Of a stretch of 64,000 nucleotides of DNA, positions 1 to 64,000 are shown one piece after another. Position 1 is the stretch's first letter. Each line of letters opens with the position of its first letter. The notes under the pieces are model-generated. The model had not been told where the DNA came from, ran no database searches, and worked only from the letters and a program-made list of their open reading frames with translations. A program made the translations under genes and the position numbers. Origin of the DNA: Aphrocallistes beatrix (taxonomy: Eukaryota; Porifera; Hexactinellida; Sceptrulophora; Aphrocallistidae); assembly GCA_963281255.1 (NCBI GenBank), contig OY725499.1, forward strand, positions 248,001 to 312,000, in the 5' to 3' direction.

Positions 1-32
1 ATCTAATAATCCTAATAGAATAAGATGTGTCT

Positions 33-932
33 CTAGGAAAAAATGAAATATTTCTTGACCATTTTTTCTCCAAGTCCAGATAGCAGCATTTGGTCAATTT
101 TATCAGATTGCTCATTGTTTAGTGTCTTTTTCCACGTACCGACGAGTCCGATAGGGTAACGGCTAGTGCCTTTCTTCATGGTATGTTCTGCGTTTACAAA
201 AATGTTTGCTTTCATTGTTTCGAAGGCTGTCTCCTTTTCTATAAGTGTGTAGAGTTCTTCAGTTAGTTCGATATCAAGGAATACGGCTATTTCTTGTACT
301 TTTGTTTTAAAATCTCGCTTAAGTTCCTCATATGAAAGAATGAAATAGTTTGGGTCATCTTTGTGTTCCAAAAAACCTTTGAAATGCTTGCAAAAGTTGA
401 AAAGGTTTGTTTCGATAAATAAATCAAAGAATTGTTCAAATGTACCTTGGTAAGGTTTATATATAGAGTTGGAAAGGTGATTAAATGCTGAAACAACGAT
501 GTCTTTCGGATTTCGGTATATATACAAGTACTTGGCATTAGGATTCTGTGGCAAATATTCATATGGAAAATGAGTCATAAATATTCTAGGGTCTGGGAAA
601 TTCTCAATAAATGATTTCAATATTCTTTTATTACCTAGATTGAAATCTTCCATGGTTTCTGCTGGTATAGCATCAACTTGTGGAGTATCAAGAATATTAA
701 TATAGTTTGAGACAAAGTTTTTTGTAATTTTTTCTTTATTAATCAGAAAGTATACGATATATGACAGCCAATATGTACCAGATTTCTGGTATGATACAAT
801 GAAGACGTCGCTATCCCTAGGTTTGAAGACTTTTTTTGCTTCTTCAAGCCATTCGTTTGTAGTAAATGGTGGAAACAGGTAGCCTTTAAAAGCAGTAGCT
901 GGTTCCAGAACTACCGCAGTTTTTTCTGCCAT
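33..932 (-). CDS. Cytosolic sulfotransferase (SULT family), tandem copy 1
   Basis: Predicted PAPS-dependent sulfotransferase of 299 residues, the usual size for soluble SULTs. It would move sulfate from PAPS to a hydroxyl or amine of a small molecule in the cytosol. Visible motifs: 5'-phosphosulfate loop SYQKSGTYW (Lys50), catalytic His121 in MTHFPYEYLP, 3'-phosphate site YIYRNPKDIVVSAF (Arg140, Ser148), and the C-terminal GLVGTWKK element with acidic ELTEELYTLIEKE just before it. There is no signal peptide or membrane segment. The start is the first ATG (MAEKT), shared by copies 2 and 3. It has a single exon, unusual for animal SULTs. It differs from copy 2 at roughly a dozen residues. The acceptor substrate cannot be read from sequence. 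Confidence 0.93.
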   Translation of the reverse strand: MAEKTAVVLEPATAFKGYLFPPFTTNEWLEEAKKVFKPRDSDVFIVSYQKSGTYWLSYIVYFLINKEKITKNFVSNYINILDTPQVDAIPAETMEDFNLGNKRILKSFIENFPDPRIFMTHFPYEYLPQNPNAKYLYIYRNPKDIVVSAFNHLSNSIYKPYQGTFEQFFDLFIETNLFNFCKHFKGFLEHKDDPNYFILSYEELKRDFKTKVQEIAVFLDIELTEELYTLIEKETAFETMKANIFVNAEHTMKKGTSRYPIGLVGTWKKTLNNEQSDKIDQMLLSGLGEKMVKKYFIFS

Positions 933-1634
933 TTATTTGCAGGTGTCTTGTTTAAACGATATCTTTTAATATTAAGTCCAATTATGTTGATCTATAGCCT
1001 AATAGAATCACCAAGTGCAATTTTCTAAAACATGATACTACTTCAAAACGCTGTAACTCTAGCTTTCTAATGCTTTAACCTAATGTTCTTAGTACAATCT
1101 TCTGATAACATCGTATTTTTATAAATTACTATATATGAGAGCCATTGTTTTAACAGAATACTTAGATGTCACTGACTCTAGCGATAATAACGCAGCATTT
1201 TTAGTGGAGAATGCTAACTATTTCAGACCGATTTAGCAGCATTTTAGATTGGAGGTATGGTTCTCAGGTTATCGAACGGGTCATTTACTAGGAGTGAAGG
1301 TGGCTGTCGCTGTTCTTATCTGAGGAAATAAAGCCTAAAAGCCACGAATCTCAGGAGTTTTTAGGCTAGCGGCATTGTCGCTAGTCTCAGCGTCATATAA
1401 GTATTCTGTTGTTTTAAATGTTATTAATTCAATCATGATACATACCTTTTTTAATTAATAACTATAATTAATAACATAACTGAACAATACTTTATGACTA
1501 GGGCTTTTTGTTGGTTGAAAATCTATATAAAAACCTCTAAAGGTTTTTATCAAAGAGGCTAAATACTATCCAACTACATACTACAAGTAGGCTAAATTCT
1601 AACATCTAACAAAGAGGTCTTCTATATAATATTT
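933..1634. repeat. Intergenic part of 1.6-kb SULT tandem unit (copy 1)
   Basis: No gene seen. This spacer is almost identical to 2535-3234 and, with insertions, to 4133-6370. It holds the minus-strand 5' flank of copy 1 and the 3' flank of copy 2. It also has a short hairpin of the AAACCTCTAAAGGTTT type near 1533-1549 and the palindromic GCTAGCGGCATTGTCGCTAG at about 1363-1382. Confidence 0.9.
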
Positions 1635-2534
1635 CTAAGAGAAAATGAAATATTTCTTGACCGTTTCTTCCCCGAGTCCAGATAGCAGTATTTGGTCAAT
1701 TTTATCCGATTGTTCTTTGTTTAGTGTCCTTTTCCACGTACCGACGAGTCCGATAGGGTAAAGGCTAGTGCCTTTCTTCATAATATGTTCTGCGTTCACG
1801 AAAATGTTTGCTTTCATTGTTTCGAAGGCTGTCTCCTTTTCTATAAATGTGTAGAGTTCCTCAGTTAGTTCGATACCAAGGAATACGGCTATTTCTTGTA
1901 CTTTTGTTTCAAAATCTCGCTTAAGTTCCTCATATGAAAGAATGAAATAGTTTGGGTCATCTTTGTGTTCCAAAAAACCTTTGAAATGCTTGCAAAAGTT
2001 GAAAAGGTTTGCTTCGATAAATAAATCAAAGAATTGTTCAAATGTACCTTGATAAGGTTTATATATAGAGTTGGAAAGGTGATGAAATGCTGAAACAACG
2101 ATGTCTTTCGGATTTCGGTATATATACAAGTACTTGGCATTAGGATTCTGTGGCAAATATTCATATGGAAAATAAGTCATAAATATTCTAGGGTCTGGGA
2201 AATTCTCAATAAATGATTTCAATATTCTTTTATTACCTAGATTGAAATCTTCCATGGTTTCTGCTGGTATGGCATCAACTTGTGGAGTATCAAGAATATT
2301 AATATAGTTTGAGACAAAGTTTTTTGTAATTTTTTCTTTATTAATCAGAAAGTATACGATATATGACAGCCAATATGTACCAGATTTCTGGTATGATACA
2401 ATGAAGACGTCACTATCCCTAGGTTTGAAGACTTTTTTTGCTTCTTCAAGCCATTCGTTTGTAGTAAATGGTGGAAACAGGTAGCCTTTAAAAGCAGTAG
2501 CTGGTTCCAGAACTACCGCAGTTTTTTCTGCCAT
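1635..2534 (-). CDS. Sulfotransferase copy 2, catalytic His replaced by Tyr
   Basis: A 299-residue SULT close to copy 1, keeping the 5'-phosphosulfate loop (Lys50) and the 3'-phosphate site (Arg140, Ser148). The catalytic base position reads MTYFPYEYLP: His121 has become Tyr through a CAT to TAT change. In characterised SULTs this His abstracts the proton from the acceptor, so this copy is probably inactive or strongly impaired while still able to bind PAPS. The frame is otherwise open with no stop or frameshift. It lies 1602 bp from copy 1 in the same orientation, so it arose by recent unequal crossing-over. It may be a decoy, a binding protein or an early pseudogene. Confidence 0.92.
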   Translation of the reverse strand: MAEKTAVVLEPATAFKGYLFPPFTTNEWLEEAKKVFKPRDSDVFIVSYQKSGTYWLSYIVYFLINKEKITKNFVSNYINILDTPQVDAIPAETMEDFNLGNKRILKSFIENFPDPRIFMTYFPYEYLPQNPNAKYLYIYRNPKDIVVSAFHHLSNSIYKPYQGTFEQFFDLFIEANLFNFCKHFKGFLEHKDDPNYFILSYEELKRDFETKVQEIAVFLGIELTEELYTFIEKETAFETMKANIFVNAEHIMKKGTSLYPIGLVGTWKRTLNKEQSDKIDQILLSGLGEETVKKYFIFS

Positions 2535-3235
2535 TTATTTGCAGGTGTCTTGTTTAAACGATATCTTTTAATATTAAGTCCAATTATGTTGATCTAGTGC
2601 CTAATAGAATCACCAAGTGCAATTTTCTAAAACATGATACTACTTCAAAACGCTGTAACTCTAGCTTTCTAATGCTTTAACCTAATGTTCTTAGTACAAT
2701 CTTCTGATAACATCGTATTTTTATAAATTACTACATATGAGAGCCATTGTTTTAACAGAATACTTAGATGTCACTGACTCTAGCGATAATAACGCAGCAT
2801 TTTTAGTGGAGAATCCTAACTATTTCAGACCGGTTTAGCAGCATTTTGGATTGGAGGTATGGTTCTCAGGTTGTCGAACGGGGCATTTACTAGGAGTGAA
2901 GGTGGCTGTCGCTATTCTTATCTGAGGAAATAAAGCTAAAAGCCACGAATCTCAGGAGTTTTTAGGCTAGCGGCATTGTCGCTAGTCTCAGCGTCATATA
3001 AGTATTCTGTTGTTTTAAATGTTATTAATTCAATCATGATACATACCTTTTTAAATTAATAACTATAATTAATAACATAACTGAACAATACTTTATGACT
3101 AGGGCTTTTTGTTGGTTGAAAATCTATATAAAAACCTCTAAAGGTTTTTATCAAAGAGGCTAAATACTATCCAACTACATACTACAAGTAGGCTAAATTC
3201 TAACAACCAACAAAGAGGTCTTCTATATAATATTT
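2535..3235. repeat. Intergenic part of SULT tandem unit (copy 2)
   Basis: Near-identical to 933-1634, with a few substitutions and single-base indels. No gene is seen in it. Confidence 0.9.
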
Positions 3236-4132
3236 CTAAGAGAAAATGAAATATTTCTTGACCGTTTCTTCCCCGAGTCCAGATAGCAGTATTTGGTCAA
3301 TTTTATCCGATTGTTCTTTGTTTAGTGTCCTTTTCCACGTACCGACGAGTCCGATAGGGTAAAGGCTAGTGCCTTTCTTCATAATATGTTCTGCGTTCAC
3401 GAAAATGTTTGCTTTCATTGTTTCGAAGGCTGTCTCCTTTTCTATAAATGCGTAGAGCTCTTCAGTTAGTTCGATATCAAGGAATACGGCTATTTCTTGT
3501 ACTTTTGTTTTAAAATCTCGCTTAAGTTCCTCATATGAAAGAATGAAATAGTTTGGGTCATCTTTGTGTTCCAAAAATCCCTTGAAATGCTTGCAAAAGT
3601 TGAAAAGGTTTGTTTCGATAAATAAATCAAAGAATTGTTCAAATGTACCTTGATAAGGTTTATATATCGAGTTGGAAAGGTGATGAAATGCTGAAACAGC
3701 GATATCTTTCGGATTTCGGTATATATACAAGTACTTGGCATTAGGATTCTGTGGCAAATATTCATATGGAAAATGGGTCATAAATATTCTAGGGTCTGGG
3801 AAATTCTCAATAAATGATTTCAACATTCTTCTATTACCTAGATTGAAATCTTCCATGGTTTCTGCTGGTATGGCATCAACTTGTGGAGTATCAAATATGT
3901 TAATATAGTTTGTGACGAAGTTTTTTGTAATTTTTTCTTTATTAATCAGAAGGTATACGCTATATGACAGCCAATGTGTACCAGACTTCTGGTATGATAC
4001 AATGAAGACGTCGCTATCCCTAGGTTTGAAGACTTTTTTTGCTTCTTCAAGCCATTCGTTTGTAGTAAATGGTGGAAGCAGGTAGCCTTTTAAAACAGTA
4101 GCTGCTTCCAAAACTACAGTTTTTTCTGCCAT
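3236..4132 (-). CDS. Cytosolic sulfotransferase, tandem copy 3
   Basis: A 298-residue SULT with all expected motifs: SYQKSGTHW (Lys49, with the usual His after Thr, unlike copies 1 and 2, which have Tyr), catalytic His120 in MTHFPYEYLP, YIYRNPKDIAVSAF (Arg139, Ser147) and GLVGTWKR. Its C-terminal third matches copy 2, while its N-terminal third is more divergent (AATVLKGYLLP). That mosaic is what gene conversion or a recombination breakpoint inside the array would leave. Single exon; start at MAEKTVV aligned with its neighbours. Its upstream flank diverges from copies 1 and 2 and carries two MITE insertions. Confidence 0.93.
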   Translation of the reverse strand: MAEKTVVLEAATVLKGYLLPPFTTNEWLEEAKKVFKPRDSDVFIVSYQKSGTHWLSYSVYLLINKEKITKNFVTNYINIFDTPQVDAIPAETMEDFNLGNRRMLKSFIENFPDPRIFMTHFPYEYLPQNPNAKYLYIYRNPKDIAVSAFHHLSNSIYKPYQGTFEQFFDLFIETNLFNFCKHFKGFLEHKDDPNYFILSYEELKRDFKTKVQEIAVFLDIELTEELYAFIEKETAFETMKANIFVNAEHIMKKGTSLYPIGLVGTWKRTLNKEQSDKIDQILLSGLGEETVKKYFIFS

Positions 4133-4387
4133 TAATTTACAGTTGTTTTTGAAAGTAAAATATTATCTTTAAACAGTATCTTATGTCCAATTATATTGTT
4201 CTAGTGACTAGTGCCTAATAGGATCACCAAGTGCAATTTTCCAAAACATGATACTACTTCAAAAAGCTGTAACTCTATCTTTCTAATGCTTTAACCTAAT
4301 GTTCTTTGTACCATCTTCTGATAACATCGTATTCTTCTAAATTACTATACAATTTGTATATATGAGAGCCATTGTTTTAACAGAATA

Positions 4388-4572
4388 CAGTCAGGGTTAC
4401 TTATTATGAACCCGCTTAATATGAACATTCGTTTATTATGAACTAACCTCCTGGTCCCAATTTCATTTTTTAGATAGGATTTGTATTGAATCAAGTTCGC
4501 TTAATATGAAGTATCTCTATTATGAACATATTTTTTGGTCCCCTGGTGGTTCACAATAAGCGACTCTGACTG
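4388..4572. mobile_element. 185-bp pogo/Tigger-like MITE
   Basis: Imperfect terminal inverted repeats (CAGTCAGGGTTACTTATTATG at the left, CAATAAGCGACTCTGACTG at the right) flanked by TA on both sides. It interrupts a spacer that runs straight from AACAGAATAC to TTAGATGTCACTG in the duplicate spacers near 1155 and 2758. No coding capacity. Confidence 0.75.
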
Positions 4573-4697
4573 TACTTATATGGCGCTGAGTGATAATGTC
4601 ACTGACTCTAGCGATAATAAAGCAGCAATTTCAGTGGAGAATGCTAACCATTTCAGACCGATTTAGCAGCATTTTGGATTGGAGATATGGTTCTCAG

Positions 4698-5262
4698 CAG
4701 GCTTGGACCGGGTCAAGATTTCCTGACCCGGTTAAAAGCTCTGACCCGGTGACCCGGTTTGGTTATTTGACCCGGTTTTCCAGGAAACATTAATTTTATA
4801 TATTCATGCGATTTGATATCGCATGAATATACACTGCCTGGCCAAAAGTATTGGAACACATTCTAATGTGTGCCACCATGTGCCATAAGTGGCACAGGTG
4901 GCAGGGAAACGGGCCCATTGAAGGAAATCAACAAAAGTTTAGTGGAAGAGGTCGGAAGGACAGTTTCTATTGATATCACAATGTTTACACTTGTTTAATA
5001 TTGTATTCAATAGGTTGTGCCACTTTGGCAAAAGTGGCACATATTATAATGTGTTCCAATACTTTTGGCCAGGTAGTGTAGAAAAGTAATGTTATTTCGA
5101 TATATGATATTTATTATATTTAAGCGAACACTAAGAATGAATAATAATTATGAGTAATAATGGAGATAAATATTAGAAGTATACTAAACCGGGTCAAGTC
5201 AAAATCAGTTACCCGGTTCTGACCGGGAAATTTATTGAAAATAGTGACCCGGTCCAAGCCTG
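4698..5262. mobile_element. 565-bp hAT-type MITE with 8-bp target duplication
   Basis: The ends are inverted repeats CAGGCTTGGACCGGGTCA and TGACCCGGTCCAAGCCTG. The 8-bp sequence GTTCTCAG occurs directly before (4690-4697) and after (5263-5270). The same spacer near 1260 and 2863 has one GTTCTCAG and no insert, so the empty site is preserved. Internal GACCCGG motifs recur. A second MITE is nested inside at 4832-5078. Confidence 0.9.
4832..5078. mobile_element. 247-bp Tc1/mariner-like MITE nested in the hAT element
   Basis: Terminal inverted repeats CACTGCCTGGCCAAAAGTAT and ATACTTTTGGCCAGGTAGTG, extending through GGAACACATT, are bounded by TA dinucleotides at 4830-4831 and 5079-5080. Internal GTGCCACTTTTGCC-like subrepeats are also inverted. 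No transposase. Confidence 0.85.
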
Positions 5263-5450
5263 GTTCTCAGGTTATCGGGTCATTTACTAGGAGTGGAGGT
5301 GGCTGTCGCTGTTCTTATCTGAGGAAATAAAGCCTAAAAGCCACGAATCTCAGGAGTTTTTAGGCTAGCGGCATTGTCGCTAGCTTCAGCGTCATATAAG
5401 TATTCTGTTGTTTTAAATGTTATTAATTCAATCATGATACATACCTTTTA

Positions 5451-6191
5451 GTCAGCTCATTTAGGGCAGGAACGTTGGAGCTCAGGTGGCCTCAGAGTTG
5501 CACGCGGGCCGACTTTTCTTATCGGCCCGCGGGCTGTGTGGGCCGAATATAATATTTTGCGGGCTCCGTGGGCCGGAAATCTTGGCAAAACTCCCCGCGA
5601 TAACAACCGAGACGATTTTTTTAATTGTCACGAGGTACCAATTAAGGAATACTTATGTAAATGGAACTTTGTTAGTTTCCACTTATTTGTGTTTGCAGAA
5701 ACTCACTTCCATAAAAGGATTCCCTAAGTGTCTCTCTATGTATAGTTAGTAACTTACAAAGCGGGCCAAAATATTTATGCGGGCTTCTTGCGGGGCCGCG
5801 GGCCGGGGTAACTTGAAAGTGCGTGCCGCGGTTACAAATTTCGGCCCGCGTGCAACTCTGGGCGGCCTTAACCGTCCCATTTTTTAAAAAAATGTTAGTT
5901 CTATGGTTGATGATACTGCTGACCTACCCACACTTTATATGGGCTTCCGACGGCCTTTTAGAAAGATGAATTTATGACTTGGACGATTTCACACACATAC
6001 CTTCCCTCCGTCCGTCTGTACATGTGATTCCTCGAGATATAATAGTCAATATGTATTTCAAGCTGATAACAAAATCTCTATAATTGATTATAATAATTTG
6101 ACTGATTTATGACACTTCTGATTTGTATTATAATGAAGCCTGCACGATCGATTTGTCGACATTTTTTAATCTAAGTAAATCGGCAAACTAC
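5451..6191. repeat. Dispersed repeat block inserted in the third SULT spacer
   Basis: The SULT spacer homology breaks after ATACATACCTTTT near 5450 and resumes at GAACAATTAATAACA near 6197. The inserted block includes a hAT MITE (5493-5860) and a stretch with CTCCGTCCGTC at 5940-6190. Related pieces recur upstream of SULT 5: 8080-8140 matches the reverse complement of 5430-5490, and 8650-8915 matches 5940-6190. No gene. Confidence 0.7.
5493..5860. mobile_element. 368-bp GC-rich hAT-type MITE
   Basis: Inverted ends CAGAGTTGCACGCGGGCCGA and TCGGCCCGCGTGCAACTCTG. The flanking 8-mers GGTGGCCT (5485-5492) and GGCGGCCT (5861-5868) match at 7 of 8 positions. The ends are much richer in G and C than the surrounding DNA. 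Short open frames inside it are not genes. Confidence 0.8.
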
Positions 6192-6370
6192 ATTGAACAA
6201 TTAATAACAGAACTGAACAATACTTTATGACTAGGGATTTTTGTTGGTTGAAAATCTATATAAAAACCTCTAAAGGTTTTTATTAAAGAGGCTAAATACT
6301 ATCCAACTACATACTACAAGTAGGCTAAATTCTAACAACCAACAAAGAGGTCGTCTAGTATATACTATTT

Positions 6371-7291
6371 CTAAGAAAAAATGAAATATTTCTTGACCGT
6401 TTCTTCCCCGAGTCCAGATAGCAGTATTTGGTCAATTTTATCCGATTGTTCTTTACTGAGTTTTTTTTTCCAAGTGCCGATACGTCCATTGGGTAGAAAA
6501 GACGTGCCCTTTTGCATAAAATGTTCAGAGTTGATGAAAACGTTTCCTTTCATTGTTTCGAAATTTGTTTCTTTTTCTATAAGTGCATAGAGCTCTTCAG
6601 TTAGTTCGATACCAAGGAATACGGCTATTTCTTGTACTTTTGTTTTGAAATCTTGCTTAAGTTCTTCATACGAAAGAACGAAATAGTTGAGCTCATCTTT
6701 GTGTTCCAAAAAAGCTTTGAAATGCTTGCAAAAGTTGAAAAAGTCCGTTTTGATAATTAAATCAAAGAATTGTTCAAATGTACCTTGGTAAAGTTTATGT
6801 GTCGAGTTAGAAAAGTGATTAAATGCTGAAACAGCGATGTCTTTAGGATTTCGGTATATGTACAAGTACTTGGCCTTAGGATTCTGTGGCAAATGTTCAT
6901 ATGGAAAATGACTCATAAATAGTCTCGGGTCTGGAAAATTGTCTATTGCTGACCTTAAAGCTCTCATTTTTGCTACATCAAAACCTGCCATTTTTCTTGC
7001 ATCAAAACTTTGCATTATTTCTGGGAGAACATCAACTTGTGGTAAATCGAAGAAGTTAATATAGTTGTGGAGAAAAGGTTTTGTTATTTTTTCTTTGCAA
7101 ATAAGGAAGTGTACAGTATATGCAAGCCAGTGAGTGCCAGACTTTGGAAACGAAATAATGAATACGTCTGTGTCTCGAGGTTTGAAAACTGTTTTTGCCT
7201 GTTCGAGCCATTCATCAGTTGTAAATGGTGGAAACAGGTAACCTTGTACAACATTGGTGGATTCAAACTCTACTTTATTTGCTTCAGCCAT
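6371..7291 (-). CDS. Cytosolic sulfotransferase copy 4
   Basis: A 306-residue SULT with SFPKSGTHW (Lys50), catalytic His128 in MSHFPYEHLP, YIYRNPKDIAVSAF (Arg147, Ser155) and RIGTWKKKLS. It is about eight residues longer than copy 5 because of a small internal duplication near residues 95-111 (SFDARKMAGFDVAKM against GFDIGKM). That region follows the substrate-lid part of SULTs, so acceptor choice could differ. It pairs with copy 5 as a separate, older subclade (MAEANKVEF start). A TATA box lies about 30 bp upstream of the ATG. Single exon. Confidence 0.93.
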   Translation of the reverse strand: MAEANKVEFESTNVVQGYLFPPFTTDEWLEQAKTVFKPRDTDVFIISFPKSGTHWLAYTVHFLICKEKITKPFLHNYINFFDLPQVDVLPEIMQSFDARKMAGFDVAKMRALRSAIDNFPDPRLFMSHFPYEHLPQNPKAKYLYIYRNPKDIAVSAFNHFSNSTHKLYQGTFEQFFDLIIKTDFFNFCKHFKAFLEHKDELNYFVLSYEELKQDFKTKVQEIAVFLGIELTEELYALIEKETNFETMKGNVFINSEHFMQKGTSFLPNGRIGTWKKKLSKEQSDKIDQILLSGLGEETVKKYFIFS

Positions 7292-7320
7292 TTTGATTTC
7301 AGTTATAGATATATTACCTC

Positions 7321-7330
7321 TTTTATATAG
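7321..7330 (-). promoter_or_regulatory. TATA box of SULT copy 4
   Basis: Reads CTATATAAAAG on the minus strand, about 30 bp before the ATG. The surrounding sequence is conserved in the copy 5 promoter (about 10187-10200). Confidence 0.6.
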
Positions 7331-8156
7331 AGTCTATATCTAAGAAATGTGCCTAACAATTCTAACTTCTAGGATTTCTAGAATATGATACGTTTTTACT
7401 ATGACATTATTTAACAAATTCTTTTGTTACTCTTTCTAAACTTTCTTTGGAAATATGATATATCTAATCCATTGAACATTGTTGAATTAGATATGTACAC
7501 ATCTAATGGAAATAAATGCTAGCTGATACGAGGGTCACTCAATAAGTTTCGAACATAGAGTAGTTGCTTCCGTTTGATTGTGTTGAAAATGTATAGGATT
7601 ATTCATCTACAAGTACCTATTATTATCTTTTGATTTAAGTTTGGTTTCAATCAGACAAGTTTCTAAATTATTGTGATGAAGAAATTGTCTAAGATATTTT
7701 ATATTAGTATCTGTGAAAACACAACCACGAGTGTTGAATTGGGATATCTTTCAATATTTATTTATGTTTTTTCGAACGAAATTTAAATATGATAATAATA
7801 GAATCCCCCCCCCCCGATTGTGAATATATCGCATAATTGATAATATTTAATTAGCAAAAGTTTGTTCACAACTTTCATTTTTCAATAAAGATAAATTAAA
7901 ATCCCATAGGAAATGGCTTTCAAAATGTGTCGGAGTCCACAAGGACACTCCGTTTATGTAGCATAATATATAGTTGTTGAAACTATTCATTTGTAGTTGA
8001 TGGGTGAAGCAGGTAGCCCTTTAAAGCAGTAACTGCATCCAAAACTACTAAAGTTAGTCTGACATTTTTTGAAAATTGGGAGCCGCCTGAGTTCCAACGT
8101 CTTTTCCCTAAATGAGCTGACTAAAAGGTGTCATGATTCAAGTATAATACTCTAAT
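7331..8156. other. SULT 4-5 spacer, left part
   Basis: No gene. Near 7529 GAGGGTCACTCAATAAGTTTC resembles one end of a mariner-type element without a partner. There is a poly-C run at 7806-7815. Near 7990-8050, GGTGAAGCAGGTAGCCCTTTAAAGCAGTAACTGCATCC is a decayed piece of the N-terminal coding part of a SULT on the minus strand. Confidence 0.5.
7985..8065 (-). pseudogene. SULT N-terminal coding remnant
   Basis: About 80 bp match the minus-strand start of copy 3 (4065-4125: ATGGTGGAAGCAGGTAGCCTTTTAAAACAGTAGCTGCTTCCAAAACTAC) with small differences. No body of the gene remains. This is a trace of at least one further SULT copy. Confidence 0.6.
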
Positions 8157-8618
8157 CGGACAAAGTATTTGAAATCCTTAATATTTTCCATCATAATTAG
8201 TTTATAAAGTGGGTCTATTCATGAGTGAAATGTAATCAAACTGTTACAGTATTGTAATTTCAATTTCAATTTCATATTCTACACATTCGAGTTACTCAGG
8301 TCAGATGCCTTCTATTGATTTTTTCATTTCCAAGGTTAAGATTCATCAAACTGTGCCACTGCTACTCTTCGTCATCATGTCTAATGGTAGTAGGAGTTAA
8401 AAGTGACACAAATTGATATAGATTGATAATAATTTAACTTGTGAATGAATATAGCAGTAGAAGAGTTTCAAACCTGAGTAATTCGAATGTGTAGAATATG
8501 AATTTGAAATCGAAATTACAGTATCTGTTACAGTTTGGTTACATTTCTCTCCACGAATAGACCCACTTTATAACTAGTTATGATGGAAAATAGTAAGGAT
8601 TTCAAATACTATTGTCCG
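8157..8618. repeat. Long inverted repeat (fold-back element)
   Basis: Arms of about 145 bp at 8157-8300 and 8473-8618 are near-perfect reverse complements (for example TTGAAATCCTTAATATTTTC against GAAAATAGTAAGGATTTCAA), separated by a spacer of about 172 bp. No open frame. It is probably a fold-back transposable element or MITE. Confidence 0.8.
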
Positions 8619-9213
8619 GTTTTTAAAATAATGGCTCTCATATATTTTTTTAATAGCTTCCGACTGCCTTGTTGAAAGATGATTTTATGGATTTTATGGG
8701 ACGATTTCTCACACTTTCAATTCCTCCGTCCGTCCGTCCGTACATGTGATTCTGCGAGATCTAAAAGTCAGAATGTGTATTAAGCTGAAAACAAAATCTC
8801 TATAATTGATAAATGATTAGATTCATTTCTCATACTTATGATTTGTACTTATTTTAATAGAATCTGCACTATCAATTTGTCACCGACATTTTTTAATTTA
8901 AGGAAATCGGCTCACTAGGTTTTACGTCAGGCGTAATCTATCGAACGCTATTATCTTCTATTAGTCATAATACGATTTGTTCAAAATGGCCCCAATCCTA
9001 ATTCCTAGCCCAATGGCCTCAACAATCCACATCCCTATTCTGCACCCCTGAACGTTAACAACTTGATAATTCTTCAACATTATAGCTTTTTGTTGGTTGA
9101 AAATCTATACATAGAAACCTCTAACAGTTTCTATCTAAGGCTAAATACTATCCAACTACATACTAGGCTAAATTCCTAAAACTATCAAAGAGGTCGTATA
9201 TATAATATTTCTT
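8619..9213. other. SULT 4-5 spacer, right part
   Basis: No gene. 8650-8915 is a diverged copy of the repeat at 5940-6190 (CTCCGTCCGTCCGTCCGTACATGTGATT). 9080-9213 resembles the SULT 3' flank found after the other copies (TTTTTGTTGGTTGAAAATC, CTATCCAACTACATACTA). Confidence 0.6.
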
Positions 9214-10110
9214 CTAAGAGAAAATGAAATATTTCTTGACCATTTCTTCCCCGAGTCCAGATAGCAGTATTTGGTCAACTTTATCCGATTGTTCTTTACT
9301 AAGTTTCTTTTTCCAAGTACCGACACGTCCATTGGGTAGAAAAGACGTGCCCTTTTGCATAATATGTTCATAGTTGATGAAAACGTTTCCTTTCATTGTT
9401 TCGAAATTTGTTTCTTTTTCTATTAGTGCATAGAGTTCTTCAGTTAGTTCGATACCAAGGAATACGGCTATTTCTTGCACTTTTGTTTTGAAATCTTGCT
9501 TAAGCTCTTCATACGAAATAATGAAATAGTTGGGTTCATCTTTGTGTTCCAGAAAACCTTTGAAATGCTTGCAAAATTTGAAAAAATCCGTTTCGATAAA
9601 TAAATCGAAGAATTGGTCAAATGTACCTTGGTAAGGTTTATATGTAGAGTTGGAAAGGTGATTAAATGCAGAAACAATGATGTCTTTCGGATTTCGGTAT
9701 ATATACAAGTACTTGGCCTTGGGATTCTGTGGCAAATGTTCATATAGAAAATGACTCATAAATATTCTCGGATCTGGGAAATTATCTATGGCTGATCTTA
9801 AAGCTCTCATTTTTCCTATATCAAAACCTTCCATTGTTTCTGGGAGAGCATCAACTTGTGGTAAATCGAAGAAGTTAATATAGTTGGGGAGAAAAGGTTT
9901 TGTTATTTTTTCTTTGCAAATAAGGAAGTGTACAGTATATCCAAGCCAATGAGTGCCAGACTTTGGAAACGAAATAATAAATACGTCTGTGTCTCGAGAT
10001 TTGAATTCTATTTTTGCCTGTTCGAGCCATTCATTAGTTGTAAATGGTGGAAACAGGTAACCTTGTACAACATTGCTGCATTGAAACTCTACTTTATTTG
10101 CTTCAGCCAT
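9214..10110 (-). CDS. Cytosolic sulfotransferase copy 5
   Basis: A 298-residue SULT with SFPKSGTHW (Lys50), catalytic His120 in MSHFLYEHLP, YIYRNPKDIIVSAF (Arg139, Ser147) and RVGTWKKKLS. The Pro two residues after the catalytic His, present in the other copies, is Leu here. It is closest to copy 4. Single exon; the start MAEANKVEF matches copy 4. A TATA-like CACTATATAAAAAG lies about 80 bp upstream. Confidence 0.93.
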   Translation of the reverse strand: MAEANKVEFQCSNVVQGYLFPPFTTNEWLEQAKIEFKSRDTDVFIISFPKSGTHWLGYTVHFLICKEKITKPFLPNYINFFDLPQVDALPETMEGFDIGKMRALRSAIDNFPDPRIFMSHFLYEHLPQNPKAKYLYIYRNPKDIIVSAFNHLSNSTYKPYQGTFDQFFDLFIETDFFKFCKHFKGFLEHKDEPNYFIISYEELKQDFKTKVQEIAVFLGIELTEELYALIEKETNFETMKGNVFINYEHIMQKGTSFLPNGRVGTWKKKLSKEQSDKVDQILLSGLGEEMVKKYFIFS

Positions 10111-10186
10111 TTTAATTGCAGTCCGAAATCCTTTGAATAATTGTACTCTTAATTCTTATATTTATTCTATTACAGATATAATCCCT

Positions 10187-10198
10187 TTTTATATAGTG
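10187..10198 (-). promoter_or_regulatory. TATA box of SULT copy 5
   Basis: Minus-strand CACTATATAAAAAGGG, aligned with the copy 4 promoter. A second AT-rich TATATATAG run lies just beyond it. Confidence 0.5.
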
Positions 10199-10519
10199 TC
10201 TATATATAAAATTTAGTGCCTAACGTTTCTAAGTTCTAGGATTTCAAGAAGGGTGATACTTCTGTAATCTGACAACCTACCAATACTTTATGAAAATGAT
10301 AGCATATTTCTTTAATACTCTTTCTAAGATTTCTTTGGAATTATTATTTGTAGTATCTAATAATTCTAATTCATTGAACACATTGACTGAATAGATACAA
10401 CATTGCGAAATTGGTTTTTTTTCAACATGAATAATACTAATAGGAATAAAATGCTATATAATCTAATAATACTTTTTAAATGATCTAATATACTAATGTT
10501 CCAATACTAAGAAATGGTT

Positions 10520-11410
10520 TTAAGAAAAAATGAAATATTTCTTGACCATTTCTTCTCCAAGTCCAGACAACAGTATTTGGTCAATTTTTTCAGATTGTTC
10601 TTTGCTGAGGGTACTTTTCCAAGTACCGATGACTCCTTTGGGGAAGAAACTCACTCCCTTCTGCATTATATGGTTAGAGTTGATAAAATCGTTTGCCTTC
10701 ATTGTTTCAAATTCGGTCTCCTTTTCTATCAGTGCATAGAGTTCTTCAGTTAGTTCGATACTGAGAAAAGTGGAAATTTCTTGCACCTTGGTTTTAAAGT
10801 TTCGCTTAAGTTCCTCATATGAAAGAATGAAATAGTTTGGGTCGTCTTTATGTTCTAAATAAGCTTTGAAATGCATGCAAAAGTTGAAGAGGTCTGTTTC
10901 GATGAAAGTATCAAAAAAGACTTCGAAAGTTTCTTGATAGGCACCATGAATTGAGTTATAGATGTGATGATATGTAGAAATAACGACATCTTTCGGATTT
11001 CGATAAATATACAAATATTTCGTTTTTGTATTGCAAGGTAAATGCTCATATGGAAAATGGGTTGTGAAAATTCTTGGATCTGTTTGACTGGCAATTGTTG
11101 ATTTTAGGACTTTCATTTCTTCCCTTTTCGTTATCTTACCTTCGGTTGTCTGAATAGCATCAACTTGTGGTATTTCGAAGAAATTAGCATAGTTCGGAAA
11201 AAACGATTTCGTTAATTTTTCTTTGTAGATGAGAAAGTATATGGTATATGCCAGCCAATGTGTGCCAGATTTTGAGAAAGAGACAATGAACAAGTCAGTG
11301 TCTCTAGGTTTGAAGGTCTTTTTTGCTTCTTCTAGCCATTCAATTGTTGTATATGATGGAAACAAGTACCCATTTAACAAATTCAGCTTTGTTTCTTTTT
11401 TCTCTGCCAT
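10520..11410 (-). CDS. Cytosolic sulfotransferase copy 6
   Basis: A 296-residue SULT, the most divergent of the six. It has SFSKSGTHW (Lys47; the usual Pro before Lys is Ser), catalytic His118 in TTHFPYEHLP, YIYRNPKDVVISTY (Arg137, Ser145) and GVIGTWKSTLS. The C-terminal ELTEELYALIEKE and LLSGLGEEMVKKYFIFS match the other copies almost exactly, so the family tail is highly conserved. The N terminus is shorter (MAEKKETKLN). Single exon. It closes the SULT array on this side. Confidence 0.93.
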   Translation of the reverse strand: MAEKKETKLNLLNGYLFPSYTTIEWLEEAKKTFKPRDTDLFIVSFSKSGTHWLAYTIYFLIYKEKLTKSFFPNYANFFEIPQVDAIQTTEGKITKREEMKVLKSTIASQTDPRIFTTHFPYEHLPCNTKTKYLYIYRNPKDVVISTYHHIYNSIHGAYQETFEVFFDTFIETDLFNFCMHFKAYLEHKDDPNYFILSYEELKRNFKTKVQEISTFLSIELTEELYALIEKETEFETMKANDFINSNHIMQKGVSFFPKGVIGTWKSTLSKEQSEKIDQILLSGLGEEMVKKYFIFS

Positions 11411-12088
11411 TTTTTGTATTATCTATATGAATTTCTAAAACGGTAGGAAGTGAATAACAAAGGTTAGGAGATAAATCAGGTGGTTAGCCCAAGGACTGCT
11501 TCATCGATTTGTCAATCCAAAGACTAACCTAAACTATTGCTATTTTCTGGAGTGTAAAATGTGCTAACCGAAAATTTTATTAGAAACCCATCTTAGCCAA
11601 CAATAAAAAATTATGCACTGCGCTCCAAATTAAAAATTGATAGTTCTGTTGAGAATTGGATTAATGCCACTTTTACCTGGGGTCTTTTCTATTTATAGTC
11701 TGGCCCCCAAATTTATATGGCTTCCCCGCCCAAATGCCTTTAACAGGAAATGACGCAACACATTCCTGGTATATGTGGGGTTTTAATAGTGTTAAGATTA
11801 ATACCAAGCTAAGAAATACTAAACAGTATGCGAAACTATAAAATGGGGTTAGGTAGTCCTGTATATAGTAAATACTCTCTCTATACTAGTGGGAGGTCCG
11901 CTACGCTTTATAGTCATGGCAGTTCGTGTTAATTACGAAAGTTACACAACTGAAAATTTTAATAAATTAATAACAACTTTGTTTATTACCTAGTGACAAC
12001 AACACGAGCTAGTAAAGGAATAATATTCAAAAATGTATTGCAAAAAGATCACAGATACACAATTTAGGATTAAAAGATGTTTTAAAAG
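11411..12088. other. Spacer between SULT array and orphan membrane gene
   Basis: No gene. 11690-11760 (CTATTTATAGTCTGGCCCCC... GGCTTCCCCGCCC) is a dispersed repeat; its reverse complement is at about 21960-22060. Confidence 0.6.
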
Positions 12089-13249
12089 CTAAACACAACA
12101 AAGAATATAATTTCTCCTTCTATGGGCCTTTAATAATGGTTTTCCTGAAATTCCATTACCAAATTCTGAATAAATTGGAGTATAGCGGATAGGAGTGTTT
12201 CTCTTTCTGAGATGTCTCAAAGCAATATGAGCAATTGTGTAGAGGCAAACAGGAATTATCGTAAAATATGCCATAATATTATCCATTATGGGTGATATAT
12301 AATCATCATTTATCGCTAGTAGATGTTTCACTTCATTAACGAATCGTTCATCAAAATGATAAAATGGGAGTTGGATTTTGTATACTACTTCAAGATAACA
12401 TGGGCATTCCAAAAACACTGGGACTAGAAACTGAATTATATAGAAGAAAAATGAAATGAGTGCTAAAAAGAAGCTGATGATGATGATTAAGCTGAATATT
12501 TTAAAATTTGTGTATGCTTTAAGGCATGTTACATAATGATTTCGATCGTAGTGATAATTGAGTATATCTTTACTATGCGCAAGAAGGATGGAGGAAAAAT
12601 TCCTCATCTCTTTCACAAGATACAACCAGTTTATCAAGAATACAACAGGCGCAATGAAGAAGGCAAGGACGAACGATTGTATGGGACAGCAGAATAGAAA
12701 TAATATCACCTGGAAGCACCACCAAACAGTATATTTGTACATTGAAAGAGAAAATGGGTGTATGAAATATCTTCTTGATAAATAAGTAGTCAAAGCTGAT
12801 AAGAGTATAATTAGCGTGTTAAAACAAATAGCTTGTATTGAAAACAAAATTCGGGGAAAGGGAAAGTAGAAAAGATAGCCTAGGTGTGAATAGACGGTGC
12901 AATTTTCACTTATATTTACGGAACCGTTGACAACACGATCCCATTTGCGCACTTGAGCATTGAACCATGCTAGTGACGAGGAAATGTATACTAATGTAAA
13001 CAACTCTACTCCAATTATTGCCAGAAGAAAGAAATGTTTAGCTAATTGAGTTCGAAAGTTGTATCGTAATCGAAATAGAATAATTTCATTCGGGAATGGC
13101 CATGTGTTCCTTATTTCTTCTTTCCGTTCGCAAATGAGTTTATAAGCCGCTTTAATTAGTTTGACGATCCAATACATTTGTAGAAGAACAAATGTTGTAA
13201 TGATTATTGTGTATAAAATTATAATGAACACTGAAAATTCGGAATTCAT
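12089..13249 (-). CDS. Orphan multi-pass membrane protein
   Basis: A 386-residue protein I do not recognise. Hydrophobic segments lie near residues 5-28, 70-95, 130-158, 170-190, 190-212, 248-278 and 325-345, so six or seven transmembrane helices are likely. The N terminus is short, and a Cys/aromatic loop (ECPCYLEVVY) lies around 283-292. The C-terminal tail is basic (HRRRNY). Possible N-glycosylation sites NGS and NIS lie in the loop near residue 108. No GPCR signature such as DRY or NPxxY is visible. Single exon, start at the first ATG with a TATATAAA box just upstream. Function unknown; it sits between the SULT and CAP arrays on the same strand as the SULTs. Confidence 0.75.
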   Translation of the reverse strand: MNSEFSVFIIILYTIIITTFVLLQMYWIVKLIKAAYKLICERKEEIRNTWPFPNEIILFRLRYNFRTQLAKHFFLLAIIGVELFTLVYISSSLAWFNAQVRKWDRVVNGSVNISENCTVYSHLGYLFYFPFPRILFSIQAICFNTLIILLSALTTYLSRRYFIHPFSLSMYKYTVWWCFQVILFLFCCPIQSFVLAFFIAPVVFLINWLYLVKEMRNFSSILLAHSKDILNYHYDRNHYVTCLKAYTNFKIFSLIIIISFFLALISFFFYIIQFLVPVFLECPCYLEVVYKIQLPFYHFDERFVNEVKHLLAINDDYISPIMDNIMAYFTIIPVCLYTIAHIALRHLRKRNTPIRYTPIYSEFGNGISGKPLLKAHRRRNYILCCV

Positions 13250-13258
13250 GTTGGTTAA

Positions 13259-13270
13259 TTTATATATTAT
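13259..13270 (-). promoter_or_regulatory. TATA-like box of orphan membrane gene
   Basis: Minus-strand AATATATAAATT lies close to the ATG. It is so near that the true transcript start may be elsewhere. Confidence 0.35.
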
Positions 13271-13685
13271 TAGTTAAATGTTAATTTTGTGTATTAACAT
13301 ATTGTCCTTATATACTTGTAGGTTCAATGCAATGCTAAACATTCTAATTTTAGATTGAAAGCTAATCATTGCGACTCGCTATGTCTATAATAGTAGAAAT
13401 ACATTTATATTATGTAATATTAAATAATAACCTTTTGAATTTGGGGAAAAATACAGTCAAATGGATCATCGGTTAATATAAGAGGTAAGCATTGGTTAGG
13501 TACTTTCTATTATCGTAATTATATATGACATGAACACTAAGAGTTCGCCAAAAGACATTTTTCTTGTTACCTAATAGTTATTGGATATAACCCCAAAAAT
13601 TAATAACGTATTATTTTTTAGCATGGCAAGAATTTGATCTTTACTATGAAACAATATAGTTCAATTCTAAATTAGAAAACATGAT
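13271..13685. other. Spacer with no recognised feature
   Basis: AT-rich; no gene, repeat or RNA recognised. Confidence 0.5.
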
Positions 13686-14411
13686 TTAATATGATAACAC
13701 ATATAGGTAATATTGAGTAACAAAGACAAATATTATTATCGGAAAGCTTGAAAGAGTAAGTGTCACACTATTTGAAGCATTGGATGTATTTGAACAAAGT
13801 CCTTGGACACAAAACCCAAAATTTTCTTCACAAGCTGTACATTCATTTCCAACTGTATATGGTAATGTACCATAATAATTTCCACCAGGTGCATAATTGC
13901 ATATGAAATAAGTCCCCGAATCTCCATTACAGTTTGTGCTAGCATCATACTTTGCACAACCAACCAAGTATGTAGATGCCCAAACCAACTGAGTATAATG
14001 ACCACAAATGTAGCTGCATTCATTACTATACAAGTTGTAATATTTATATTCTGAGTACCATGCTTCCACTGGCACTGAAACGTTGGTGATGTATTCTGAA
14101 TACCAATAAAGATTCTCACCAACGTACCCATCATTTCCAACACACCCAAGTGATTGCGCATTGGTAGTTCGATCTGGGTTATGATTGAAACCGGGGCATT
14201 TCTGGAGATAGTCAAAGGCAACTTGTTCCAAACAGCTGTCCCATTCCATTAACTTCATGTCAGCAGCAGGTGGTTGAACCCATCTTCGATAATTGTTGTG
14301 TAACTCCAAAATGGCCTTTTTTTCATCACTACTTAGCTGTGCATTTTGTAATTGTATCAGGGAACAGAATAATGCAACTGTAAATGTGAAGTATTTAGCT
14401 AGTTTTGACAT
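13686..14411 (-). CDS. GPI-type CAP protein, complete tetrad
   Basis: A 241-residue CAP protein. The signal peptide is about residues 1-24 (ends LQNAQ). The CAP domain has HNNYRR near 38 and tetrad residues His77 (GFNHNPDR), Glu99 (VGENLYW), Glu121 (WYSEYKYY) and His138 (CGHYTQLVW), followed by the CAP2 motif CNYAPGGNYYG. A Cys-rich linker (CTACEENFGFCVQGLC), an Asn/Ser stretch and a hydrophobic end suggest a GPI anchor. CAP proteins bind lipids or act as secreted signalling or defence proteins; the role here is unknown. It is divergently arranged with the CAP gene at 15810. Single exon. Confidence 0.92.
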   Translation of the reverse strand: MSKLAKYFTFTVALFCSLIQLQNAQLSSDEKKAILELHNNYRRWVQPPAADMKLMEWDSCLEQVAFDYLQKCPGFNHNPDRTTNAQSLGCVGNDGYVGENLYWYSEYITNVSVPVEAWYSEYKYYNLYSNECSYICGHYTQLVWASTYLVGCAKYDASTNCNGDSGTYFICNYAPGGNYYGTLPYTVGNECTACEENFGFCVQGLCSNTSNASNSVTLTLSSFPIIIFVFVTQYYLYVLSY

Positions 14412-14448
14412 TGCTAAGCTAATATTCTTATTGATATTTAAACATTCG

Positions 14449-14456
14449 TTTTATAG
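14449..14456 (-). promoter_or_regulatory. TATA box of CAP gene 13686-14411
   Basis: Minus-strand GCTATAAAACG, about 40 bp upstream of the ATG. Confidence 0.55.
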
Positions 14457-15743
14457 CCTTTGTGTCTACTAGGAATCATTATGAATGTATTGAAGGAAAA
14501 TATAGCAGACAATAGAGCAGTTGGTCGTCTAATTGAACTTTCATAATGGTCATATTATTGTCATAATTTATTTCCTTAAGAGTATATCTCTGTCTCAAGA
14601 TCGCTCCATCAGTTTCAATCAAATCAAAGCTGCTTGCTTTAGTCCATTAAGGTAATTAGACCAGATTATTTAGGTTTCTGTCACCAGGATTAGTGAAGAT
14701 AATGAACTGATACTTGAACCCATATAAGAGAATTATATTTTGATTCTCTGCGCAATGACATTTGAATCTACGATAGTATGGCTAACAATATCCCAATGAA
14801 GTATTTATTATATACAGTGACTCGATATCGTTTTTTAATCGCTAAGCCTCTGTAAACATTGTGTTATTAGTATAAAAACTCCATTACTAAATAGTCGGGG
14901 CTTTTGTCCGTCAGTTTGGACTAAAAAACGAATTCGATTGTACTCCACCCTAGGGCATTTGTCGATCGTGAAAAAGAGGATCCCGATCCCGCTCAAAATC
15001 ATCTTTTCAAAAAGGATCAATGATCCTCAATCGATTATCAAAAAGTATCGTTCGTGATGGAGCGAACAATGAGCGCATGATCCTAATGCCTAGTATGTTA
15101 AAACACATCTGTTAACTTTGGTTTAGCCCTGGTCCACTGTGATTTACAGTAAATGTATAAAAATATGAACATCTAGTATAAAACCGAAGAGATAAATTTA
15201 TAGAAATAGCAGGTGCACATCTATACCATACAGGGATCCTGCATGCCAAATTTGGTAGAGATTAGAGAATAAGTTTTTGCAGGATAGCAAGTACGTACAG
15301 ACACAGTGGTACACACTTCATGCCACAAGGACATCTTGTCGAGCTGCACTGAAAAGATTATTCATAACCAATACTAGGCACCAAAAGAACAAACAATGAT
15401 TAAATTGCAAGCATGAGGTTAAGTACAATGCTAGACTATGTTTAATAATCAAGTTTCCTCTGCCGAGATCTCATGTGATATCGCGTGTGGGAAAAGTTAC
15501 TTATTATGCATGAAAATAAAAGTAATCGAATCTTTTCTTTTGTCTTTAGTCTGAGAAATTTTCTCAGCTTTGGTTCGGGTTAACCACACTCTGAACTCTT
15601 TAATTTGATGAATTGTTGTTGAAATGCATTATTCTGATAAAAATTAGTAATGGATGTTTGCATTGAAACTAGATATGAATATCGATGCATAATTACCATC
15701 AAAGACTTTTTATTATGCTCAAGGGGTGCTAGGGTCGACAAAA
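14457..15743. other. Divergent spacer between two CAP genes
   Basis: No gene or recognised repeat. A short open frame near 14835-15020 has no recognisable protein. This stretch must hold upstream regulatory DNA for both flanking CAP genes. Confidence 0.5.
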
Positions 15744-15753
15744 TATATAAATA
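15744..15753 (+). promoter_or_regulatory. TATA box of CAP gene 15810-16580
   Basis: TATATAAATA, 66 bp before the ATG. Confidence 0.55.
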
Positions 15754-15809
15754 CACTCAATCTGATTCACTCTTAAAAACAATCCATTACTAAAGTCCAC
15801 ATAGTAACA

Positions 15810-16580
15810 ATGATGACAATATTTGCATATCTTATCATATTATCTACCATTATTGGGGTGCATTGTCAAGGCTTTGACGAAGAAGCGAAAAATGCCATTG
15901 TTGACGCGCATAATGAAGTAAGGAGGGCTGTATCCCCTTCTGCTGCCAACATGATGGAGGTGAAATGGAGCGATTGTCTTGCAAACGTTGGCTCTAACTA
16001 CCTCGAAACATGCCCGGGAATAATTACTCATAACCCCAATGCCCGAGCTCAAGCTCAAGCAATGAACTGTGAGGGATCAGAACAATTTGTTGGAGAGAAT
16101 TTATACTGGACTTCTCGCTCAACAGTTCCAGATGTCACGGTTGCTACAACAGCTTGGGCAAATGAGAAATCAGATTATAATTACGTAACAGGTTGCAGCT
16201 TAGGGGAAGTATGTGGACATTACACACAGATGATTTGGTATAACAGCTATTTGGTTGGATGCGCACAAATCAATCAGTCTCCTTGTGGTGAATCGGGAAC
16301 GACTATCATCTGCAATTATGCTATAGGAGGGAATATTGTTGGTTCTCCGCCATATACCGAAGGGCAAGCATGTTCACAGTGTGCGACTTCATCGCCTAAT
16401 TGCAACGAAGATTTGTGTTCAATAAATGCTCCTACAATGCCCAATAACAATACAGCAGCAACTGAACCAAATGCAGGCGAAACTACAAATACACCCACAA
16501 GCAACGCAAGTTCTATCCAGGCATTCATCTCCCTCGTTTTTGCCTCAATCTTTACCATCACTTTTTCTCTCTACAATTAA
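15810..16580 (+). CDS. GPI-type CAP protein with Thr-rich stalk
   Basis: A 256-residue CAP protein. Signal peptide about 1-19 (VHCQ). HNEVRR near 34-39; tetrad His74 (IITHNPNA), Glu96 (VGENLYW), Glu119 (WANEKSDY), His137 (CGHYTQMIW); CAP2 motif CNYAIGGNIVG. After the Cys-rich CSQC...CNEDLC module comes a Thr/Asn/Pro stalk of about 30 residues, likely O-glycosylated. A hydrophobic tail ending in SLYN then suggests GPI anchoring. It groups with 58350 and the pseudogene at 60435 through the NASS plus hydrophobic tail. Single exon; the first of two Met codons is used as start. Confidence 0.92.
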   Translation: MMTIFAYLIILSTIIGVHCQGFDEEAKNAIVDAHNEVRRAVSPSAANMMEVKWSDCLANVGSNYLETCPGIITHNPNARAQAQAMNCEGSEQFVGENLYWTSRSTVPDVTVATTAWANEKSDYNYVTGCSLGEVCGHYTQMIWYNSYLVGCAQINQSPCGESGTTIICNYAIGGNIVGSPPYTEGQACSQCATSSPNCNEDLCSINAPTMPNNNTAATEPNAGETTNTPTSNASSIQAFISLVFASIFTITFSLYN

Positions 16581-17522
16581 GTGATGAAAATTTGTTAATC
16601 TTAGTGGAATTCCTTTCTGTAATTTCCATCATTACCCTTTCATTTGTACATTTAGGTAATCCTTTCATGTGTGTATTTAGAAAAGGATGCAAAATAACTT
16701 AATCTACTATTATCCCTAAGGTGTTGTGATAATATGAATTAAACTAGCAGTAAAAAAGTCAGATATAAGATATCCTACGTATATAAGAAAACTGTAGAAC
16801 TTTCACTAATATTGAAACGACAGTTTGTGTTCAATATCTGCTCCAACTTGTACAATACAATAGAGAACCAAATATAATGGAAAATATGTCAACACAAGCA
16901 GCCCAGGTTCTATACAATCATTTGTTTTTTGGCCCCAATCTTTGCTGCATACTTTCTCTTCACAATTAATAAATGTAATTACATATTGCTTATTTAATAA
17001 TTGTCATTCAAGTTCTCTATAACCGTTAGGTAATCCTTAAATGTGTGTATTTAGAGGACCTATTGCCTACTGCCAACCTCTGCAAGGAAAAAAACTGGAC
17101 ATAAGTAGTATTTTAGCGGGACATGGTATATTCGTATTAATTCTATACACTGAAAAGTGGGACAATTCCACTTTTTGGAACGTTTTCGCGGGACATTAAT
17201 TTCAACATACGCCGAAAAAGCGGGACGTCCCGCCAAAAACGGGACAGTTGACGAGTATGCTATTGATGGATTTTAGTCCTTATGTGAATGAGATAATAAA
17301 TAGTATCTACAATAGTAAAGGGTATCTCATTCAATTTATGTCTAATATCACTGTTACCTGGTACTGGTAGTCTTTTGACTAAACAGTTATCTAACTCCAG
17401 TATAGAAATTGACATTTATTTTTGTTAAACTCATGTCAAACTCAGGAAATTCCTGTTCTATAACCACGATGATATCATTGTAAAGGTGACAGAATGTCAC
17501 TATTAGTAAGTCTCTAATAAAC
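16581..17522. other. Spacer with one MITE-like repeat
   Basis: No gene. The 17070-17262 part is a member of the GGGAC repeat family (separate entry). At 16830-16990 there is faint similarity to the 3' end of a CAP gene (TTTTTTGGCCCCAATCTTTGCTGC... TTTCTCTTCACAATTAA), possibly a decayed CAP tail. Confidence 0.45.
17066..17262. mobile_element. GGGAC-rich MITE-like repeat, copy 1
   Basis: Begins TGCCAACCTCTGC and ends AACGGGACAGTTGACGAGTATGC, with internal GCGGGACGTCCCGCC. Related copies lie at about 20715-20880 and 24980-25191. No clean target duplication was seen. Confidence 0.55.
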
Positions 17523-17530
17523 TATAAATA
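17523..17530 (+). promoter_or_regulatory. TATA box of CAP gene 17555-18250
   Basis: ACTATAAATACC, about 32 bp before the ATG. Confidence 0.55.
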
Positions 17531-17554
17531 CCAAAAAAGTCATCAATAGAGAAA

Positions 17555-18250
17555 ATGGAGCTTACTCGCGGCAGTATTCTAATTATTTGTTTTATTCTTA
17601 GTTTTTTGAGATTAAATGGACAAATATTGGAAGAGGAAGATCGAAAAGTGATAATAGACGCTCATAATGAAGCCAGAAGGGATGTGGATCCGACAGCTAC
17701 AAATATAAGAGAAATGGAATGGAGTGATTGCCTCGCTGAAGTAGCTTATGACTATCTCAAGAAATGTACTGGGTTTGCACATAATCCAGATAGACAAACT
17801 GAAGCTGCGGCAAAGAGCTGTGAAGCATCAGATCAGTTTGTGGGAGAGAATTTATATCAGAGTCCAGGACCTGTAACAGACATTACTGCAGTTACTACAC
17901 TTTGGGCAAACGAAAAAGAAAACTATGATTATGAATCTGGTATATGTAGTGATGTATGCGGGCACTACACACAAATGGTTTGGTTTGACAGCTTTTTGGT
18001 TGGCTGCACAGAATATGACCAGGTGAATTGTGGTGAAACTGGAACGATTATTGCATGCAATTACGCAAGGGGAGGAAATATAATTGGTGAGAAACCCTAT
18101 ACAGATGGAGAGCAGTGTTCAGGATGTGAATCTCCTTGGGATAATTGTAATGATGGATTATGTGCTAAAAGTGATGGAAGTAGCTTGTTGCCATCCATAA
18201 TGGAGGTTATCTTGATAGTCCATATCATTATATTAGCGTTTATGTTATAA
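17555..18250 (+). CDS. GPI-type CAP protein, tetrad clade
   Basis: A 231-residue CAP protein. Signal peptide about 1-23, ending RLNGQ. HNEARR near 37-42; tetrad His76 (GFAHNPDRQ), Glu98 (VGENLYQ), Glu120 (WANEKENY), His137 (CGHYTQMVW); CAP2 motif CNYARGGNIIG. The Cys module CSGCESPWDNCNDGLC is followed by KSDGSS, a plausible anchor attachment region, and a hydrophobic end (IIILAFML) with no cytoplasmic tail. It is closely related to 19872 and 24145. Single exon. A 394-bp MITE sits 27 bp after the stop. Confidence 0.92.
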   Translation: MELTRGSILIICFILSFLRLNGQILEEEDRKVIIDAHNEARRDVDPTATNIREMEWSDCLAEVAYDYLKKCTGFAHNPDRQTEAAAKSCEASDQFVGENLYQSPGPVTDITAVTTLWANEKENYDYESGICSDVCGHYTQMVWFDSFLVGCTEYDQVNCGETGTIIACNYARGGNIIGEKPYTDGEQCSGCESPWDNCNDGLCAKSDGSSLLPSIMEVILIVHIIILAFML

Positions 18251-18276
18251 TTTGTGTGCATACCTTGTCCTTTCTG

Positions 18277-18670
18277 CAGGGGCCTTATTCACTAAGAAAA
18301 CTTAAGATTTGCTTAACTTTTGAATCTTCAAAATTAGAAGAGACTTTTAAAGAATTCAAATAGATTGCATACTCTATTAATTTTAAGTGGTACAATTGAA
18401 ATGCTTGACAAATTTTGACTCATTTGTTAAACTTTTCAGAAAGTTACGTAATATTTTAAGTTAAGTATGACGTCATAATACTTAAGTATGACATCACGAA
18501 TATTTCGAGAGTGACTTGTAATATTTCCAGTATTTAGGTAGTTTATATTTCTATTGGTATCATTGAACATCTATTTACCCAAATCGTAATGCAACTCTTC
18601 AAAATTTCCACAATATAAAGTTATATAAAGTTAAGCAAATCTTAAGTTTTCTTAGTGAATAAGGCCCCTG
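18277..18670. mobile_element. 394-bp MITE with long terminal inverted repeats, copy 1
   Basis: Ends CAGGGGCCTTATTCACTAAG and CTTAGTGAATAAGGCCCCTG; the inverted repeats extend through AAAACTTAAGATTTGCTTAACTT. Internal TATGACGTCATAATACTTAAG is palindromic. A second copy is at 52211-52577. The CAGGGGCC ends suggest a hAT-like origin, but I found no clear 8-bp duplication. Confidence 0.8.
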
Positions 18671-19170
18671 GTCATTTCTGTACTATTCAATTGTTATAAT
18701 GTGCTAAATGTCCCTTTTTGTCGTATTTAAATGTGTTCGTCCTAAAAAGAAATTTATATACTTTGGTAAGCGTGTAGCGTGGGATTCACCCTATCGACTA
18801 TAAATTGAGATGTTATATTAACTAAAATATATATTTTATTGCAAATTCTTCCTAATACTCACGCATTTTAGATAATGACGTTATTGTTTCCTTATATATT
18901 TGGCTGATTTTACACGTGTAGCCTAGCAAAATATTATCTAGGAATGCGAGAGCTCCTTTATACGTATGATTTTAAGCCCGAATATGTTTGGAACTGAAAA
19001 TTTGGTATTCATCCTCATTGTTATATACGCATCAGTTTATGCTTATGAAGATTAATGAGTTTGAGATTAAGAGTATATCTATCATTGGAGGGTTGTATAC
19101 TCTAAGGATTCCAGGACTGGCAAAAGAAGTTGTACGGATTTTTTTGCCAACCGTTTGCTTGCTACTTTAT
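18671..19170. other. Spacer with shared flank sequence
   Basis: No gene. 18720-18800 (TTTTTGTCGTATTTAAATGTG...GCGTAGCGTG) is repeated at 23838-23925 upstream of another CAP gene. Confidence 0.5.
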
Positions 19171-19174
19171 TTTT

Positions 19175-19345
19175 CGGATGGCAACAAGCTATTTCCATCA
19201 CTTTTAGCACATAATCCAGTATTACAATTATCCCAGGGAGATTCATACCCTGAACACTGCTCTCCTTGTGCATAAGGTATTTCACCAATTATATTTCCTC
19301 CCCTTGCGTAATTGCATGCAACAATCGTTCCAGTTTCACCGCAAA
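19175..19345 (-). pseudogene. CAP C-terminal fragment
   Basis: On the minus strand this encodes a CGETGTIVACNYARGG-like CAP2 motif, EIPYAQGEQCSG, SPWDNCN and a KSDG-type tail, as in 17555 and 19872. Upstream coding sequence is missing: homology stops at about 19345. The C-terminal anchor signal is also lost. It is a truncated duplicate in inverted orientation. Confidence 0.8.
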
Positions 19346-19831
19346 AAATTAGAAGGTAGAAAGTAGCAAGTAAAAACAGTAGTGTAAATCCCTGGTATAC
19401 CTTGTGGACATGTTTTTAGGAAAGTAAGAAATAGTGTGCTCCCGTAGGGTGCCTCAGGCGGTCACGAATACTTTTCGCGGAGGCAACTGAAGTTTGGAAT
19501 TCGATTATCTTATCAAAGTAACACTTATCTATCCTAGAGGGTTGCATCATAAACTCATACTAAGCATCTATTTGAATTAAAAAAATAAAGAATCTTTAAT
19601 AGATTTTATCCATTAAAGCTTTTTAAATTTATACAAAGTACATTGCACTTCTTGCCTATCATAAATTATCCAAATTGATGATCTTATGAAAGTAACATTT
19701 GTCTATCCTAGAGATTTATATCATGAACTAATACTTAGCATTCACTGGGTTAAAAAGATAATAATTTCTATGCTAAATGCATAAAACGATAGCTATGTAG
19801 ATGCTAAGCATGATATAACAACTTAAAAAAC
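19346..19831. other. Spacer, 5' flank of CAP gene 19872
   Basis: No gene. 19655-19831 is duplicated at 23928-24104. A shorter copy of the same flank (CTTATCAAAGTAACACTTATCTATCCTAGAGG) also occurs at about 19509-19545. 19438-19490 is GC-rich and resembles the hairpin repeat described for 35.7 kb. Confidence 0.55.
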
Positions 19832-19842
19832 TATATATTAAA
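19832..19842 (+). promoter_or_regulatory. TATA box of CAP gene 19872
   Basis: TATATATTAAA, 40 bp before the chosen ATG; identical in position in the duplicate at 24105. Confidence 0.5.
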
Positions 19843-19871
19843 CCATTTTGTCCTACTACCCATCCAAAACA

Positions 19872-20564
19872 ATGAAGCTTATCGGTAATATTTTCCTTAT
19901 ACATTGTTTTATTCTTATTATCTTAAGAATAAATGGACAAATTCTGGAAGAAGAAGATCAAAAAGCGATACTAGACGCACATAATGAGGCTAGGATCGTT
20001 GACCCTACTGCTGCCAACATGAGGGAGATGGAATGGAATGATTGCCTCGCTGAAGTAGCTTATGACTATCTCAAGAAATGTACTGGGTTTGGACATAATC
20101 CAGATAGACAAACTGAAGCTGCGGCAAAGAGCTGTGAAGCATCAGATCAGTTTGTGGGAGAGAATTTATACAAGAGTCCAGGATCTGTAACAGACATTAC
20201 TGCAGTTACTACACTTTGGGCAAACGAAAAAGCAAACTATGATTATGAATCTGGTGCCTGTAGTGATGCATGCGAGCACTACACACAAATGGTTTGGTCT
20301 GACAGCTTTTTGGTTGGCTGCGCAAAATATGACCAGGTGAATTGCGGTGAAACTGGAACGATTGTTGCATGCAATTACGCAAGGGGAGGAAATATAATTG
20401 GTGAAATACCTTATACACAAGGAGAGCAGTGTTCAGGGTGTGAATCTCCTTGGGATAATTGTAATGATGGATTATGTGTTAAAAGTGATGGAAGTAGCTT
20501 GTTGCCATCCATAATGGAGGTTATATTGATGAGCCATATCATTATACTTGCGTTTATGTTATAA
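19872..20564 (+). CDS. GPI-type CAP protein, tetrad clade
   Basis: A 230-residue CAP protein. I chose the ATG at 19872 (MKLIGNIF) over the in-frame ATG 24 bp upstream, because the duplicate at 24145 starts there and the TATA spacing fits. Signal peptide ends near RINGQ. Tetrad: His75 (GFGHNPDRQ), Glu97 (VGENLY), Glu119 (WANEKANY), His136 (CEHYTQMVW, with Glu instead of the usual Gly before His). Compared with 24145 it lacks one codon after HNEAR (IVDP against MSVDP). The CAP2 motif, Cys module and GPI-like tail match 17555. Single exon. Confidence 0.92.
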   Translation: MKLIGNIFLIHCFILIILRINGQILEEEDQKAILDAHNEARIVDPTAANMREMEWNDCLAEVAYDYLKKCTGFGHNPDRQTEAAAKSCEASDQFVGENLYKSPGSVTDITAVTTLWANEKANYDYESGACSDACEHYTQMVWSDSFLVGCAKYDQVNCGETGTIVACNYARGGNIIGEIPYTQGEQCSGCESPWDNCNDGLCVKSDGSSLLPSIMEVILMSHIIILAFML

Positions 20565-22320
20565 ATATAATTCTATGAAATGTTTGATTAGGAGTGTGTG
20601 TGTGTGTGTGTGCTCTTTATTTAGGCCTCCATGTGATAATTTCTATGCTATTCAATTACTATGATGGAATAAATATTGTTGTCATGATTAAAAGTGTATG
20701 ATTATTCCGTACATGTCACCCTGAGCCATGATAAAAGCGGGACGCAGCGTTGAATTTGGCGGGCGCAATAGAAATGTACTATACATAGGAAACAAAAAAT
20801 CAGGCATAATGGGCAAATTTCATGTGAAAGTGGGACACTCGAGTAAATTATCTCAATAGAAGAGTGAAAAAGCGAGATTCTATCATTTTATTCTGTCGTT
20901 TTATTATTGAGATAGATAGAAATAAACAGCTTAATTAGATGTTCAACTATTTCGAGCTCAAAGTAACAACAATTAAAATAATCCACTCTATTGAGATCAT
21001 AATTAAATAAAATGAGATATTATTTCTAAACTTTTTCTGTTAATTTGATGAGAACAAATTAATTATTAATCCTTAAGTTATTTTGTTAAGTACATCTCAT
21101 TTTTAAAAAATACACCTAATAAAACTTTGTTAATACATTTTGACCTATCTTTTAACAAATTAATCTATAAATGATAGCTGATCGAAACCAAAGTTGAAGC
21201 CTTTTAATTAAGAGAGGCAAATATTGAATAATCTTATATATTAAAACGCTAGGATTTGTTTGTTTGTTTGTCCGAATTGAAGAATTGGCAAGTCGTGGAG
21301 ATATGAAAATTGGCATGTAGGTGTCAAATGATAAATCTAGTATTAAGTTCGAAGATCTAATCGAAATTTTAACACTTCTACAAAAAAAAGGAAAATAATT
21401 TTTCACACTTTTTCTATACAATACTATGTATGGCTTCACTCTCACAATATAAATCATTGTACGACACTATTGAAGGCTGTCATTATTATTAATACTTCAA
21501 AGCAATAACTTATAAAGATGTCTGAATTATATTGTAATGCATAGCAATAAAAAAATTGTGCATATTTTCACGCCTTTATATACCTATTTTTATCACCATT
21601 TGACGAATTTTGGGAAAATGCTAGAGACTAGCTTTCAACGGTTAACATGGGGTTTTCAGTGGTGTAGATTTCGACTATCATATTTTCGAGTAAATTTGAT
21701 GATTAATTTGTTTACTTTTGTTTACAATAGATACATGAAGTAAACAAATTACAAAAATAGGCTAAAAACTAGCTTCTAACGGTTGGTGTGAGATTTTTAG
21801 TACTGTTGATTTAGAATATTATATTTTCGGATTCATACGAGAAGTCATTCGTTAACTTTTGTTCATAATATTCATACTTACCAACCGCTCTTTTCCTTGG
21901 ATTTGGGAATGAAATCCCTGGGTGTTATTATATTTTTAATTTTAACCCGCACTTTGCGAGGTGTTTTGTAGCGTCATTTCCAGTTTAAGCCATTTTGGGC
22001 GGGGAAGCCATACAAGTTTGGGGTCTGACTATAAATAGAAAAAACACCAAGCCAACCGCAGGATAATTATTATTGACTAAATTAGCATGAGTCAATAGAC
22101 AAGTTAAATTTCGAAATTCGCGATCCAGGGAAATCCCTGGATATCAAGGGAATTTCCTGGATTTTAAATAAAGATCGAATATAGGTAATTAAAGATTTCG
22201 AAATAGACAAGTAAACTATTTAAAGGAAGGTAGTACATCGTACATAATGTCATCAAACGCGTTAAATAATCGATTGATCAAAATTCTAGAACAATTTTCG
22301 AAATTCGTTTATACTACAAT
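20565..22320. other. Repeat-rich spacer
   Basis: No gene. In order: a GT microsatellite (about 20593-20611); a GGGAC-family repeat (20715-20880); a repeat with AGTACATCTCATTTTTAAAAAA (20980-21140) shared with many CAP 5' flanks; a possible Helitron-like 5' start (TCTTATATATTAAAACGC near 21231); a block 21487-21870 repeated at 32858-33240; and a CCCTGGAT-type transposon copy (21873-22308). Confidence 0.55.
21873..22308. mobile_element. CCCTGGAT-type MITE, truncated copy
   Basis: Shares long stretches with 62435-62940 (TGAAATCCCTGG, TTCGAAATTC, ACATCGTACATAATGTCATC, AACGCGTTAAATAATCG). It is interrupted at about 21955-22065 by the dispersed repeat also seen near 11700. Its right end is missing. 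Confidence 0.65.
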
Positions 22321-22620
22321 TAGATTGAAGTATATCGGATAAAGTCCAGGAAATGCTTTACTAAGTAGATCTCATTCGATCCAATTATTATCTCAGGGGA
22401 CTAAAGTGAATTCAAGTTACTTTGTAAGTAGATCATCCATTAGTCATGCAAAACTGCATATTTGAGCTATGACTATGTATGTGAGTTTGTATTACTGATG
22501 GATGATCAACCTGTAAGACAACGTATTTTACCTGTTCAGTCATTGAGATAATAATTAGCTCAAATGAGATCTACTTATAAAAATATTCTCTCAAACACTC
22601 CATCCAATATACTTAATTCA
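22320..22620. repeat. CAP upstream inverted-repeat element, copy 1
   Basis: Left half GTAGATCTCATTCGATCCAA...ATTATCTCAGGGGAC, then GTAGATCATCCATTAGTCAT; right half ACTGATGGATGATCAACC...TGAGATAATAATTAGCTCAAATGAGATCTAC. The halves are partial reverse complements. Other complete or partial copies lie upstream of CAP copies at about 29205-29440, 31375-31600, 33831-34435, 36360-36720, 38700-38850, 40670-40905, 43090-43175, 46610-46740, 48900-49020, 51245-51560, 55520-55680 and 56330-56430. Confidence 0.75.
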
Positions 22621-22728
22621 AACTTCGCCCTAAAGTCCGTGATTGCGCCTATGTTGTATGTATCGTATTGGAATTCAGTTATAGAAATCATAGGTTCATA
22701 ACTTCAATAACTTAATGCTAGTTCTACC

Positions 22729-22736
22729 TATAAATA
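22729..22736 (+). promoter_or_regulatory. TATAAATA box of CAP gene 22777
   Basis: TATAAATA, 48 bp before the ATG. The same box recurs 41-48 bp before nearly every clade-B CAP copy: 27371, 28251, 29453, 31613, 34607, 39164, 43195, 44787, 47083, 49370 and 53293. Confidence 0.7.
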
Positions 22737-22776
22737 TTAAATGTCCTATATCCCAGTACCATTAATCGACACAAAA

Positions 22777-23484
22777 ATGCAACTTTGTGGTAAAATAAAT
22801 ATTCTCATTGTTTGTCATACTATTTTCAATATTCCAGTGGGGAATGCTCAAGCGATACAGGACAAGGAAGTTCAAAAGAGTATTGTGGATATTCATAATG
22901 AAGCAAGAAGAAGTGTAGATCCTACTGCTGCTAACATGAGGGAAATGAAATGGAATGATTGCCTCGCTGAAGCAACTTATGAATACTTGCAGCAATGCAG
23001 AATAACCCAAACTGTTCAAGAAATAGCTGCGGCAAAAAATTGCGAAGCATTAGACCAGGATGTTGGATTTAACCTTGCTGATAGTGATGAAACGATTACA
23101 GATATTATTTCTATAGTTACGGATTGGGTAAATGAAAAGTCATTTTACACACGTGTTTCTAATGATTGTGAGAGGAATCAATATTGCGGACATTATTTAA
23201 AAATGATTTTTCCAGAGAGCTTTCTTGTTGGATGCATTACTTTTGATAACCAAGGTGAATGTAGTGGTGGTGATCCGATGGGTTATTTCTTTTTATGCAG
23301 TTATGTAAAGAGAGGAGGAATTAATTCTCAACCTTATGCAATAGGAGAGAAGTGTTCAGAATGTATTGCCCCTTGGGACAACTGCAATGATGGATTGTGC
23401 ATTAGAAATGATGGAAGTAGCTTATTTCCATCTAAAACAAGTTCCATGATTATTTTCGCAATTGTGTTTCTATTTATGCTTTAA
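22777..23484 (+). CDS. Divergent CAP protein (clade B), GPI-type
   Basis: A 235-residue protein. The ATG at 22777 (MQLCGKI) is chosen because all clade-B paralogs begin MQLWGKI- or MQFGGEI-like, at a fixed distance from TATAAATA; the upstream in-frame ATG at 22741 lies right next to the box. Signal peptide ends near VGNAQA. HNEARRSVDPTAANMREM and NDCLAEATYEYL mark the CAP fold. The tetrad is eroded: the first His is absent (QQCRITQTVQ) and GENL has become GFNL. Glu120 and His139 (CGHYLKMIF) remain. The clade signature PESFLVGC and a changed CAP2 motif CSYVKRGG follow, then CSECIAPWDNCNDGLC and a hydrophobic GPI-like end. Single exon. Confidence 0.9.
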   Translation: MQLCGKINILIVCHTIFNIPVGNAQAIQDKEVQKSIVDIHNEARRSVDPTAANMREMKWNDCLAEATYEYLQQCRITQTVQEIAAAKNCEALDQDVGFNLADSDETITDIISIVTDWVNEKSFYTRVSNDCERNQYCGHYLKMIFPESFLVGCITFDNQGECSGGDPMGYFFLCSYVKRGGINSQPYAIGEKCSECIAPWDNCNDGLCIRNDGSSLFPSKTSSMIIFAIVFLFML

Positions 23485-24104
23485 AATGTATCCTTGCGTG
23501 TATGTGACTAATGTGTGCCAGTTTATTGATTCTCTAAATCCCATTACTAATCTGAAATTCCTGTGTGATTACAACGTAGTACTATTATTCTTAAGAGAAA
23601 ATATCTATTTTGTCATTTGTGATTCTTGTTACCAAAACATCATCTAAATTCTATCCTAATCAGGTGTGATCATGACGTATACTATATTTATATTAATTTT
23701 ATTGATTGAGAGGATAAGACTGAGATTAAAATGACTCTTCTATGCCAATGTCACTATAAAGGTAGCTCCACATACAGATGTTTGAGAATTTTGAAGAATA
23801 TATCGCACAGTTTTAGTCAAGAGAAGTAAATACTTTTTGTCGTATTTAAATATGTTTACCCTAAAAAGTTGAAATTTATATACGTACTTTGGTAAACGCG
23901 TAGCGTAGCTTTCACCCTATTGACACTTCTTGAGAATCATAAATTATCCAAATTGATGATCTTATCAAAGTAACACTTGTCTATCCTAGAGGCTTGTATC
24001 ATGACCTAATACTTAACATCCACTTCATTTTTAAAATCAAATTTCTATACCAAATCCATGAAACGATAGCTAGATGCTAAGCATGATATAACAACTTAAA
24101 AAAC
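23485..24104. other. 3' flank of clade-B CAP and 5' flank of next gene
   Basis: No gene. 23485-23830 is the shared clade-B 3' flank (also at 30197-30540, 32438-32740 and 39907-40250), including the half-palindrome CCACATACAGATGTTTGAGA. 23928-24104 duplicates 19655-19831. Confidence 0.6.
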
Positions 24105-24116
24105 TATATATTAAAA
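24105..24116 (+). promoter_or_regulatory. TATA box of CAP gene 24145
   Basis: TATATATTAAAA, 40 bp before the ATG. Confidence 0.5.
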
Positions 24117-24144
24117 CATTCTGTTCTACTACCCATCCAAAACA

Positions 24145-24840
24145 ATGCAGGTGATCGGTAATATTTTCCTTATACATTGTTTTATTCTCATTATCTTAAG
24201 AATAAATGGACAAATTCTGGAAGAAGAAGATCAAAAAGCGATACTAGACGCACATAATGAGGCTAGAATGAGCGTTGACCCTACTGCTGCCAACATGAGG
24301 GAGATGGAATGGAGTGATTGCCTCGCTGAAGTAGCTTATGACTATCTCAAGAAATGTACTGGGTTTGCACATAATCTAGATAGACAAACTGAAGCTGCGG
24401 CAAAGAGCTGTGAAGCATCAGATCAGGTTGTGGGAGAGAATTTATATCAGAGTCCAGGACCTGTAACAGACATTACTGCAGTTACTACACTTTGGGCAAA
24501 CGAAAAAGAAAACTATGATTTTGAATCTGGTATATGTAGTGATGTATGCGGGCACTATACACAAATGGTTTGGTTTGACAGCTTTTTGGTTGGTTGCGCA
24601 AAATATGACCAAGAGAATTGTGGTGAAACTGGAAAGATTGTTGCATGCAATTACGCAAGGGGAGGGAATATAATTGGTGAGAAACCCTATACAGATGGAG
24701 AGCAGTGTTCAGGGTGTGAATCTCCTTGGGATAATTGTAATGATGGATTATGTGTTAAAAGTGATGGAAGTAGCTTGTTGCCATCCATAATGGAGGTTAT
24801 ATTGATGAGTCATATCATTATACTTGCGTTTATGTTATAA
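24145..24840 (+). CDS. GPI-type CAP protein, tetrad clade (duplicate of 19872)
   Basis: A 231-residue CAP protein starting MQVIGNIF. Signal peptide ends RINGQ; tetrad His76 (GFAHNLDRQ), Glu98 (VGENLYQ), Glu120 (WANEKENY) and His137 (CGHYTQMVW) all present; CAP2 CNYARGGNIIG; Cys module CSGCESPWDNCNDGLC; KSDGSS and hydrophobic GPI-like tail. The N-terminal third is nearly the same as 19872. The central part (YQSPGPVTDI, ESGICSDVCGHY) is closer to 17555, so the gene looks like a mosaic from gene conversion. Flanks on both sides match 19872, so the duplication covered about 1.3 kb. An AATAAA lies about 95 bp after the stop. Confidence 0.92.
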   Translation: MQVIGNIFLIHCFILIILRINGQILEEEDQKAILDAHNEARMSVDPTAANMREMEWSDCLAEVAYDYLKKCTGFAHNLDRQTEAAAKSCEASDQVVGENLYQSPGPVTDITAVTTLWANEKENYDFESGICSDVCGHYTQMVWFDSFLVGCAKYDQENCGETGKIVACNYARGGNIIGEKPYTDGEQCSGCESPWDNCNDGLCVKSDGSSLLPSIMEVILMSHIIILAFML

Positions 24841-26368
24841 ATATAATTCTATGAAATGTTTGATTAAGAGTGTGTGTGTGCTCTATATTTAGGCCTCTAT
24901 GTGATCATGTATATGCTATTCAATTACTATGATGGAATAAATATTGTTGTCATGATTAAAAGTGTATGATTATTCTGTAAATGCCAACCTGAGCCATCAT
25001 AAAAGCGGGACGCAACGTTGAATTTAGCGGGACATGGCGGGGCGCAATAGAAATGTACTATATAAAGAAGACAAAAAATCAGGACATAATGGGCAAATTT
25101 CATGTGAAAGCGGGACACTCGAGAAAATTAACTCAATAGGAGAGTGAAAAAGCGGCACGTCCCGCCAAAAACGGGACATTTGGCAAGTATGTTCTTCTAT
25201 CATTTTATTATTGAGATAGAAATAAATAAACAGCTTAATCAGCTGTTCATCTATTTCGAGCTCAAAGTAACAACAATTAAGGTATAAAGTAACTGACAGA
25301 CGTAGCCAATAATCTTTAGAGTATAGCCAGCGATTAGGGAGGCTTGAAAACAAAAGCAAAACATTTCAGATGCAAGGCCGTAGTCACCAGGTGTGAAGTG
25401 GTCCGGTTGAGACTAAAAAGTGGTCAGGTTGAAATCGGGTCAACAGACAGTAGTTACGGCCCTGTGATGGGGGATACACCATTCAGCTAGGCACCTAGGG
25501 AAGCTGACAGCATTTATTTCACAAACTGCCTAGATATCTCTAGCTTTGGCAAAATGAATACAATCTTTGTCACAAAATTTAGTTAATCGCATACATCTGA
25601 CATTAGTCAAAAACCTTTTGCCTTGAACATAATAAAAGCGCGATAGTATTTTTGAATCTAATTGGACATGACTGAGTTACACAATGAGAAAATATCATAC
25701 ATCTTGCAGCCCAAAAATATAGACTTATCAAGTATTTTCAAAGGAAGCTCAAAATAAAATATAGGTTTTAAAGGTGTTATCAGTCCAGTCAAAAGCTGGA
25801 CAGTTGACTGAATAATTTTTGAATTAAAAGAGTAGCTGTACTTTGTGTGAAATTCTGAATCTTTATTTGTTGAAATACTACAATTGATTTACTTTCTGAT
25901 TGATCAATAAAGTCACATTTGATTGATTAGAAAGTAAATTAATTGAAAGATTTACACAAAGTACACTTCACTTCTTAAAATTGAAAAATTTTCCAAATTG
26001 ATGATCTTTTAAACTTAACACTTATCTATCCCGGAGGCTTGCATCATGAACTCACACTTGCAGTTCATTTATTATTCATTTTTCGGTTAATGGATGATAA
26101 ATTGGTAGAAAAATTGTTTTCTAATCCCTAGGCAATAATATCCGAATAACTGAAGTTGTAGTTGAATAATGACAGAACCAGCTGTGCAGATAATCAAAGT
26201 TCCACTCTATTGAGATAATAATTAGATAAACTATTTCCATTAATTTGATGAGAACAAATCAATTATTAAAATCCTTAAAGTTATTTTGTTAAGTACATCT
26301 CATTTTTAAAAAATACACTTAATTAAACTTTGTTAATACATTTCAGCCTATCTTTTAACAAATTAATC
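24841..26368. other. Repeat-rich spacer
   Basis: No gene. 24841-25285 duplicates the 3' flank of 19872, with a GGGAC-family MITE at 24980-25191. 25765-26345 is repeated at 27688-28175; it includes a partial inverted repeat around 25845-25970 (GTACTTTGTGTGAAATTC against GATTTACACAAAGTAC). Confidence 0.6.
24980..25191. mobile_element. GGGAC-rich MITE-like repeat, copy 3
   Basis: Starts AATGCCAACCTGAGCC and ends AACGGGACATTTGGCAAGTATG, giving short inverted ends (TGCCAA and TTGGCA). Internal AAAGCGGGAC and GCGGCACGTCCCGCC. It is the fullest of three related copies. Confidence 0.6.
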
Positions 26369-26629
26369 TTTCTTGTGGGATGCGCTGCTTTTGATTATAC
26401 AGAATGCGGTAGTGTAGGTCCAAATCCTTATTATTTTGTATTCAGCTATGCAAAGGGAGGAGGGAACTATATCCAACCTTATGCACTAAGAGAGAAGTGT
26501 TCAGAATGTATATCCACTTGGGACAACTGCAATGATGGATTGTGCACTAGAAATGATGGAAGTAGCTTATCTCCATCTAAAACAAGCTTCGTTATTATTT
26601 TCGCAATTGTGTTCATATTTATGCTATAA
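26369..26629 (+). pseudogene. Clade-B CAP 3' half
   Basis: Encodes FLVGCAAFD, the altered CAP2 motif FSYAKGGG (the conserved Cys is Phe), CSECISTWDNCNDGLC and the GPI-like tail. Everything upstream of FLVGC is missing: the sequence runs directly into a repeat that is not coding elsewhere (21140-21175, 28160-28195). It has no signal peptide or start of its own. Confidence 0.85.
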
Positions 26630-27056
26630 ACTGTATCTTTGCGTGTTTGACTATTGTGTGCCAGTGTCATGATTCTCTAACCCTATTACTAATCAGAAAC
26701 TCCTGTCCTGTGTGATTATCAGCATAGCATTATTATTATTGAAAAATATATTCTTATATTGGGATAGTATTGGCAGAAATTATACTACACTGCCTGAACA
26801 AAAGTATTCGTACACCCCATAATTCCCCATACAAATAGTTATAATACTGATTTTTTAACTTTCGAATATTTTGGAGCACTCTAATACATACATACATACA
26901 TACATACATACATACATACATACATACATACATACATACATACATACATACATACATACATACATACATACATACATACATACATACATACATACATACA
27001 TACATACATACATACATACATACATACATACATACATACATACATACATACATAAA

Positions 27057-27088
<32 letters not shown>

Positions 27089-27370
27089 CGGACAGACGAG
27101 ATACTCAGTCCATGCCATAGGGGTATTTCCTTAAAGGAGCTGCATTAAAAATGCACTCCATCGAAGTAATAATTAGATAAGATGAGATACTCTTTCTAAA
27201 CCTTTTCCGTTAAACTTCTCTGAAACAAATTGTTGATCACTCCTTAAAGTACTTTTGCTAAGTACATCTCATTTAAAAAAATATATTCAATAAAACTTAG
27301 ATTATTTAAATGTACATAGTACTAATCGGAATTAGTTTTTATCATTAATGAAATTAAATCTAGTTTAGGC
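26630..27370. other. 3' flank, microsatellite and 5' flank
   Basis: No gene. A clade-B 3' flank, then a long TACA microsatellite (26885-27086), then the AGTACATCTCATTT-type 5' flank repeat (27160-27310). Confidence 0.6.
26885..27086. repeat. (TACA)n tetranucleotide microsatellite
   Basis: About 200 bp of nearly pure TACA repeats with one interruption (AAATACA) near 27055. The MYVC and HTYI open frames across it are artefacts. Confidence 0.97.
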
Positions 27371-27422
27371 TATAAATAAATGGTATTCTTATGACAAATT
27401 TAATTCTATTAACCGAGACAAA

Positions 27423-27638
27423 ATGCAACTTTGGGAAAAAAATAGCATTTTCATTGTTCGTCACATTATTTTCAATATTCAAGTGGAGAGTGCCCAAGCG
27501 ATACTAGATGAAGAAGCAGTTCAAAAGACTTTTGTGGATATTCATAATAATGCAAGAAGAAGTGTAGATCCTACCGGTGCTGACATAAGGGAAATGGAAT
27601 GGAGTGATTGCCTCGCTGAAGCTGCTTCCAAAATCTAG
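27423..27638 (+). pseudogene. Clade-B CAP 5' fragment
   Basis: A TATAAATA box at 27371 is followed by a normal signal peptide (MQLWEKN...VESAQA) and HNNARRSVDPTGADIREMEWSDCLAEAA, then a stop where the paralogs continue YEYL. The following DNA (27688-28175) is the repeat that also precedes the 3' half at 26369. The two fragments are pieces of one or more rearranged genes. If transcribed it would make only a 71-residue secreted peptide. Confidence 0.85.
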
Positions 27639-28250
27639 ACTAGAATTTTCTTGGGAAAGCTCAACAAAAAAAATAGATCGCGATGGTGCTATCAGTCCAG
27701 TCAAAAGCTGGACAGTTGACTAAATAATTTTGGGATTAAAAGAGTAGCTGTACTTTGAGTGAAATTCTGATTCTTTATTTGTTGAAATACTACAATTGAT
27801 TTACTTTCTGATTGATCAATAAAGTCACTTTTGATTGATTAGAAAGTAAATTAATTGAACTTGCATCATGAACTCACACTTGCAGTTCATTTATTATTCA
27901 TTTTTCGGTTAATGGATGATAAATTGGTCGAAAAATTGTTTTCTAATCCAAGGCAATAATATCCGAATAACTGAAGTTGTAGTTGAATAATGACAGAACC
28001 AGCTGTGCAGATAATCAAAGTTCCACTCTATTGAGATAATAATTAGATAAACTATTTCCATTAATTTGATGAGAACAAATCAATTATTAAAATCCTTAAA
28101 GTTATTTTGTTAAGTACATCTCATTTTTAAAAATACACTTAATAAAACTTTGTTAATATATTTTGACCTATCTTTTAACAAATTAATCTATAAATGATAG
28201 CTGATCGAAACCAAAGTTGAAGCCTTAATTTATTGAACACTAGTTTTGTC
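27639..28250. repeat. Repeat block duplicated from 25.77-26.35 kb
   Basis: No gene. 27688-28175 matches 25765-26345 closely, with a small deletion. It ends in the AGTACATCTCATTT-type 5' flank of the next CAP copy. Confidence 0.75.
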
Positions 28251-28302
28251 TATAAATATCAAATCTAAGTCTAACAAAGTTAATTTTATTAACCGAGACA
28301 AA

Positions 28303-29051
28303 ATGCAATTTTGCGGTGAAATCAACATTTTCATTTTTAGTCAAATTATTTTCAATATTCCATTGCAACATTATGAATATCCACAATAGTCTTTTGGTCT
28401 GCCTCATCTCGTATCACTTGAGCAGTAATGCTCAAACGATGCGAAATGAAGCAGACCAAATACTATTGTGGATATTCGTAATGATGCAAGGAGAAGTGTT
28501 GAGCCAACGGCTGCTAACATGAGGGAAATGGAATGGAATAATTGCCTCGCTGAAGCAATACACGAATACAACAGCATTGCCAAATCAGACAAACTGTTCG
28601 ACAAATAACTGCAGGCAAAGAAATTGTGAAGCATCAGACCATTGGATTCAACCTTATAATTAGAGGTCAAACGATTACAGATTTTATTTCTTTAGTTATG
28701 GATTGGGCAAACGAAAAGACATTTTACAGACGTGTTTCTAACGATTGTGAGGAAGATAAATTTTGCATACATTATACACGAATTATTTTTCCTGAGAGCT
28801 TTCTTGTTGGATGCGCTACTTTTGATTACGAAGATGAATGTGATAGTCTAGGTTATTATTTTGCATGCAGTTATGCAAAGGGAGGACAACGCTATGACAA
28901 ACCTTATGCAATAGGAGAGAAGTGTTCAGAATGTATTGCCCCTTGGGACAACTGCAATGATGGATTGTGCATTAGAAATGATGGAAGCAGCTTATTTCCA
29001 TCTAAAATAAGTACCGTGATTATTTTCATTGTGTTCATATTTGTGCTATAA
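28303..29051 (+). pseudogene. Clade-B CAP pseudogene with inverted duplication
   Basis: The signal-peptide region (MQFCGEINIF) is interrupted by a 59-bp inverted copy of the segment around the cleavage site, producing a hairpin at 28365-28487 and an in-frame stop at about 28388. Further frame changes occur near 28555-28640 (for example AATACACGAATACAACAGC). From about 28640 a CAP frame is open to 29051: DWANEKTFYRRV, HYTRIIFPESFLVGC, CSYAKGGQ, CSECIAPWDNCNDGLC, GPI-like tail. The protein cannot be made from the natural start. Confidence 0.9.
28365..28487. repeat. Inverted duplication (hairpin) inside CAP pseudogene
   Basis: The left arm CTTTTGGTCTGCCTCATCTC pairs with the right arm GAAATGAAGCAGACCAAATA; arms of about 58 bp around an AGTAAT centre. 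It is a local fold-back copy of coding sequence. Confidence 0.85.
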
Positions 29052-29452
29052 ACTGTATCTTTGAGTGTCTGTGACTCTTGTGTGCCAGTACTATGATTCT
29101 GGGGGCTGGTGCCACTGATCCGGTTGGTACAATAGTGTTCTAATCCTTTAAGTAAATAAATTTCAAATGAATAAGATCACAAATGAAAATGCAACAACTA
29201 GATTGAACAATATAAGATAAAGTCCAGGAAATGCTTTACTAAGTACATCTCATTCGATCTAATTATTATCTCAGGGGACTAAAGTGAATTCAAGTTACTT
29301 TGTAAGTAGATCATCCATTATCATACAAAACTGCATATTTGAGCTATGATTATGTATATGGCTTTGAGTTACTGATGGATGATCAACATGCAGGACAACG
29401 TATTTTACTTGTTCAGTCACTGAGATAATAATTAGTAAACACTAGTTCTGTC
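29052..29452. repeat. 3' flank plus CAP upstream element, copy 2
   Basis: No gene. 29205-29440 is the inverted-repeat element (truncated on its right), ending 13 bp before the TATAAATA box of the next gene. Confidence 0.7.
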
Positions 29453-29494
29453 TATAAATAGTAAATGTATCTTAGTGCTATTAATCGACACAAA

Positions 29495-30196
29495 ATGCAA
29501 CTTTGGGGTAAAATAAATATTCTCATTGTTTGTCATACTATTTTCAATATTCCAGTGGGGAATGCTCAAGCGATACTCGAAGCTGACCAAAAGGCTATTG
29601 TAGATATTCTTAATGAAGCAAGAAGAAGTGTAGATCCTACTGCTGCTAGTATGAGGGAAATGAAATGGAGTGATTGCCTCGCTGAAGCAACTTATGAATA
29701 CTTGCAGCAATGCAGAATATCCAAAACTGTTCAAGAAATAGCTGCGGCAAACATTTGCGAAGCATCAGACCAGGATGTTGGATTTAACCTTGCTGGGCGT
29801 AGTGAAACGATTACAGATGTTATTTCTATAGTTACGGATTGGGTAAATGAAAAGTCATTTTACAGACGTGTTTCTAATGATTGTGAGAGGTTTCAATATT
29901 GCGGACATTATTTACGAATGATTTTTCCTGAGAGCTTTCTTGTTGGATGCATTACTTTTGATAACCAAGGTGAATGTGGTGGTGATTCGGTAGGTTATTC
30001 TTTTGCATGCAGTTATGCAAAGGGAGGAGGAATTAATTCTCAACCTTATGCACTAGGAGAGAAGTGTTCAGAATGTATTGCCCCTTGGGACAACTGCAAT
30101 GATGGATTGTGCACTAGAAATGATGGAAGTAGCTTATTTCCATCTAAAACAAGTTCCATAATTATTTTCGCAATTGTGTTCCTATTTGTGCTTTAA
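29495..30196 (+). CDS. Divergent CAP protein (clade B), GPI-type
   Basis: A 233-residue protein; start MQLWGKINIL by comparison with paralogs, 42 bp after TATAAATA. Signal peptide ends VGNAQA. ILNEARRSVDPTAASMREM: the His of the normal HNEARR has become Leu. Tetrad eroded: first His absent (QQCRISKTVQ), GENL is GFNL; Glu in DWVNEKSFY and His in CGHYLRMIF remain. PESFLVGC, CSYAKGGG, CSECIAPWDNCNDGLC and a GPI-like tail follow. It is very close to 22777 at both ends and in the core. Single exon. Confidence 0.9.
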   Translation: MQLWGKINILIVCHTIFNIPVGNAQAILEADQKAIVDILNEARRSVDPTAASMREMKWSDCLAEATYEYLQQCRISKTVQEIAAANICEASDQDVGFNLAGRSETITDVISIVTDWVNEKSFYRRVSNDCERFQYCGHYLRMIFPESFLVGCITFDNQGECGGDSVGYSFACSYAKGGGINSQPYALGEKCSECIAPWDNCNDGLCTRNDGSSLFPSKTSSIIIFAIVFLFVL

Positions 30197-31083
30197 AATG
30201 TATCCTTGCATGTATGTGACTATTGTGTGCCAGTTTCTTGATTCTCTAAATCCCATTACTAATCTGAAATTCCTGTGTGATTACTAGCGTAGTACTATTA
30301 TTCTTAAGAGAAAATATCTATTTTGTTATTTGTGATTATTGTGAGCAAAACATCATCTAAATTCTGTCCTAATCAGGTGTGATATTTATATATTTATATC
30401 AATTTCATTAATTGAGAGAGTAAAACTGAGATTGAAGTGACTCTTCTACGCTAATGTTGCTATAAAGTTAGCTTCGCATACAGATGTTTGAGAATTTTGA
30501 AGAATATATCACACAGTTTTAGTCAAGAAGCGGTGAATATTGATTAATACAGATAATAATGGTAAGTACACATTGAAATCGTTCCCTGCTCAAATTCGGG
30601 GTCTATGTAATAGCATAGGCGCCATATGTGGGCACCTGGGGGTGGCCGCCCCAGGTTTGGAGCCTGCAGGGGACCGTGATGTTAGGCAATGGAGCAATGG
30701 AGGAAACTGTGGTATGACAGGGCTCCACACAAACTTATAGGTTACAACTAAACATCAAAATTATGTTAACCAACGCATGCCTAAGTGAAAGTGAAAGTTA
30801 ATTAAAAATAAACTGAAAGTGAAAATGAAAGTGGGGTCATTTCTATTTATACTTTTAATTAACTCCAAGGCATTCCAGGGTTAATTGAGTCTAAATAAAT
30901 TTTTCCACTATAGCCCGAGATTTTCTTTTCTCTAGGTAATAACAATAGCTGTATATCGTTATTTGAGCATCTAAGCTTTAAATGTCTTTCTAACGGGCAT
31001 TCCCCAGACCCCCCTTCCAAAACTTGGCGCCTATGTGTAGTAACGCAAATAATAATCGCACAAATCATTATAGGATATGATTT
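30197..31083. other. 3' flank and low-information spacer
   Basis: No gene. 30197-30540 is the shared clade-B 3' flank. 30560-30830 contains a G/C-rich stretch (GGCACCTGGGGGTGGCCGCC) and GAAAGTGAAAGT repeats not matched elsewhere in the window. Confidence 0.5.
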
Positions 31084-31275
31084 ACAATCCATATACGTAC
31101 CTGCAAATTGGCATAGATAATCAAGAAGATGATTATTTTATGTGGAATCAAATTGCTCCCATCATTTCTACTGCACACACCATCATTAGAGGAGGTATCC
31201 CAAGGACCCATACATTCTAAACATTTAAATCCTTTCGTATGCCGTTTAAAGGCAACAGTGCTTCTACCTCTTTAG
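31084..31275 (-). pseudogene. Minus-strand CAP C-terminal remnant, copy a
   Basis: Matches the last 60 or so codons of the intact minus-strand CAP at 54588-55283 (AGATGATTATTTTATG, GGAGGTATCCCAAGGACCCA, AAATCCTTTCGTATGCCGTTTAAAG). It is fused directly to that gene's 5' flank (CAACCTAATATGATCTAATATGCG), so the gene body was deleted before this copy was made. Not translatable. Confidence 0.8.
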
Positions 31276-31612
31276 ACTAGGTTTGCTCAATCAACCTAAT
31301 ATGATCTAATATGCGAAATACTATTCTAATCCTTGAAGTAAAATAATTTTCAAATGAATAAGATCACAAACGAAGTATATCGGATAAAGTTCAGGAAATG
31401 CTTTACTAAGTACATCTCATTCGATCTAATTATTATCTCAGGGGACTAAAGTGAATTCAAGTTACTTTGTAAGTAGCTCGTCCATTAGTCATTCATATTT
31501 GAGTTATGATTTTGTATATGGCTTTGAGTTACTGATGGATGATCAACATGCAGGACAACGTATTTTACCTGTTCAGTCACTGAGATAATAATTAGTAAAC
31601 GCTAGTTCTGTC
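31276..31612. repeat. CAP upstream element, copy 3
   Basis: No gene. 31375-31600 carries the inverted-repeat element, adjoining the TATAAATA box at 31613. Confidence 0.7.
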
Positions 31613-31654
31613 TATAAATAGTAAATGTATCTTAGTGCTATTAATCGACACAAA

Positions 31655-32437
31655 ATGCAACTTTGGGGTAAAATAAGTATTTTCATTGTTTGTCATATTA
31701 TTTTCAATATTCGAGTGGGGAATGCTCAAGCGATAGTAGATGAAGCTGACCAAAAGGCTATTGTAGATATTCATAATGAAGCAAGAAGAAGTGTAGATCC
31801 TACTGCTGCTAACATGAGGGAAATGAAATGGAGTGATTGCCTCGCTGAAGCAGCTTATGAATACTTGCAGGAATGCGGAATAGAAATCACAAGATTTCAA
31901 GCAATAGCTGCGGGGAAAAATTGTGAAGCATCAGACCGGGATGTTGGATTTAACTCTATTTTTAGAGCAGAAACGATTACAGATGTTATTTCTATAGTTA
32001 CGGATTGGGAAAACGAAAATACATTTTACACACGTGTTTCTAATGATTGTGAGGAAGGTAAATATTGCGGACATTATTTACGAATGATTTTTCCTGAGAG
32101 TTTTCTTGTTGGATGCACTACTTTTGATCACGAAGCTGAATGTGGTGGTGGTGGTAGTGGTGGTGGTAGTGGTGATGGTAGTGATGGTAGTGATGGTAGT
32201 GATGGTAGTGATGGTAGTGATGGTGATGGTGGTGGTTATTTCTTTGCATGCAGTTATGCAAAGGGAAGAGGAAGTTATTCTCAACCTTATGCACTAGGAG
32301 AGAAGTGTTCAGAATGTATGGCCCCTTGGGACAACTGCAATGATGGATTGTGCACTAGAAATGATGGAAGTAGCTTATTTCTATCTAAAACAAGTTCCGT
32401 GATTATTTTCACAATTGTGTTCCTATTTGTGCTTTAA
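31655..32437 (+). CDS. Clade-B CAP protein with Gly/Ser/Asp repeat insertion
   Basis: A 260-residue protein, about 27 residues longer than its sisters. Start MQLWGKISIF; signal peptide ends VGNAQA; HNEARRSVDPTAANMREM. The first tetrad His is missing (QECGIEITRF), GENL is GFNS, Glu in DWENENTFY and His in CGHYLRMIF remain. After EAEC a low-complexity run of Gly, Ser and Asp (repeated GSD units) precedes YFFACSYAKGRG. It lies in the loop before the CAP2 strand, where sisters have only GGD-type residues. Cys module and GPI-like tail are normal. The frame is kept because the repeat unit is in threes. Confidence 0.9.
   Translation: MQLWGKISIFIVCHIIFNIRVGNAQAIVDEADQKAIVDIHNEARRSVDPTAANMREMKWSDCLAEAAYEYLQECGIEITRFQAIAAGKNCEASDRDVGFNSIFRAETITDVISIVTDWENENTFYTRVSNDCEEGKYCGHYLRMIFPESFLVGCTTFDHEAECGGGGSGGGSGDGSDGSDGSDGSDGSDGDGGGYFFACSYAKGRGSYSQPYALGEKCSECMAPWDNCNDGLCTRNDGSSLFLSKTSSVIIFTIVFLFVL
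32144..32236 (+). repeat. In-frame GGT/AGT/GAT coding minisatellite
   Basis: Repeats of GGTAGTGAT and GGTGGT encode the Gly/Ser/Asp run. Only this copy carries the expansion; a shorter GGTGGTGAT seed exists at the same place in 22777 and 29495. Confidence 0.9.
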
Positions 32438-33467
32438 AATGTATCTTTGCGTGTTTGTGACTAATGTGTGCCAGTTTATTGATTCTCTAAATCCCATTAC
32501 CAATCTGAAATTCCTGTGTGATTACAACGTAGTATTATTATTCATAAGAGAAATATCTATTTTGTCTTTTGTGATTCTTGTTGCCAAAACATCATCTAAA
32601 TTCTATTCTAATCAGGTGTGATCATGACGTATACTATATTTATATTAATTTTATTGATTGAGAGAATAAGACTGAGATTAAATGATTCTTCTACGCCAAT
32701 GTCACTATAAAGGTAGCTCCACATACAGATGTTCGAGAATTTTGAATATCCCTTATAATTAATCAATGTGACCCCAGGCGCCCGCAGGGCGCCTCCGGCG
32801 GACATTAAGTGTCTACCAGTCGCGCAGCGCAAGCAAGCGAAGCCGCTTGTTGTTATTAATACATCAAAGCAATAACTTATGTAGATGTCTGAATTATATT
32901 ATAATGCATAGCAATAAAAAATTTGTGCATATTTTCACGCCTTTATATACCTATTTTATTATCATTTACGAATTTTGGAAAAATGCTAGAGACTAGCTTT
33001 CAACGGTTAACATGTGGTTTTCAGGGGTGTAGATTTCGACTATCATATTCTCGAGTAAATTTGATAATTAATTTGTTTACTTTTGTTAATAATAGATGCA
33101 TGAAGTAAAAAAAATTACAAAAATTGGCTAGGCACTGGCTTCCAACGGTTGGTATAAGGTTTTTAGTGCTGTTGATTTAGAATATTATATTTTCAGATCC
33201 ATACGAGAAATTATTCGTTAACTTTTGTTCATAATATAAAACAAATAAATTCCCCAAATAGGTTAGATTGAGTGACTACAAGCGCCCGGAGGGCAACTCT
33301 GCGGACACGCAGTGTTTACAAATCGGGCAGCGCAAGCAAGCGAAGTGCGCTTGTGCAGATAATAATGGTAAATATATATTGAGATCGTTCCTGCTCAAAT
33401 TAGGGTTCAATGTAATAACACATATGTAATAATCACACAAATCATTATAGGATATAGCTTACAATCT
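32438..33467. repeat. 3' flank and dispersed repeats
   Basis: No gene. 32438-32740 is the clade-B 3' flank. 32755-32852 and 33275-33352 are GC-rich multi-hairpin repeats (see 35735-35826). 32858-33240 repeats 21487-21870. Confidence 0.65.
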
Positions 33468-33655
33468 ATAGACCTGCAAAGTGGCATAGATAAGCAAGAA
33501 GATGATACTTTTATGTGGGATCAAATTTCTCCCATCATTTCTACAACAGAAACCTTCATTACAGGAGGTATCCCATGGGCTGAGGCATTTTAAACATTGA
33601 AATCCTTTCGTATGTAGTTTAAAGCCAACAGCGTTGCTACCACTTTAGACCAGGT
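33468..33655 (-). pseudogene. Minus-strand CAP C-terminal remnant, copy b
   Basis: Another internally deleted copy of the 54588-type CAP tail (GGAGGTATCCCATGGGC, CCTTTCGTATGTAGTTTAAAG) joined to the same 5' flank. Not translatable. Confidence 0.75.
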
Positions 33656-33830
33656 TTGCTCAACCAACCTAATATGATTTAATATGCGAAATAGTGTTCT
33701 AATCCTTGAAGTAAATAACTTTTAAATGAATAAGATCACAAACAAAATGCTACAAGCAGATTGAAGTATATCAGATAAAGTATAGGAAATGTTTTACTAA
33801 GTAGATCTTACCACTAAGTAGATCTTACCA

Positions 33831-34435
33831 GTGCTTACCACTGACCCAGAATTGATCAATATACAGTATAATACAAAAGTATGGGTGTGTCCACCTAGCG
33901 ATTAGAACCTACTTGTGTTGTTACATATCATGCTTTATGAGGAAATAATTATTTAGATAAAGGATCACAAAGTGAAGAAGTTTGAATGAAGTATATTGGA
34001 TGGAGTATTTGAGAAAATGTTTTTCTAAGTAGATCTCATTCGATCTAATTATTATCTCAGGGGACTAAAGTGAATTCAAGTTACTTTGTAAGTAGATCAT
34101 CCATTATCATACAAAACTGCATATTTGAGCAATAATTATGTATGTGGGTTTGCATTACTGATGGATGATCAACCTGTAGGACAACGTATTTTACCTGTTC
34201 AGTCACTGAGATAATAATTAGCTCAAATGAGATCTACTTAGAAAAACATTTTCTCAAATACTCCATCCAATATACTTCATTCAAACTTCTTCACTTTGTG
34301 ATCCTTTATCTAAATAATTATTTCCTCATAAAGCATGATATGTAACAACACAAGTAGGTTCTAATCGCTAGGTGGACACACCCATACTTTTGTATTATAC
34401 TGTATATTGATCAATTCTGGGTCAGTGGTAAGCAC
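33831..34435. repeat. 605-bp palindrome (230-bp arms)
   Basis: The arms 33831-34060 and 34206-34435 are equal in length and almost perfect reverse complements, from GTGCTTACCACTGACCCAGA to TCTGGGTCAGTGGTAAGCAC. The 145-bp spacer holds the ATCATCCATTA / TACTGATGGATGAT inner pair. Other CAP upstream regions (38.7-39.0 kb, 36.4-36.85 kb) keep only the right arm or partial arms. Confidence 0.9.
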
Positions 34436-34606
34436 TCACTATGATGAAAGGTGATAAAGGATCAAAGGTAAGCATTCATGTTGAACACACTGCTAGTTAA
34501 AAGCCTCCTCATTGTCCCTAATTGTGCCTATGTTGTATGTACCCTATTTGAATTCAGTGATAGAACCATAAGTTCATAACTGCAACAGCATAATGCTAGT
34601 TTTGTC

Positions 34607-34614
34607 TATAAATA
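34607..34614 (+). promoter_or_regulatory. TATAAATA box of CAP pseudogene 34649
   Basis: Intact box 42 bp before the ATG even though the gene is broken. Confidence 0.6.
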
Positions 34615-34648
34615 GCAAACATATCTCAGTGCCAATAATCGATACAAA

Positions 34649-35346
34649 ATGCAACTTTGGAGAGAAATTAGATTTTTAATTTTTAGTCACATTATTTTCA
34701 ATATTCCTGTTGGGAGTGCTCAAGCGATACAAGACAAGGGACTTCAAAAGACTATCGTGGATATTCATAATGATGCAAGAAGAAGTGTAGATCCTACCGC
34801 TGCTAACATGAGGGAAATGGAATGGAGTGATTGCCTCGCGGAAGCAGCATACGAATTCGTGAGCAATGCCAAACAATGCAAATTATTCAAGAAATAACTG
34901 CGGCAAAAGATTGTGAAGCATCAGACCAGGATGTCGGATTTAACCTTATTATTAATGCTGTAATGATTACAGATATTAATTCTTTAGTTATGAATTGGGT
35001 GAACGAAAAGCCGTTTTACAGACGTGTTTCTAACGATTGTGAGGAAGATTAATTTTTCTTACATTACACAAAAATTATTTTTCCTGAGAGCTTTCTTGTT
35101 GGATGCGCTACTTTTGATTTCGAAGCTGGATGTGGTTCGATAGGTTATTATTCTATATGCAGTTACGCAAAGGGAGGAGGAAGTTATACTCAACCTTATG
35201 CACTAGGAGAGAAGTGTTCAGAATGTATTGGCCCTTGGAACAACTGCAATGATGGATTGTGCACTAGAAATGATGGAAGTAGCTTATTTTCTTCTAAAAT
35301 AAGTTCCATGATTATTTTCGCTATTGTGTTCATATTTATGCTTTAA
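34649..35346 (+). pseudogene. Clade-B CAP pseudogene, frameshift plus stop
   Basis: Starts normally (MQLWREIRFLIF...VGSAQA, HNDARRSVDPTAANMREM, SDCLAEAAYEF). A one-base deletion near 34860 moves the frame to a stop at 34897. In the restored frame a second lesion, a Lys codon changed to TAA at about 35050, ends it again. The rest (FPESFLVGC, CSYAKGGG, CSECIGPWNNCNDGLC, GPI-like tail) follows to 35346. Two independent lesions make it a pseudogene rather than a sequencing error. Confidence 0.9.
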
Positions 35347-36067
35347 AATGTATCCTTGTGAGTACCTGATTTTTGGCATGTGAGAGTCTTTTGGCTATGG
35401 CTCCAGTAAGTTCTGAGCTCAGAGCAAAATGTCGACTCATCATGGAATTGTGACGTCATTGTCACATTTTCAAAAGTTAAGCAATACAGTTATTCGAGCA
35501 TAACTCAGCTATTATAGGAGATAGAAAGCTGAAATTTTAATAGAATCTGTATACTAACATATCTCACATATGATGCAACTATCATCAAAAAATGATGACT
35601 CATCACTCTGTGATGACGTCATCATTACGCATCAAAAATTTTAAAAATTGTCAAATTCGGTGCTTTTTCGTGCGATATCGATTATAATAGTAGGACAGAC
35701 GTATTTAGAGATGTTATCTCTCATATAATTAATCAATAGTGACCGCAGGCGACCGAAGGGAGCCTCCGGCGGACAAAAAGTGTCCGCCAGCTGCACAGCA
35801 CAAGCAAGCGAAGTGCGCTTGTTATTAATAAGGAGAAAATATCTATTTTGTTATTTGTGAGGGCAAAACATCATCTAAATTCTATCTTAATCCTGTGTGA
35901 TCATTGTACACAAGCCGCTTCGCTTGCTTGCGCTGCGCGGCTGGCGGACAGCGAAGCGCGCTTGTATTGATTAATCCAAATAATAATGACAAACACAAAT
36001 TGAGATCGTTCCTTGTTCAAGTAATGAGCATATGATGACACAATAATCACACAAATCATTATAGGAT
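35347..36067. repeat. Helitron-like candidate repeat and spacer
   Basis: No gene. 35370-35826 carries the repeat family TTTTGGCATGTG...CTATGGCTCCAGTAAGTTCTGAGC...GTGCGATATCGATTATAA ending in GC-rich hairpins. A minus-strand copy is at 50297-50825 and a 3'-truncated one at 55837-56130. 35911-35970 is a minus-strand copy of the hairpin end alone. Confidence 0.6.
35735..35826 (+). repeat. GC-rich multi-hairpin repeat
   Basis: Three successive hairpin-forming segments: GGCGACCGAAGGGAGCC, GGCGGACAAAAAGTGTCCGCC and the CAAGCGAAGTGCGCTTGT end. Copies: 32755-32852, 33275-33352, 35911-35970 (minus), 37325-37412, and a short one at 50297-50320 (minus). Sharp GC contrast with the surrounding AT-rich DNA. 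Confidence 0.8.
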
Positions 36068-36255
36068 ATTGTTTACTATCCATATACCTGCAAATTGGCA
36101 TAGATAACCAGGAAGATGATTATTTTATGTGGAATCAAATTGCTCCCATCATTTCCACTGCACAAACCATCATTACTGGAGGTATCCCAAGGACCCATAC
36201 ATTCTAAACATTGAAATCATTTCGTATGCCGTTTAAAGCCAACTGCATTGCTACT
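36068..36255 (-). pseudogene. Minus-strand CAP C-terminal remnant, copy c
   Basis: Carries GGAGGTATCCCAAGGACCCA and CATTTCGTATGCCGTTTAAAG as in the 54588 gene, with the gene body deleted and the 5' flank attached. Not translatable. Confidence 0.75.
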
Positions 36256-37602
36256 TCTTTAGACTAGATTTGCTCTGTCAACCTAATATGATCTAATATG
36301 CGTTCTAATCCTTGAGTAAGTAATTTAAAATGAATGAGATCACAAACAAAATGCTAAGTAGATCGAAGTACATCAGATAAAGTACAGGAAATGCTTTACT
36401 AAGTAGATCTCATTCGATCCAATTATTATCTAAGGGGACAACAAGTGAATTCAAAATTACTTTGTAGCTAGATCATCCATTAGTCATACAAACTGGATAT
36501 TTGAGCTATGATTATACGAATTCAATAAACAATTAATTAAAAATACCATAGAGTAGACTAAGTAAGGAGTTTGTATGACTGATGGCTGATCAACCTGCAG
36601 GACCACTTATTTCACGTGTTCAGTCACTGAGATAATAATTAGCTCAAATGAGATCTACTTAGAAAAATATTTTCTCAAGCACTTTGTTCCAATATACTTA
36701 ATTCTGGCTTCTTCACTTTGTGATATTTCATCTAAATAATTCTTTACTTCATAAAGCATGGTATGTATCGACATAACTAGATTCTGATCGTTTGGTGGTC
36801 ACGCCATACTTTGGTATTATAGATTGATCAATTCTGGGTAGGTGCTAGCCTTGGTGCTAGCCAAAATATCTGGGGTCCTATATATCTTTCGTTCTACCAA
36901 CCTAACAGGATTCAGAATCAATATCGCACAGCGGGCTTGGTTAGTAAACCAGTTTAGGGCTCGGTTATTTTGGTTTCCTCCAGGGCAGTTAATCGGTTAA
37001 CCAATGTCAATATAAATTGATTGAAATGTGTGCTTTTGGCAAATCTTTAGCCTGATGTTAGAAAATTTTATAATTTTCACAGTGGTCTTGAAATTTACTA
37101 TATGGTTCGAAGATAGAAATTATTTTAAAATACAGCAGCTCGGGAATCCTATCAAAGATTAATATATATTCAATCAATATTTACTTCTCCTTGAAATATA
37201 AATATGTGGCCATCATTCGCATCAAAAAATAAAAAAATTGACAAATTTGATGATTTTTCGAGTGTTATCTATTTTAACAGTAAAACAGACATATTCAAAG
37301 ATGTTATCTCCCTTATAATTAATCAATGTGAGCCCAAACGCCCAAAGGGAGCCTCCCGCGGACACAAAGTGTCCGCCAACCGCGCAGCGCAAGCAGCGAA
37401 GCGGACTTGTATACAAGAATCACAAATGACAAAATATATATATATATATATATATCTTATATATTAAAACTCCAGGATTTTTTTTTTTTTTTTGTATAAT
37501 CTATAGTACTATGTTAATAATCACACAGGAGCTTCTGATTAATAATAGGGTCACGAGGATCATGGCATACAATAGTCACACACAAACACGCAAGGATACA
37601 GT
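36256..37602. other. Repeat-rich spacer
   Basis: No gene. 36360-36720: CAP upstream element. 36850-37030: repeat with AATCGGTTAACC, inverted copy at 41300-41380. 37205-37412: 3' part of the Helitron-like repeat with GC-rich hairpins. Then an AT microsatellite (37435-37456) and poly-T (37478-37493). Confidence 0.6.
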
Positions 37603-38297
37603 TTATAGCAGAAATATGAACACAATTGCGAACATAATCACATAACTTGTTTTAGATGGAAATAAGCTACTTCCATCATTTATAGTGCACAATCCATCAT
37701 TGCAGTTGTCCCAAGGGGCTATACATTCTGAACACGTGTCTCCTAGTGTGTAAGGTTGCTCATAGCTTCCATCTCTCTTTGCATAACTGCATAAAACATT
37801 ATAATCTATTCTACCACAATCATTTTGATCAAAAGTAGCGCATCCAACAAGAAAACTCTCTGGAAAAATCATCCGTTTATATTCGTCGCAATTTTCAGTT
37901 TCTTCACATTGATTAGTTTCATGACTATATGTTAGTTGTCCGCTAGCCCAATCCAGAACTACAGGCCCAAAATCTGTTTTTGGTTGGGTAGCAAAAAGAA
38001 CGGAAAATCTAACATCCTGATCTGATGCTTCACAATTTTTTGCCGCAGCCACTTGTTGAACAGTTGGGATATCTTGGCATTGCGTGAGGAAGTCGTGTGA
38101 TGCTTCAGCGAGGCAATCACTCCATTCCATTTTCCTCATGTTAGCAGCAGTAGGGTCTACACTTCTTCTTACATCATTATGAATATCTACAATAATCTTT
38201 ATGTCTGCCTCGCCTTGTATCGCTTGGGAATTTCCCACTGGAATATTGAAAATAATGTGACAAAAAATGAAAATGCTGATTTACCCCAAAGTTGCAT
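37603..38297 (-). pseudogene. Clade-B CAP with frameshifted signal peptide
   Basis: A minus-strand TATAAATA box (38335-38342) precedes ATG at 38297. One A is missing in GGTAAATCAGC compared with paralogs (GGTAAAATCAGC), so the signal peptide runs out of frame and stops early. From about 38238 the mature frame is fully open to 37603: HNDVRRSVDPTAANMRKM, DWASGQLTYSH, CDEYKRMIFPESFLVGC, CSYAKRDG, CSECIAPWDNCNDGLC, GPI-like tail. All four tetrad positions are lost (RFSV for GENL, Glu for the second His, Gly for the second Glu). It is a very young pseudogene, a sequence error, or it uses a non-standard start. Confidence 0.8.
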
Positions 38298-39163
38298 TTT
38301 ACGTATGTCGATTAATGGTCCTGGGTACATTCACTATTTATAGGCAAAATTAGCGTTAAGATATTGAAGTTATGAGTCTATGGTTTCTATAAGTGAATTC
38401 AAAATAGGATACATAAAACAAATTGGGGATATTAAGGAGACAAATACAGAGCATGGTTTAGTGAGTGTCCGAGATGACACTTAATCCCCTAATGCGGCCT
38501 TGAAACGAATACGTACTTCTAAAACTTAAAATCTCAAAAATTGACAACTAAATGTAACTACCAGTTTCAAACATTTCCAATTGAAAAATTATAACTATTT
38601 TAATGACTGATTCAATGCTCCATACTTGTTTGTTGATACTTAATATCTAGTAGGTCAATTGACAGATATAGTTTATTGAATTAATTAAATCATAGATTAA
38701 GTATGCGTGTTTGTATCACTGATGGATGATCAACTTGCTAACAACGTATTTTACCTGTTCAGTCACTGAGATAATAATTAGCTTAAATGAGATCTACTTA
38801 GAAAAATATTTTCTCAAAATACTCCATCCAGTATACTTAATTCGAACTTCTTCATTTTGTGATCTTTCATCTAAATAATTATTTCCTCATAAAGCATGAT
38901 ATGTAACAACACAACTAGGTTCTGATCGCTAGGTGGGGACACCCATACTTTTGTATTATATATTGATCAATTCTGGGTCAATGGTAAGCACTCACTATGA
39001 TGAAAGGTGATAAAGGATCAAAGGTAAGCATTCATGGTGAACACACTGCTAGTTAAAAGCCTCCTCATAGTCTCTAATTGTGCCTATGTTGTATGTATTC
39101 TATTTGAATTCAGTGATAGAAACCATAGGTTCATAACTGCAACAGCTTAATGCTAGTTTTGTC
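38298..39163. repeat. Spacer with CAP upstream element
   Basis: No gene. 38700-39060 has the right half of the upstream element plus the right arm of the 33.8-34.4 kb palindrome. It is followed by ATGATGAAAGGTGATAAAGG, as at 34441. Confidence 0.65.
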
Positions 39164-39205
39164 TATAAATAGCAAACATATCTCAGTGCCAATAATCGAT
39201 ACAAA

Positions 39206-39906
39206 ATGCAACTTTGGAGAGAAATTAGCTTTTTAATTTTTGGTCACATTATTTTCAATATTCCAGTGGGGAATGCTCAAGCGATACTAGACGGAGCTAA
39301 CCAAAATACTATTGTGGATATTCATAATGATGCAAGAAGAAGTGTAGATCTTACTGCTGCTGACATGAGGGAAATGAAATGGAGTGATTGCCTCGCTGAA
39401 GCAACTTACGAATATCTCAAGCAATGCCAAATAACCCAAACTATTCAAGAAATAGCTGCGGCAAAAAATTGTGAAGCATCAGACCAGGATGTTGGATTCA
39501 ACCTTTTTTTAGAGCACAAATGATTGTAGATATTATTTCTATAGTTACGGATTGGGTAAATCAAAAGCAATTCTACCTTCGTGAATCTCAACGATGTGAT
39601 GGTCAAAATTGCTTCGAATATGTGCGAATGATTTTTCCTGAAAGCTTTCTTGTGGGATGCGCTACTTTTGATAATTCTGAATGCGATGGCGCAGCTGTAA
39701 ATCCTTATTATTTTGCATGTAGCTATGCAAAGGGAGGAGGAAACTATTTCCAACCTTATGCACTAGGGGAGAAGTGTTCAGAATGTATTGCCCCTTGGGA
39801 CAACTGTAATGATGGATTGTGCACTAGAAATGATGGAAGTAGCTTATCTCCACCTAAAACAAGTTTCGTGATTATTTTCGCAATTGTGCTCATATTTATG
39901 CTTTAA
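39206..39906 (+). pseudogene. Clade-B CAP with single homopolymer frameshift
   Basis: TATAAATA box at 39164. The first frame runs MQLWREISFLIF...HNDARRSVDLTAADMREM...YLKQC...DQDVGFNLFLEHK and stops at 39523. The second frame (39520-39906) completes it: DWVNQKQFY, CFEYVRMIFPESFLVGC, CSYAKGGG, CSECIAPWDNCNDGLC, GPI-like tail. The break is in a T-run (AACCTTTTTTTAGAGC) where paralogs have one more base. This is the only lesion, so a real frameshift and a sequencing error are both possible. Tetrad: second His replaced by Glu, second Glu by Gln (VNQKQ). Confidence 0.85.
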
Positions 39907-40353
39907 AATGTATCCTTACGTGTATGTGACTATTGTGTGCCAGTTTCTTGATTCTCTAGACCCTATTACTAATCGGAAATTCCTGTGTGATTATAAGTAC
40001 TAGCGTAGTATTATTATTCATAAGGAGAAAATATCTATTTTGTCATTTGTGATCCTTGTGGGCAAAACATCATCTAAATTCTATCCTAATCCTGTGTGAT
40101 CATTATATATTTATATACATTTTAGGATAATACTGAGATTCAAACAATACTTCTGCGTCAATGTTTCTATAAAGGTAACTCCACATCCAGATGTTTGAGA
40201 AATTTGAAGAATATATCCCACAGTTTTAGTCAAGGAGAGGTAAATGTTGATTAATACAGATAATAATGGTAAGTATATATTGAGATCGTTCCCTGCACAA
40301 ATTAGGGCTCTATGTAATAATACACATAATAATTACACAAATCATTATAGGAT
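39907..40353. repeat. Clade-B 3' flank
   Basis: No gene. Matches 30197-30540 and 23485-23830, including the half-palindrome CTCCACATCCAGATGTTTGAG. Confidence 0.65.
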
Positions 40354-40555
40354 ATAGTTTACAATTAATATACCTGCAAAATGGCATAGATAAGCAAGAA
40401 GATGATACTTTTATGTGGAACTAAATTGCTCCCATCATTCTACTGCACAAACTTTCATTACAGGAGGTATCCCAAGGATTCATATATTCTAAACATTGAA
40501 ATCTTTTCGTATGCGGTTTAAAGCCAACTGCATTGCTACCACTTTAGACCAGGTT
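40354..40555 (-). pseudogene. Minus-strand CAP C-terminal remnant, copy d
   Basis: GGAGGTATCCCAAGGATTCA and TTTTCGTATGCGGTTTAAAG, as in the 54588 gene; body deleted, 5' flank attached. Confidence 0.75.
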
Positions 40556-40669
40556 TGCTCAACCAACCTAATATGATCTAATATGCGAAATAGTGTTCTA
40601 ATCCTTGAAGTAAATAATTTTAAAATGAATAAGATCACAAACAAAATGCTACAAGCAGATTGAAGTATA

Positions 40670-40905
40670 TCGGATAAAGTGCAGGAAATGCTTTACTAAG
40701 TAGATCTCATTCGATCCAATTATTATCTCAGGGGACAACAAGTGAATTCAAGTTACTTTGTAGCTAGATCATCCATTAGTCATACAAACTGGATATTTGA
40801 GCTATGATTATGTATGTGAGTTTGTACTGATGGATGGTCAACCTGTAGGACAATGTATTTACCTGTTCAGTCACTGAGATAATAATTAGCTCAAATGAGA
40901 TCTTC
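40670..40905. repeat. CAP upstream element copy at 40.7 kb
   Basis: Both halves are present (GTAGATCTCATTCGATCC and CAAATGAGATCT). No CAP gene follows; instead the 40907-41079 palindrome is fused to its right end. Confidence 0.7.
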
Positions 40906-40906
40906 T

Positions 40907-41079
40907 TTAGATTTTACACTATCGTTACCATAAGGGTAACTCCTCATCCAGATGTTTGGGAATTTTGAAGAATATGTCACACACCAAATTAGTGTGTGTG
41001 ATATATTCTTCAAAATTCCCAAACATCTGGATGGGAGGAGTTAGTATTACCCTTATAGTAACAATGGTGTAAAATCTAA
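40907..41079. repeat. 173-bp palindrome
   Basis: From TTAGATTTTACAC to GTGTAAAATCTAA, centred near 40988-40995, with ATCCAGATGTTTGGGAATTT facing AAATTCCCAAACATCTGGAT. Single arms of this sequence occur in the 3' flank of most clade-B genes (23775, 30475, 32715, 40185, 45825, 48115, 54415), so this looks like a head-to-head fusion of two such flanks. Confidence 0.9.
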
Positions 41080-42097
41080 CAGTTTATATCAGTATATAAT
41101 ATTGATCACAAATCATTAGTATCTGATTTAAATAATTCTTTACACACAAGAATCACAAATGAAAAAATACACAGTTTATAACATAAATATGAACACAATT
41201 GCAAAAATAACTGCAGGACTCGCTCTAGCTGAAGTAATAACATGCAAATTTTACAATATCAGGTTAAAGATTAATCCAAAAAGTTCAGATTTCTATCAAT
41301 TATTATTGACATCGGTTAACTGGATAATCCTGGTGGAAACCAAAATAACCGATCCCTAAAATCGGTTAACCAACCAACTCCAGTCCTGCAGAACTGTGCT
41401 AATTTGGTTCTGAATGAAGGCTGTGTATTTTGATCAAAAATATGCAGAATTTTGATCAGAAAACCAATGTAGAACTTTGATCAGAAATGTGCAATTTGTA
41501 TTAATTAGTATTGAAATTCCACATTTCTGATCAAAGTTCTACTTTGGTTTTCTAATCAAAATTCTATATATTCTCTGATCATAATATACAGTCTCTCTGA
41601 ATGCTGTTTGGTTGGTGGGCGCTGCATTGTTCGAATTTATATGCTGGCATTAGTTCAAATTTCTGATGTTGGCACTAGTTCGAAAGTTAGATATTAGTTC
41701 GAAAGAGGGTATTTGCCAATTGATACTTTTTCGAATTATATCTGACCGTATATTAATCAACGAAATAAAATAACACATTTACATTTGTTTAATAATTTTA
41801 ATAGAGTAAAGGAAATGGAGAAATCATTAGTATATTACTTAGTGTGGATAAATAAAACGAACAATAACTAAACCTTTTTTGAAATCGACATCGGCATTTT
41901 AGGAGAACTATTGATAGGAAATCAGGGGAAATCATCATTTTCTGTTATAAATAACTCAAAATAGAGGCAAAAGCAGCATTTTCTGATGAAAATATCAGCC
42001 AAATGAACATGAACAAGGCATTTCTGAACGATGGGGGTTGTTAATTGGCATTTAGAAGAGCTATGATAAGAAAATTTGTATATTAATATACGTTAAT

Positions 42098-42303
42098 CAG
42101 GGGGCGGATCCGGGATTTTCTAAGGGGGGGCACATAGCCTTTGACAGGTTTTCACCCAACGAAACATTTTTGGACTTACCAAAGATTTTCCAAATATATC
42201 ATCCAACTTCCGTATTTGCGGGTTTGAATGTGAAAATATTTAATGTAGTAACTTTTCAAGGGGGGCACGTGCCCCCTATGCCCCCCCCCTAAATCCGCCA
42301 CTG
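42098..42303. mobile_element. hAT-type MITE, 206 bp
   Basis: Ends CAGGGGGCGGATCCGGGATTT and CCCTAAATCCGCCACTG are inverted. G-run and C-run next to the ends. The flank TTAATATA occurs on both sides, though offset by a few bases on the left, so the exact edge is uncertain. Confidence 0.65.
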
Positions 42304-42341
42304 TTAATATATAATTCGGAGTAATTTAGTTGACATATACG

Positions 42342-42620
42342 CAGTAGCGGATTTAGGAGTGTGCGGAGTGTGCGGCCGCACAGGGCCCCCACATTTTCGG
42401 GCCCCCCACAAATTGACATAAATTATATGTACTTGTTTTTCTAATGAAAAACTCTCACTAATATGAATATTGTATGCAGCAAATCTCATTTTTCATTTTC
42501 ATCTCAAAATTTTTATAAAATTATAATAATAATTATAATCATTTTTTTTTTAAATTTTAGATGCTAGGGCTCCCACAATCGCACTCACACAGGGCCCCCA
42601 CATTTCTAAATCCGGTACTG
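42342..42620. mobile_element. hAT-type MITE, 279 bp, perfect 8-bp duplication
   Basis: Ends CAGTAGCGGATTTAG and CTAAATCCGGTACTG. CATATACG lies immediately before (42334-42341) and after (42621-42628). Internal GGGCCCCCACATTT repeated near both ends. Confidence 0.9.
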
Positions 42621-43235
42621 CATATACGTATCTAATTTTCGAACTAATGCACATCTATCTTTCGAACTAACGCCAACATCGGAATTAATTCGAACTAATA
42701 CATATCTTACTTTCCAAATAATGCCAACATCAACATAAATTCGAACTAATGCCAAAATCAGAAATTCAAATAATGCCAAAATATAAATTAGAACTAATTC
42801 ATGCGCCCTGTTTGGTTGGTGGAACGTAAGACATATTGAGCCCCGATACTTTTGCCAGCACAAGGGCCAGACGATCCTTAATGCACCCTGAAACGAGTAC
42901 GTACTTCAAAAATTAAATTCCAAAATTTATAACTAAATGTAACTACCAGTTTAGAGCACTTCGAATTGAAAACAATTGACAAATTTTTATTTCAGTGACT
43001 GATTCAATGCTCCCTGCTTGCTATTTGATATTTGAAGTTTATTAAGTCAATTAACTCTTACAGTTAATTGAATTAATAAATCATGGATTAAGTATACGGG
43101 TTTGTATGACTGATGGATGATGAACCTGTAAAACAACGTATTTTATATGTTCAGTATAATGAGATAATAATTAGATCTTAATTCTAGTTTTGGCTATAAA
43201 TAATTGACAAACTTATTTCTATTAACCGAGACAAA

Positions 43236-43922
43236 ATGCAATTTGGGGGTGAAATCAGCATTTTCGTATTTTGTCACATTATTTTCAATATTCCAGTGGG
43301 GAATGCTCAAACGATACTAGACAAGGAAGTTCAAAAGACCATTGTAGAGATTCATAATGATGCAAGAAGAAGTGTAGATCCTACTGCTGCTAGTATGAGG
43401 TAAATGAAATGGAGTGATTGCCTCGCTGAAGCATCTTACGAATCCTTTGAGCGGGGCCTAGTACACACCCAAGTTCAAGAAATAGCTGCGGCCAAAAATT
43501 GTGAAGCGTCAGACCAATCAGTTGGAACAAACTATTTTCTAAGTAATCAACCAATAACAGATATTGCTACTATAGTTACGGATTGGGTAAATTTTAAGCC
43601 ATTATATACTCGTGAAACAGGTTAACGTGAAGATGTTCTAAATTGCGTCAAATATGTTCGAATGATTTTTCCTGAGAGCTTTCTTGTTGGATGCACTATT
43701 TTTGATCAAGAGGTTTCCAGCGCTTATTTTTTTATCTGCAGTTATGCAAAGGGAGGAGGATATGACCAACCTTATGCACTAGGAGAGAAGTGTTCAGAAT
43801 GTATTGCCCCTTGGGACAACTGCAATGATGGATTGTGCACTAGAAATGATGGAAGTAGCTTATTTTCTTCTAAAGCAAGTTCTGTGATTATTTTCGCAAT
43901 TGTGTTCATATTTATGCTATAA
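43236..43922 (+). pseudogene. Clade-B CAP pseudogene, recent copy of 49411
   Basis: Nearly identical to the intact gene at 49411-50097, including both flanks. Two nonsense changes break it: GAA to TAA at 43401-43403, and CAA to TAA at 43623-43625. The adjoining Cys codon TGT is also CGT. All other features (signal peptide, PESFLVGC, CSYAKGGG, Cys module, GPI-like tail) are preserved. The TATAAATA box at 43195 is intact. Inactivation must be recent. Confidence 0.92.
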
Positions 43923-44786
<864 letters not shown>

Positions 44787-44828
44787 TATAAATAGTAATG
44801 ATATCTCAGTGCCATTAATCTACGCAAA

Positions 44829-45524
44829 ATGCAACTTTGGGGCAAAATTAACATTTTCATTTTTGGTCACATTATTTTCAATATTCCAGTGGGGAATGCT
44901 CAAGCGATACAAGACAAGGAAGTTCAAAAGACCATTGTGGATATTCATAATGATGCAAGAAGAAGTGTAGATCCTGCTGCTGCTAACATGAGGGAAATGA
45001 AATGGAGTGATTGCCTCGCTGAAGCATCTTACGAATATCTCGAGCCATGCCAAAAAACCCAAACTGTTCAAGAAATAGCTGCGGCAAAAGATTGTGAAGC
45101 ATCAGACCAGGATGTTGGATTTTCTATTTTTCAAGGTAGTGAACCAATACTGCTACCATATATTGCTACTATAGTTAGGAGTTGGACAAACGCACAGTCA
45201 TATTACAATCATGAGATTAATCAATGTGAGTTAAGTTGTCCTCATTATGTACGAATGATTTTTCCAGAGAGTTTTCTTGTTGGATGCGCTATTTTGGATG
45301 TAGTTGATTGCGATAGTACAAGGTATTTCTTTTTATGCAGTTATGCAAAGGGAGGAGGAAGTTATACCCAACCTTATGCACTAGGAGAGAAGTGTTCAGA
45401 ATGTATGGCCCCTTGGGACAACTGCAATGATGGATTGTGCACTAGAAATGATGGAAATAGCTTATTTCGATCTAAAACAAGTTCCATGATAATTTTCGCA
45501 ATTGTGTTCATATTTATGCTATAA
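44829..45524 (+). CDS. Divergent CAP protein (clade B), GPI-type
   Basis: A 231-residue protein; start MQLWGKINIF, 42 bp after TATAAATA (44787). Signal peptide ends VGNAQA; HNDARRSVDPAAANMREM. Tetrad: first His absent (EPCQKTQTVQ), GENL replaced by GFSI, second Glu position altered (WTNAQSYY), second His kept (CPHYVRMIF). PESFLVGC, CSYAKGGG, CSECMAPWDNCNDGLC and GPI-like tail. The loop before HY is shortened (QCELSC). Single exon. Confidence 0.9.
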   Translation: MQLWGKINIFIFGHIIFNIPVGNAQAIQDKEVQKTIVDIHNDARRSVDPAAANMREMKWSDCLAEASYEYLEPCQKTQTVQEIAAAKDCEASDQDVGFSIFQGSEPILLPYIATIVRSWTNAQSYYNHEINQCELSCPHYVRMIFPESFLVGCAILDVVDCDSTRYFFLCSYAKGGGSYTQPYALGEKCSECMAPWDNCNDGLCTRNDGNSLFRSKTSSMIIFAIVFIFML

Positions 45525-46003
45525 ACTGTATCCTTGTGTGTTTGTGTGTGACTATTGTGTGTCAGTGTCTTGATTTCCATTACCTCATTACTAATCAGAA
45601 ACTCCTCTGTGATTACCAGAATAGTATTATTATTAATTAATTATTAATGAAAAATATGGATTTTGTCATTTGTGATTTGTGATTCTTGTGTATTAATAGT
45701 ATTTAAATCCTATACTACTCAGGTGTGATCATTATATAGTCATTTTTTGCTGAGTGGACGAAACTGTTAGATTAAAAGAGTAAATAAAACTTTTTTACAC
45801 CATTATATCCATAACGGTAACTCTCTATCCAGATGTTTGGGATTTCTGAAGAATATATCACACAGTTTTACTCAAAGAAACTTAAATAATAATTGAATAC
45901 AGATAATAATGATAAATACAAATTGAGATCGTTCCTTGTTCAAGTAGTGAGCCTAAGATAACACACAATAATCACACAAATCATTGTATGATATGGTTTA
46001 CAA
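45525..46003. repeat. Clade-B 3' flank
   Basis: No gene. Near-identical to 47817-48290, as part of a 2.29-kb tandem duplication (see 46204). Confidence 0.7.
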
Positions 46004-46195
46004 TCCATATTCCTACTAATTGGCACAGATAACCAAGAAGATGATTATTTGGAATCAAATTTCTTTAATCATTTTAATGCACAAACCTTCATTACAAGTG
46101 GTATCTCAAGGCCGAATACATTCTTAACATTGAAATCCTTTCGTATATAGTTTAAAACCAACAACGTTGCTACCTCTTTAGACTAGGTTTAGTCT
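46004..46195 (-). pseudogene. Minus-strand CAP C-terminal remnant, copy e
   Basis: AAACCTTCATTACAAGTGGTATCTCAAGG and CCTTTCGTATATAGTTTAAA correspond to the 54588 gene tail. More decayed than copies a-d; body deleted. Confidence 0.7.
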
Positions 46196-46203
46196 ACCAA
46201 CCT

Positions 46204-47082
46204 AATATGATCTAATATGCGATATCGTCTTCTAATCCTTGAAGTAAATCCTTGTATTTAAACTCGATTAATTCGAACTAATGCCAAAATGAGAAATTCA
46301 AACTAATGCAGGTGCCCTGTTTGGTTGTTGGGGCGTATGATATATAGAACCCACGAGACTTTTTTCCAGCACCTAGGTCCAGACTATCCTTAATGCGGCC
46401 CTGAAACGAGTACGTACTTCTAAACTTATAATCTAAAAAATTGATAACTAAATGTAACTACCAGTTTAGAACACTTCTAATCGAAAAATTATGAAAAATT
46501 TTTATTTTAGTGACTGATTCAATGCTCCCTGCTTGGTATTTGATATTTGAAGTTTATTAAGTCAATTAACTCTTACAGTTAATTGAATTAATAAATCATA
46601 GATTTTGCATGCGGGTTTGTATGACTGATGGATGATGAACCTGTAAAACAACGTATTTTATCTGTTCAGCATACTGAGATAATAATTGGCTCAATGAGAT
46701 CTACTTATCAAAATATTTTCTATAAGACTTCTTTCCAATATTCTTTATACAAACATCTTTACTTTGCGATCTTTCATTCAAAAGTTATTTGCTCTAAAGG
46801 TTAGAACAGCATAATCATCTATAATTCGCATATTAGATCATACAAAGTTTCGGCTGCACTAGAAATCCAATATTTTGAAGTAATAATTAGATAAGATGAG
46901 AAATTCTATCTAGACCTTTTCCGTTAAACTTCTTTAAAACAAATTAATGGTCAAACCTTAAAGTAATTTCCTTAAGTACATCTCATTTTTGTAAAAGACA
47001 CTCAATGAAACTTTGTTTAATTAAAATGTATATACTGATCGAAACAAGTTTTATCATTGATGATCTTAATTCTAGTTTTGGC
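46204..47082. repeat. 5' part of 2.29-kb tandem duplication, copy 1
   Basis: No gene. Almost base-for-base identical to 48491-49369 (offset 2287 bp). Contains a remnant of the CAP upstream element and the TTCGAACTAATGCC repeat fragment. Confidence 0.85.
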
Positions 47083-47123
47083 TATAAATAATTGACAAAC
47101 TTATTTCTATTAACCGAGACAAA

Positions 47124-47816
47124 ATGCAATTTGGAGGTGTAATCAGCATTTTCATCTTTTGTCACATTATTTTCAATATTCCAGTGGGGAATGCTCAAGT
47201 GATACAAGACAAGGAAGTTCAAAAGAGTATTGTGGATATTCATAATGAAGCAAGAAGAAGTGTAGATCCTACTGTTGCCAACATGAGGGAAATGAAATGG
47301 AGTGATTGCCTCGCTGAAGCGACCTATGAATCCTTTGATGATGGATGCCTGACAGGTGGAAATATTCAAGCAATAGCTGCAGCAAAAAATTGTGAAGCTT
47401 CAGACCAGGAGGTTGGATTAAACTTTTTTGTTAGTCTACAACCAATAACAGATGTTTCTACTCCAGTTATGGATTGGGCAAACCAAAGGTCAGGATATAT
47501 TCCTGAATCTAATCAATGTGTGGAGGGTCAACAATGCGTCAATTATATATTAATGATTTATCCTGAGAGTTTTCTTGTTGGATGCGCTATTTTTGATAAT
47601 CCTGAATGCAGTAATAAAGAGCTTTTATGTAGCTATTCAAAGGGAGGAGCACTCTATGGCCAACCTTATGCACTAGGAGAGAAGTGTTCAGAATGTATTT
47701 CTCCTTGGGACAACTGCAATGATGGATTGTGCGCTAGAAATGATGGAAATAGCTTATTTCCATCTAAAACAAGTTCCATAATTATTTTCGCAATTGTATT
47801 CATATTTATGCTATAA
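47124..47816 (+). CDS. Divergent CAP protein (clade B), tetrad lost
   Basis: A 230-residue protein; start MQFGGVISIF, TATAAATA at 47083. Signal peptide ends VGNAQV. HNEARRSVDPTVANMREM. All four tetrad positions are changed: no first His, GLNF for GENL, WANQRSGY for WANEK, and CVNYILMIY for CGHYTQM. The disulfide framework and YPESFLVGC, CSYSKGGA, CSECISPWDNCNDGLC and GPI-like tail remain. It keeps the CAP scaffold without the metal or active-site residues. Single exon. Confidence 0.9.
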   Translation: MQFGGVISIFIFCHIIFNIPVGNAQVIQDKEVQKSIVDIHNEARRSVDPTVANMREMKWSDCLAEATYESFDDGCLTGGNIQAIAAAKNCEASDQEVGLNFFVSLQPITDVSTPVMDWANQRSGYIPESNQCVEGQQCVNYILMIYPESFLVGCAIFDNPECSNKELLCSYSKGGALYGQPYALGEKCSECISPWDNCNDGLCARNDGNSLFPSKTSSIIIFAIVFIFML

Positions 47817-48287
47817 ACTGTATCCTTGTGTGTTTGCGTGTGACTATTGTGTGTCAGTGTCTTGATTTCCATTACCTCATTACTAATCAGGAACTCTTGT
47901 GTGATTACCAGAATAGTATTATTATTAATTTATTATTGATGAAAAATGTGGCTTTTTCATCTGTGATTCTTGTGTATATAAATAGTATTTAAATCCTATA
48001 CTACTCAGGCGTGATCATTATATATACATTTTTTGCTGAGTGGACGGAACTGTTAGATTACAAGAGTAAATAAAACTTTTTTATACCATTATAACCACAA
48101 CAGTAATTCCCCATTCAAATGTTTGGGATTTCTGAAGAATATATCACACAGTTTTAATCAAAGAAAAGTAAACAATAATAGAATACAGATAATAATTATA
48201 AATACAAATTGTGATTGTTCCTTGTTCAAGTAGTGAGCCTAAGATAACACACAATAATCACACAAATCATTGTATGATATGGTTTAC
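47817..48287. repeat. Clade-B 3' flank, duplicated
   Basis: No gene. Duplicate of 45525-46003. Confidence 0.7.
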
Positions 48288-48475
48288 AATCCATATTCCT
48301 ACTAATTGGCACAGATAACCAAGATGATGATTATTTGGAATCAAATTTATATAATCATTTCTACTGCACAAACCTTCATTACAAGTGGTATCTCAAGGCC
48401 GAATACATTCTTAACATTGAAATCCTTTCGTATATAGTTTAAAACCAACAACGTTGCTACCTCTTTAGACTAGGT
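48288..48475 (-). pseudogene. Minus-strand CAP C-terminal remnant, copy f
   Basis: Same lesion pattern as copy e at 46004, carried along in the 2.29-kb duplication. Confidence 0.7.
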
Positions 48476-48490
48476 TTAGTCTACCAACCT

Positions 48491-49369
48491 AATATGATCT
48501 AATATGCGATATCGTCTTCTAATCCTTGAAGTAAATCCTTGTATTTAAACTCGATTAATTCGAACTAATGCCAAAATGAGAAATTCAAACTAATGCAGGT
48601 GCCCTGTTTGGTTGTTGGGGCGTATGATATATAGAACCCACGAGACTTTTTTCCAGCACCTAGGTCCAGACTATCCTTAATGCGGCCCTGAAACGAGTAC
48701 GTACTTCTAAACTTATAATCTAAAAAATTGATAACTAAATGTAACTACCAGTTTAGAACACTTCTAATCGAAAAATTATGAAAAATTTTTATTTTAGTGA
48801 CTGATTCAATGCTCCCTGCTTGGTATTTGATATTTGAAGTTTATTAAGTCAATTAACTCTTACAGTTAATTGAATTAATAAATCATAGATTTTGCATGCG
48901 GGTTTGTATGACTGATGGATGATGAACCTGTAAAACAACGTATTTTATCTGTTCAGCATACTGAGATAATAATTGGCTCAATGAGATCTACTTATCAAAA
49001 TATTTTCTATAAGACTTCTTTCCAATATTCTTTATACAAACATCTTTACTTTGCGATCTTTCATTCAAAAGTTATTTGCTCTAAAGGTTAGAACAGCATA
49101 ATCATCTATAATTCGCATATTAGATCATACAAAGTTTCGGCTGCACTAGAAATCCAATATTTTGAAGTAATAATTAGATAAGATGAGAAATTCTATCTAG
49201 ACCTTTTCCGTTAAACTTCTTTAAAACAAATTAATGGTCAAACCTTAAAGTAATTCCGTTAAGTACATCTCATTTTTGTAAAAGACACTCAATGAAACTT
49301 TGTTTAATTAAAATGTATATACTGATCGAAACAAGTTTTATCATTGATGAACTTAATTCTAGTTTTGGC
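48491..49369. repeat. 5' part of 2.29-kb tandem duplication, copy 2
   Basis: No gene. Near-identical to 46204-47082; only a few substitutions and small indels were seen by eye. Confidence 0.85.
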
Positions 49370-49377
49370 TATAAATA
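49370..49377 (+). promoter_or_regulatory. TATAAATA box of CAP gene 49411
   Basis: GGCTATAAATAATTG, 41 bp before the ATG, identical to 47083 and 43195. Confidence 0.65.
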
Positions 49378-49410
49378 ATTGACAAACTTATTTCTATTAA
49401 CCGAGACAAA

Positions 49411-50097
49411 ATGCAATTTGGGGGTGAAATCAGCATTTTCATCTTTTGTCACATTATTTTCAATATTCCAGTGGGGAATGCTCAAACAATACTAGACAAG
49501 GAAGTTCAAAAGACCATTGTAGAGATTCATAATGATGCAAGAAGAAGTGTAGATCCTACTGCTGCTAGTATGAGGGAAATGAAATGGAGTGATTGCCTCG
49601 CTGAAGCATCTTACGAATCCTTTGAGCGGGGCCTAGTACACACCCAAGTTCAAGAAATAGCTGCGGCAAAAAATTGTGAAGCGTCAGACCAATCAGTTGG
49701 AACAAACTATTTTCTAAGTAATCAACCAATAACAGATATTGCTACTATAGTTACGGATTGGGTAAATTTTAAGTCATTATATACTCGTGAAACAGGTCAA
49801 TGTGAAGATGTTCTAAATTGCGTCAAATATGTGCGAATGATTTTTCCTGAGAGCTTTCTTGTTGGATGCACTATTTTTGATCAAGAGGTTTCCAGCGCTT
49901 ATTTTTTTATCTGCAGTTATGCAAAGGGAGGAGGATATGACCAACCTTATGCAATAGGGGAGAAGTGTTCAGAATGTATTGCTCCTTGGGACAACTGCAA
50001 TGATGGATTGTGCACTAGAAATGATGGAAGTAGCTTATTTTCTTCTAAAGCAAGTTCTGTGATTATTTTCGCAATTGTGTTCATATTTATGCTATAA
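49411..50097 (+). CDS. Divergent CAP protein (clade B), tetrad lost
   Basis: A 228-residue protein; start MQFGGEISIF. Signal peptide ends VGNAQT. HNDARRSVDPTAASMREM. Tetrad gone: first His absent (FERGLVHTQVQ shifts the spacing), GTNY for GENL, WVNFKSLY, and CVKYVRMIF for CGHYTQM. PESFLVGC, CSYAKGGG, CSECIAPWDNCNDGLC and GPI-like tail are kept. It is the intact parent or sister of the pseudogene at 43236. Its 5' flank is nearly the same as that of 47124 although the core differs. Single exon. Confidence 0.9.
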   Translation: MQFGGEISIFIFCHIIFNIPVGNAQTILDKEVQKTIVEIHNDARRSVDPTAASMREMKWSDCLAEASYESFERGLVHTQVQEIAAAKNCEASDQSVGTNYFLSNQPITDIATIVTDWVNFKSLYTRETGQCEDVLNCVKYVRMIFPESFLVGCTIFDQEVSSAYFFICSYAKGGGYDQPYAIGEKCSECIAPWDNCNDGLCTRNDGSSLFSSKASSVIIFAIVFIFML

Positions 50098-50213
50098 ACT
50101 GTATCCTTACGTGTTTGTGGCTATTGTATTCCAGTGTCATGATTCTCTAAACCTATTAATACTAAAAAACTCCTGTCCTGTGTGATTATGTGTGTGTGTG
50201 ATTTATTATAGCA

Positions 50214-50214
<1 letters not shown>

Positions 50215-50296
<82 letters not shown>
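50215..50296. repeat. (ATT)n microsatellite, short allele-like copy
   Basis: About 80 bp, in the same 3'-flank position as the 260-bp array at 44038. It shows repeat-length change since duplication. Confidence 0.95.
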
Positions 50297-50297
<1 letters not shown>

Positions 50298-50825
50298 AAG
50301 CGCGGTTACAAGCGCGGAAGTGAAATATCATCTCTAAATACGTCTGTCCTACTGTTATAATCGATATCGCACGAAAAATCACCAAATTTATCAATTTTTA
50401 AAATTTTAATGAGTAATGATGATGTCATAATAAATTGATGAGTCATCATTTTTGATGATAGTTGCACTATTTGTGAGGTATGTTAGTATACAGATTCTAT
50501 TAAAATTTCAGCCTTCTATCTTCTATAATGGCTGAGTTATGCTCGAATAACTGTATTGCTTAACTTTTTAAAATGTGACAATGACGTAATAATTCCATTA
50601 TGAGTCGACATTTCCGTCTGAGCTCAGAACTTACTGGAGCCATAGCCAAAAAACTCCCACATGCCAAAAATCAGCTTTCTGTGACTGGCAGTTTCTTTAA
50701 TCAATTCGTTACAGATATATATATATACGTGTATATACATATATATAAACATGAATCGAGTTTTAATAGTAAAGATATAAATATATATACGTATATATAT
50801 AGATTGATCGAGTTTTAATAGCAAG
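50297..50825 (-). mobile_element. Helitron-like non-autonomous repeat (candidate)
   Basis: Read on the minus strand it starts TTGCTATTAAAACTCGATC with a TATATACG-rich stretch, runs through AATTGATTAAAGAAACTGCC, TTTTGGCATGTGGGAG and CTATGGCTCCAGTAAGTTC, and ends in GCGCTTGTAACCGCGCTTGT. Shared with 35370-35826 and 55837-56130. No terminal inverted repeats. Helitron assignment is inference from the TATTAAAACTC start and hairpin end. Confidence 0.5.
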
Positions 50826-50826
50826 G

Positions 50827-51105
<279 letters not shown>

Positions 51106-52210
51106 GCCAATAATGATTCAAACTTTGTTCTACCAACCAGATATGATCTAATATGCAAAATGGTGCTCTAATCCTTGAAGTAAATACCTTTTAGATGAAT
51201 AGGATCATAAAGCAAATTGCTACAAGTAAAATGAAATCTGTACAGGAAATACTTCTAAGAAAATGCTACTAAGTAGATCTCATTCGTTTCAATTATTATC
51301 TCAGGGGACAACAAGTAAAAAAAGTTGCTTTGTAGGTAGATCATCCATTAGTCATATAAAACTGCATATTTGAGCTATAATTATACTAATTCAATAAACA
51401 ATTAATAATATCATGGATCATGTAGATTATGTATGTGGGTTTGAATGACTGATGGATGATCAACCTGCAGAACAACGTATTTGACCTGTTCAGTATACTG
51501 AGATAATAATTGGCTCAAATGAGATCTACTTAACAAAATATTTTCTCAAATACTTCATTCCAATATATTTAATTCTAGCATCTCTACTTTGTGAACTTTT
51601 ATTTAATAATAATTTATTCCAAAGGTTGGAATGTCGCGAAAAAATTGGTCCGGGGGGATCAAATTTAGCTAGGGAGGGTCAGTTTTGGCAGCCAAAATTA
51701 GTCCCCCGGGCCAATTTTGGTGACCACAACCGGTCCCCCGGACCAATTTTGGCCTGACAGGAACAGCTTATTAATAATTCGTAGATTAGATCATACATGG
51801 TTTAGCAATTATGATTACTTTGAATTCACAGTAGCACTCTTAGTTTGCTCCAGATAACCTCACAGATAGTTTGTAGAAAAGCACTGGAATCTTTCATGAT
51901 ATAATTGAAGATGATTACGTTTCATTAAACCCATATTATCATAAAAAATTTACAATATTGATACAATAATTAGTTAAGATGAGGTGAGTTGACTGAATAA
52001 GGTCGAATTTTGAAACTGGTATAAGGCAGAATTCAAAACTAGAATAAGTCCGAATCATTCCAATACTCGAATAAGGCCAAATTGTCAAAGCTGGAACAAG
52101 GCCGAACTGTTTCAAGATTGGAATAAGGCCGAATTGTCAAAACTGGAATAAGGCCGAATTATTGTAAGACTGGAAAATATCGAATAACATGCACGTAAAA
52201 CTGTAATGAA
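51106..52210. other. Spacer with repeats
   Basis: No gene. 51245-51560: CAP upstream element. 51650-51760: GGTCCGGGGGG / CCCCCGGACC inverted motif, probably a small MITE. 52000-52180: degenerate AATAAGGCCGAATTGTCAAAACTGG tandem repeats; reversed copies occur at 52750-52915. Confidence 0.6.
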
Positions 52211-52577
52211 CAGGGGCCTTATTCACTAAGAAAACTTAAGATTTGCTTAACTTTTGAATCTTCAAAATTAGAAGAGATTTTTAAAGAATTCAAATAGATT
52301 GCATACTCTATTAATTTTAAGTGGTACAATTGAAATGCTTGACAAATTTTGATCTATATTTTAAGTTAAGTATGACGTCATAATACTTAAGTATGACATC
52401 ACGAATATTTCGAGAGTGACTTGGAATATTTCCAGTATTTAGGTAGTTTATATTTCTATTGGTATCATTGAACATCTATTTACCCAAATCGTAATGCAAC
52501 TCTTCAAATTTTCCACTATACGTATAAAGTTATATAAAGTTAAGCAAATCTTAAGTTTTCTTAGTGAATAAGGCCCC
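52211..52577. mobile_element. MITE with long inverted repeats, copy 2
   Basis: Same family as 18277-18670: CAGGGGCCTTATTCACTAAG ... CTTAGTGAATAAGGCCCC, with one internal deletion of about 30 bp relative to copy 1. It sits between the facing AATAAGGCCGAATT repeat blocks. Confidence 0.8.
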
Positions 52578-52975
52578 AGGTGACTAAGTTAAATATGCAG
52601 TTTGCTTAAAAAACGCCTTAACTGGAGAATTTCTAAAATAATTCGCATCAAAAACCCTTAGAATCTCCCCTGGTACCGAACAAACTGAAGAATGCCTCCA
52701 ATCGACCCTCCATTCTTTATTTCACAAAACAAACACCATTCTTCCTCTAGAACAAATTGATCATTCGGCCGTATTCCAGTTTCGACATTTCAACCTTATT
52801 CCATTCTTGAATAATTCGGCCATATTCCAACTTTGTAAATTCGACTTTATTCCAGTCTTAAAATATTCCAACCTTGTTCCCGTTTTGACAATTCGACCTT
52901 ATTCCGCTTTCCCGATGAGATATTCTTTCTAAACTTTTTTCCAGTTAAATTTTTAAAACAAATTAATGATTAATT
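52578..52975. other. Spacer with reversed AATTCGGCC repeats
   Basis: No gene. 52750-52915 has TTCGGCCTTATTCC-type repeats, the reverse complement of those at 52000-52180, so the MITE at 52211 lies inside a larger inverted repeat. Confidence 0.55.
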
Positions 52976-53140
52976 CAGTGGTTCCCAACCTGGAGTCCAT
53001 GGACCCCTTAGTGGTCCACAGAAGATATCAGGGGGTCCACAGGATTCGAAATTTAGTATAGCTGTTAATAGGAGGGGGTCCACAGGATATAGGAAAATTG
53101 CTATAGGGGGTCCACAATCAAAGAAGGTTGAAAACCGCTG
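52976..53140. mobile_element. 165-bp hAT-type MITE, perfect 8-bp duplication
   Basis: Ends CAGTGGTTCCCAACCT and AGGTTGAAAACCGCTG; GATTAATT on both sides (52968-52975 and 53141-53148). Internal GGGGGTCCACAGGAT repeats. It interrupts the AATTAATGATTAATT...CCTTAAAGTAATTT flank that is continuous at 46950. Confidence 0.92.
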
Positions 53141-53344
53141 GATTAATTAATAACCTTAAAGTAATTTCGCTAAGTACATCTCATTTTTTCAAAATCCACT
53201 TTATAAAACTTTGTTTAATAACATCCCTATAATGTATATACTGATCGAAACCATCAAGTTTTAACATTATTGAACTTAAGACTAGTTTTGACTATAAATA
53301 ATTAATATTCTTATAACAATCTTAATTCTATTAACAGAGACAAA

Positions 53345-54038
53345 ATGCAATATTGAAATAGGCATCTTCATTTTTTGTCACATTATTCTCAATATTCCAA
53401 TGGGGAATGCTCAAGTGATACAAGACAAGGAAGTTCAAAAGAGTATTGTAGATATTCATAATGAAGCAAGAAGAAGTGTAGATCCTACTGCTGCTAACAT
53501 GAGGGAAATGGAATGGAGTGATTGCCTCGCTGAAGCCGCTTATGAATATTTGCAGCAATGCTTAAAAATGCAAACTGTTCAACAAATAGCTGCGGCAAAG
53601 GATTGTGAAGCATCAGACCAGGAGGTTGGGTCAAACATTCTTATTAGAGCTGACTCGATTACAGATATTATTACTGTAGTTACGAATTGGGCAGACGAAA
53701 AGTCATTTTACAGACGTGTTACTAATGATTGTGAGGAGGAGAAAGATTGCGGGCATTATATACGAATGATTTTTCCTGAGAGCTTTCTTGTTGGATGCGC
53801 TATTTTTTATTATGGACCTGATTGTGGGTTTGAAGAGTATGATTTTTTATGCAGCTATGCAAAGGGAGGGGGAAGCGAGAACCAACCTTATGCACTAGGA
53901 GAGAAGTGTTCAGAATGTATTGCCCCTTGGGACAACTGCAATGATGGATTGTGCACTAGAAATGATGGAAGTAGCTTATCTCCACGTGAAACAAGTTTCG
54001 TGATTATTTTCGCAATTGTGTTCATATTTATGCTATAA
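53345..54038 (+). pseudogene. Clade-B CAP with broken signal peptide
   Basis: TATAAATA at 53293 and an ATG at 53345, but the signal-peptide frame reads MQY then stop because of small deletions compared with 47124. An ATG at 53400 (MGNAQVI) opens an otherwise perfect 212-residue mature frame: HNEARRSVDPTAANMREM, WADEKSFY, CGHYIRMIFPESFLVGC, CSYAKGGG, CSECIAPWDNCNDGLC, GPI-like tail. Without a signal peptide it could not enter the secretory pathway. Second Glu and second His of the tetrad are kept; first His and GENL are not (GSNI). Confidence 0.85.
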
Positions 54039-54587
54039 ACTGTATCTTTGCGTGTTTGTGACTATTGTGTGCCAGTTTCTTGATTTCCATTACCTCATTA
54101 CTAATCAGAAACTCCTGTGTGATTACCAGTATAATATTATTATTAATTTATTATTAATGAAAAATATCTATTTTGTCATTTTTTATTTTTGTTTGTAAAA
54201 CATTTTTTAAATTCTTTCTAATCAGGTGTGACCATATATTAATAATTATTTTACTAATTTAGAGGATGAAACTGTTAGATTTCATGTGTGATTCTTGCGT
54301 TTAAATAGTATTTAAATCCAATACTACTCAGGTGTGATCATTATATATTTATTTTGTGTTAAGAGGGCGGAACTGTTTGATCCCTTTTACACTGTTGTAA
54401 CCATAACTGTAACTCCCTATTCAGATGTTTGGGATTTCTGAAGAATATATCACACAGTTTTAATCAAAGGGAGGTAAATAATGATTGAATACAGATAATA
54501 ATGATAAATACAAATTGAGAACGTTCCTTGTTCAAGTAATGAGCCTATGATAACACAATAATCACACAAATCATTATAGGATGTGGT
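54039..54587. repeat. Clade-B 3' flank
   Basis: No gene. Shares the AACTCCCTATTCAGATGTTTGG half-palindrome and TCACACAAATCATTATAGGAT with the other copies. Confidence 0.65.
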
Positions 54588-55283
54588 TTACAATCCATAT
54601 ACTTGCAAAGAGGCATAAATTACCAATAAGATGATTATTTTATGCGGAATCAAGTTGCTCCCACCATTCCTACTGCACAAACCGTCGTTACAGGAGGTAT
54701 CCCAAGGACCCATACATTCTGAACATTGAAATCCTTGCGTATACGGTTTAACACCAACAGTGTTCCCACCTCTTGCATAGTTGCATACAACGATCGTTCC
54801 TTCTCCATTACACATCGCTTGGTCTAACTCGGCACAACCAATCAAAAAGCTGTCAAACCAAACCATTTGTTTGTAATGCTCACATACGTCACTACACTCA
54901 AGTGTTTCATAGTTGAAACTCTCCTTTTCTGCTGCCCAGGCTGTAGTAACTACATTAAAGTCTGTTATTTTTTCTGCGGTTTGATATTTATTTTCTCCAA
55001 CTGCTTGGTCTGATGCTTCACAATCCTTTTCCTCAGCTTGTATTTGCCTAATCTCATTATGTTCGGATCCAGTGCATTGCATGAGATATTCGTATGCCAC
55101 CTCAGCAAGGCAATCATTCCATTCCATTTCCCTCATGTTAGCGGCAGTAGGATCGACGCTTTTTCTTAACTCATTATGCGCGTAAAGTATGGCATTTCTA
55201 TCTTTCTCATTCAGGATCTGGCCATTTATTCGTAGAAAAATGTAACACATTAAGAATAACTTGAAAGTCCAGAAATTGTGCAT
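54588..55283 (-). CDS. GPI-type CAP protein, complete tetrad; parent of minus-strand remnants
   Basis: A 231-residue protein. I prefer the ATG at 55283 (MHNFWTF) to the upstream in-frame ATG at 55310, because the TATA box at 55321-55330 then sits about 40 bp away, as in sister genes. Signal peptide ends LRINGQ. HNELRKSVDPTAANMREM; tetrad His75 (GSEHNEIRQ), Glu97 (VGENKYQ), Glu119 (WAAEKESF), His136 (CEHYKQMVW); CAP2 CNYARGGNTVG; CSECMGPWDTSCNDGLC with one extra residue; SRNGGSN and a hydrophobic end. Six or more decayed copies of its 3' end lie across the clade-B array. Confidence 0.9.
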   Translation of the reverse strand: MHNFWTFKLFLMCYIFLRINGQILNEKDRNAILYAHNELRKSVDPTAANMREMEWNDCLAEVAYEYLMQCTGSEHNEIRQIQAEEKDCEASDQAVGENKYQTAEKITDFNVVTTAWAAEKESFNYETLECSDVCEHYKQMVWFDSFLIGCAELDQAMCNGEGTIVVCNYARGGNTVGVKPYTQGFQCSECMGPWDTSCNDGLCSRNGGSNLIPHKIIILLVIYASLQVYGL

Positions 55284-55320
55284 CTTTTTGGCCGTAATAT
55301 TTATGAACATTGAAAAAAAT

Positions 55321-55330
55321 TATATTTATA
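55321..55330 (-). promoter_or_regulatory. TATA box of CAP gene 54588-55283
   Basis: Minus-strand TATATATAAATATA, about 40 bp before the chosen ATG. Confidence 0.55.
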
Positions 55331-55855
55331 TATATAATGGTTAGAATGCTTTTCTATACACTACAAGTTCATCTGGAACGGATTCAGACAGCCAATAAGG
55401 ATTTAAACTAGATTGAATTTGTTCTGTCAACCTAATATGATCTAATACGTGCAATAGTGTTCTAATACTTGAAGTAAATAACTTGAATAAGATCACAAAT
55501 AAAAATACTACAAGTAGATTGAAGTATATCGGATAAAGTGCAGGAAATGCTTTACTAAGTAGATCTCATTCGATCCAATTATTATCTCAGGGGACAACAA
55601 GTGAATTCAAGTAACTTTGTAGGTAGATCATCCATTAGTCATACAAAACTGCATATTTGAGCTATTCTTATATTAATTCAATAAAAAATTGGTTATTTAG
55701 CTCACTAAATAGGAACGAATTAGCCTGCAATCATATTCAGAAACTTTAAAATACGATCAACGCTTATTAAATCCGGAAGTGATGAAATTTCACGAAAAAA
55801 TGACTAGTGCATATCAACACCATACCACACACATCCTTACTATTAAAACTCGATT

Positions 55856-55929
<74 letters not shown>

Positions 55930-56640
55930 GGAACGAATTGATTGAAGAAACTGCCGGGCACAGAAAGATGATTTTTGGCATGTGGGGGTCTTTTGGCTAT
56001 GGCTCCATTAAGTTCTGAGCCCAGACGAAAATATCGACTCATCATGGAATTATGACGTCATTGTTACCTTTTAATAATTAGAATTTTCAGTTTTTCGGCT
56101 ATAACTCAGTCATTTTAGGTGTTAGAAGGCTGAAATTTTAGTAACTTATAATATGTCAAAACTTAATGCAACTACCAATTTCTAGCATTTCTAATTGGAA
56201 AATCTTAACAACTCTTCATCTTAATGACCGATTCAATGCTACCTGCTTGCTATTTGATATTTGCTATCTAGTAAGCCAATTAACTCCTATGGTTTCTTGA
56301 GTTAATAAATAATAGATTTTGCATACAGGTTTGTGTGACTGATGGATGATGAACCTGTAAAACAACGTGTTTTGTCTGAGATAATAATTGTCTCGAATGA
56401 ACAAACTATTTTCTCAAACACTTCATTTCAATGTACTTAATTGTAGCTTCTTCATTTTTGATATTTCAGCTAATAATTATTTACTCCAAAGGTTAGAACA
56501 ACTTATTTATAATTCGCATATTAGATCATAAAAAGTTTCGGTAGAGCAAATATAATAACTTTGAATCCTTATTAGCACTCTGAATCCTTTTCAGATGACT
56601 TCACTTATAGTGTGTAGGGAAGCACTTGAACCCCTCATTA
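55331..56640. other. Spacer with repeats
   Basis: No gene. 55420-55500: 5' flank shared with the minus-strand remnants. 55520-55680: left half of the CAP upstream element. 55837-56130: Helitron-like candidate (truncated) containing CT and TA microsatellites (55859-55927). 56330-56430: right part of the CAP upstream element. Confidence 0.6.
55859..55927. repeat. (CT)n(AT)n compound microsatellite
   Basis: CT dinucleotides followed by TA dinucleotides, inside the Helitron-like repeat, in the same place as the TATATACG stretch of the 50.8 kb copy. Confidence 0.95.
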
Positions 56641-56685
56641 TATAAATAAAGATAATTGCATTTCAGTAAACATTACGATTGAAAA

Positions 56686-57368
56686 ATGTTTTGGAAATTC
56701 AAGATATTCATAATTTATTGTATTTTTTTACGAATAAATTGTCTGATACTGAGAGAGGAAGATCAAAAGGCCACACTCTACGCGGATAATGGCTAAGAAA
56801 GAGCGTAATACCTAATGCATCTAACATGAGAGAAATGCAATGGAGTGATTGCCTCGCTGAAGTAGCATACGAATACCTTGAAAAGTGTCATGGGTTTGGC
56901 AATAATCTGGACAGACAAAGGCAAGCTGCGGCAAAGAATTGTGAAGCATCGGACCAGGCTGTTGGAGAAAATATATACAAGAGTTCAGGACTAATAACAG
57001 ACTATAATGTAGTAACTACAGCCTGGGCAAGCGAAAAAAGTAATTTTGATTATACAACCCTTCAGTGTAGTGGTGTATGTGAGCATTACAAACAAATGGT
57101 TTAGTTTGACAGCTTTTTAGTTGGCTGCGCGGAGATAGACCAAATTATGTGTGATGGTGAAGGGACAATCGTTTTATGCAATTATGCAAGAGGTGGCAAC
57201 TTTGTTGGCATCAAGCCTTACATACATGGTGATCAATGTGCTAATTGTCTACCTCCTTGGGGTAGTTGTAATGATGGTTTGTGTAGTATGAATGATGGAA
57301 GTAGTCTATTTCCGTCCAAAATGACCATCCTATTGTTTATTTTTATTATTTTACAGGCATTTGTATAA
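56686..57368 (+). pseudogene. Tetrad-clade CAP pseudogene
   Basis: TATAAATA at 56641 and ATG at 56686 (MFWKFKIFIIYC). The frame breaks near 56790: the HNE codons are altered (GATAATGGCTAAG) and two small indels follow. A later TGG to TAG change at 57102-57104 turns MVW into MV-stop. The rest is clear: NLDRQRQAAAKNCEASDQAVGENIY, WASEKSNF, CEHYKQM, CNYARGGNFVG, CANCLPPWGSCNDGLC, hydrophobic tail. It is closest to 54588 in sequence and faces away from it. Confidence 0.9.
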
Positions 57369-58305
57369 ATTACTATACTCTGAAAATTGGGATTATTGTG
57401 CCTCTATTTACTTTTGTGATTGAACTATTTATAATTTTTACACAAACTAAGGAACAATTGACGCCTCTGTAAACTATTTGAAAAATCCATAAAAATAACA
57501 ATGTAAAATTACAATAAATATACTATCACTGAAAATTGATTTTAATTACATTCATTATATTTTAAACGTAAAAGGACTTCCACGCAGGGGCGGTCACAGG
57601 AATTTTCCAATCCGGGGCGAGGCGGGGCCGAAGAAAAAAGATCCGGGGGCCTTCCTATGATTTTGGCTTAGGTGGTCAAACAAACTCGGGATAAATGCCC
57701 CAGATGCTCCCCTTGGGACCATCCTGCCTCCGCGTACCACTAGAAAGAGCTCGTGTATCACAGTTTGAGAAGCGATGACTTGTGATATGGACGGCGTGTA
57801 ACTTCCGTACTTCCTTACTTCAAAACCTAAAGATTGTTACCAGCGCTTAGAAATACACCTCTATACACCCAGATTATATATCTAAACATTGTTAGTTTTC
57901 CTTAAGGATGTCTAGACAGGCAAAAAAACAAACAAAAAATTGGGCTTTGATTATATAGATGTGCATTCAAATATAGCTTTCATTCAAATTTCGGAAATCT
58001 GAATGCAATCCGTCACTATTTATGAAAAGTTTTACGAAATTAGATCCCGGATCCATAAATACACCTTTAATTTTTGCCCTAATTTAGTCACATCATAATC
58101 TAATCTAATCTAATTAGGAAATTAACAAACTGAAGTGTTTGAATACGTAAATTAATATCTCGAATCAATTTATGAATTAAGGATCGCTATATGATAGTAC
58201 ATACGTACATAGTATAGGTTAAAAGTGCTTTTTTAACCTCCTTAGGATAAAGAGCTGTCATACCTCAAATAACTTATTTACAATTTGACTTATCACTTGT
58301 ACTTG
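57369..58305. other. Spacer with one GC-rich stretch
   Basis: No gene. 57588-57745 (CAGGGGCGGTCACAGG, GGGGCGAGGCGGGGCC) looks like a decayed hAT-type MITE; no clear partner end. The rest shows nothing recognised. Confidence 0.5.
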
Positions 58306-58313
58306 CATAAATA
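58306..58313 (+). promoter_or_regulatory. TATA-like box of CAP gene 58350
   Basis: CATAAATA, 44 bp before the ATG; the pseudogene duplicate has canonical TATAAATA at 60398. Confidence 0.5.
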
Positions 58314-58349
58314 GTACATAGGTTGTTAGAAAATTATAATTTTCAAAAA

Positions 58350-59159
58350 ATGAAACCCATATTGATTTTATACGCAATAGCATTCAGCACGCTCAGCTTG
58401 GTTGTTGTTGAATCAACAATGTTTAGCGAGCAAGAACAGCAAGACATAGTTGATTATATCAACCTGATTCGTAGAAGCGTTTCTCCAACTGCAGCAGACA
58501 TGCGTGAAATTCAATGGAGTGATTGTTATGCGAACATTGCGAACGAATACCTTATGACATGTGCTGGTTTCCAGCATAACGCCAATAGGCAACCACAAGC
58601 TCAGGGTGCTGGTTGTGATGAATCAGAAGCAACGGTTGGTGAGAATTTATACATTACCAGTAGCTCACTTGAGAACAGCACTGAACCACTACGAGCTTGG
58701 GCAACAGAAATCGCTGATTATAGCTATGTAGCTAATGTATGCTCATCAATATGTGGCGATTATACCCAAATGATTTGGTCGACCACTTCTTTAGTGGGAT
58801 GTGCGTTCTTAGATTTAGTTAACTGTGCAGAGACCGGCACTAGAGTAGTATGCAACTACGATACAGGAGGTAATCTAATCGGTTTACAAACATATACAGA
58901 GGGTGCTGCTTGCTCTGGTTGCACAGCTCCATTTTTAAGTTGCAATAATGGATTGTGCGCAATACCACCACCAACTACACAACCCACAACACCTACAACT
59001 AATCCTGTAACTAATGCTACAACTAATCCTACAGCCCCAGTAACAGCTGCAAGATCTGAACCAACTGAGGAAGTTACACCGACAAGCAACGCAAGTTCTC
59101 TCCAGATACTTTTCTCGCTCGTTTTTGGATCTATCTTTGCCATCACTTTTGCTTTTTAG
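58350..59159 (+). CDS. GPI-type CAP protein with Thr/Pro stalk, second His lost
   Basis: A 269-residue protein; ATG at 58350 (MKPILILYAIAF) is the first ATG after the TATA box. Signal peptide about 1-22. INLIRRSVSPTAADMREIQW, tetrad His76 (GFQHNANRQ), Glu98 (VGENLY), Glu120 (WATEIADY), but the last position is Asp137 (CGDYTQMIW) instead of His. CAP2 CNYDTGGNLIG; CSGCTAPFLSCNNGLC; then about 40 residues rich in Thr, Pro and Ala with NAT sites, probably an O-glycosylated stalk, and a hydrophobic end (SLVFGSIFAITFAF). Single exon. Confidence 0.92.
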   Translation: MKPILILYAIAFSTLSLVVVESTMFSEQEQQDIVDYINLIRRSVSPTAADMREIQWSDCYANIANEYLMTCAGFQHNANRQPQAQGAGCDESEATVGENLYITSSSLENSTEPLRAWATEIADYSYVANVCSSICGDYTQMIWSTTSLVGCAFLDLVNCAETGTRVVCNYDTGGNLIGLQTYTEGAACSGCTAPFLSCNNGLCAIPPPTTQPTTPTTNPVTNATTNPTAPVTAARSEPTEEVTPTSNASSLQILFSLVFGSIFAITFAF

Positions 59160-60397
59160 CATTAAAGTAATGGCCTATTTTGGTATTGTATTTACTTTCA
59201 TTACCCCCATCTTCCTTCATGTGTGTATTTAGATAGACTATCAGAAGCTTAAAATCATTCAGAATTCTCTGAAAAACTAGAAATAGTTTGGAACTAGTTT
59301 TAAAATCTCCATGATCTTACAATCGCAGCGTTTCTGCAATCTTTGATTTTTAATGCAGCTCGTAGTACCAGGAGATGTCTTATGATATGAACGAGATGTG
59401 ACAGCCGTACTTGCCTCTTAAGTCCGTATATCCGTACACTCGTTCCCGGGAATCAACTGCACCAAATTACAACAAATGTGGATAATATATTCCATTTATG
59501 GTGAATAATAACACCTAAATCTTTATATCAAATTTGACTAAACCATTGTACTATAACATTGGATGATCATTGTAATGGTTATAGTGATGTGGGATATCCC
59601 ACCATCCATATCCGTTTTATTGTTATTTCCTGAAAAAAAACTTATAGGAAAACGTCTCGAATAAATATAGTTTCGAAATGTTTAACCTGATACCATAACA
59701 CATTTAGAAATGAACAAATTTGCAATCAATAGAAAGCTTGTCTGAAAGTAAATTAGAGAAGAAAAGAATAGAGAGTTGTTGAATCTCTTGAATCCCTCTT
59801 GTTTTATCTATACATTGAATTAAATAACTTTTTGCAATAGACCCTTTGGTAATATACTGTCTTTACTATATAGTATTATCCTCTCAAATGAAAGCTAGTA
59901 TCTCAGTCATAGCACAGTGCAGAGTGGCTGCAGAGTGGCCTGATATCACAGTGATGTATGTCTACTAACTCTTTTGGTGGGTATTTGTGGGGGGAATAGA
60001 TTAGATACTGTATTAATTTATTCCCACAAATACCCACCAAAAGAGTTAGTAGATATACATCACTGTGATATCAGACTACTCTGCATCACACTGTACTTAG
60101 TCAATATTAGCTTTCATTTGCGGATAATACTACATAGAATACACAGTATGCTATCGAAGTTTGCACCATCAAACTTTGGTTGACAAACACAAGCCATTTA
60201 ACTGTCTAGCAAATCAAAACTTGTAACTTGAAGGAGGATGAAAGGACAAATATATTAGTAATAATTTTAAAATTATTAACTATGTGATAAAGCAGAATTT
60301 AAACTCTTATGTCGTCATACCCCAAAGAACCCATTAATAATTAGACTATTATTATACGAATTATGTCGTCCGAATTCTACATTGCCACTCGTACTTG
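59160..60397. other. Spacer with palindrome
   Basis: No gene. 59160-59600 is the 3' flank that is duplicated, with insertions, after 61244. 59871-60132 is a long palindrome. The rest shows nothing recognised. Confidence 0.6.
59871..60132. repeat. 262-bp palindrome
   Basis: Arms run from TAGTATTATCC inward through AATGAAAGCTA, CACTGTGATATCA-type and CCCACAAATACCCACCAAAA sequence, and return. The spacer is about 25 bp near 60000. A single half-copy lies at 63205-63250 in the duplicated region. Confidence 0.85.
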
Positions 60398-60405
60398 TAT
60401 AAATA
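60398..60405 (+). promoter_or_regulatory. TATAAATA box of CAP pseudogene 60435
   Basis: TATAAATA, 37 bp before the ATG. Confidence 0.55.
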
Positions 60406-60434
60406 GTACATGGTTGTCAGAAAATTGTCAAAAA

Positions 60435-61244
60435 ATGAAATCCAACTTGATTTTATACGCAATAGCATTCAGCACGGTCAGCTTGGTTGTTGTAGAATCA
60501 ACAATGTTTAGTGGACAAGAACAGCAAGACATAGTAGATTATATCAACCTGATTCGTAGAAGCGTTTCTCCAACTGCAGCAGACATGCGTGAAATCTAAT
60601 GGAGTGATTGTTATGCTAACATTGCGAATACATTCCTTAACACATGTGCTGGTTTCCAGCATAACGCGAATAGGCAACCACAAGCTCAGAGTGCTGGTTG
60701 TAATGAATCAGCAGCAACGGTTGGTGAGAATTTATACATTACCAGTGGCTCACTTGAGAACAGCACTGAACCACTACGAGATTGGGCATCAGAAATTGAC
60801 AATTTTAACTATTCAACTGGTATATGCTCATCAGTATGTGGCCATTATACTCAAATGATTTGGTCGACCACTTCTTTAGTGGGATGTGCGTTTTTAGATT
60901 TGGTGATTTGTGGAGGAACCGGCACTAGAGTAGTATGTGACTTCGCTTCAGGAGGTAATATACTCGGTGTTTGACTATATACAGAGGGTGCTGCTTGCTC
61001 TGGTTGCACAGCTCCATTTTTAAGTTGCAATAATGGACTGTGCGCAATACCACCACCACCTACACAACCCACAACACCTACAACTAACCCTGTAACTAAT
61101 CCTACAACTAATGCTACAGCCCCCGTTACAGCTGCAAGATCTGAACCAACTGAGGGAGCTACACCGACAAGCAACGCAAATTCTCTCCAGATGCTTTTCT
61201 CACTCGTTTTTGGATCTATCTTTGCCATCACTTTTGCTTTTTAG
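60435..61244 (+). pseudogene. Thr/Pro-stalk CAP pseudogene (duplicate of 58350)
   Basis: Same length and structure as 58350. Two nonsense lesions: the Gln codon in REIQW is TAA (60597-60599), and a Gln codon in the CAP2 tail is replaced by TGA (60972-60974). The CAP2 Asn codon also reads Asp (CDFASGG). It keeps the ancestral second His (CGHYTQMIW) that the intact sister has lost. The stalk differs slightly by repeat-unit changes. Not translatable past residue 54. Confidence 0.92.
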
Positions 61245-61270
61245 CATTAAAGTAATGGTCTATTTTGGTA

Positions 61271-61457
61271 CAGTTCAAACCGGTTTTTTCTAACACCGGG
61301 TTATTCTAACTTATCGGTTTATTCTTACTATTTATTTTCATTTATTGTGTAAGAAATTCAACTTTACTACTATTTTTCATCGGTTTCTACTTACTATCGG
61401 TTTATTCTAACAATATTGATCTGCAAAGAAATAGTTAGAATAAACCGGTTTCAACTG
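61271..61457. mobile_element. 187-bp Tc1/pogo-like MITE
   Basis: Ends CAGTTCAAACCGGTTTTTTC and GAATAAACCGGTTTCAACTG, TA on each side. The duplicate flank after 59159 reads TATTTTGGTATTGTATTTACT without the insert. Confidence 0.85.
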
Positions 61458-61668
61458 TACTATATTTACTTTCATTACCCCCATCTTCTTTCATGTGTGT
61501 ATTTATATAGGCTATCTTATCCTACTACTTAGTATGTCTTGATTATTATTCTGGTGTGAAGTGTGTGATTCAGTTAAAACTACTATTAAACTCTTATATT
61601 GAATTCGGTTTTTATGAAAATACGAGTAAATAAAAATAGAGAAAAGTGACTAGATAAAAGCTCTAAAT

Positions 61669-62151
61669 CAGGGGTGCTCAAACTTTTAAATCTACGGACC
61701 ACTTTAAAAATTAGGCTCCGCCTTACGGACCACAAATCATAGATCGCCTCCGGCTTTAGTTTAATCAACTTTCAAGCTATACTATTTGACCTCATATTGC
61801 ATTAACAATGGATTCTACTTGTAAATTCAGGTTATTGACTTAAATTATAAGCTTTTGAATGGATTCGAATCATTTGATGTCTCTTTTGAACTCAGCTTGT
61901 TTTCTAGCAAGTGGACAATAGTACTAAACCTAGATTTGGGGTATACTATGTACTGTTCCTAGTAGAATAACATTGCAGAAAAATCAACCTAAACTACGAA
62001 ATTTAGCTAATGAGAGTGATGATTGTAGAGTATATATAATTATTTTTTTGTTTAGAAAAAACAATTATTATCTGAGCACGTCAATCTACTGTATATATAT
62101 GAATAATGAAAACAAGCGAATTATCCGCGGGTCACCGTTTGAGCACCCTTG
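61669..62151. mobile_element. 483-bp hAT-type MITE, perfect 8-bp duplication
   Basis: Ends CAGGGGTGCTCAAAC and GTTTGAGCACCCTTG; CTCTAAAT on both sides (61661-61668, 62152-62159). The empty site is in the sister flank (AGCTTAAAATCATTCAG near 59246). Internal TACGGACCAC repeats near the left end. Confidence 0.92.
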
Positions 62152-62434
62152 CTCTAAATCATTCAGAATTTTCTGAAAAACTAAAATAGTTTGGAACTAG
62201 TTTTAAAATAGTCATAATCTTACAATCTCTTAAATACACGAGTTTCTGCAATTATTGATTTTTAATGCAGCTCGTAGTACCAGGAGATGTATTATGCCAT
62301 GAACGAGATGTGACGGCAGTACTTACTTCCTTAATTCCGTATATTCGTACATTCGTTCCGGGAAATCTATTGCACCAAATTACAACAAATTTGGATAATA
62401 TATTCCTTTTATGGTGAAGACTAGCACCTAAATC

Positions 62435-62940
62435 ATACTTTCCAACCCATCTTCAAAATTTCCCTGGATTTAGGAGTGAAATCCCTGGATGTTATATATT
62501 TTTAATTTTAATGACTAAATTAAAATTAATCAATATACTTAAATTTCGAAATTCTCGCTCGATCCAGGGAATTCCCTGGATTTTAAATAAAGGCCAAATA
62601 TATGCAGTTAAAAATTTCGAAATGGATAAGTAAGCGATTTAGGGAATGGTTCATCGTATATAATGTCATCTAACGCGTTAAATAATCACTTGATCAAAAA
62701 TTCTAGAACAATTTTCGAAATTCGTGATCCAGGAAATTTTCCTGGATTCCTGAAGACTTGCTAACTAATGAGGAACATAAAATTATTCAATAAATTCTAT
62801 AAACTATATCACAATATTGGAAATTATTATAGGCTAGTTAAAAGCTCAAAATCCCTGGATTTTTCATTAAATCCCTGGATCTCTGGATCATAATTCATTT
62901 CCCTGGATAATCCAGGGATCCCTGGAGGGTTGGTATGTAT
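62435..62940. mobile_element. 506-bp CCCTGGAT-type MITE
   Basis: Ends ATACTTTCCAACCC and GGGTTGGTATGTAT. Flanking 8-mers CCTAAATC (62427-62434) and GCTAAATC (62941-62948) match at 7 of 8; the sister flank has one copy (CACCTAAATCTTTA near 59512). CCCTGGAT occurs many times inside. A truncated relative is at 21873-22308. Confidence 0.85.
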
Positions 62941-62948
62941 GCTAAATC

Positions 62949-64000
62949 TTTATATCAAATTTGATTTAACGATTGTGTAACATCGTGATGATTATTGTAA
63001 TGGCTATAGTGATGTGGGACATCTCACCATTCATATTCGTTTTATTTGAATTTTCTGAAAAATAACTAAATTTTATCACGCTATAACAGACCATCTATCT
63101 GTGTAGCATCTACACCATTTGTATGATGAAATGTATAAGTAGCACGATAATTAAATGAATAATTCAGATAGTGAAACCAATCTCAAACCAATAATTGGAA
63201 CTACACAGTGATGTATGTCTACTACTAACTCTTTTAGTAGATATTTGTTGAATAGAATAATACAATATCAGTTTGCATCATCAATACCTTTGGTTAACAC
63301 AAGCTATTTACGTATCGAGGAAATCAAAACTTGTAGCTTGAAGGAGAATGAAAGTTCAAATATATTAGTAATAATTCAAAAATTATAAAATCTGTTATAA
63401 GCAGAATTTAAATTCTTTTGTAAACATCGCCAAAACCTAATTCTTGCACCAATAATGCAAATTATTCCATCTCAAAAGATTAAAATTAGTGATGTGATGA
63501 CAATATGTCTAGTAGTGTAAAAAGATAAAATTGAACAATTTTAGTGTTATGTTAGTGTAAAAAATAGGAGATTACTTATGACTAGTAGCGGCTACATGAG
63601 AGAGCTAGAGGGGCCATAGCCCTCCCCTCCAAATAAAATGATAAAGTTGCTTATACTTTTGTCTTGATTTTTATGCATCAAAATAAATGAATAATAAGAT
63701 AAATTAGACCAAAATTATTGCGCTATGCTCTAGATGGTTAGAATAGCTGTAGATTAGAATTTCAGCTTCTAAGATTTGAATTTTTTCTGGGAAGCAAGCC
63801 CTCAGACTCTTTATTGGCTCGCTTCCCTCGCTCAGGACCCTCAATCCCAAATCCTGGCTACGCCCCTGCACCCCCTAAATTAAAATCTCTGGGCCGCCAA
63901 TGCTTATAACAGTGGTTCTCAAACTATTTAAACATCGTTATCTGCATTTCTAATGCTTGATCTTTGATAGACAACAATAAGAAGGTCTTAATCCAAAATT
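62949..64000. other. Right-edge spacer
   Basis: No gene. 62949-63060 continues the duplicated 3' flank. 63205-63250 is half of the 59.9 kb palindrome. 63590-63870 has a decayed MITE-like stretch (GTAGCGGCTAC, GGCTACGCCCCTGC). 63911 begins CAGTGGTTCTCAAACTATTT, a typical hAT-type end whose partner may lie outside the window. Confidence 0.5.

Follow-up and report, generated by a model that had tools for sequence, protein, structure and literature searches.

The window, that is, the whole stretch of 64,000 nucleotides that was analysed, contains a tandem array of CAP genes, each in a single frame. The features are as follows, with tetrad residues given in the order His1, Glu1, Glu2, and His2 (HEEH when intact).

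13686..14411, minus strand: T14411, single-frame CAP gene of clade T, tetrad HEEH; Pfam CAP 1.1e-16
15810..16580, plus strand: T15810, CAP gene, tetrad HEEH (residues in alignment)
17555..18250, plus strand: T17555, CAP gene, tetrad HEEH (residues in alignment)
19872..20564, plus strand: T19872, CAP gene, tetrad HEEH (residues in alignment)
22777..23484, plus strand: B22777, intact clade-B gene without His1, Phe in place of Glu1, Glu2 and His2 kept; Pfam CAP 1.5e-09; GLIPR1 best PDB match, 1.9e-20
24145..24840, plus strand: T24145, CAP gene, tetrad HEEH; Pfam CAP 1.7e-16; GLIPR1 best PDB sequence match, 1.2e-30
26366..29051, plus strand: three fragments or broken copies resembling clade B (26366-26623, 27444-27635, and 28459-29051)
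29495..30196, plus strand: B29495, intact clade-B gene, tetrad state as B22777; Pfam CAP match
31655..32437, plus strand: B31655, intact clade-B gene, Glu at the His1 position, Glu1 replaced by Phe, both Glu2 and His2 retained, with a Gly/Ser/Asp insert; Pfam CAP match
34673..35340, plus strand: broken clade-B copy
37603..38280, minus strand: B37603, clade B, frameshift at the signal peptide, none of the four tetrad residues kept (translation, alignment)
39173..39906, plus strand: 39206 copy, clade B, split into two overlapping frames (translation)
43174..44122, plus strand: broken copy of clade B with 98% identity to 49349-50296 and dissimilar flanks, a transferred gene-sized block
44829..45524, plus strand: B44829, intact clade-B gene, Glu2 replaced by Ala, His2 kept; Pfam CAP match
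45525..47123, plus strand: spacer and promoter upstream of 47124, compared with the spacer before 49411
47124..47816, plus strand: B47124, intact clade-B gene, no tetrad residue kept; Pfam CAP 0.00059, a score that just equals the cutoff
49411..50097, plus strand: B49411, intact clade-B gene, no tetrad residue kept, two cysteines missing; Pfam CAP match
53298..54038, plus strand: 53345 copy, clade B, frameshift at the start (signal peptide), Glu2 and His2 kept (translation, alignment)
54588..55283, minus strand: T55283, CAP gene, tetrad HEEH (residues in alignment)
58350..59159, plus strand: C58350, clade-C CAP gene, tetrad HEED, with a stalk rich in Thr and a hydrophobic tail; Pfam CAP 2.3e-12

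Six of the nine clade-B genes cited in the original prediction are intact, and the other three (37603, 39206, and 53345) are frameshifted or split; broken clade-B copies or fragments number eight. Residues were compared in an alignment of 24 copies, which leaves aside the 39206 copy, the fragments, and the broken copies within and downstream of the window.

Membership of the CAP family was assessed with the profile PF00188 (curated cutoff, 21.1 bits). All 10 proteins scanned scored at or above the cutoff, with 47124 at exactly 21.1 bits, and 14411 was matched separately. AlphaFold2 models of mature T24145 and of 47124 had pLDDT values of 89.2 and 79.4, respectively, and the order of helices and strands was nearly the same in the two predicted structures, for which the alpha-beta-alpha CAP fold is the candidate. 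Mammalian GLIPR1/GLIPR1L1 (PDB 3q2r) was the best sequence match for both 24145 and 22777 and, like the array proteins, has a short Cys-rich stretch after the CAP domain; however, aligned GLIPR1 has His/Glu/Glu/His, whereas clade B does not. The motif PESFLVGC was conserved in all eight clade-B copies as predicted, although the cysteines, also said to be conserved, were not all kept: in 49411, alone among the 24 aligned copies, the cysteines of columns 74 and 171 are missing, and their joint loss would fit the loss of one putative disulfide. The last 14 residues had a mean hydropathy of 2.69 to 3.16 in all eight B copies, compared with -1.24 to 0.11 in four secreted (clade S) copies. The array proteins are probably membrane-anchored, with a tail of GPI type as judged by composition alone.

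The tetrad was complete in all six T genes, as had been predicted, and in none of the eight clade-B copies with one long frame. These eight lack the first His, as anticipated, and Glu1 as well. The reported states of His2 were likewise reproduced: it is retained in 22777, 29495, 31655, 44829, and 53345 and replaced by Asn in 47124, Lys in 49411, and Glu in 37603, with Glu read by eye in the second frame of 39206. The variants previously listed for the GxN motif were incomplete, and GFNS (31655), GSNI (53345), and RFSV (37603) are to be added. Glu2, which had not been considered, is retained in 22777, 29495, 31655, and 53345 and replaced by Ala in 44829, Gln in 47124, Phe in 49411, and Gly in 37603. 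Clade B was monophyletic with 100% bootstrap support, and within it the metal tetrad was taken apart stepwise. On the tree the losses form a nested series, in line with the proposed order: His1 and Glu1 disappeared on the stem, Glu2 was lost in subclade B2, and His2 inside B2, although the bootstrap support of B2 is just 44-48%.

Tetrad loss happened more than once in the array, which contradicts its proposed restriction to one expanding clade. C58350 (HEED, in the window) and several downstream copies lost residues separately. In clade C, His2 is gone in five of six copies, four of which also lack His1 and three Glu2, while Glu1 is kept in all six; in clade S, one of four copies has Asn at His2 and the other three have an intact tetrad. 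Exclusivity to clade B was therefore ruled out.

Selection was evaluated by codon models run with custom scripts rather than PAML (F3x4, rescaled M0 branch lengths, and naive empirical Bayes). Runs with six copies used the intact B genes, runs with eight added the frameshifted 37603 and 53345, and site models of T genes used four of the six copies. A clade-B dN/dS (omega) near 1, which the original prediction had named as evidence of relaxed selection, was found for the tetrad segment (mean omega 0.87; p = 0.55 versus 1) and the C-terminal Cys region (1.13; p = 0.79) and was not found for the whole CDS (0.64; p = 0.0023) or the N-terminal part (0.34; p = 0.0011). A branch model of 11 genes gave an omega of 0.75 for clade B, not clearly below 1 (p = 0.069), and omega was low in T genes (0.20-0.26). 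Comparison of M1a and M2a for the six intact B genes yielded 2dl values of 45.2 with gapped columns included, 31.9 with them excluded, 25.9 with padding, and 25.0 for the tetrad segment alone. The value of 25.9 was reached in none of 105 null simulations, of which 25 were clonal, with a highest value of 8.8, and 80 included block recombination as a crude representation of gene conversion, with a highest value of 10.5. The same comparison gave 0.5 for T genes, 11.6 (p = 0.003) for the C-terminal Cys segment of clade B, which also signals sites with omega >1, 13.4 for clade C, and 13.1 for clade S. Since clade S keeps the tetrad in three of four copies yet has fast sites, fast sites and tetrad loss are not strictly coupled.

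These models show that clade B is a mix of fixed sites and sites with omega >1 rather than uniformly relaxed, and that a minority of its positions evolve faster than neutral, the effect being strongest in the tetrad segment. In the eight-copy set, 12 of 25 flagged sites lay within five columns of a tetrad position, compared with 40 of 182 columns (p = 0.0017); this clustering varied with the radius (p = 0.086 within three columns and 0.010 within seven), and several flagged columns adjoin gaps. No significant clustering at the tetrad was found in the six-copy set (4 of 10 flagged sites within five columns; p = 0.15).

Relaxed constraint after duplication, with the tetrad decaying in spare copies on their way to becoming pseudogenes, is a possible but rather doubtful explanation of this pattern. 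The eight broken copies, the near-neutral tetrad segment, the branch-model estimate, and the four different residues substituting Glu2 would all be expected from it, but the whole-CDS and N-terminal omegas differ from 1, a class of sites with omega >1 is required, six frames are intact, and the two cysteines of 49411 were lost together, as a putative disulfide pair might be. In simulations of one gene, 4% of 400 trials were still free of stop codons after 0.1 neutral substitutions per site (24% at 0.05 and 1.5% at 0.15). Pure decay of clade B was ruled out by the N-terminal constraint together with the omega >1 class; decay still accounts for the broken copies.

The subset of fast positions, many of them in the tetrad segment, points to a recognition surface that is changing, and not to decay alone. 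Our preferred reading, held tentatively at a probability of about 0.42, is that the array represents a diversifying extracellular binding surface in a GLIPR1-like, GPI-tailed tandem CAP family. The N-terminal part, PESFLVGC, and most cysteines of clade B remain fixed. The side of the CAP cavity that carried the tetrad may have been turned into a surface for extracellular binding, which would no longer depend on a cation and would be under selection to differ among copies. Candidate partners include an egg coat, a microbe, or other tissue, all of them possible. The proposal that clade B has a new role on a tetrad-free CAP scaffold is partly supported by the nested loss and the omega >1 sites, although the tetrad-segment omega is close to 1, the loss recurs outside clade B, and tetrad-free CAP proteins were already known.

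Within the binding-surface reading, gamete recognition is an unlikely specific role, suggested by analogy with sperm proteins. Urabin is described as a GPI-anchored ascidian sperm CRISP with a PR-1/CAP domain (PMC9265791; PMC8849226), and mammalian GLIPR1L1 as located on sperm and GPI-linked in some species (PMC6824042), so that a CAP domain and a sperm GPI anchor recur in several species in these accounts. Positively selected sites are reported in the CAP domain of rodent sperm CRISP and, more widely, of mammalian CRISPs and Moniliophthora PR-1 (PMC7278046; PMC8120714), but the selection described there acts between species or isolates, whereas the array consists of paralogues of one genome that exchange sequence. 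The likeness to Urabin, compared here by description, lies in the CAP (PR-1) domain and a putative C-terminal signal of GPI type; the array proteins have the CAP domain, and their hydrophobic ends are candidates for the signal peptide and the GPI signal. Urabin is further characterised by testis expression and by binding to the egg-coat VC57/VC70. The mitochondrial code of the host is not the ascidian one, which reduces the link to Urabin to analogy. ATA aligned to Ile 24 times and to Met three times (one homologue), and COX1 and cytochrome b, the two genes compared, scored higher with table 24 than with table 13 or 5. A tunicate host, first suggested by Gly-like AGR codons in cytochrome b, was rejected on this codon count and these code scores, which are strong evidence short of proof. 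An exon-wise search gave no match to cellulose synthase; PF00379 and PF00100 were also without a match in genome searches, and were equally without one in control genomes and thus uninformative. Surface proteins of immunity or allorecognition, diversified by microbes or foreign tissue, are a comparably improbable form of the same reading: the birth and death of tandem copies, their exchange of sequence, and the omega >1 sites fit them equally well, but no finding here is specifically in their favour.

The CAP proteins SmVAL4, HpVAL-4, and tablysin-15 are described as lacking the cation-binding histidines (PMC4118828; PMC5893428), as do the clade-B copies that lost both, but they are presented there as single proteins, whereas the array exhibits stepwise loss among close paralogues in more than one clade. 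SmVAL4 and HpVAL-4 are reported to bind sterol without a full tetrad, and putative catalytic residues conserved in Pry1 to matter little for sterol export, which would suit ordinary CAP lipid or sterol carriers whose dispensable tetrad was lost neutrally. This explanation has little probability, given that sterol binding by Pry1 is reported to require Mg, that the T genes hold the tetrad in six of six copies under an omega well below 1, and that sites with omega >1 are not expected from neutral loss.

The spacers upstream of 47124 and 49411 were 97% identical (42 of 1593 sites differ, none of them in 46100-46899), but the genes differ by 17.5%, from which it follows that copies exchange sequence. 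Spacers, promoters, and gene ends have been exchanged among copies while the mature cores remain diverged. A simple recent duplication of 44829, 47124, and 49411 was ruled out, as spacers and genes differ in age. Among the best four matches per window, none in the array and four outlying loci qualified as a close donor of the central part of 47124: top matches were 74-83% identical in 90-base windows from codons 61-121, and one 78-base match reached 87%. That the assembly laid out divergent alleles in tandem is very improbable: the near-identical spacer common to 47124 and 49411 and the high polymorphism of many invertebrates would fit, but allelic spacers should diverge too, and 800 spacer bases without a substitution beside 17.5% gene divergence argue against it. 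A further elaboration, for which we see only a slight chance, is that the metal-free CAP cavity serves as a variable pocket, with conversion homogenising promoters and gene ends and moving gene-sized blocks, selection keeping the cores divergent, and the dismantling recurring in neighbouring clades.

The role of the tetrad in the CAP cavity is unsettled, and close paralogues within one genome that keep, half lose, or wholly lose it provide a natural test series. This series spans two clades with different orders of loss and could be used to test how metals, lipids, and partners are bound. Should the cavity side prove to determine specificity, the CAP fold would gain a role akin to that of other variable recognition proteins.

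The 100.5 Mb genome comprises 28 contigs, and the window corresponds to C13:248001–312000. Matches to CAP (PF00188) spanned C13:261.7k–358k, reaching past the window end, and contig C13 carried 26 of the 29 matches in the genome, these counts being lower bounds. The alignment covered 24 copies, each having a single long frame, namely six of clade T, eight of clade B (two frameshifted at the signal peptide), six of clade C (one inside the window), and four of clade S (all downstream). No introns were evident in the CAP copies from the genomic sequence alone. The CAP domain was detected in all 10 proteins scanned, and GLIPR1 was the top match when 24145 and 22777 were searched against the PDB. 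The C-terminus was strongly hydrophobic in clade B (hydropathy 2.69–3.16) and hydrophobic in clades T and C (1.11–3.26); clade S copies had no such stretch. Eight clade-B copies were broken or fragmentary (26366, 27444, 28459, 34673, 39206, 43174, and the frameshifted 37603 and 53345), and contig C1 carried one broken clade-B-like copy.

Several further features were observed in the array, beside it, and elsewhere in the genome:
Window 33–11422, minus strand: tandem of six single-frame sulfotransferase genes (PF00685), adjoining the CAP array.
Window 12092–13249, minus strand: protein of 386 residues, apparently spanning the membrane several times, that matched no Pfam entry at 0.01.
Window 31655–32437: clade-B gene whose CAP domain contains a ~25-residue Gly/Ser/Asp repeat.
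Window 56796–57365: broken T-like copy, inverted relative to 54617–55715.
Window 31119, 33483, 36106, 46067, and 48330, minus strand: weak inverted, stop-containing spacer matches to the CAP C-terminal part.
C10:78557–79204, minus strand: isolated, diverged CAP gene, the whole tetrad seemingly missing by eye.

We then compared the metal/active-site tetrad (His1/Glu1/Glu2/His2, HEEH) among the copies.

Tetrad states of the aligned CAP copies (dash, residue absent; positions above 64000 lie downstream of the window)
Clade T: HEEH in 6/6
Clade B, 22777 and 29495: -FEH
Clade B, 31655: EFEH
Clade B, 53345: -SEH
Clade B, 44829: -FAH
Clade B, 47124: -LQN
Clade B, 49411: -TFK
Clade B, 37603: -FGE
Clade C, 71810: HEEH
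Clade C, 58350: HEED
Clade C, 67529: LEQD
Clade C, 74655: REQD
Clade C, 84634: PEEG
Clade C, 96173: PEKG
Clade S: HEEH in 3/4; 109347, HEEN

The tetrad loss originally predicted thus stands with corrections, HEEH being absent from all eight aligned clade-B copies and present in all six of clade T. Its restriction to one clade does not hold, since five of the six clade C copies and 109347 of clade S were also altered. On the 24-copy tree, some nodes of which were weak, the minimum numbers of irreversible losses were two for His1, one for Glu1, three for Glu2, and five for His2. Glu1 was lost on the clade-B stem and retained in clade C; YTQ and the Trp following it were also altered in clade B. 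The predicted models of 47124 (pLDDT 79.4, low at the Cys-rich end) and 24145 (pLDDT 89.2) showed a nearly identical order of elements. The cysteines of columns 74 and 171, present in 23 of the 24 copies and both missing in 49411, probably pair with each other.

Next, we examined selection. Among the six intact clade-B genes, Nei-Gojobori ratios were 0.36 for both the signal peptide and the N-terminal part, 1.04 for the tetrad segment, 0.99 for the PES-CSY segment, and 0.56 for the C-terminal part with the tail; overall ratios were 0.27 for clade T (four of six copies) and 0.53 for clade C. Likelihood estimates of omega for clade B, each tested against 1, were 0.64 for the whole coding sequence (p=0.0023), 0.34 for the N part (p=0.0011), 0.87 for the tetrad segment (p=0.55), 0.37 for PES-CSY (p=0.041), and 1.13 for the C-terminal Cys segment (p=0.79). 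The branch model gave 0.20 for clade T, 0.31 for the stem, and 0.75 for clade B (p=0.069 against 1).

Comparison of the M1a and M2a codon site models gave a 2dl of 25.9 for clade B after gap padding, a value reached by none of 25 clonal and none of 80 recombining null simulations. By segment, 2dl was 25.0 for the tetrad, 11.6 for C-terminal Cys, 2.3 for N, 2.6 for PES-CSY, 2.4 for the tail, and 0.2 for the signal; the other clades gave 13.4 (C), 13.1 (S), and 0.5 (T). The run on eight copies, including the frameshifted 37603 and 53345, flagged 25 sites, among them Glu2 and three alternate positions after Glu1, and 12 of the 25 lay no more than five columns from a tetrad position (p=0.0017; p=0.086 within three columns and 0.010 within seven). 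With six copies, four of 10 flagged sites did so (p=0.15). These results thus provide good support for diversifying change in clade B and are only suggestive of its concentration on the tetrad itself.

Sequence exchange was also evaluated. The spacers before 47124 and 49411 differed at 42 of 1593 sites, with none in 46100–46899, and the coding differences were 125/684 sites between 44829 and 47124 and 120/687 between 47124 and 49411. The 5′ end of 47124 resembled 49411 and its 3′ end 44829, the middle being close to neither. The broken copy at 43174–44122 was 98% identical to 49349–50296, with dissimilar flanks. A run-length test yielded p <0.05 in seven of 28 pairs (1.4 expected). Of these runs, the tetrad segment held two; the remaining five lay in the signal, the N-terminal part, or the tail. 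As a separate observation, TATAAATA begins 41–48 bases upstream of the start codon in all six intact clade-B genes.

Contig C28 was an animal-type mitochondrion of 18 kb. When COX1 and cytochrome b were each codon-aligned against one PDB chain, TGA aligned with Trp, AAA mostly with Lys, and ATA with Ile (24 times), Leu (12), Val (11), and Met (3); the 27 aligned AGA codons fell on Gly (9), Ser (7), Ala (5), and others (6), and AGG was absent from these two genes. Table 24, a hemichordate code, fitted best of the three codes tried, the best PDB scores under tables 13, 5, and 24 being 746, 753, and 781 bits for COX1 and 383, 382, and 392 bits for cytochrome b. These alignments and scores indicated that ATA is read as Ile, which argues against a tunicate host (table 13 has ATA as Met). 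The code is unusual, with ATA as Ile and AGA aligning about equally with Gly and Ser; C28 also carries a predicted tRNA whose anticodon is TCT. An exon-wise search of the genome found no match to cellulose synthase.

In the literature, CAP proteins are described in sperm (PMC9265791, PMC8849226, PMC6824042) and CAP domains under selection (PMC7278046, PMC8120714), and Pry1 is described with Mg on its tetrad (PMC4921858). Neither an array of this kind nor recurrent loss of the tetrad in paralogous copies was described in the titles and abstract openings of the open-licence papers surveyed. Tetrad-lacking CAP proteins are on record (PMC4118828, PMC5893428), and the loss is accordingly not new to CAP proteins. 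The proposal of a new role using the CAP scaffold without the tetrad was half right: tetrad loss is not unique to clade B, and clade B is beyond mere decay.
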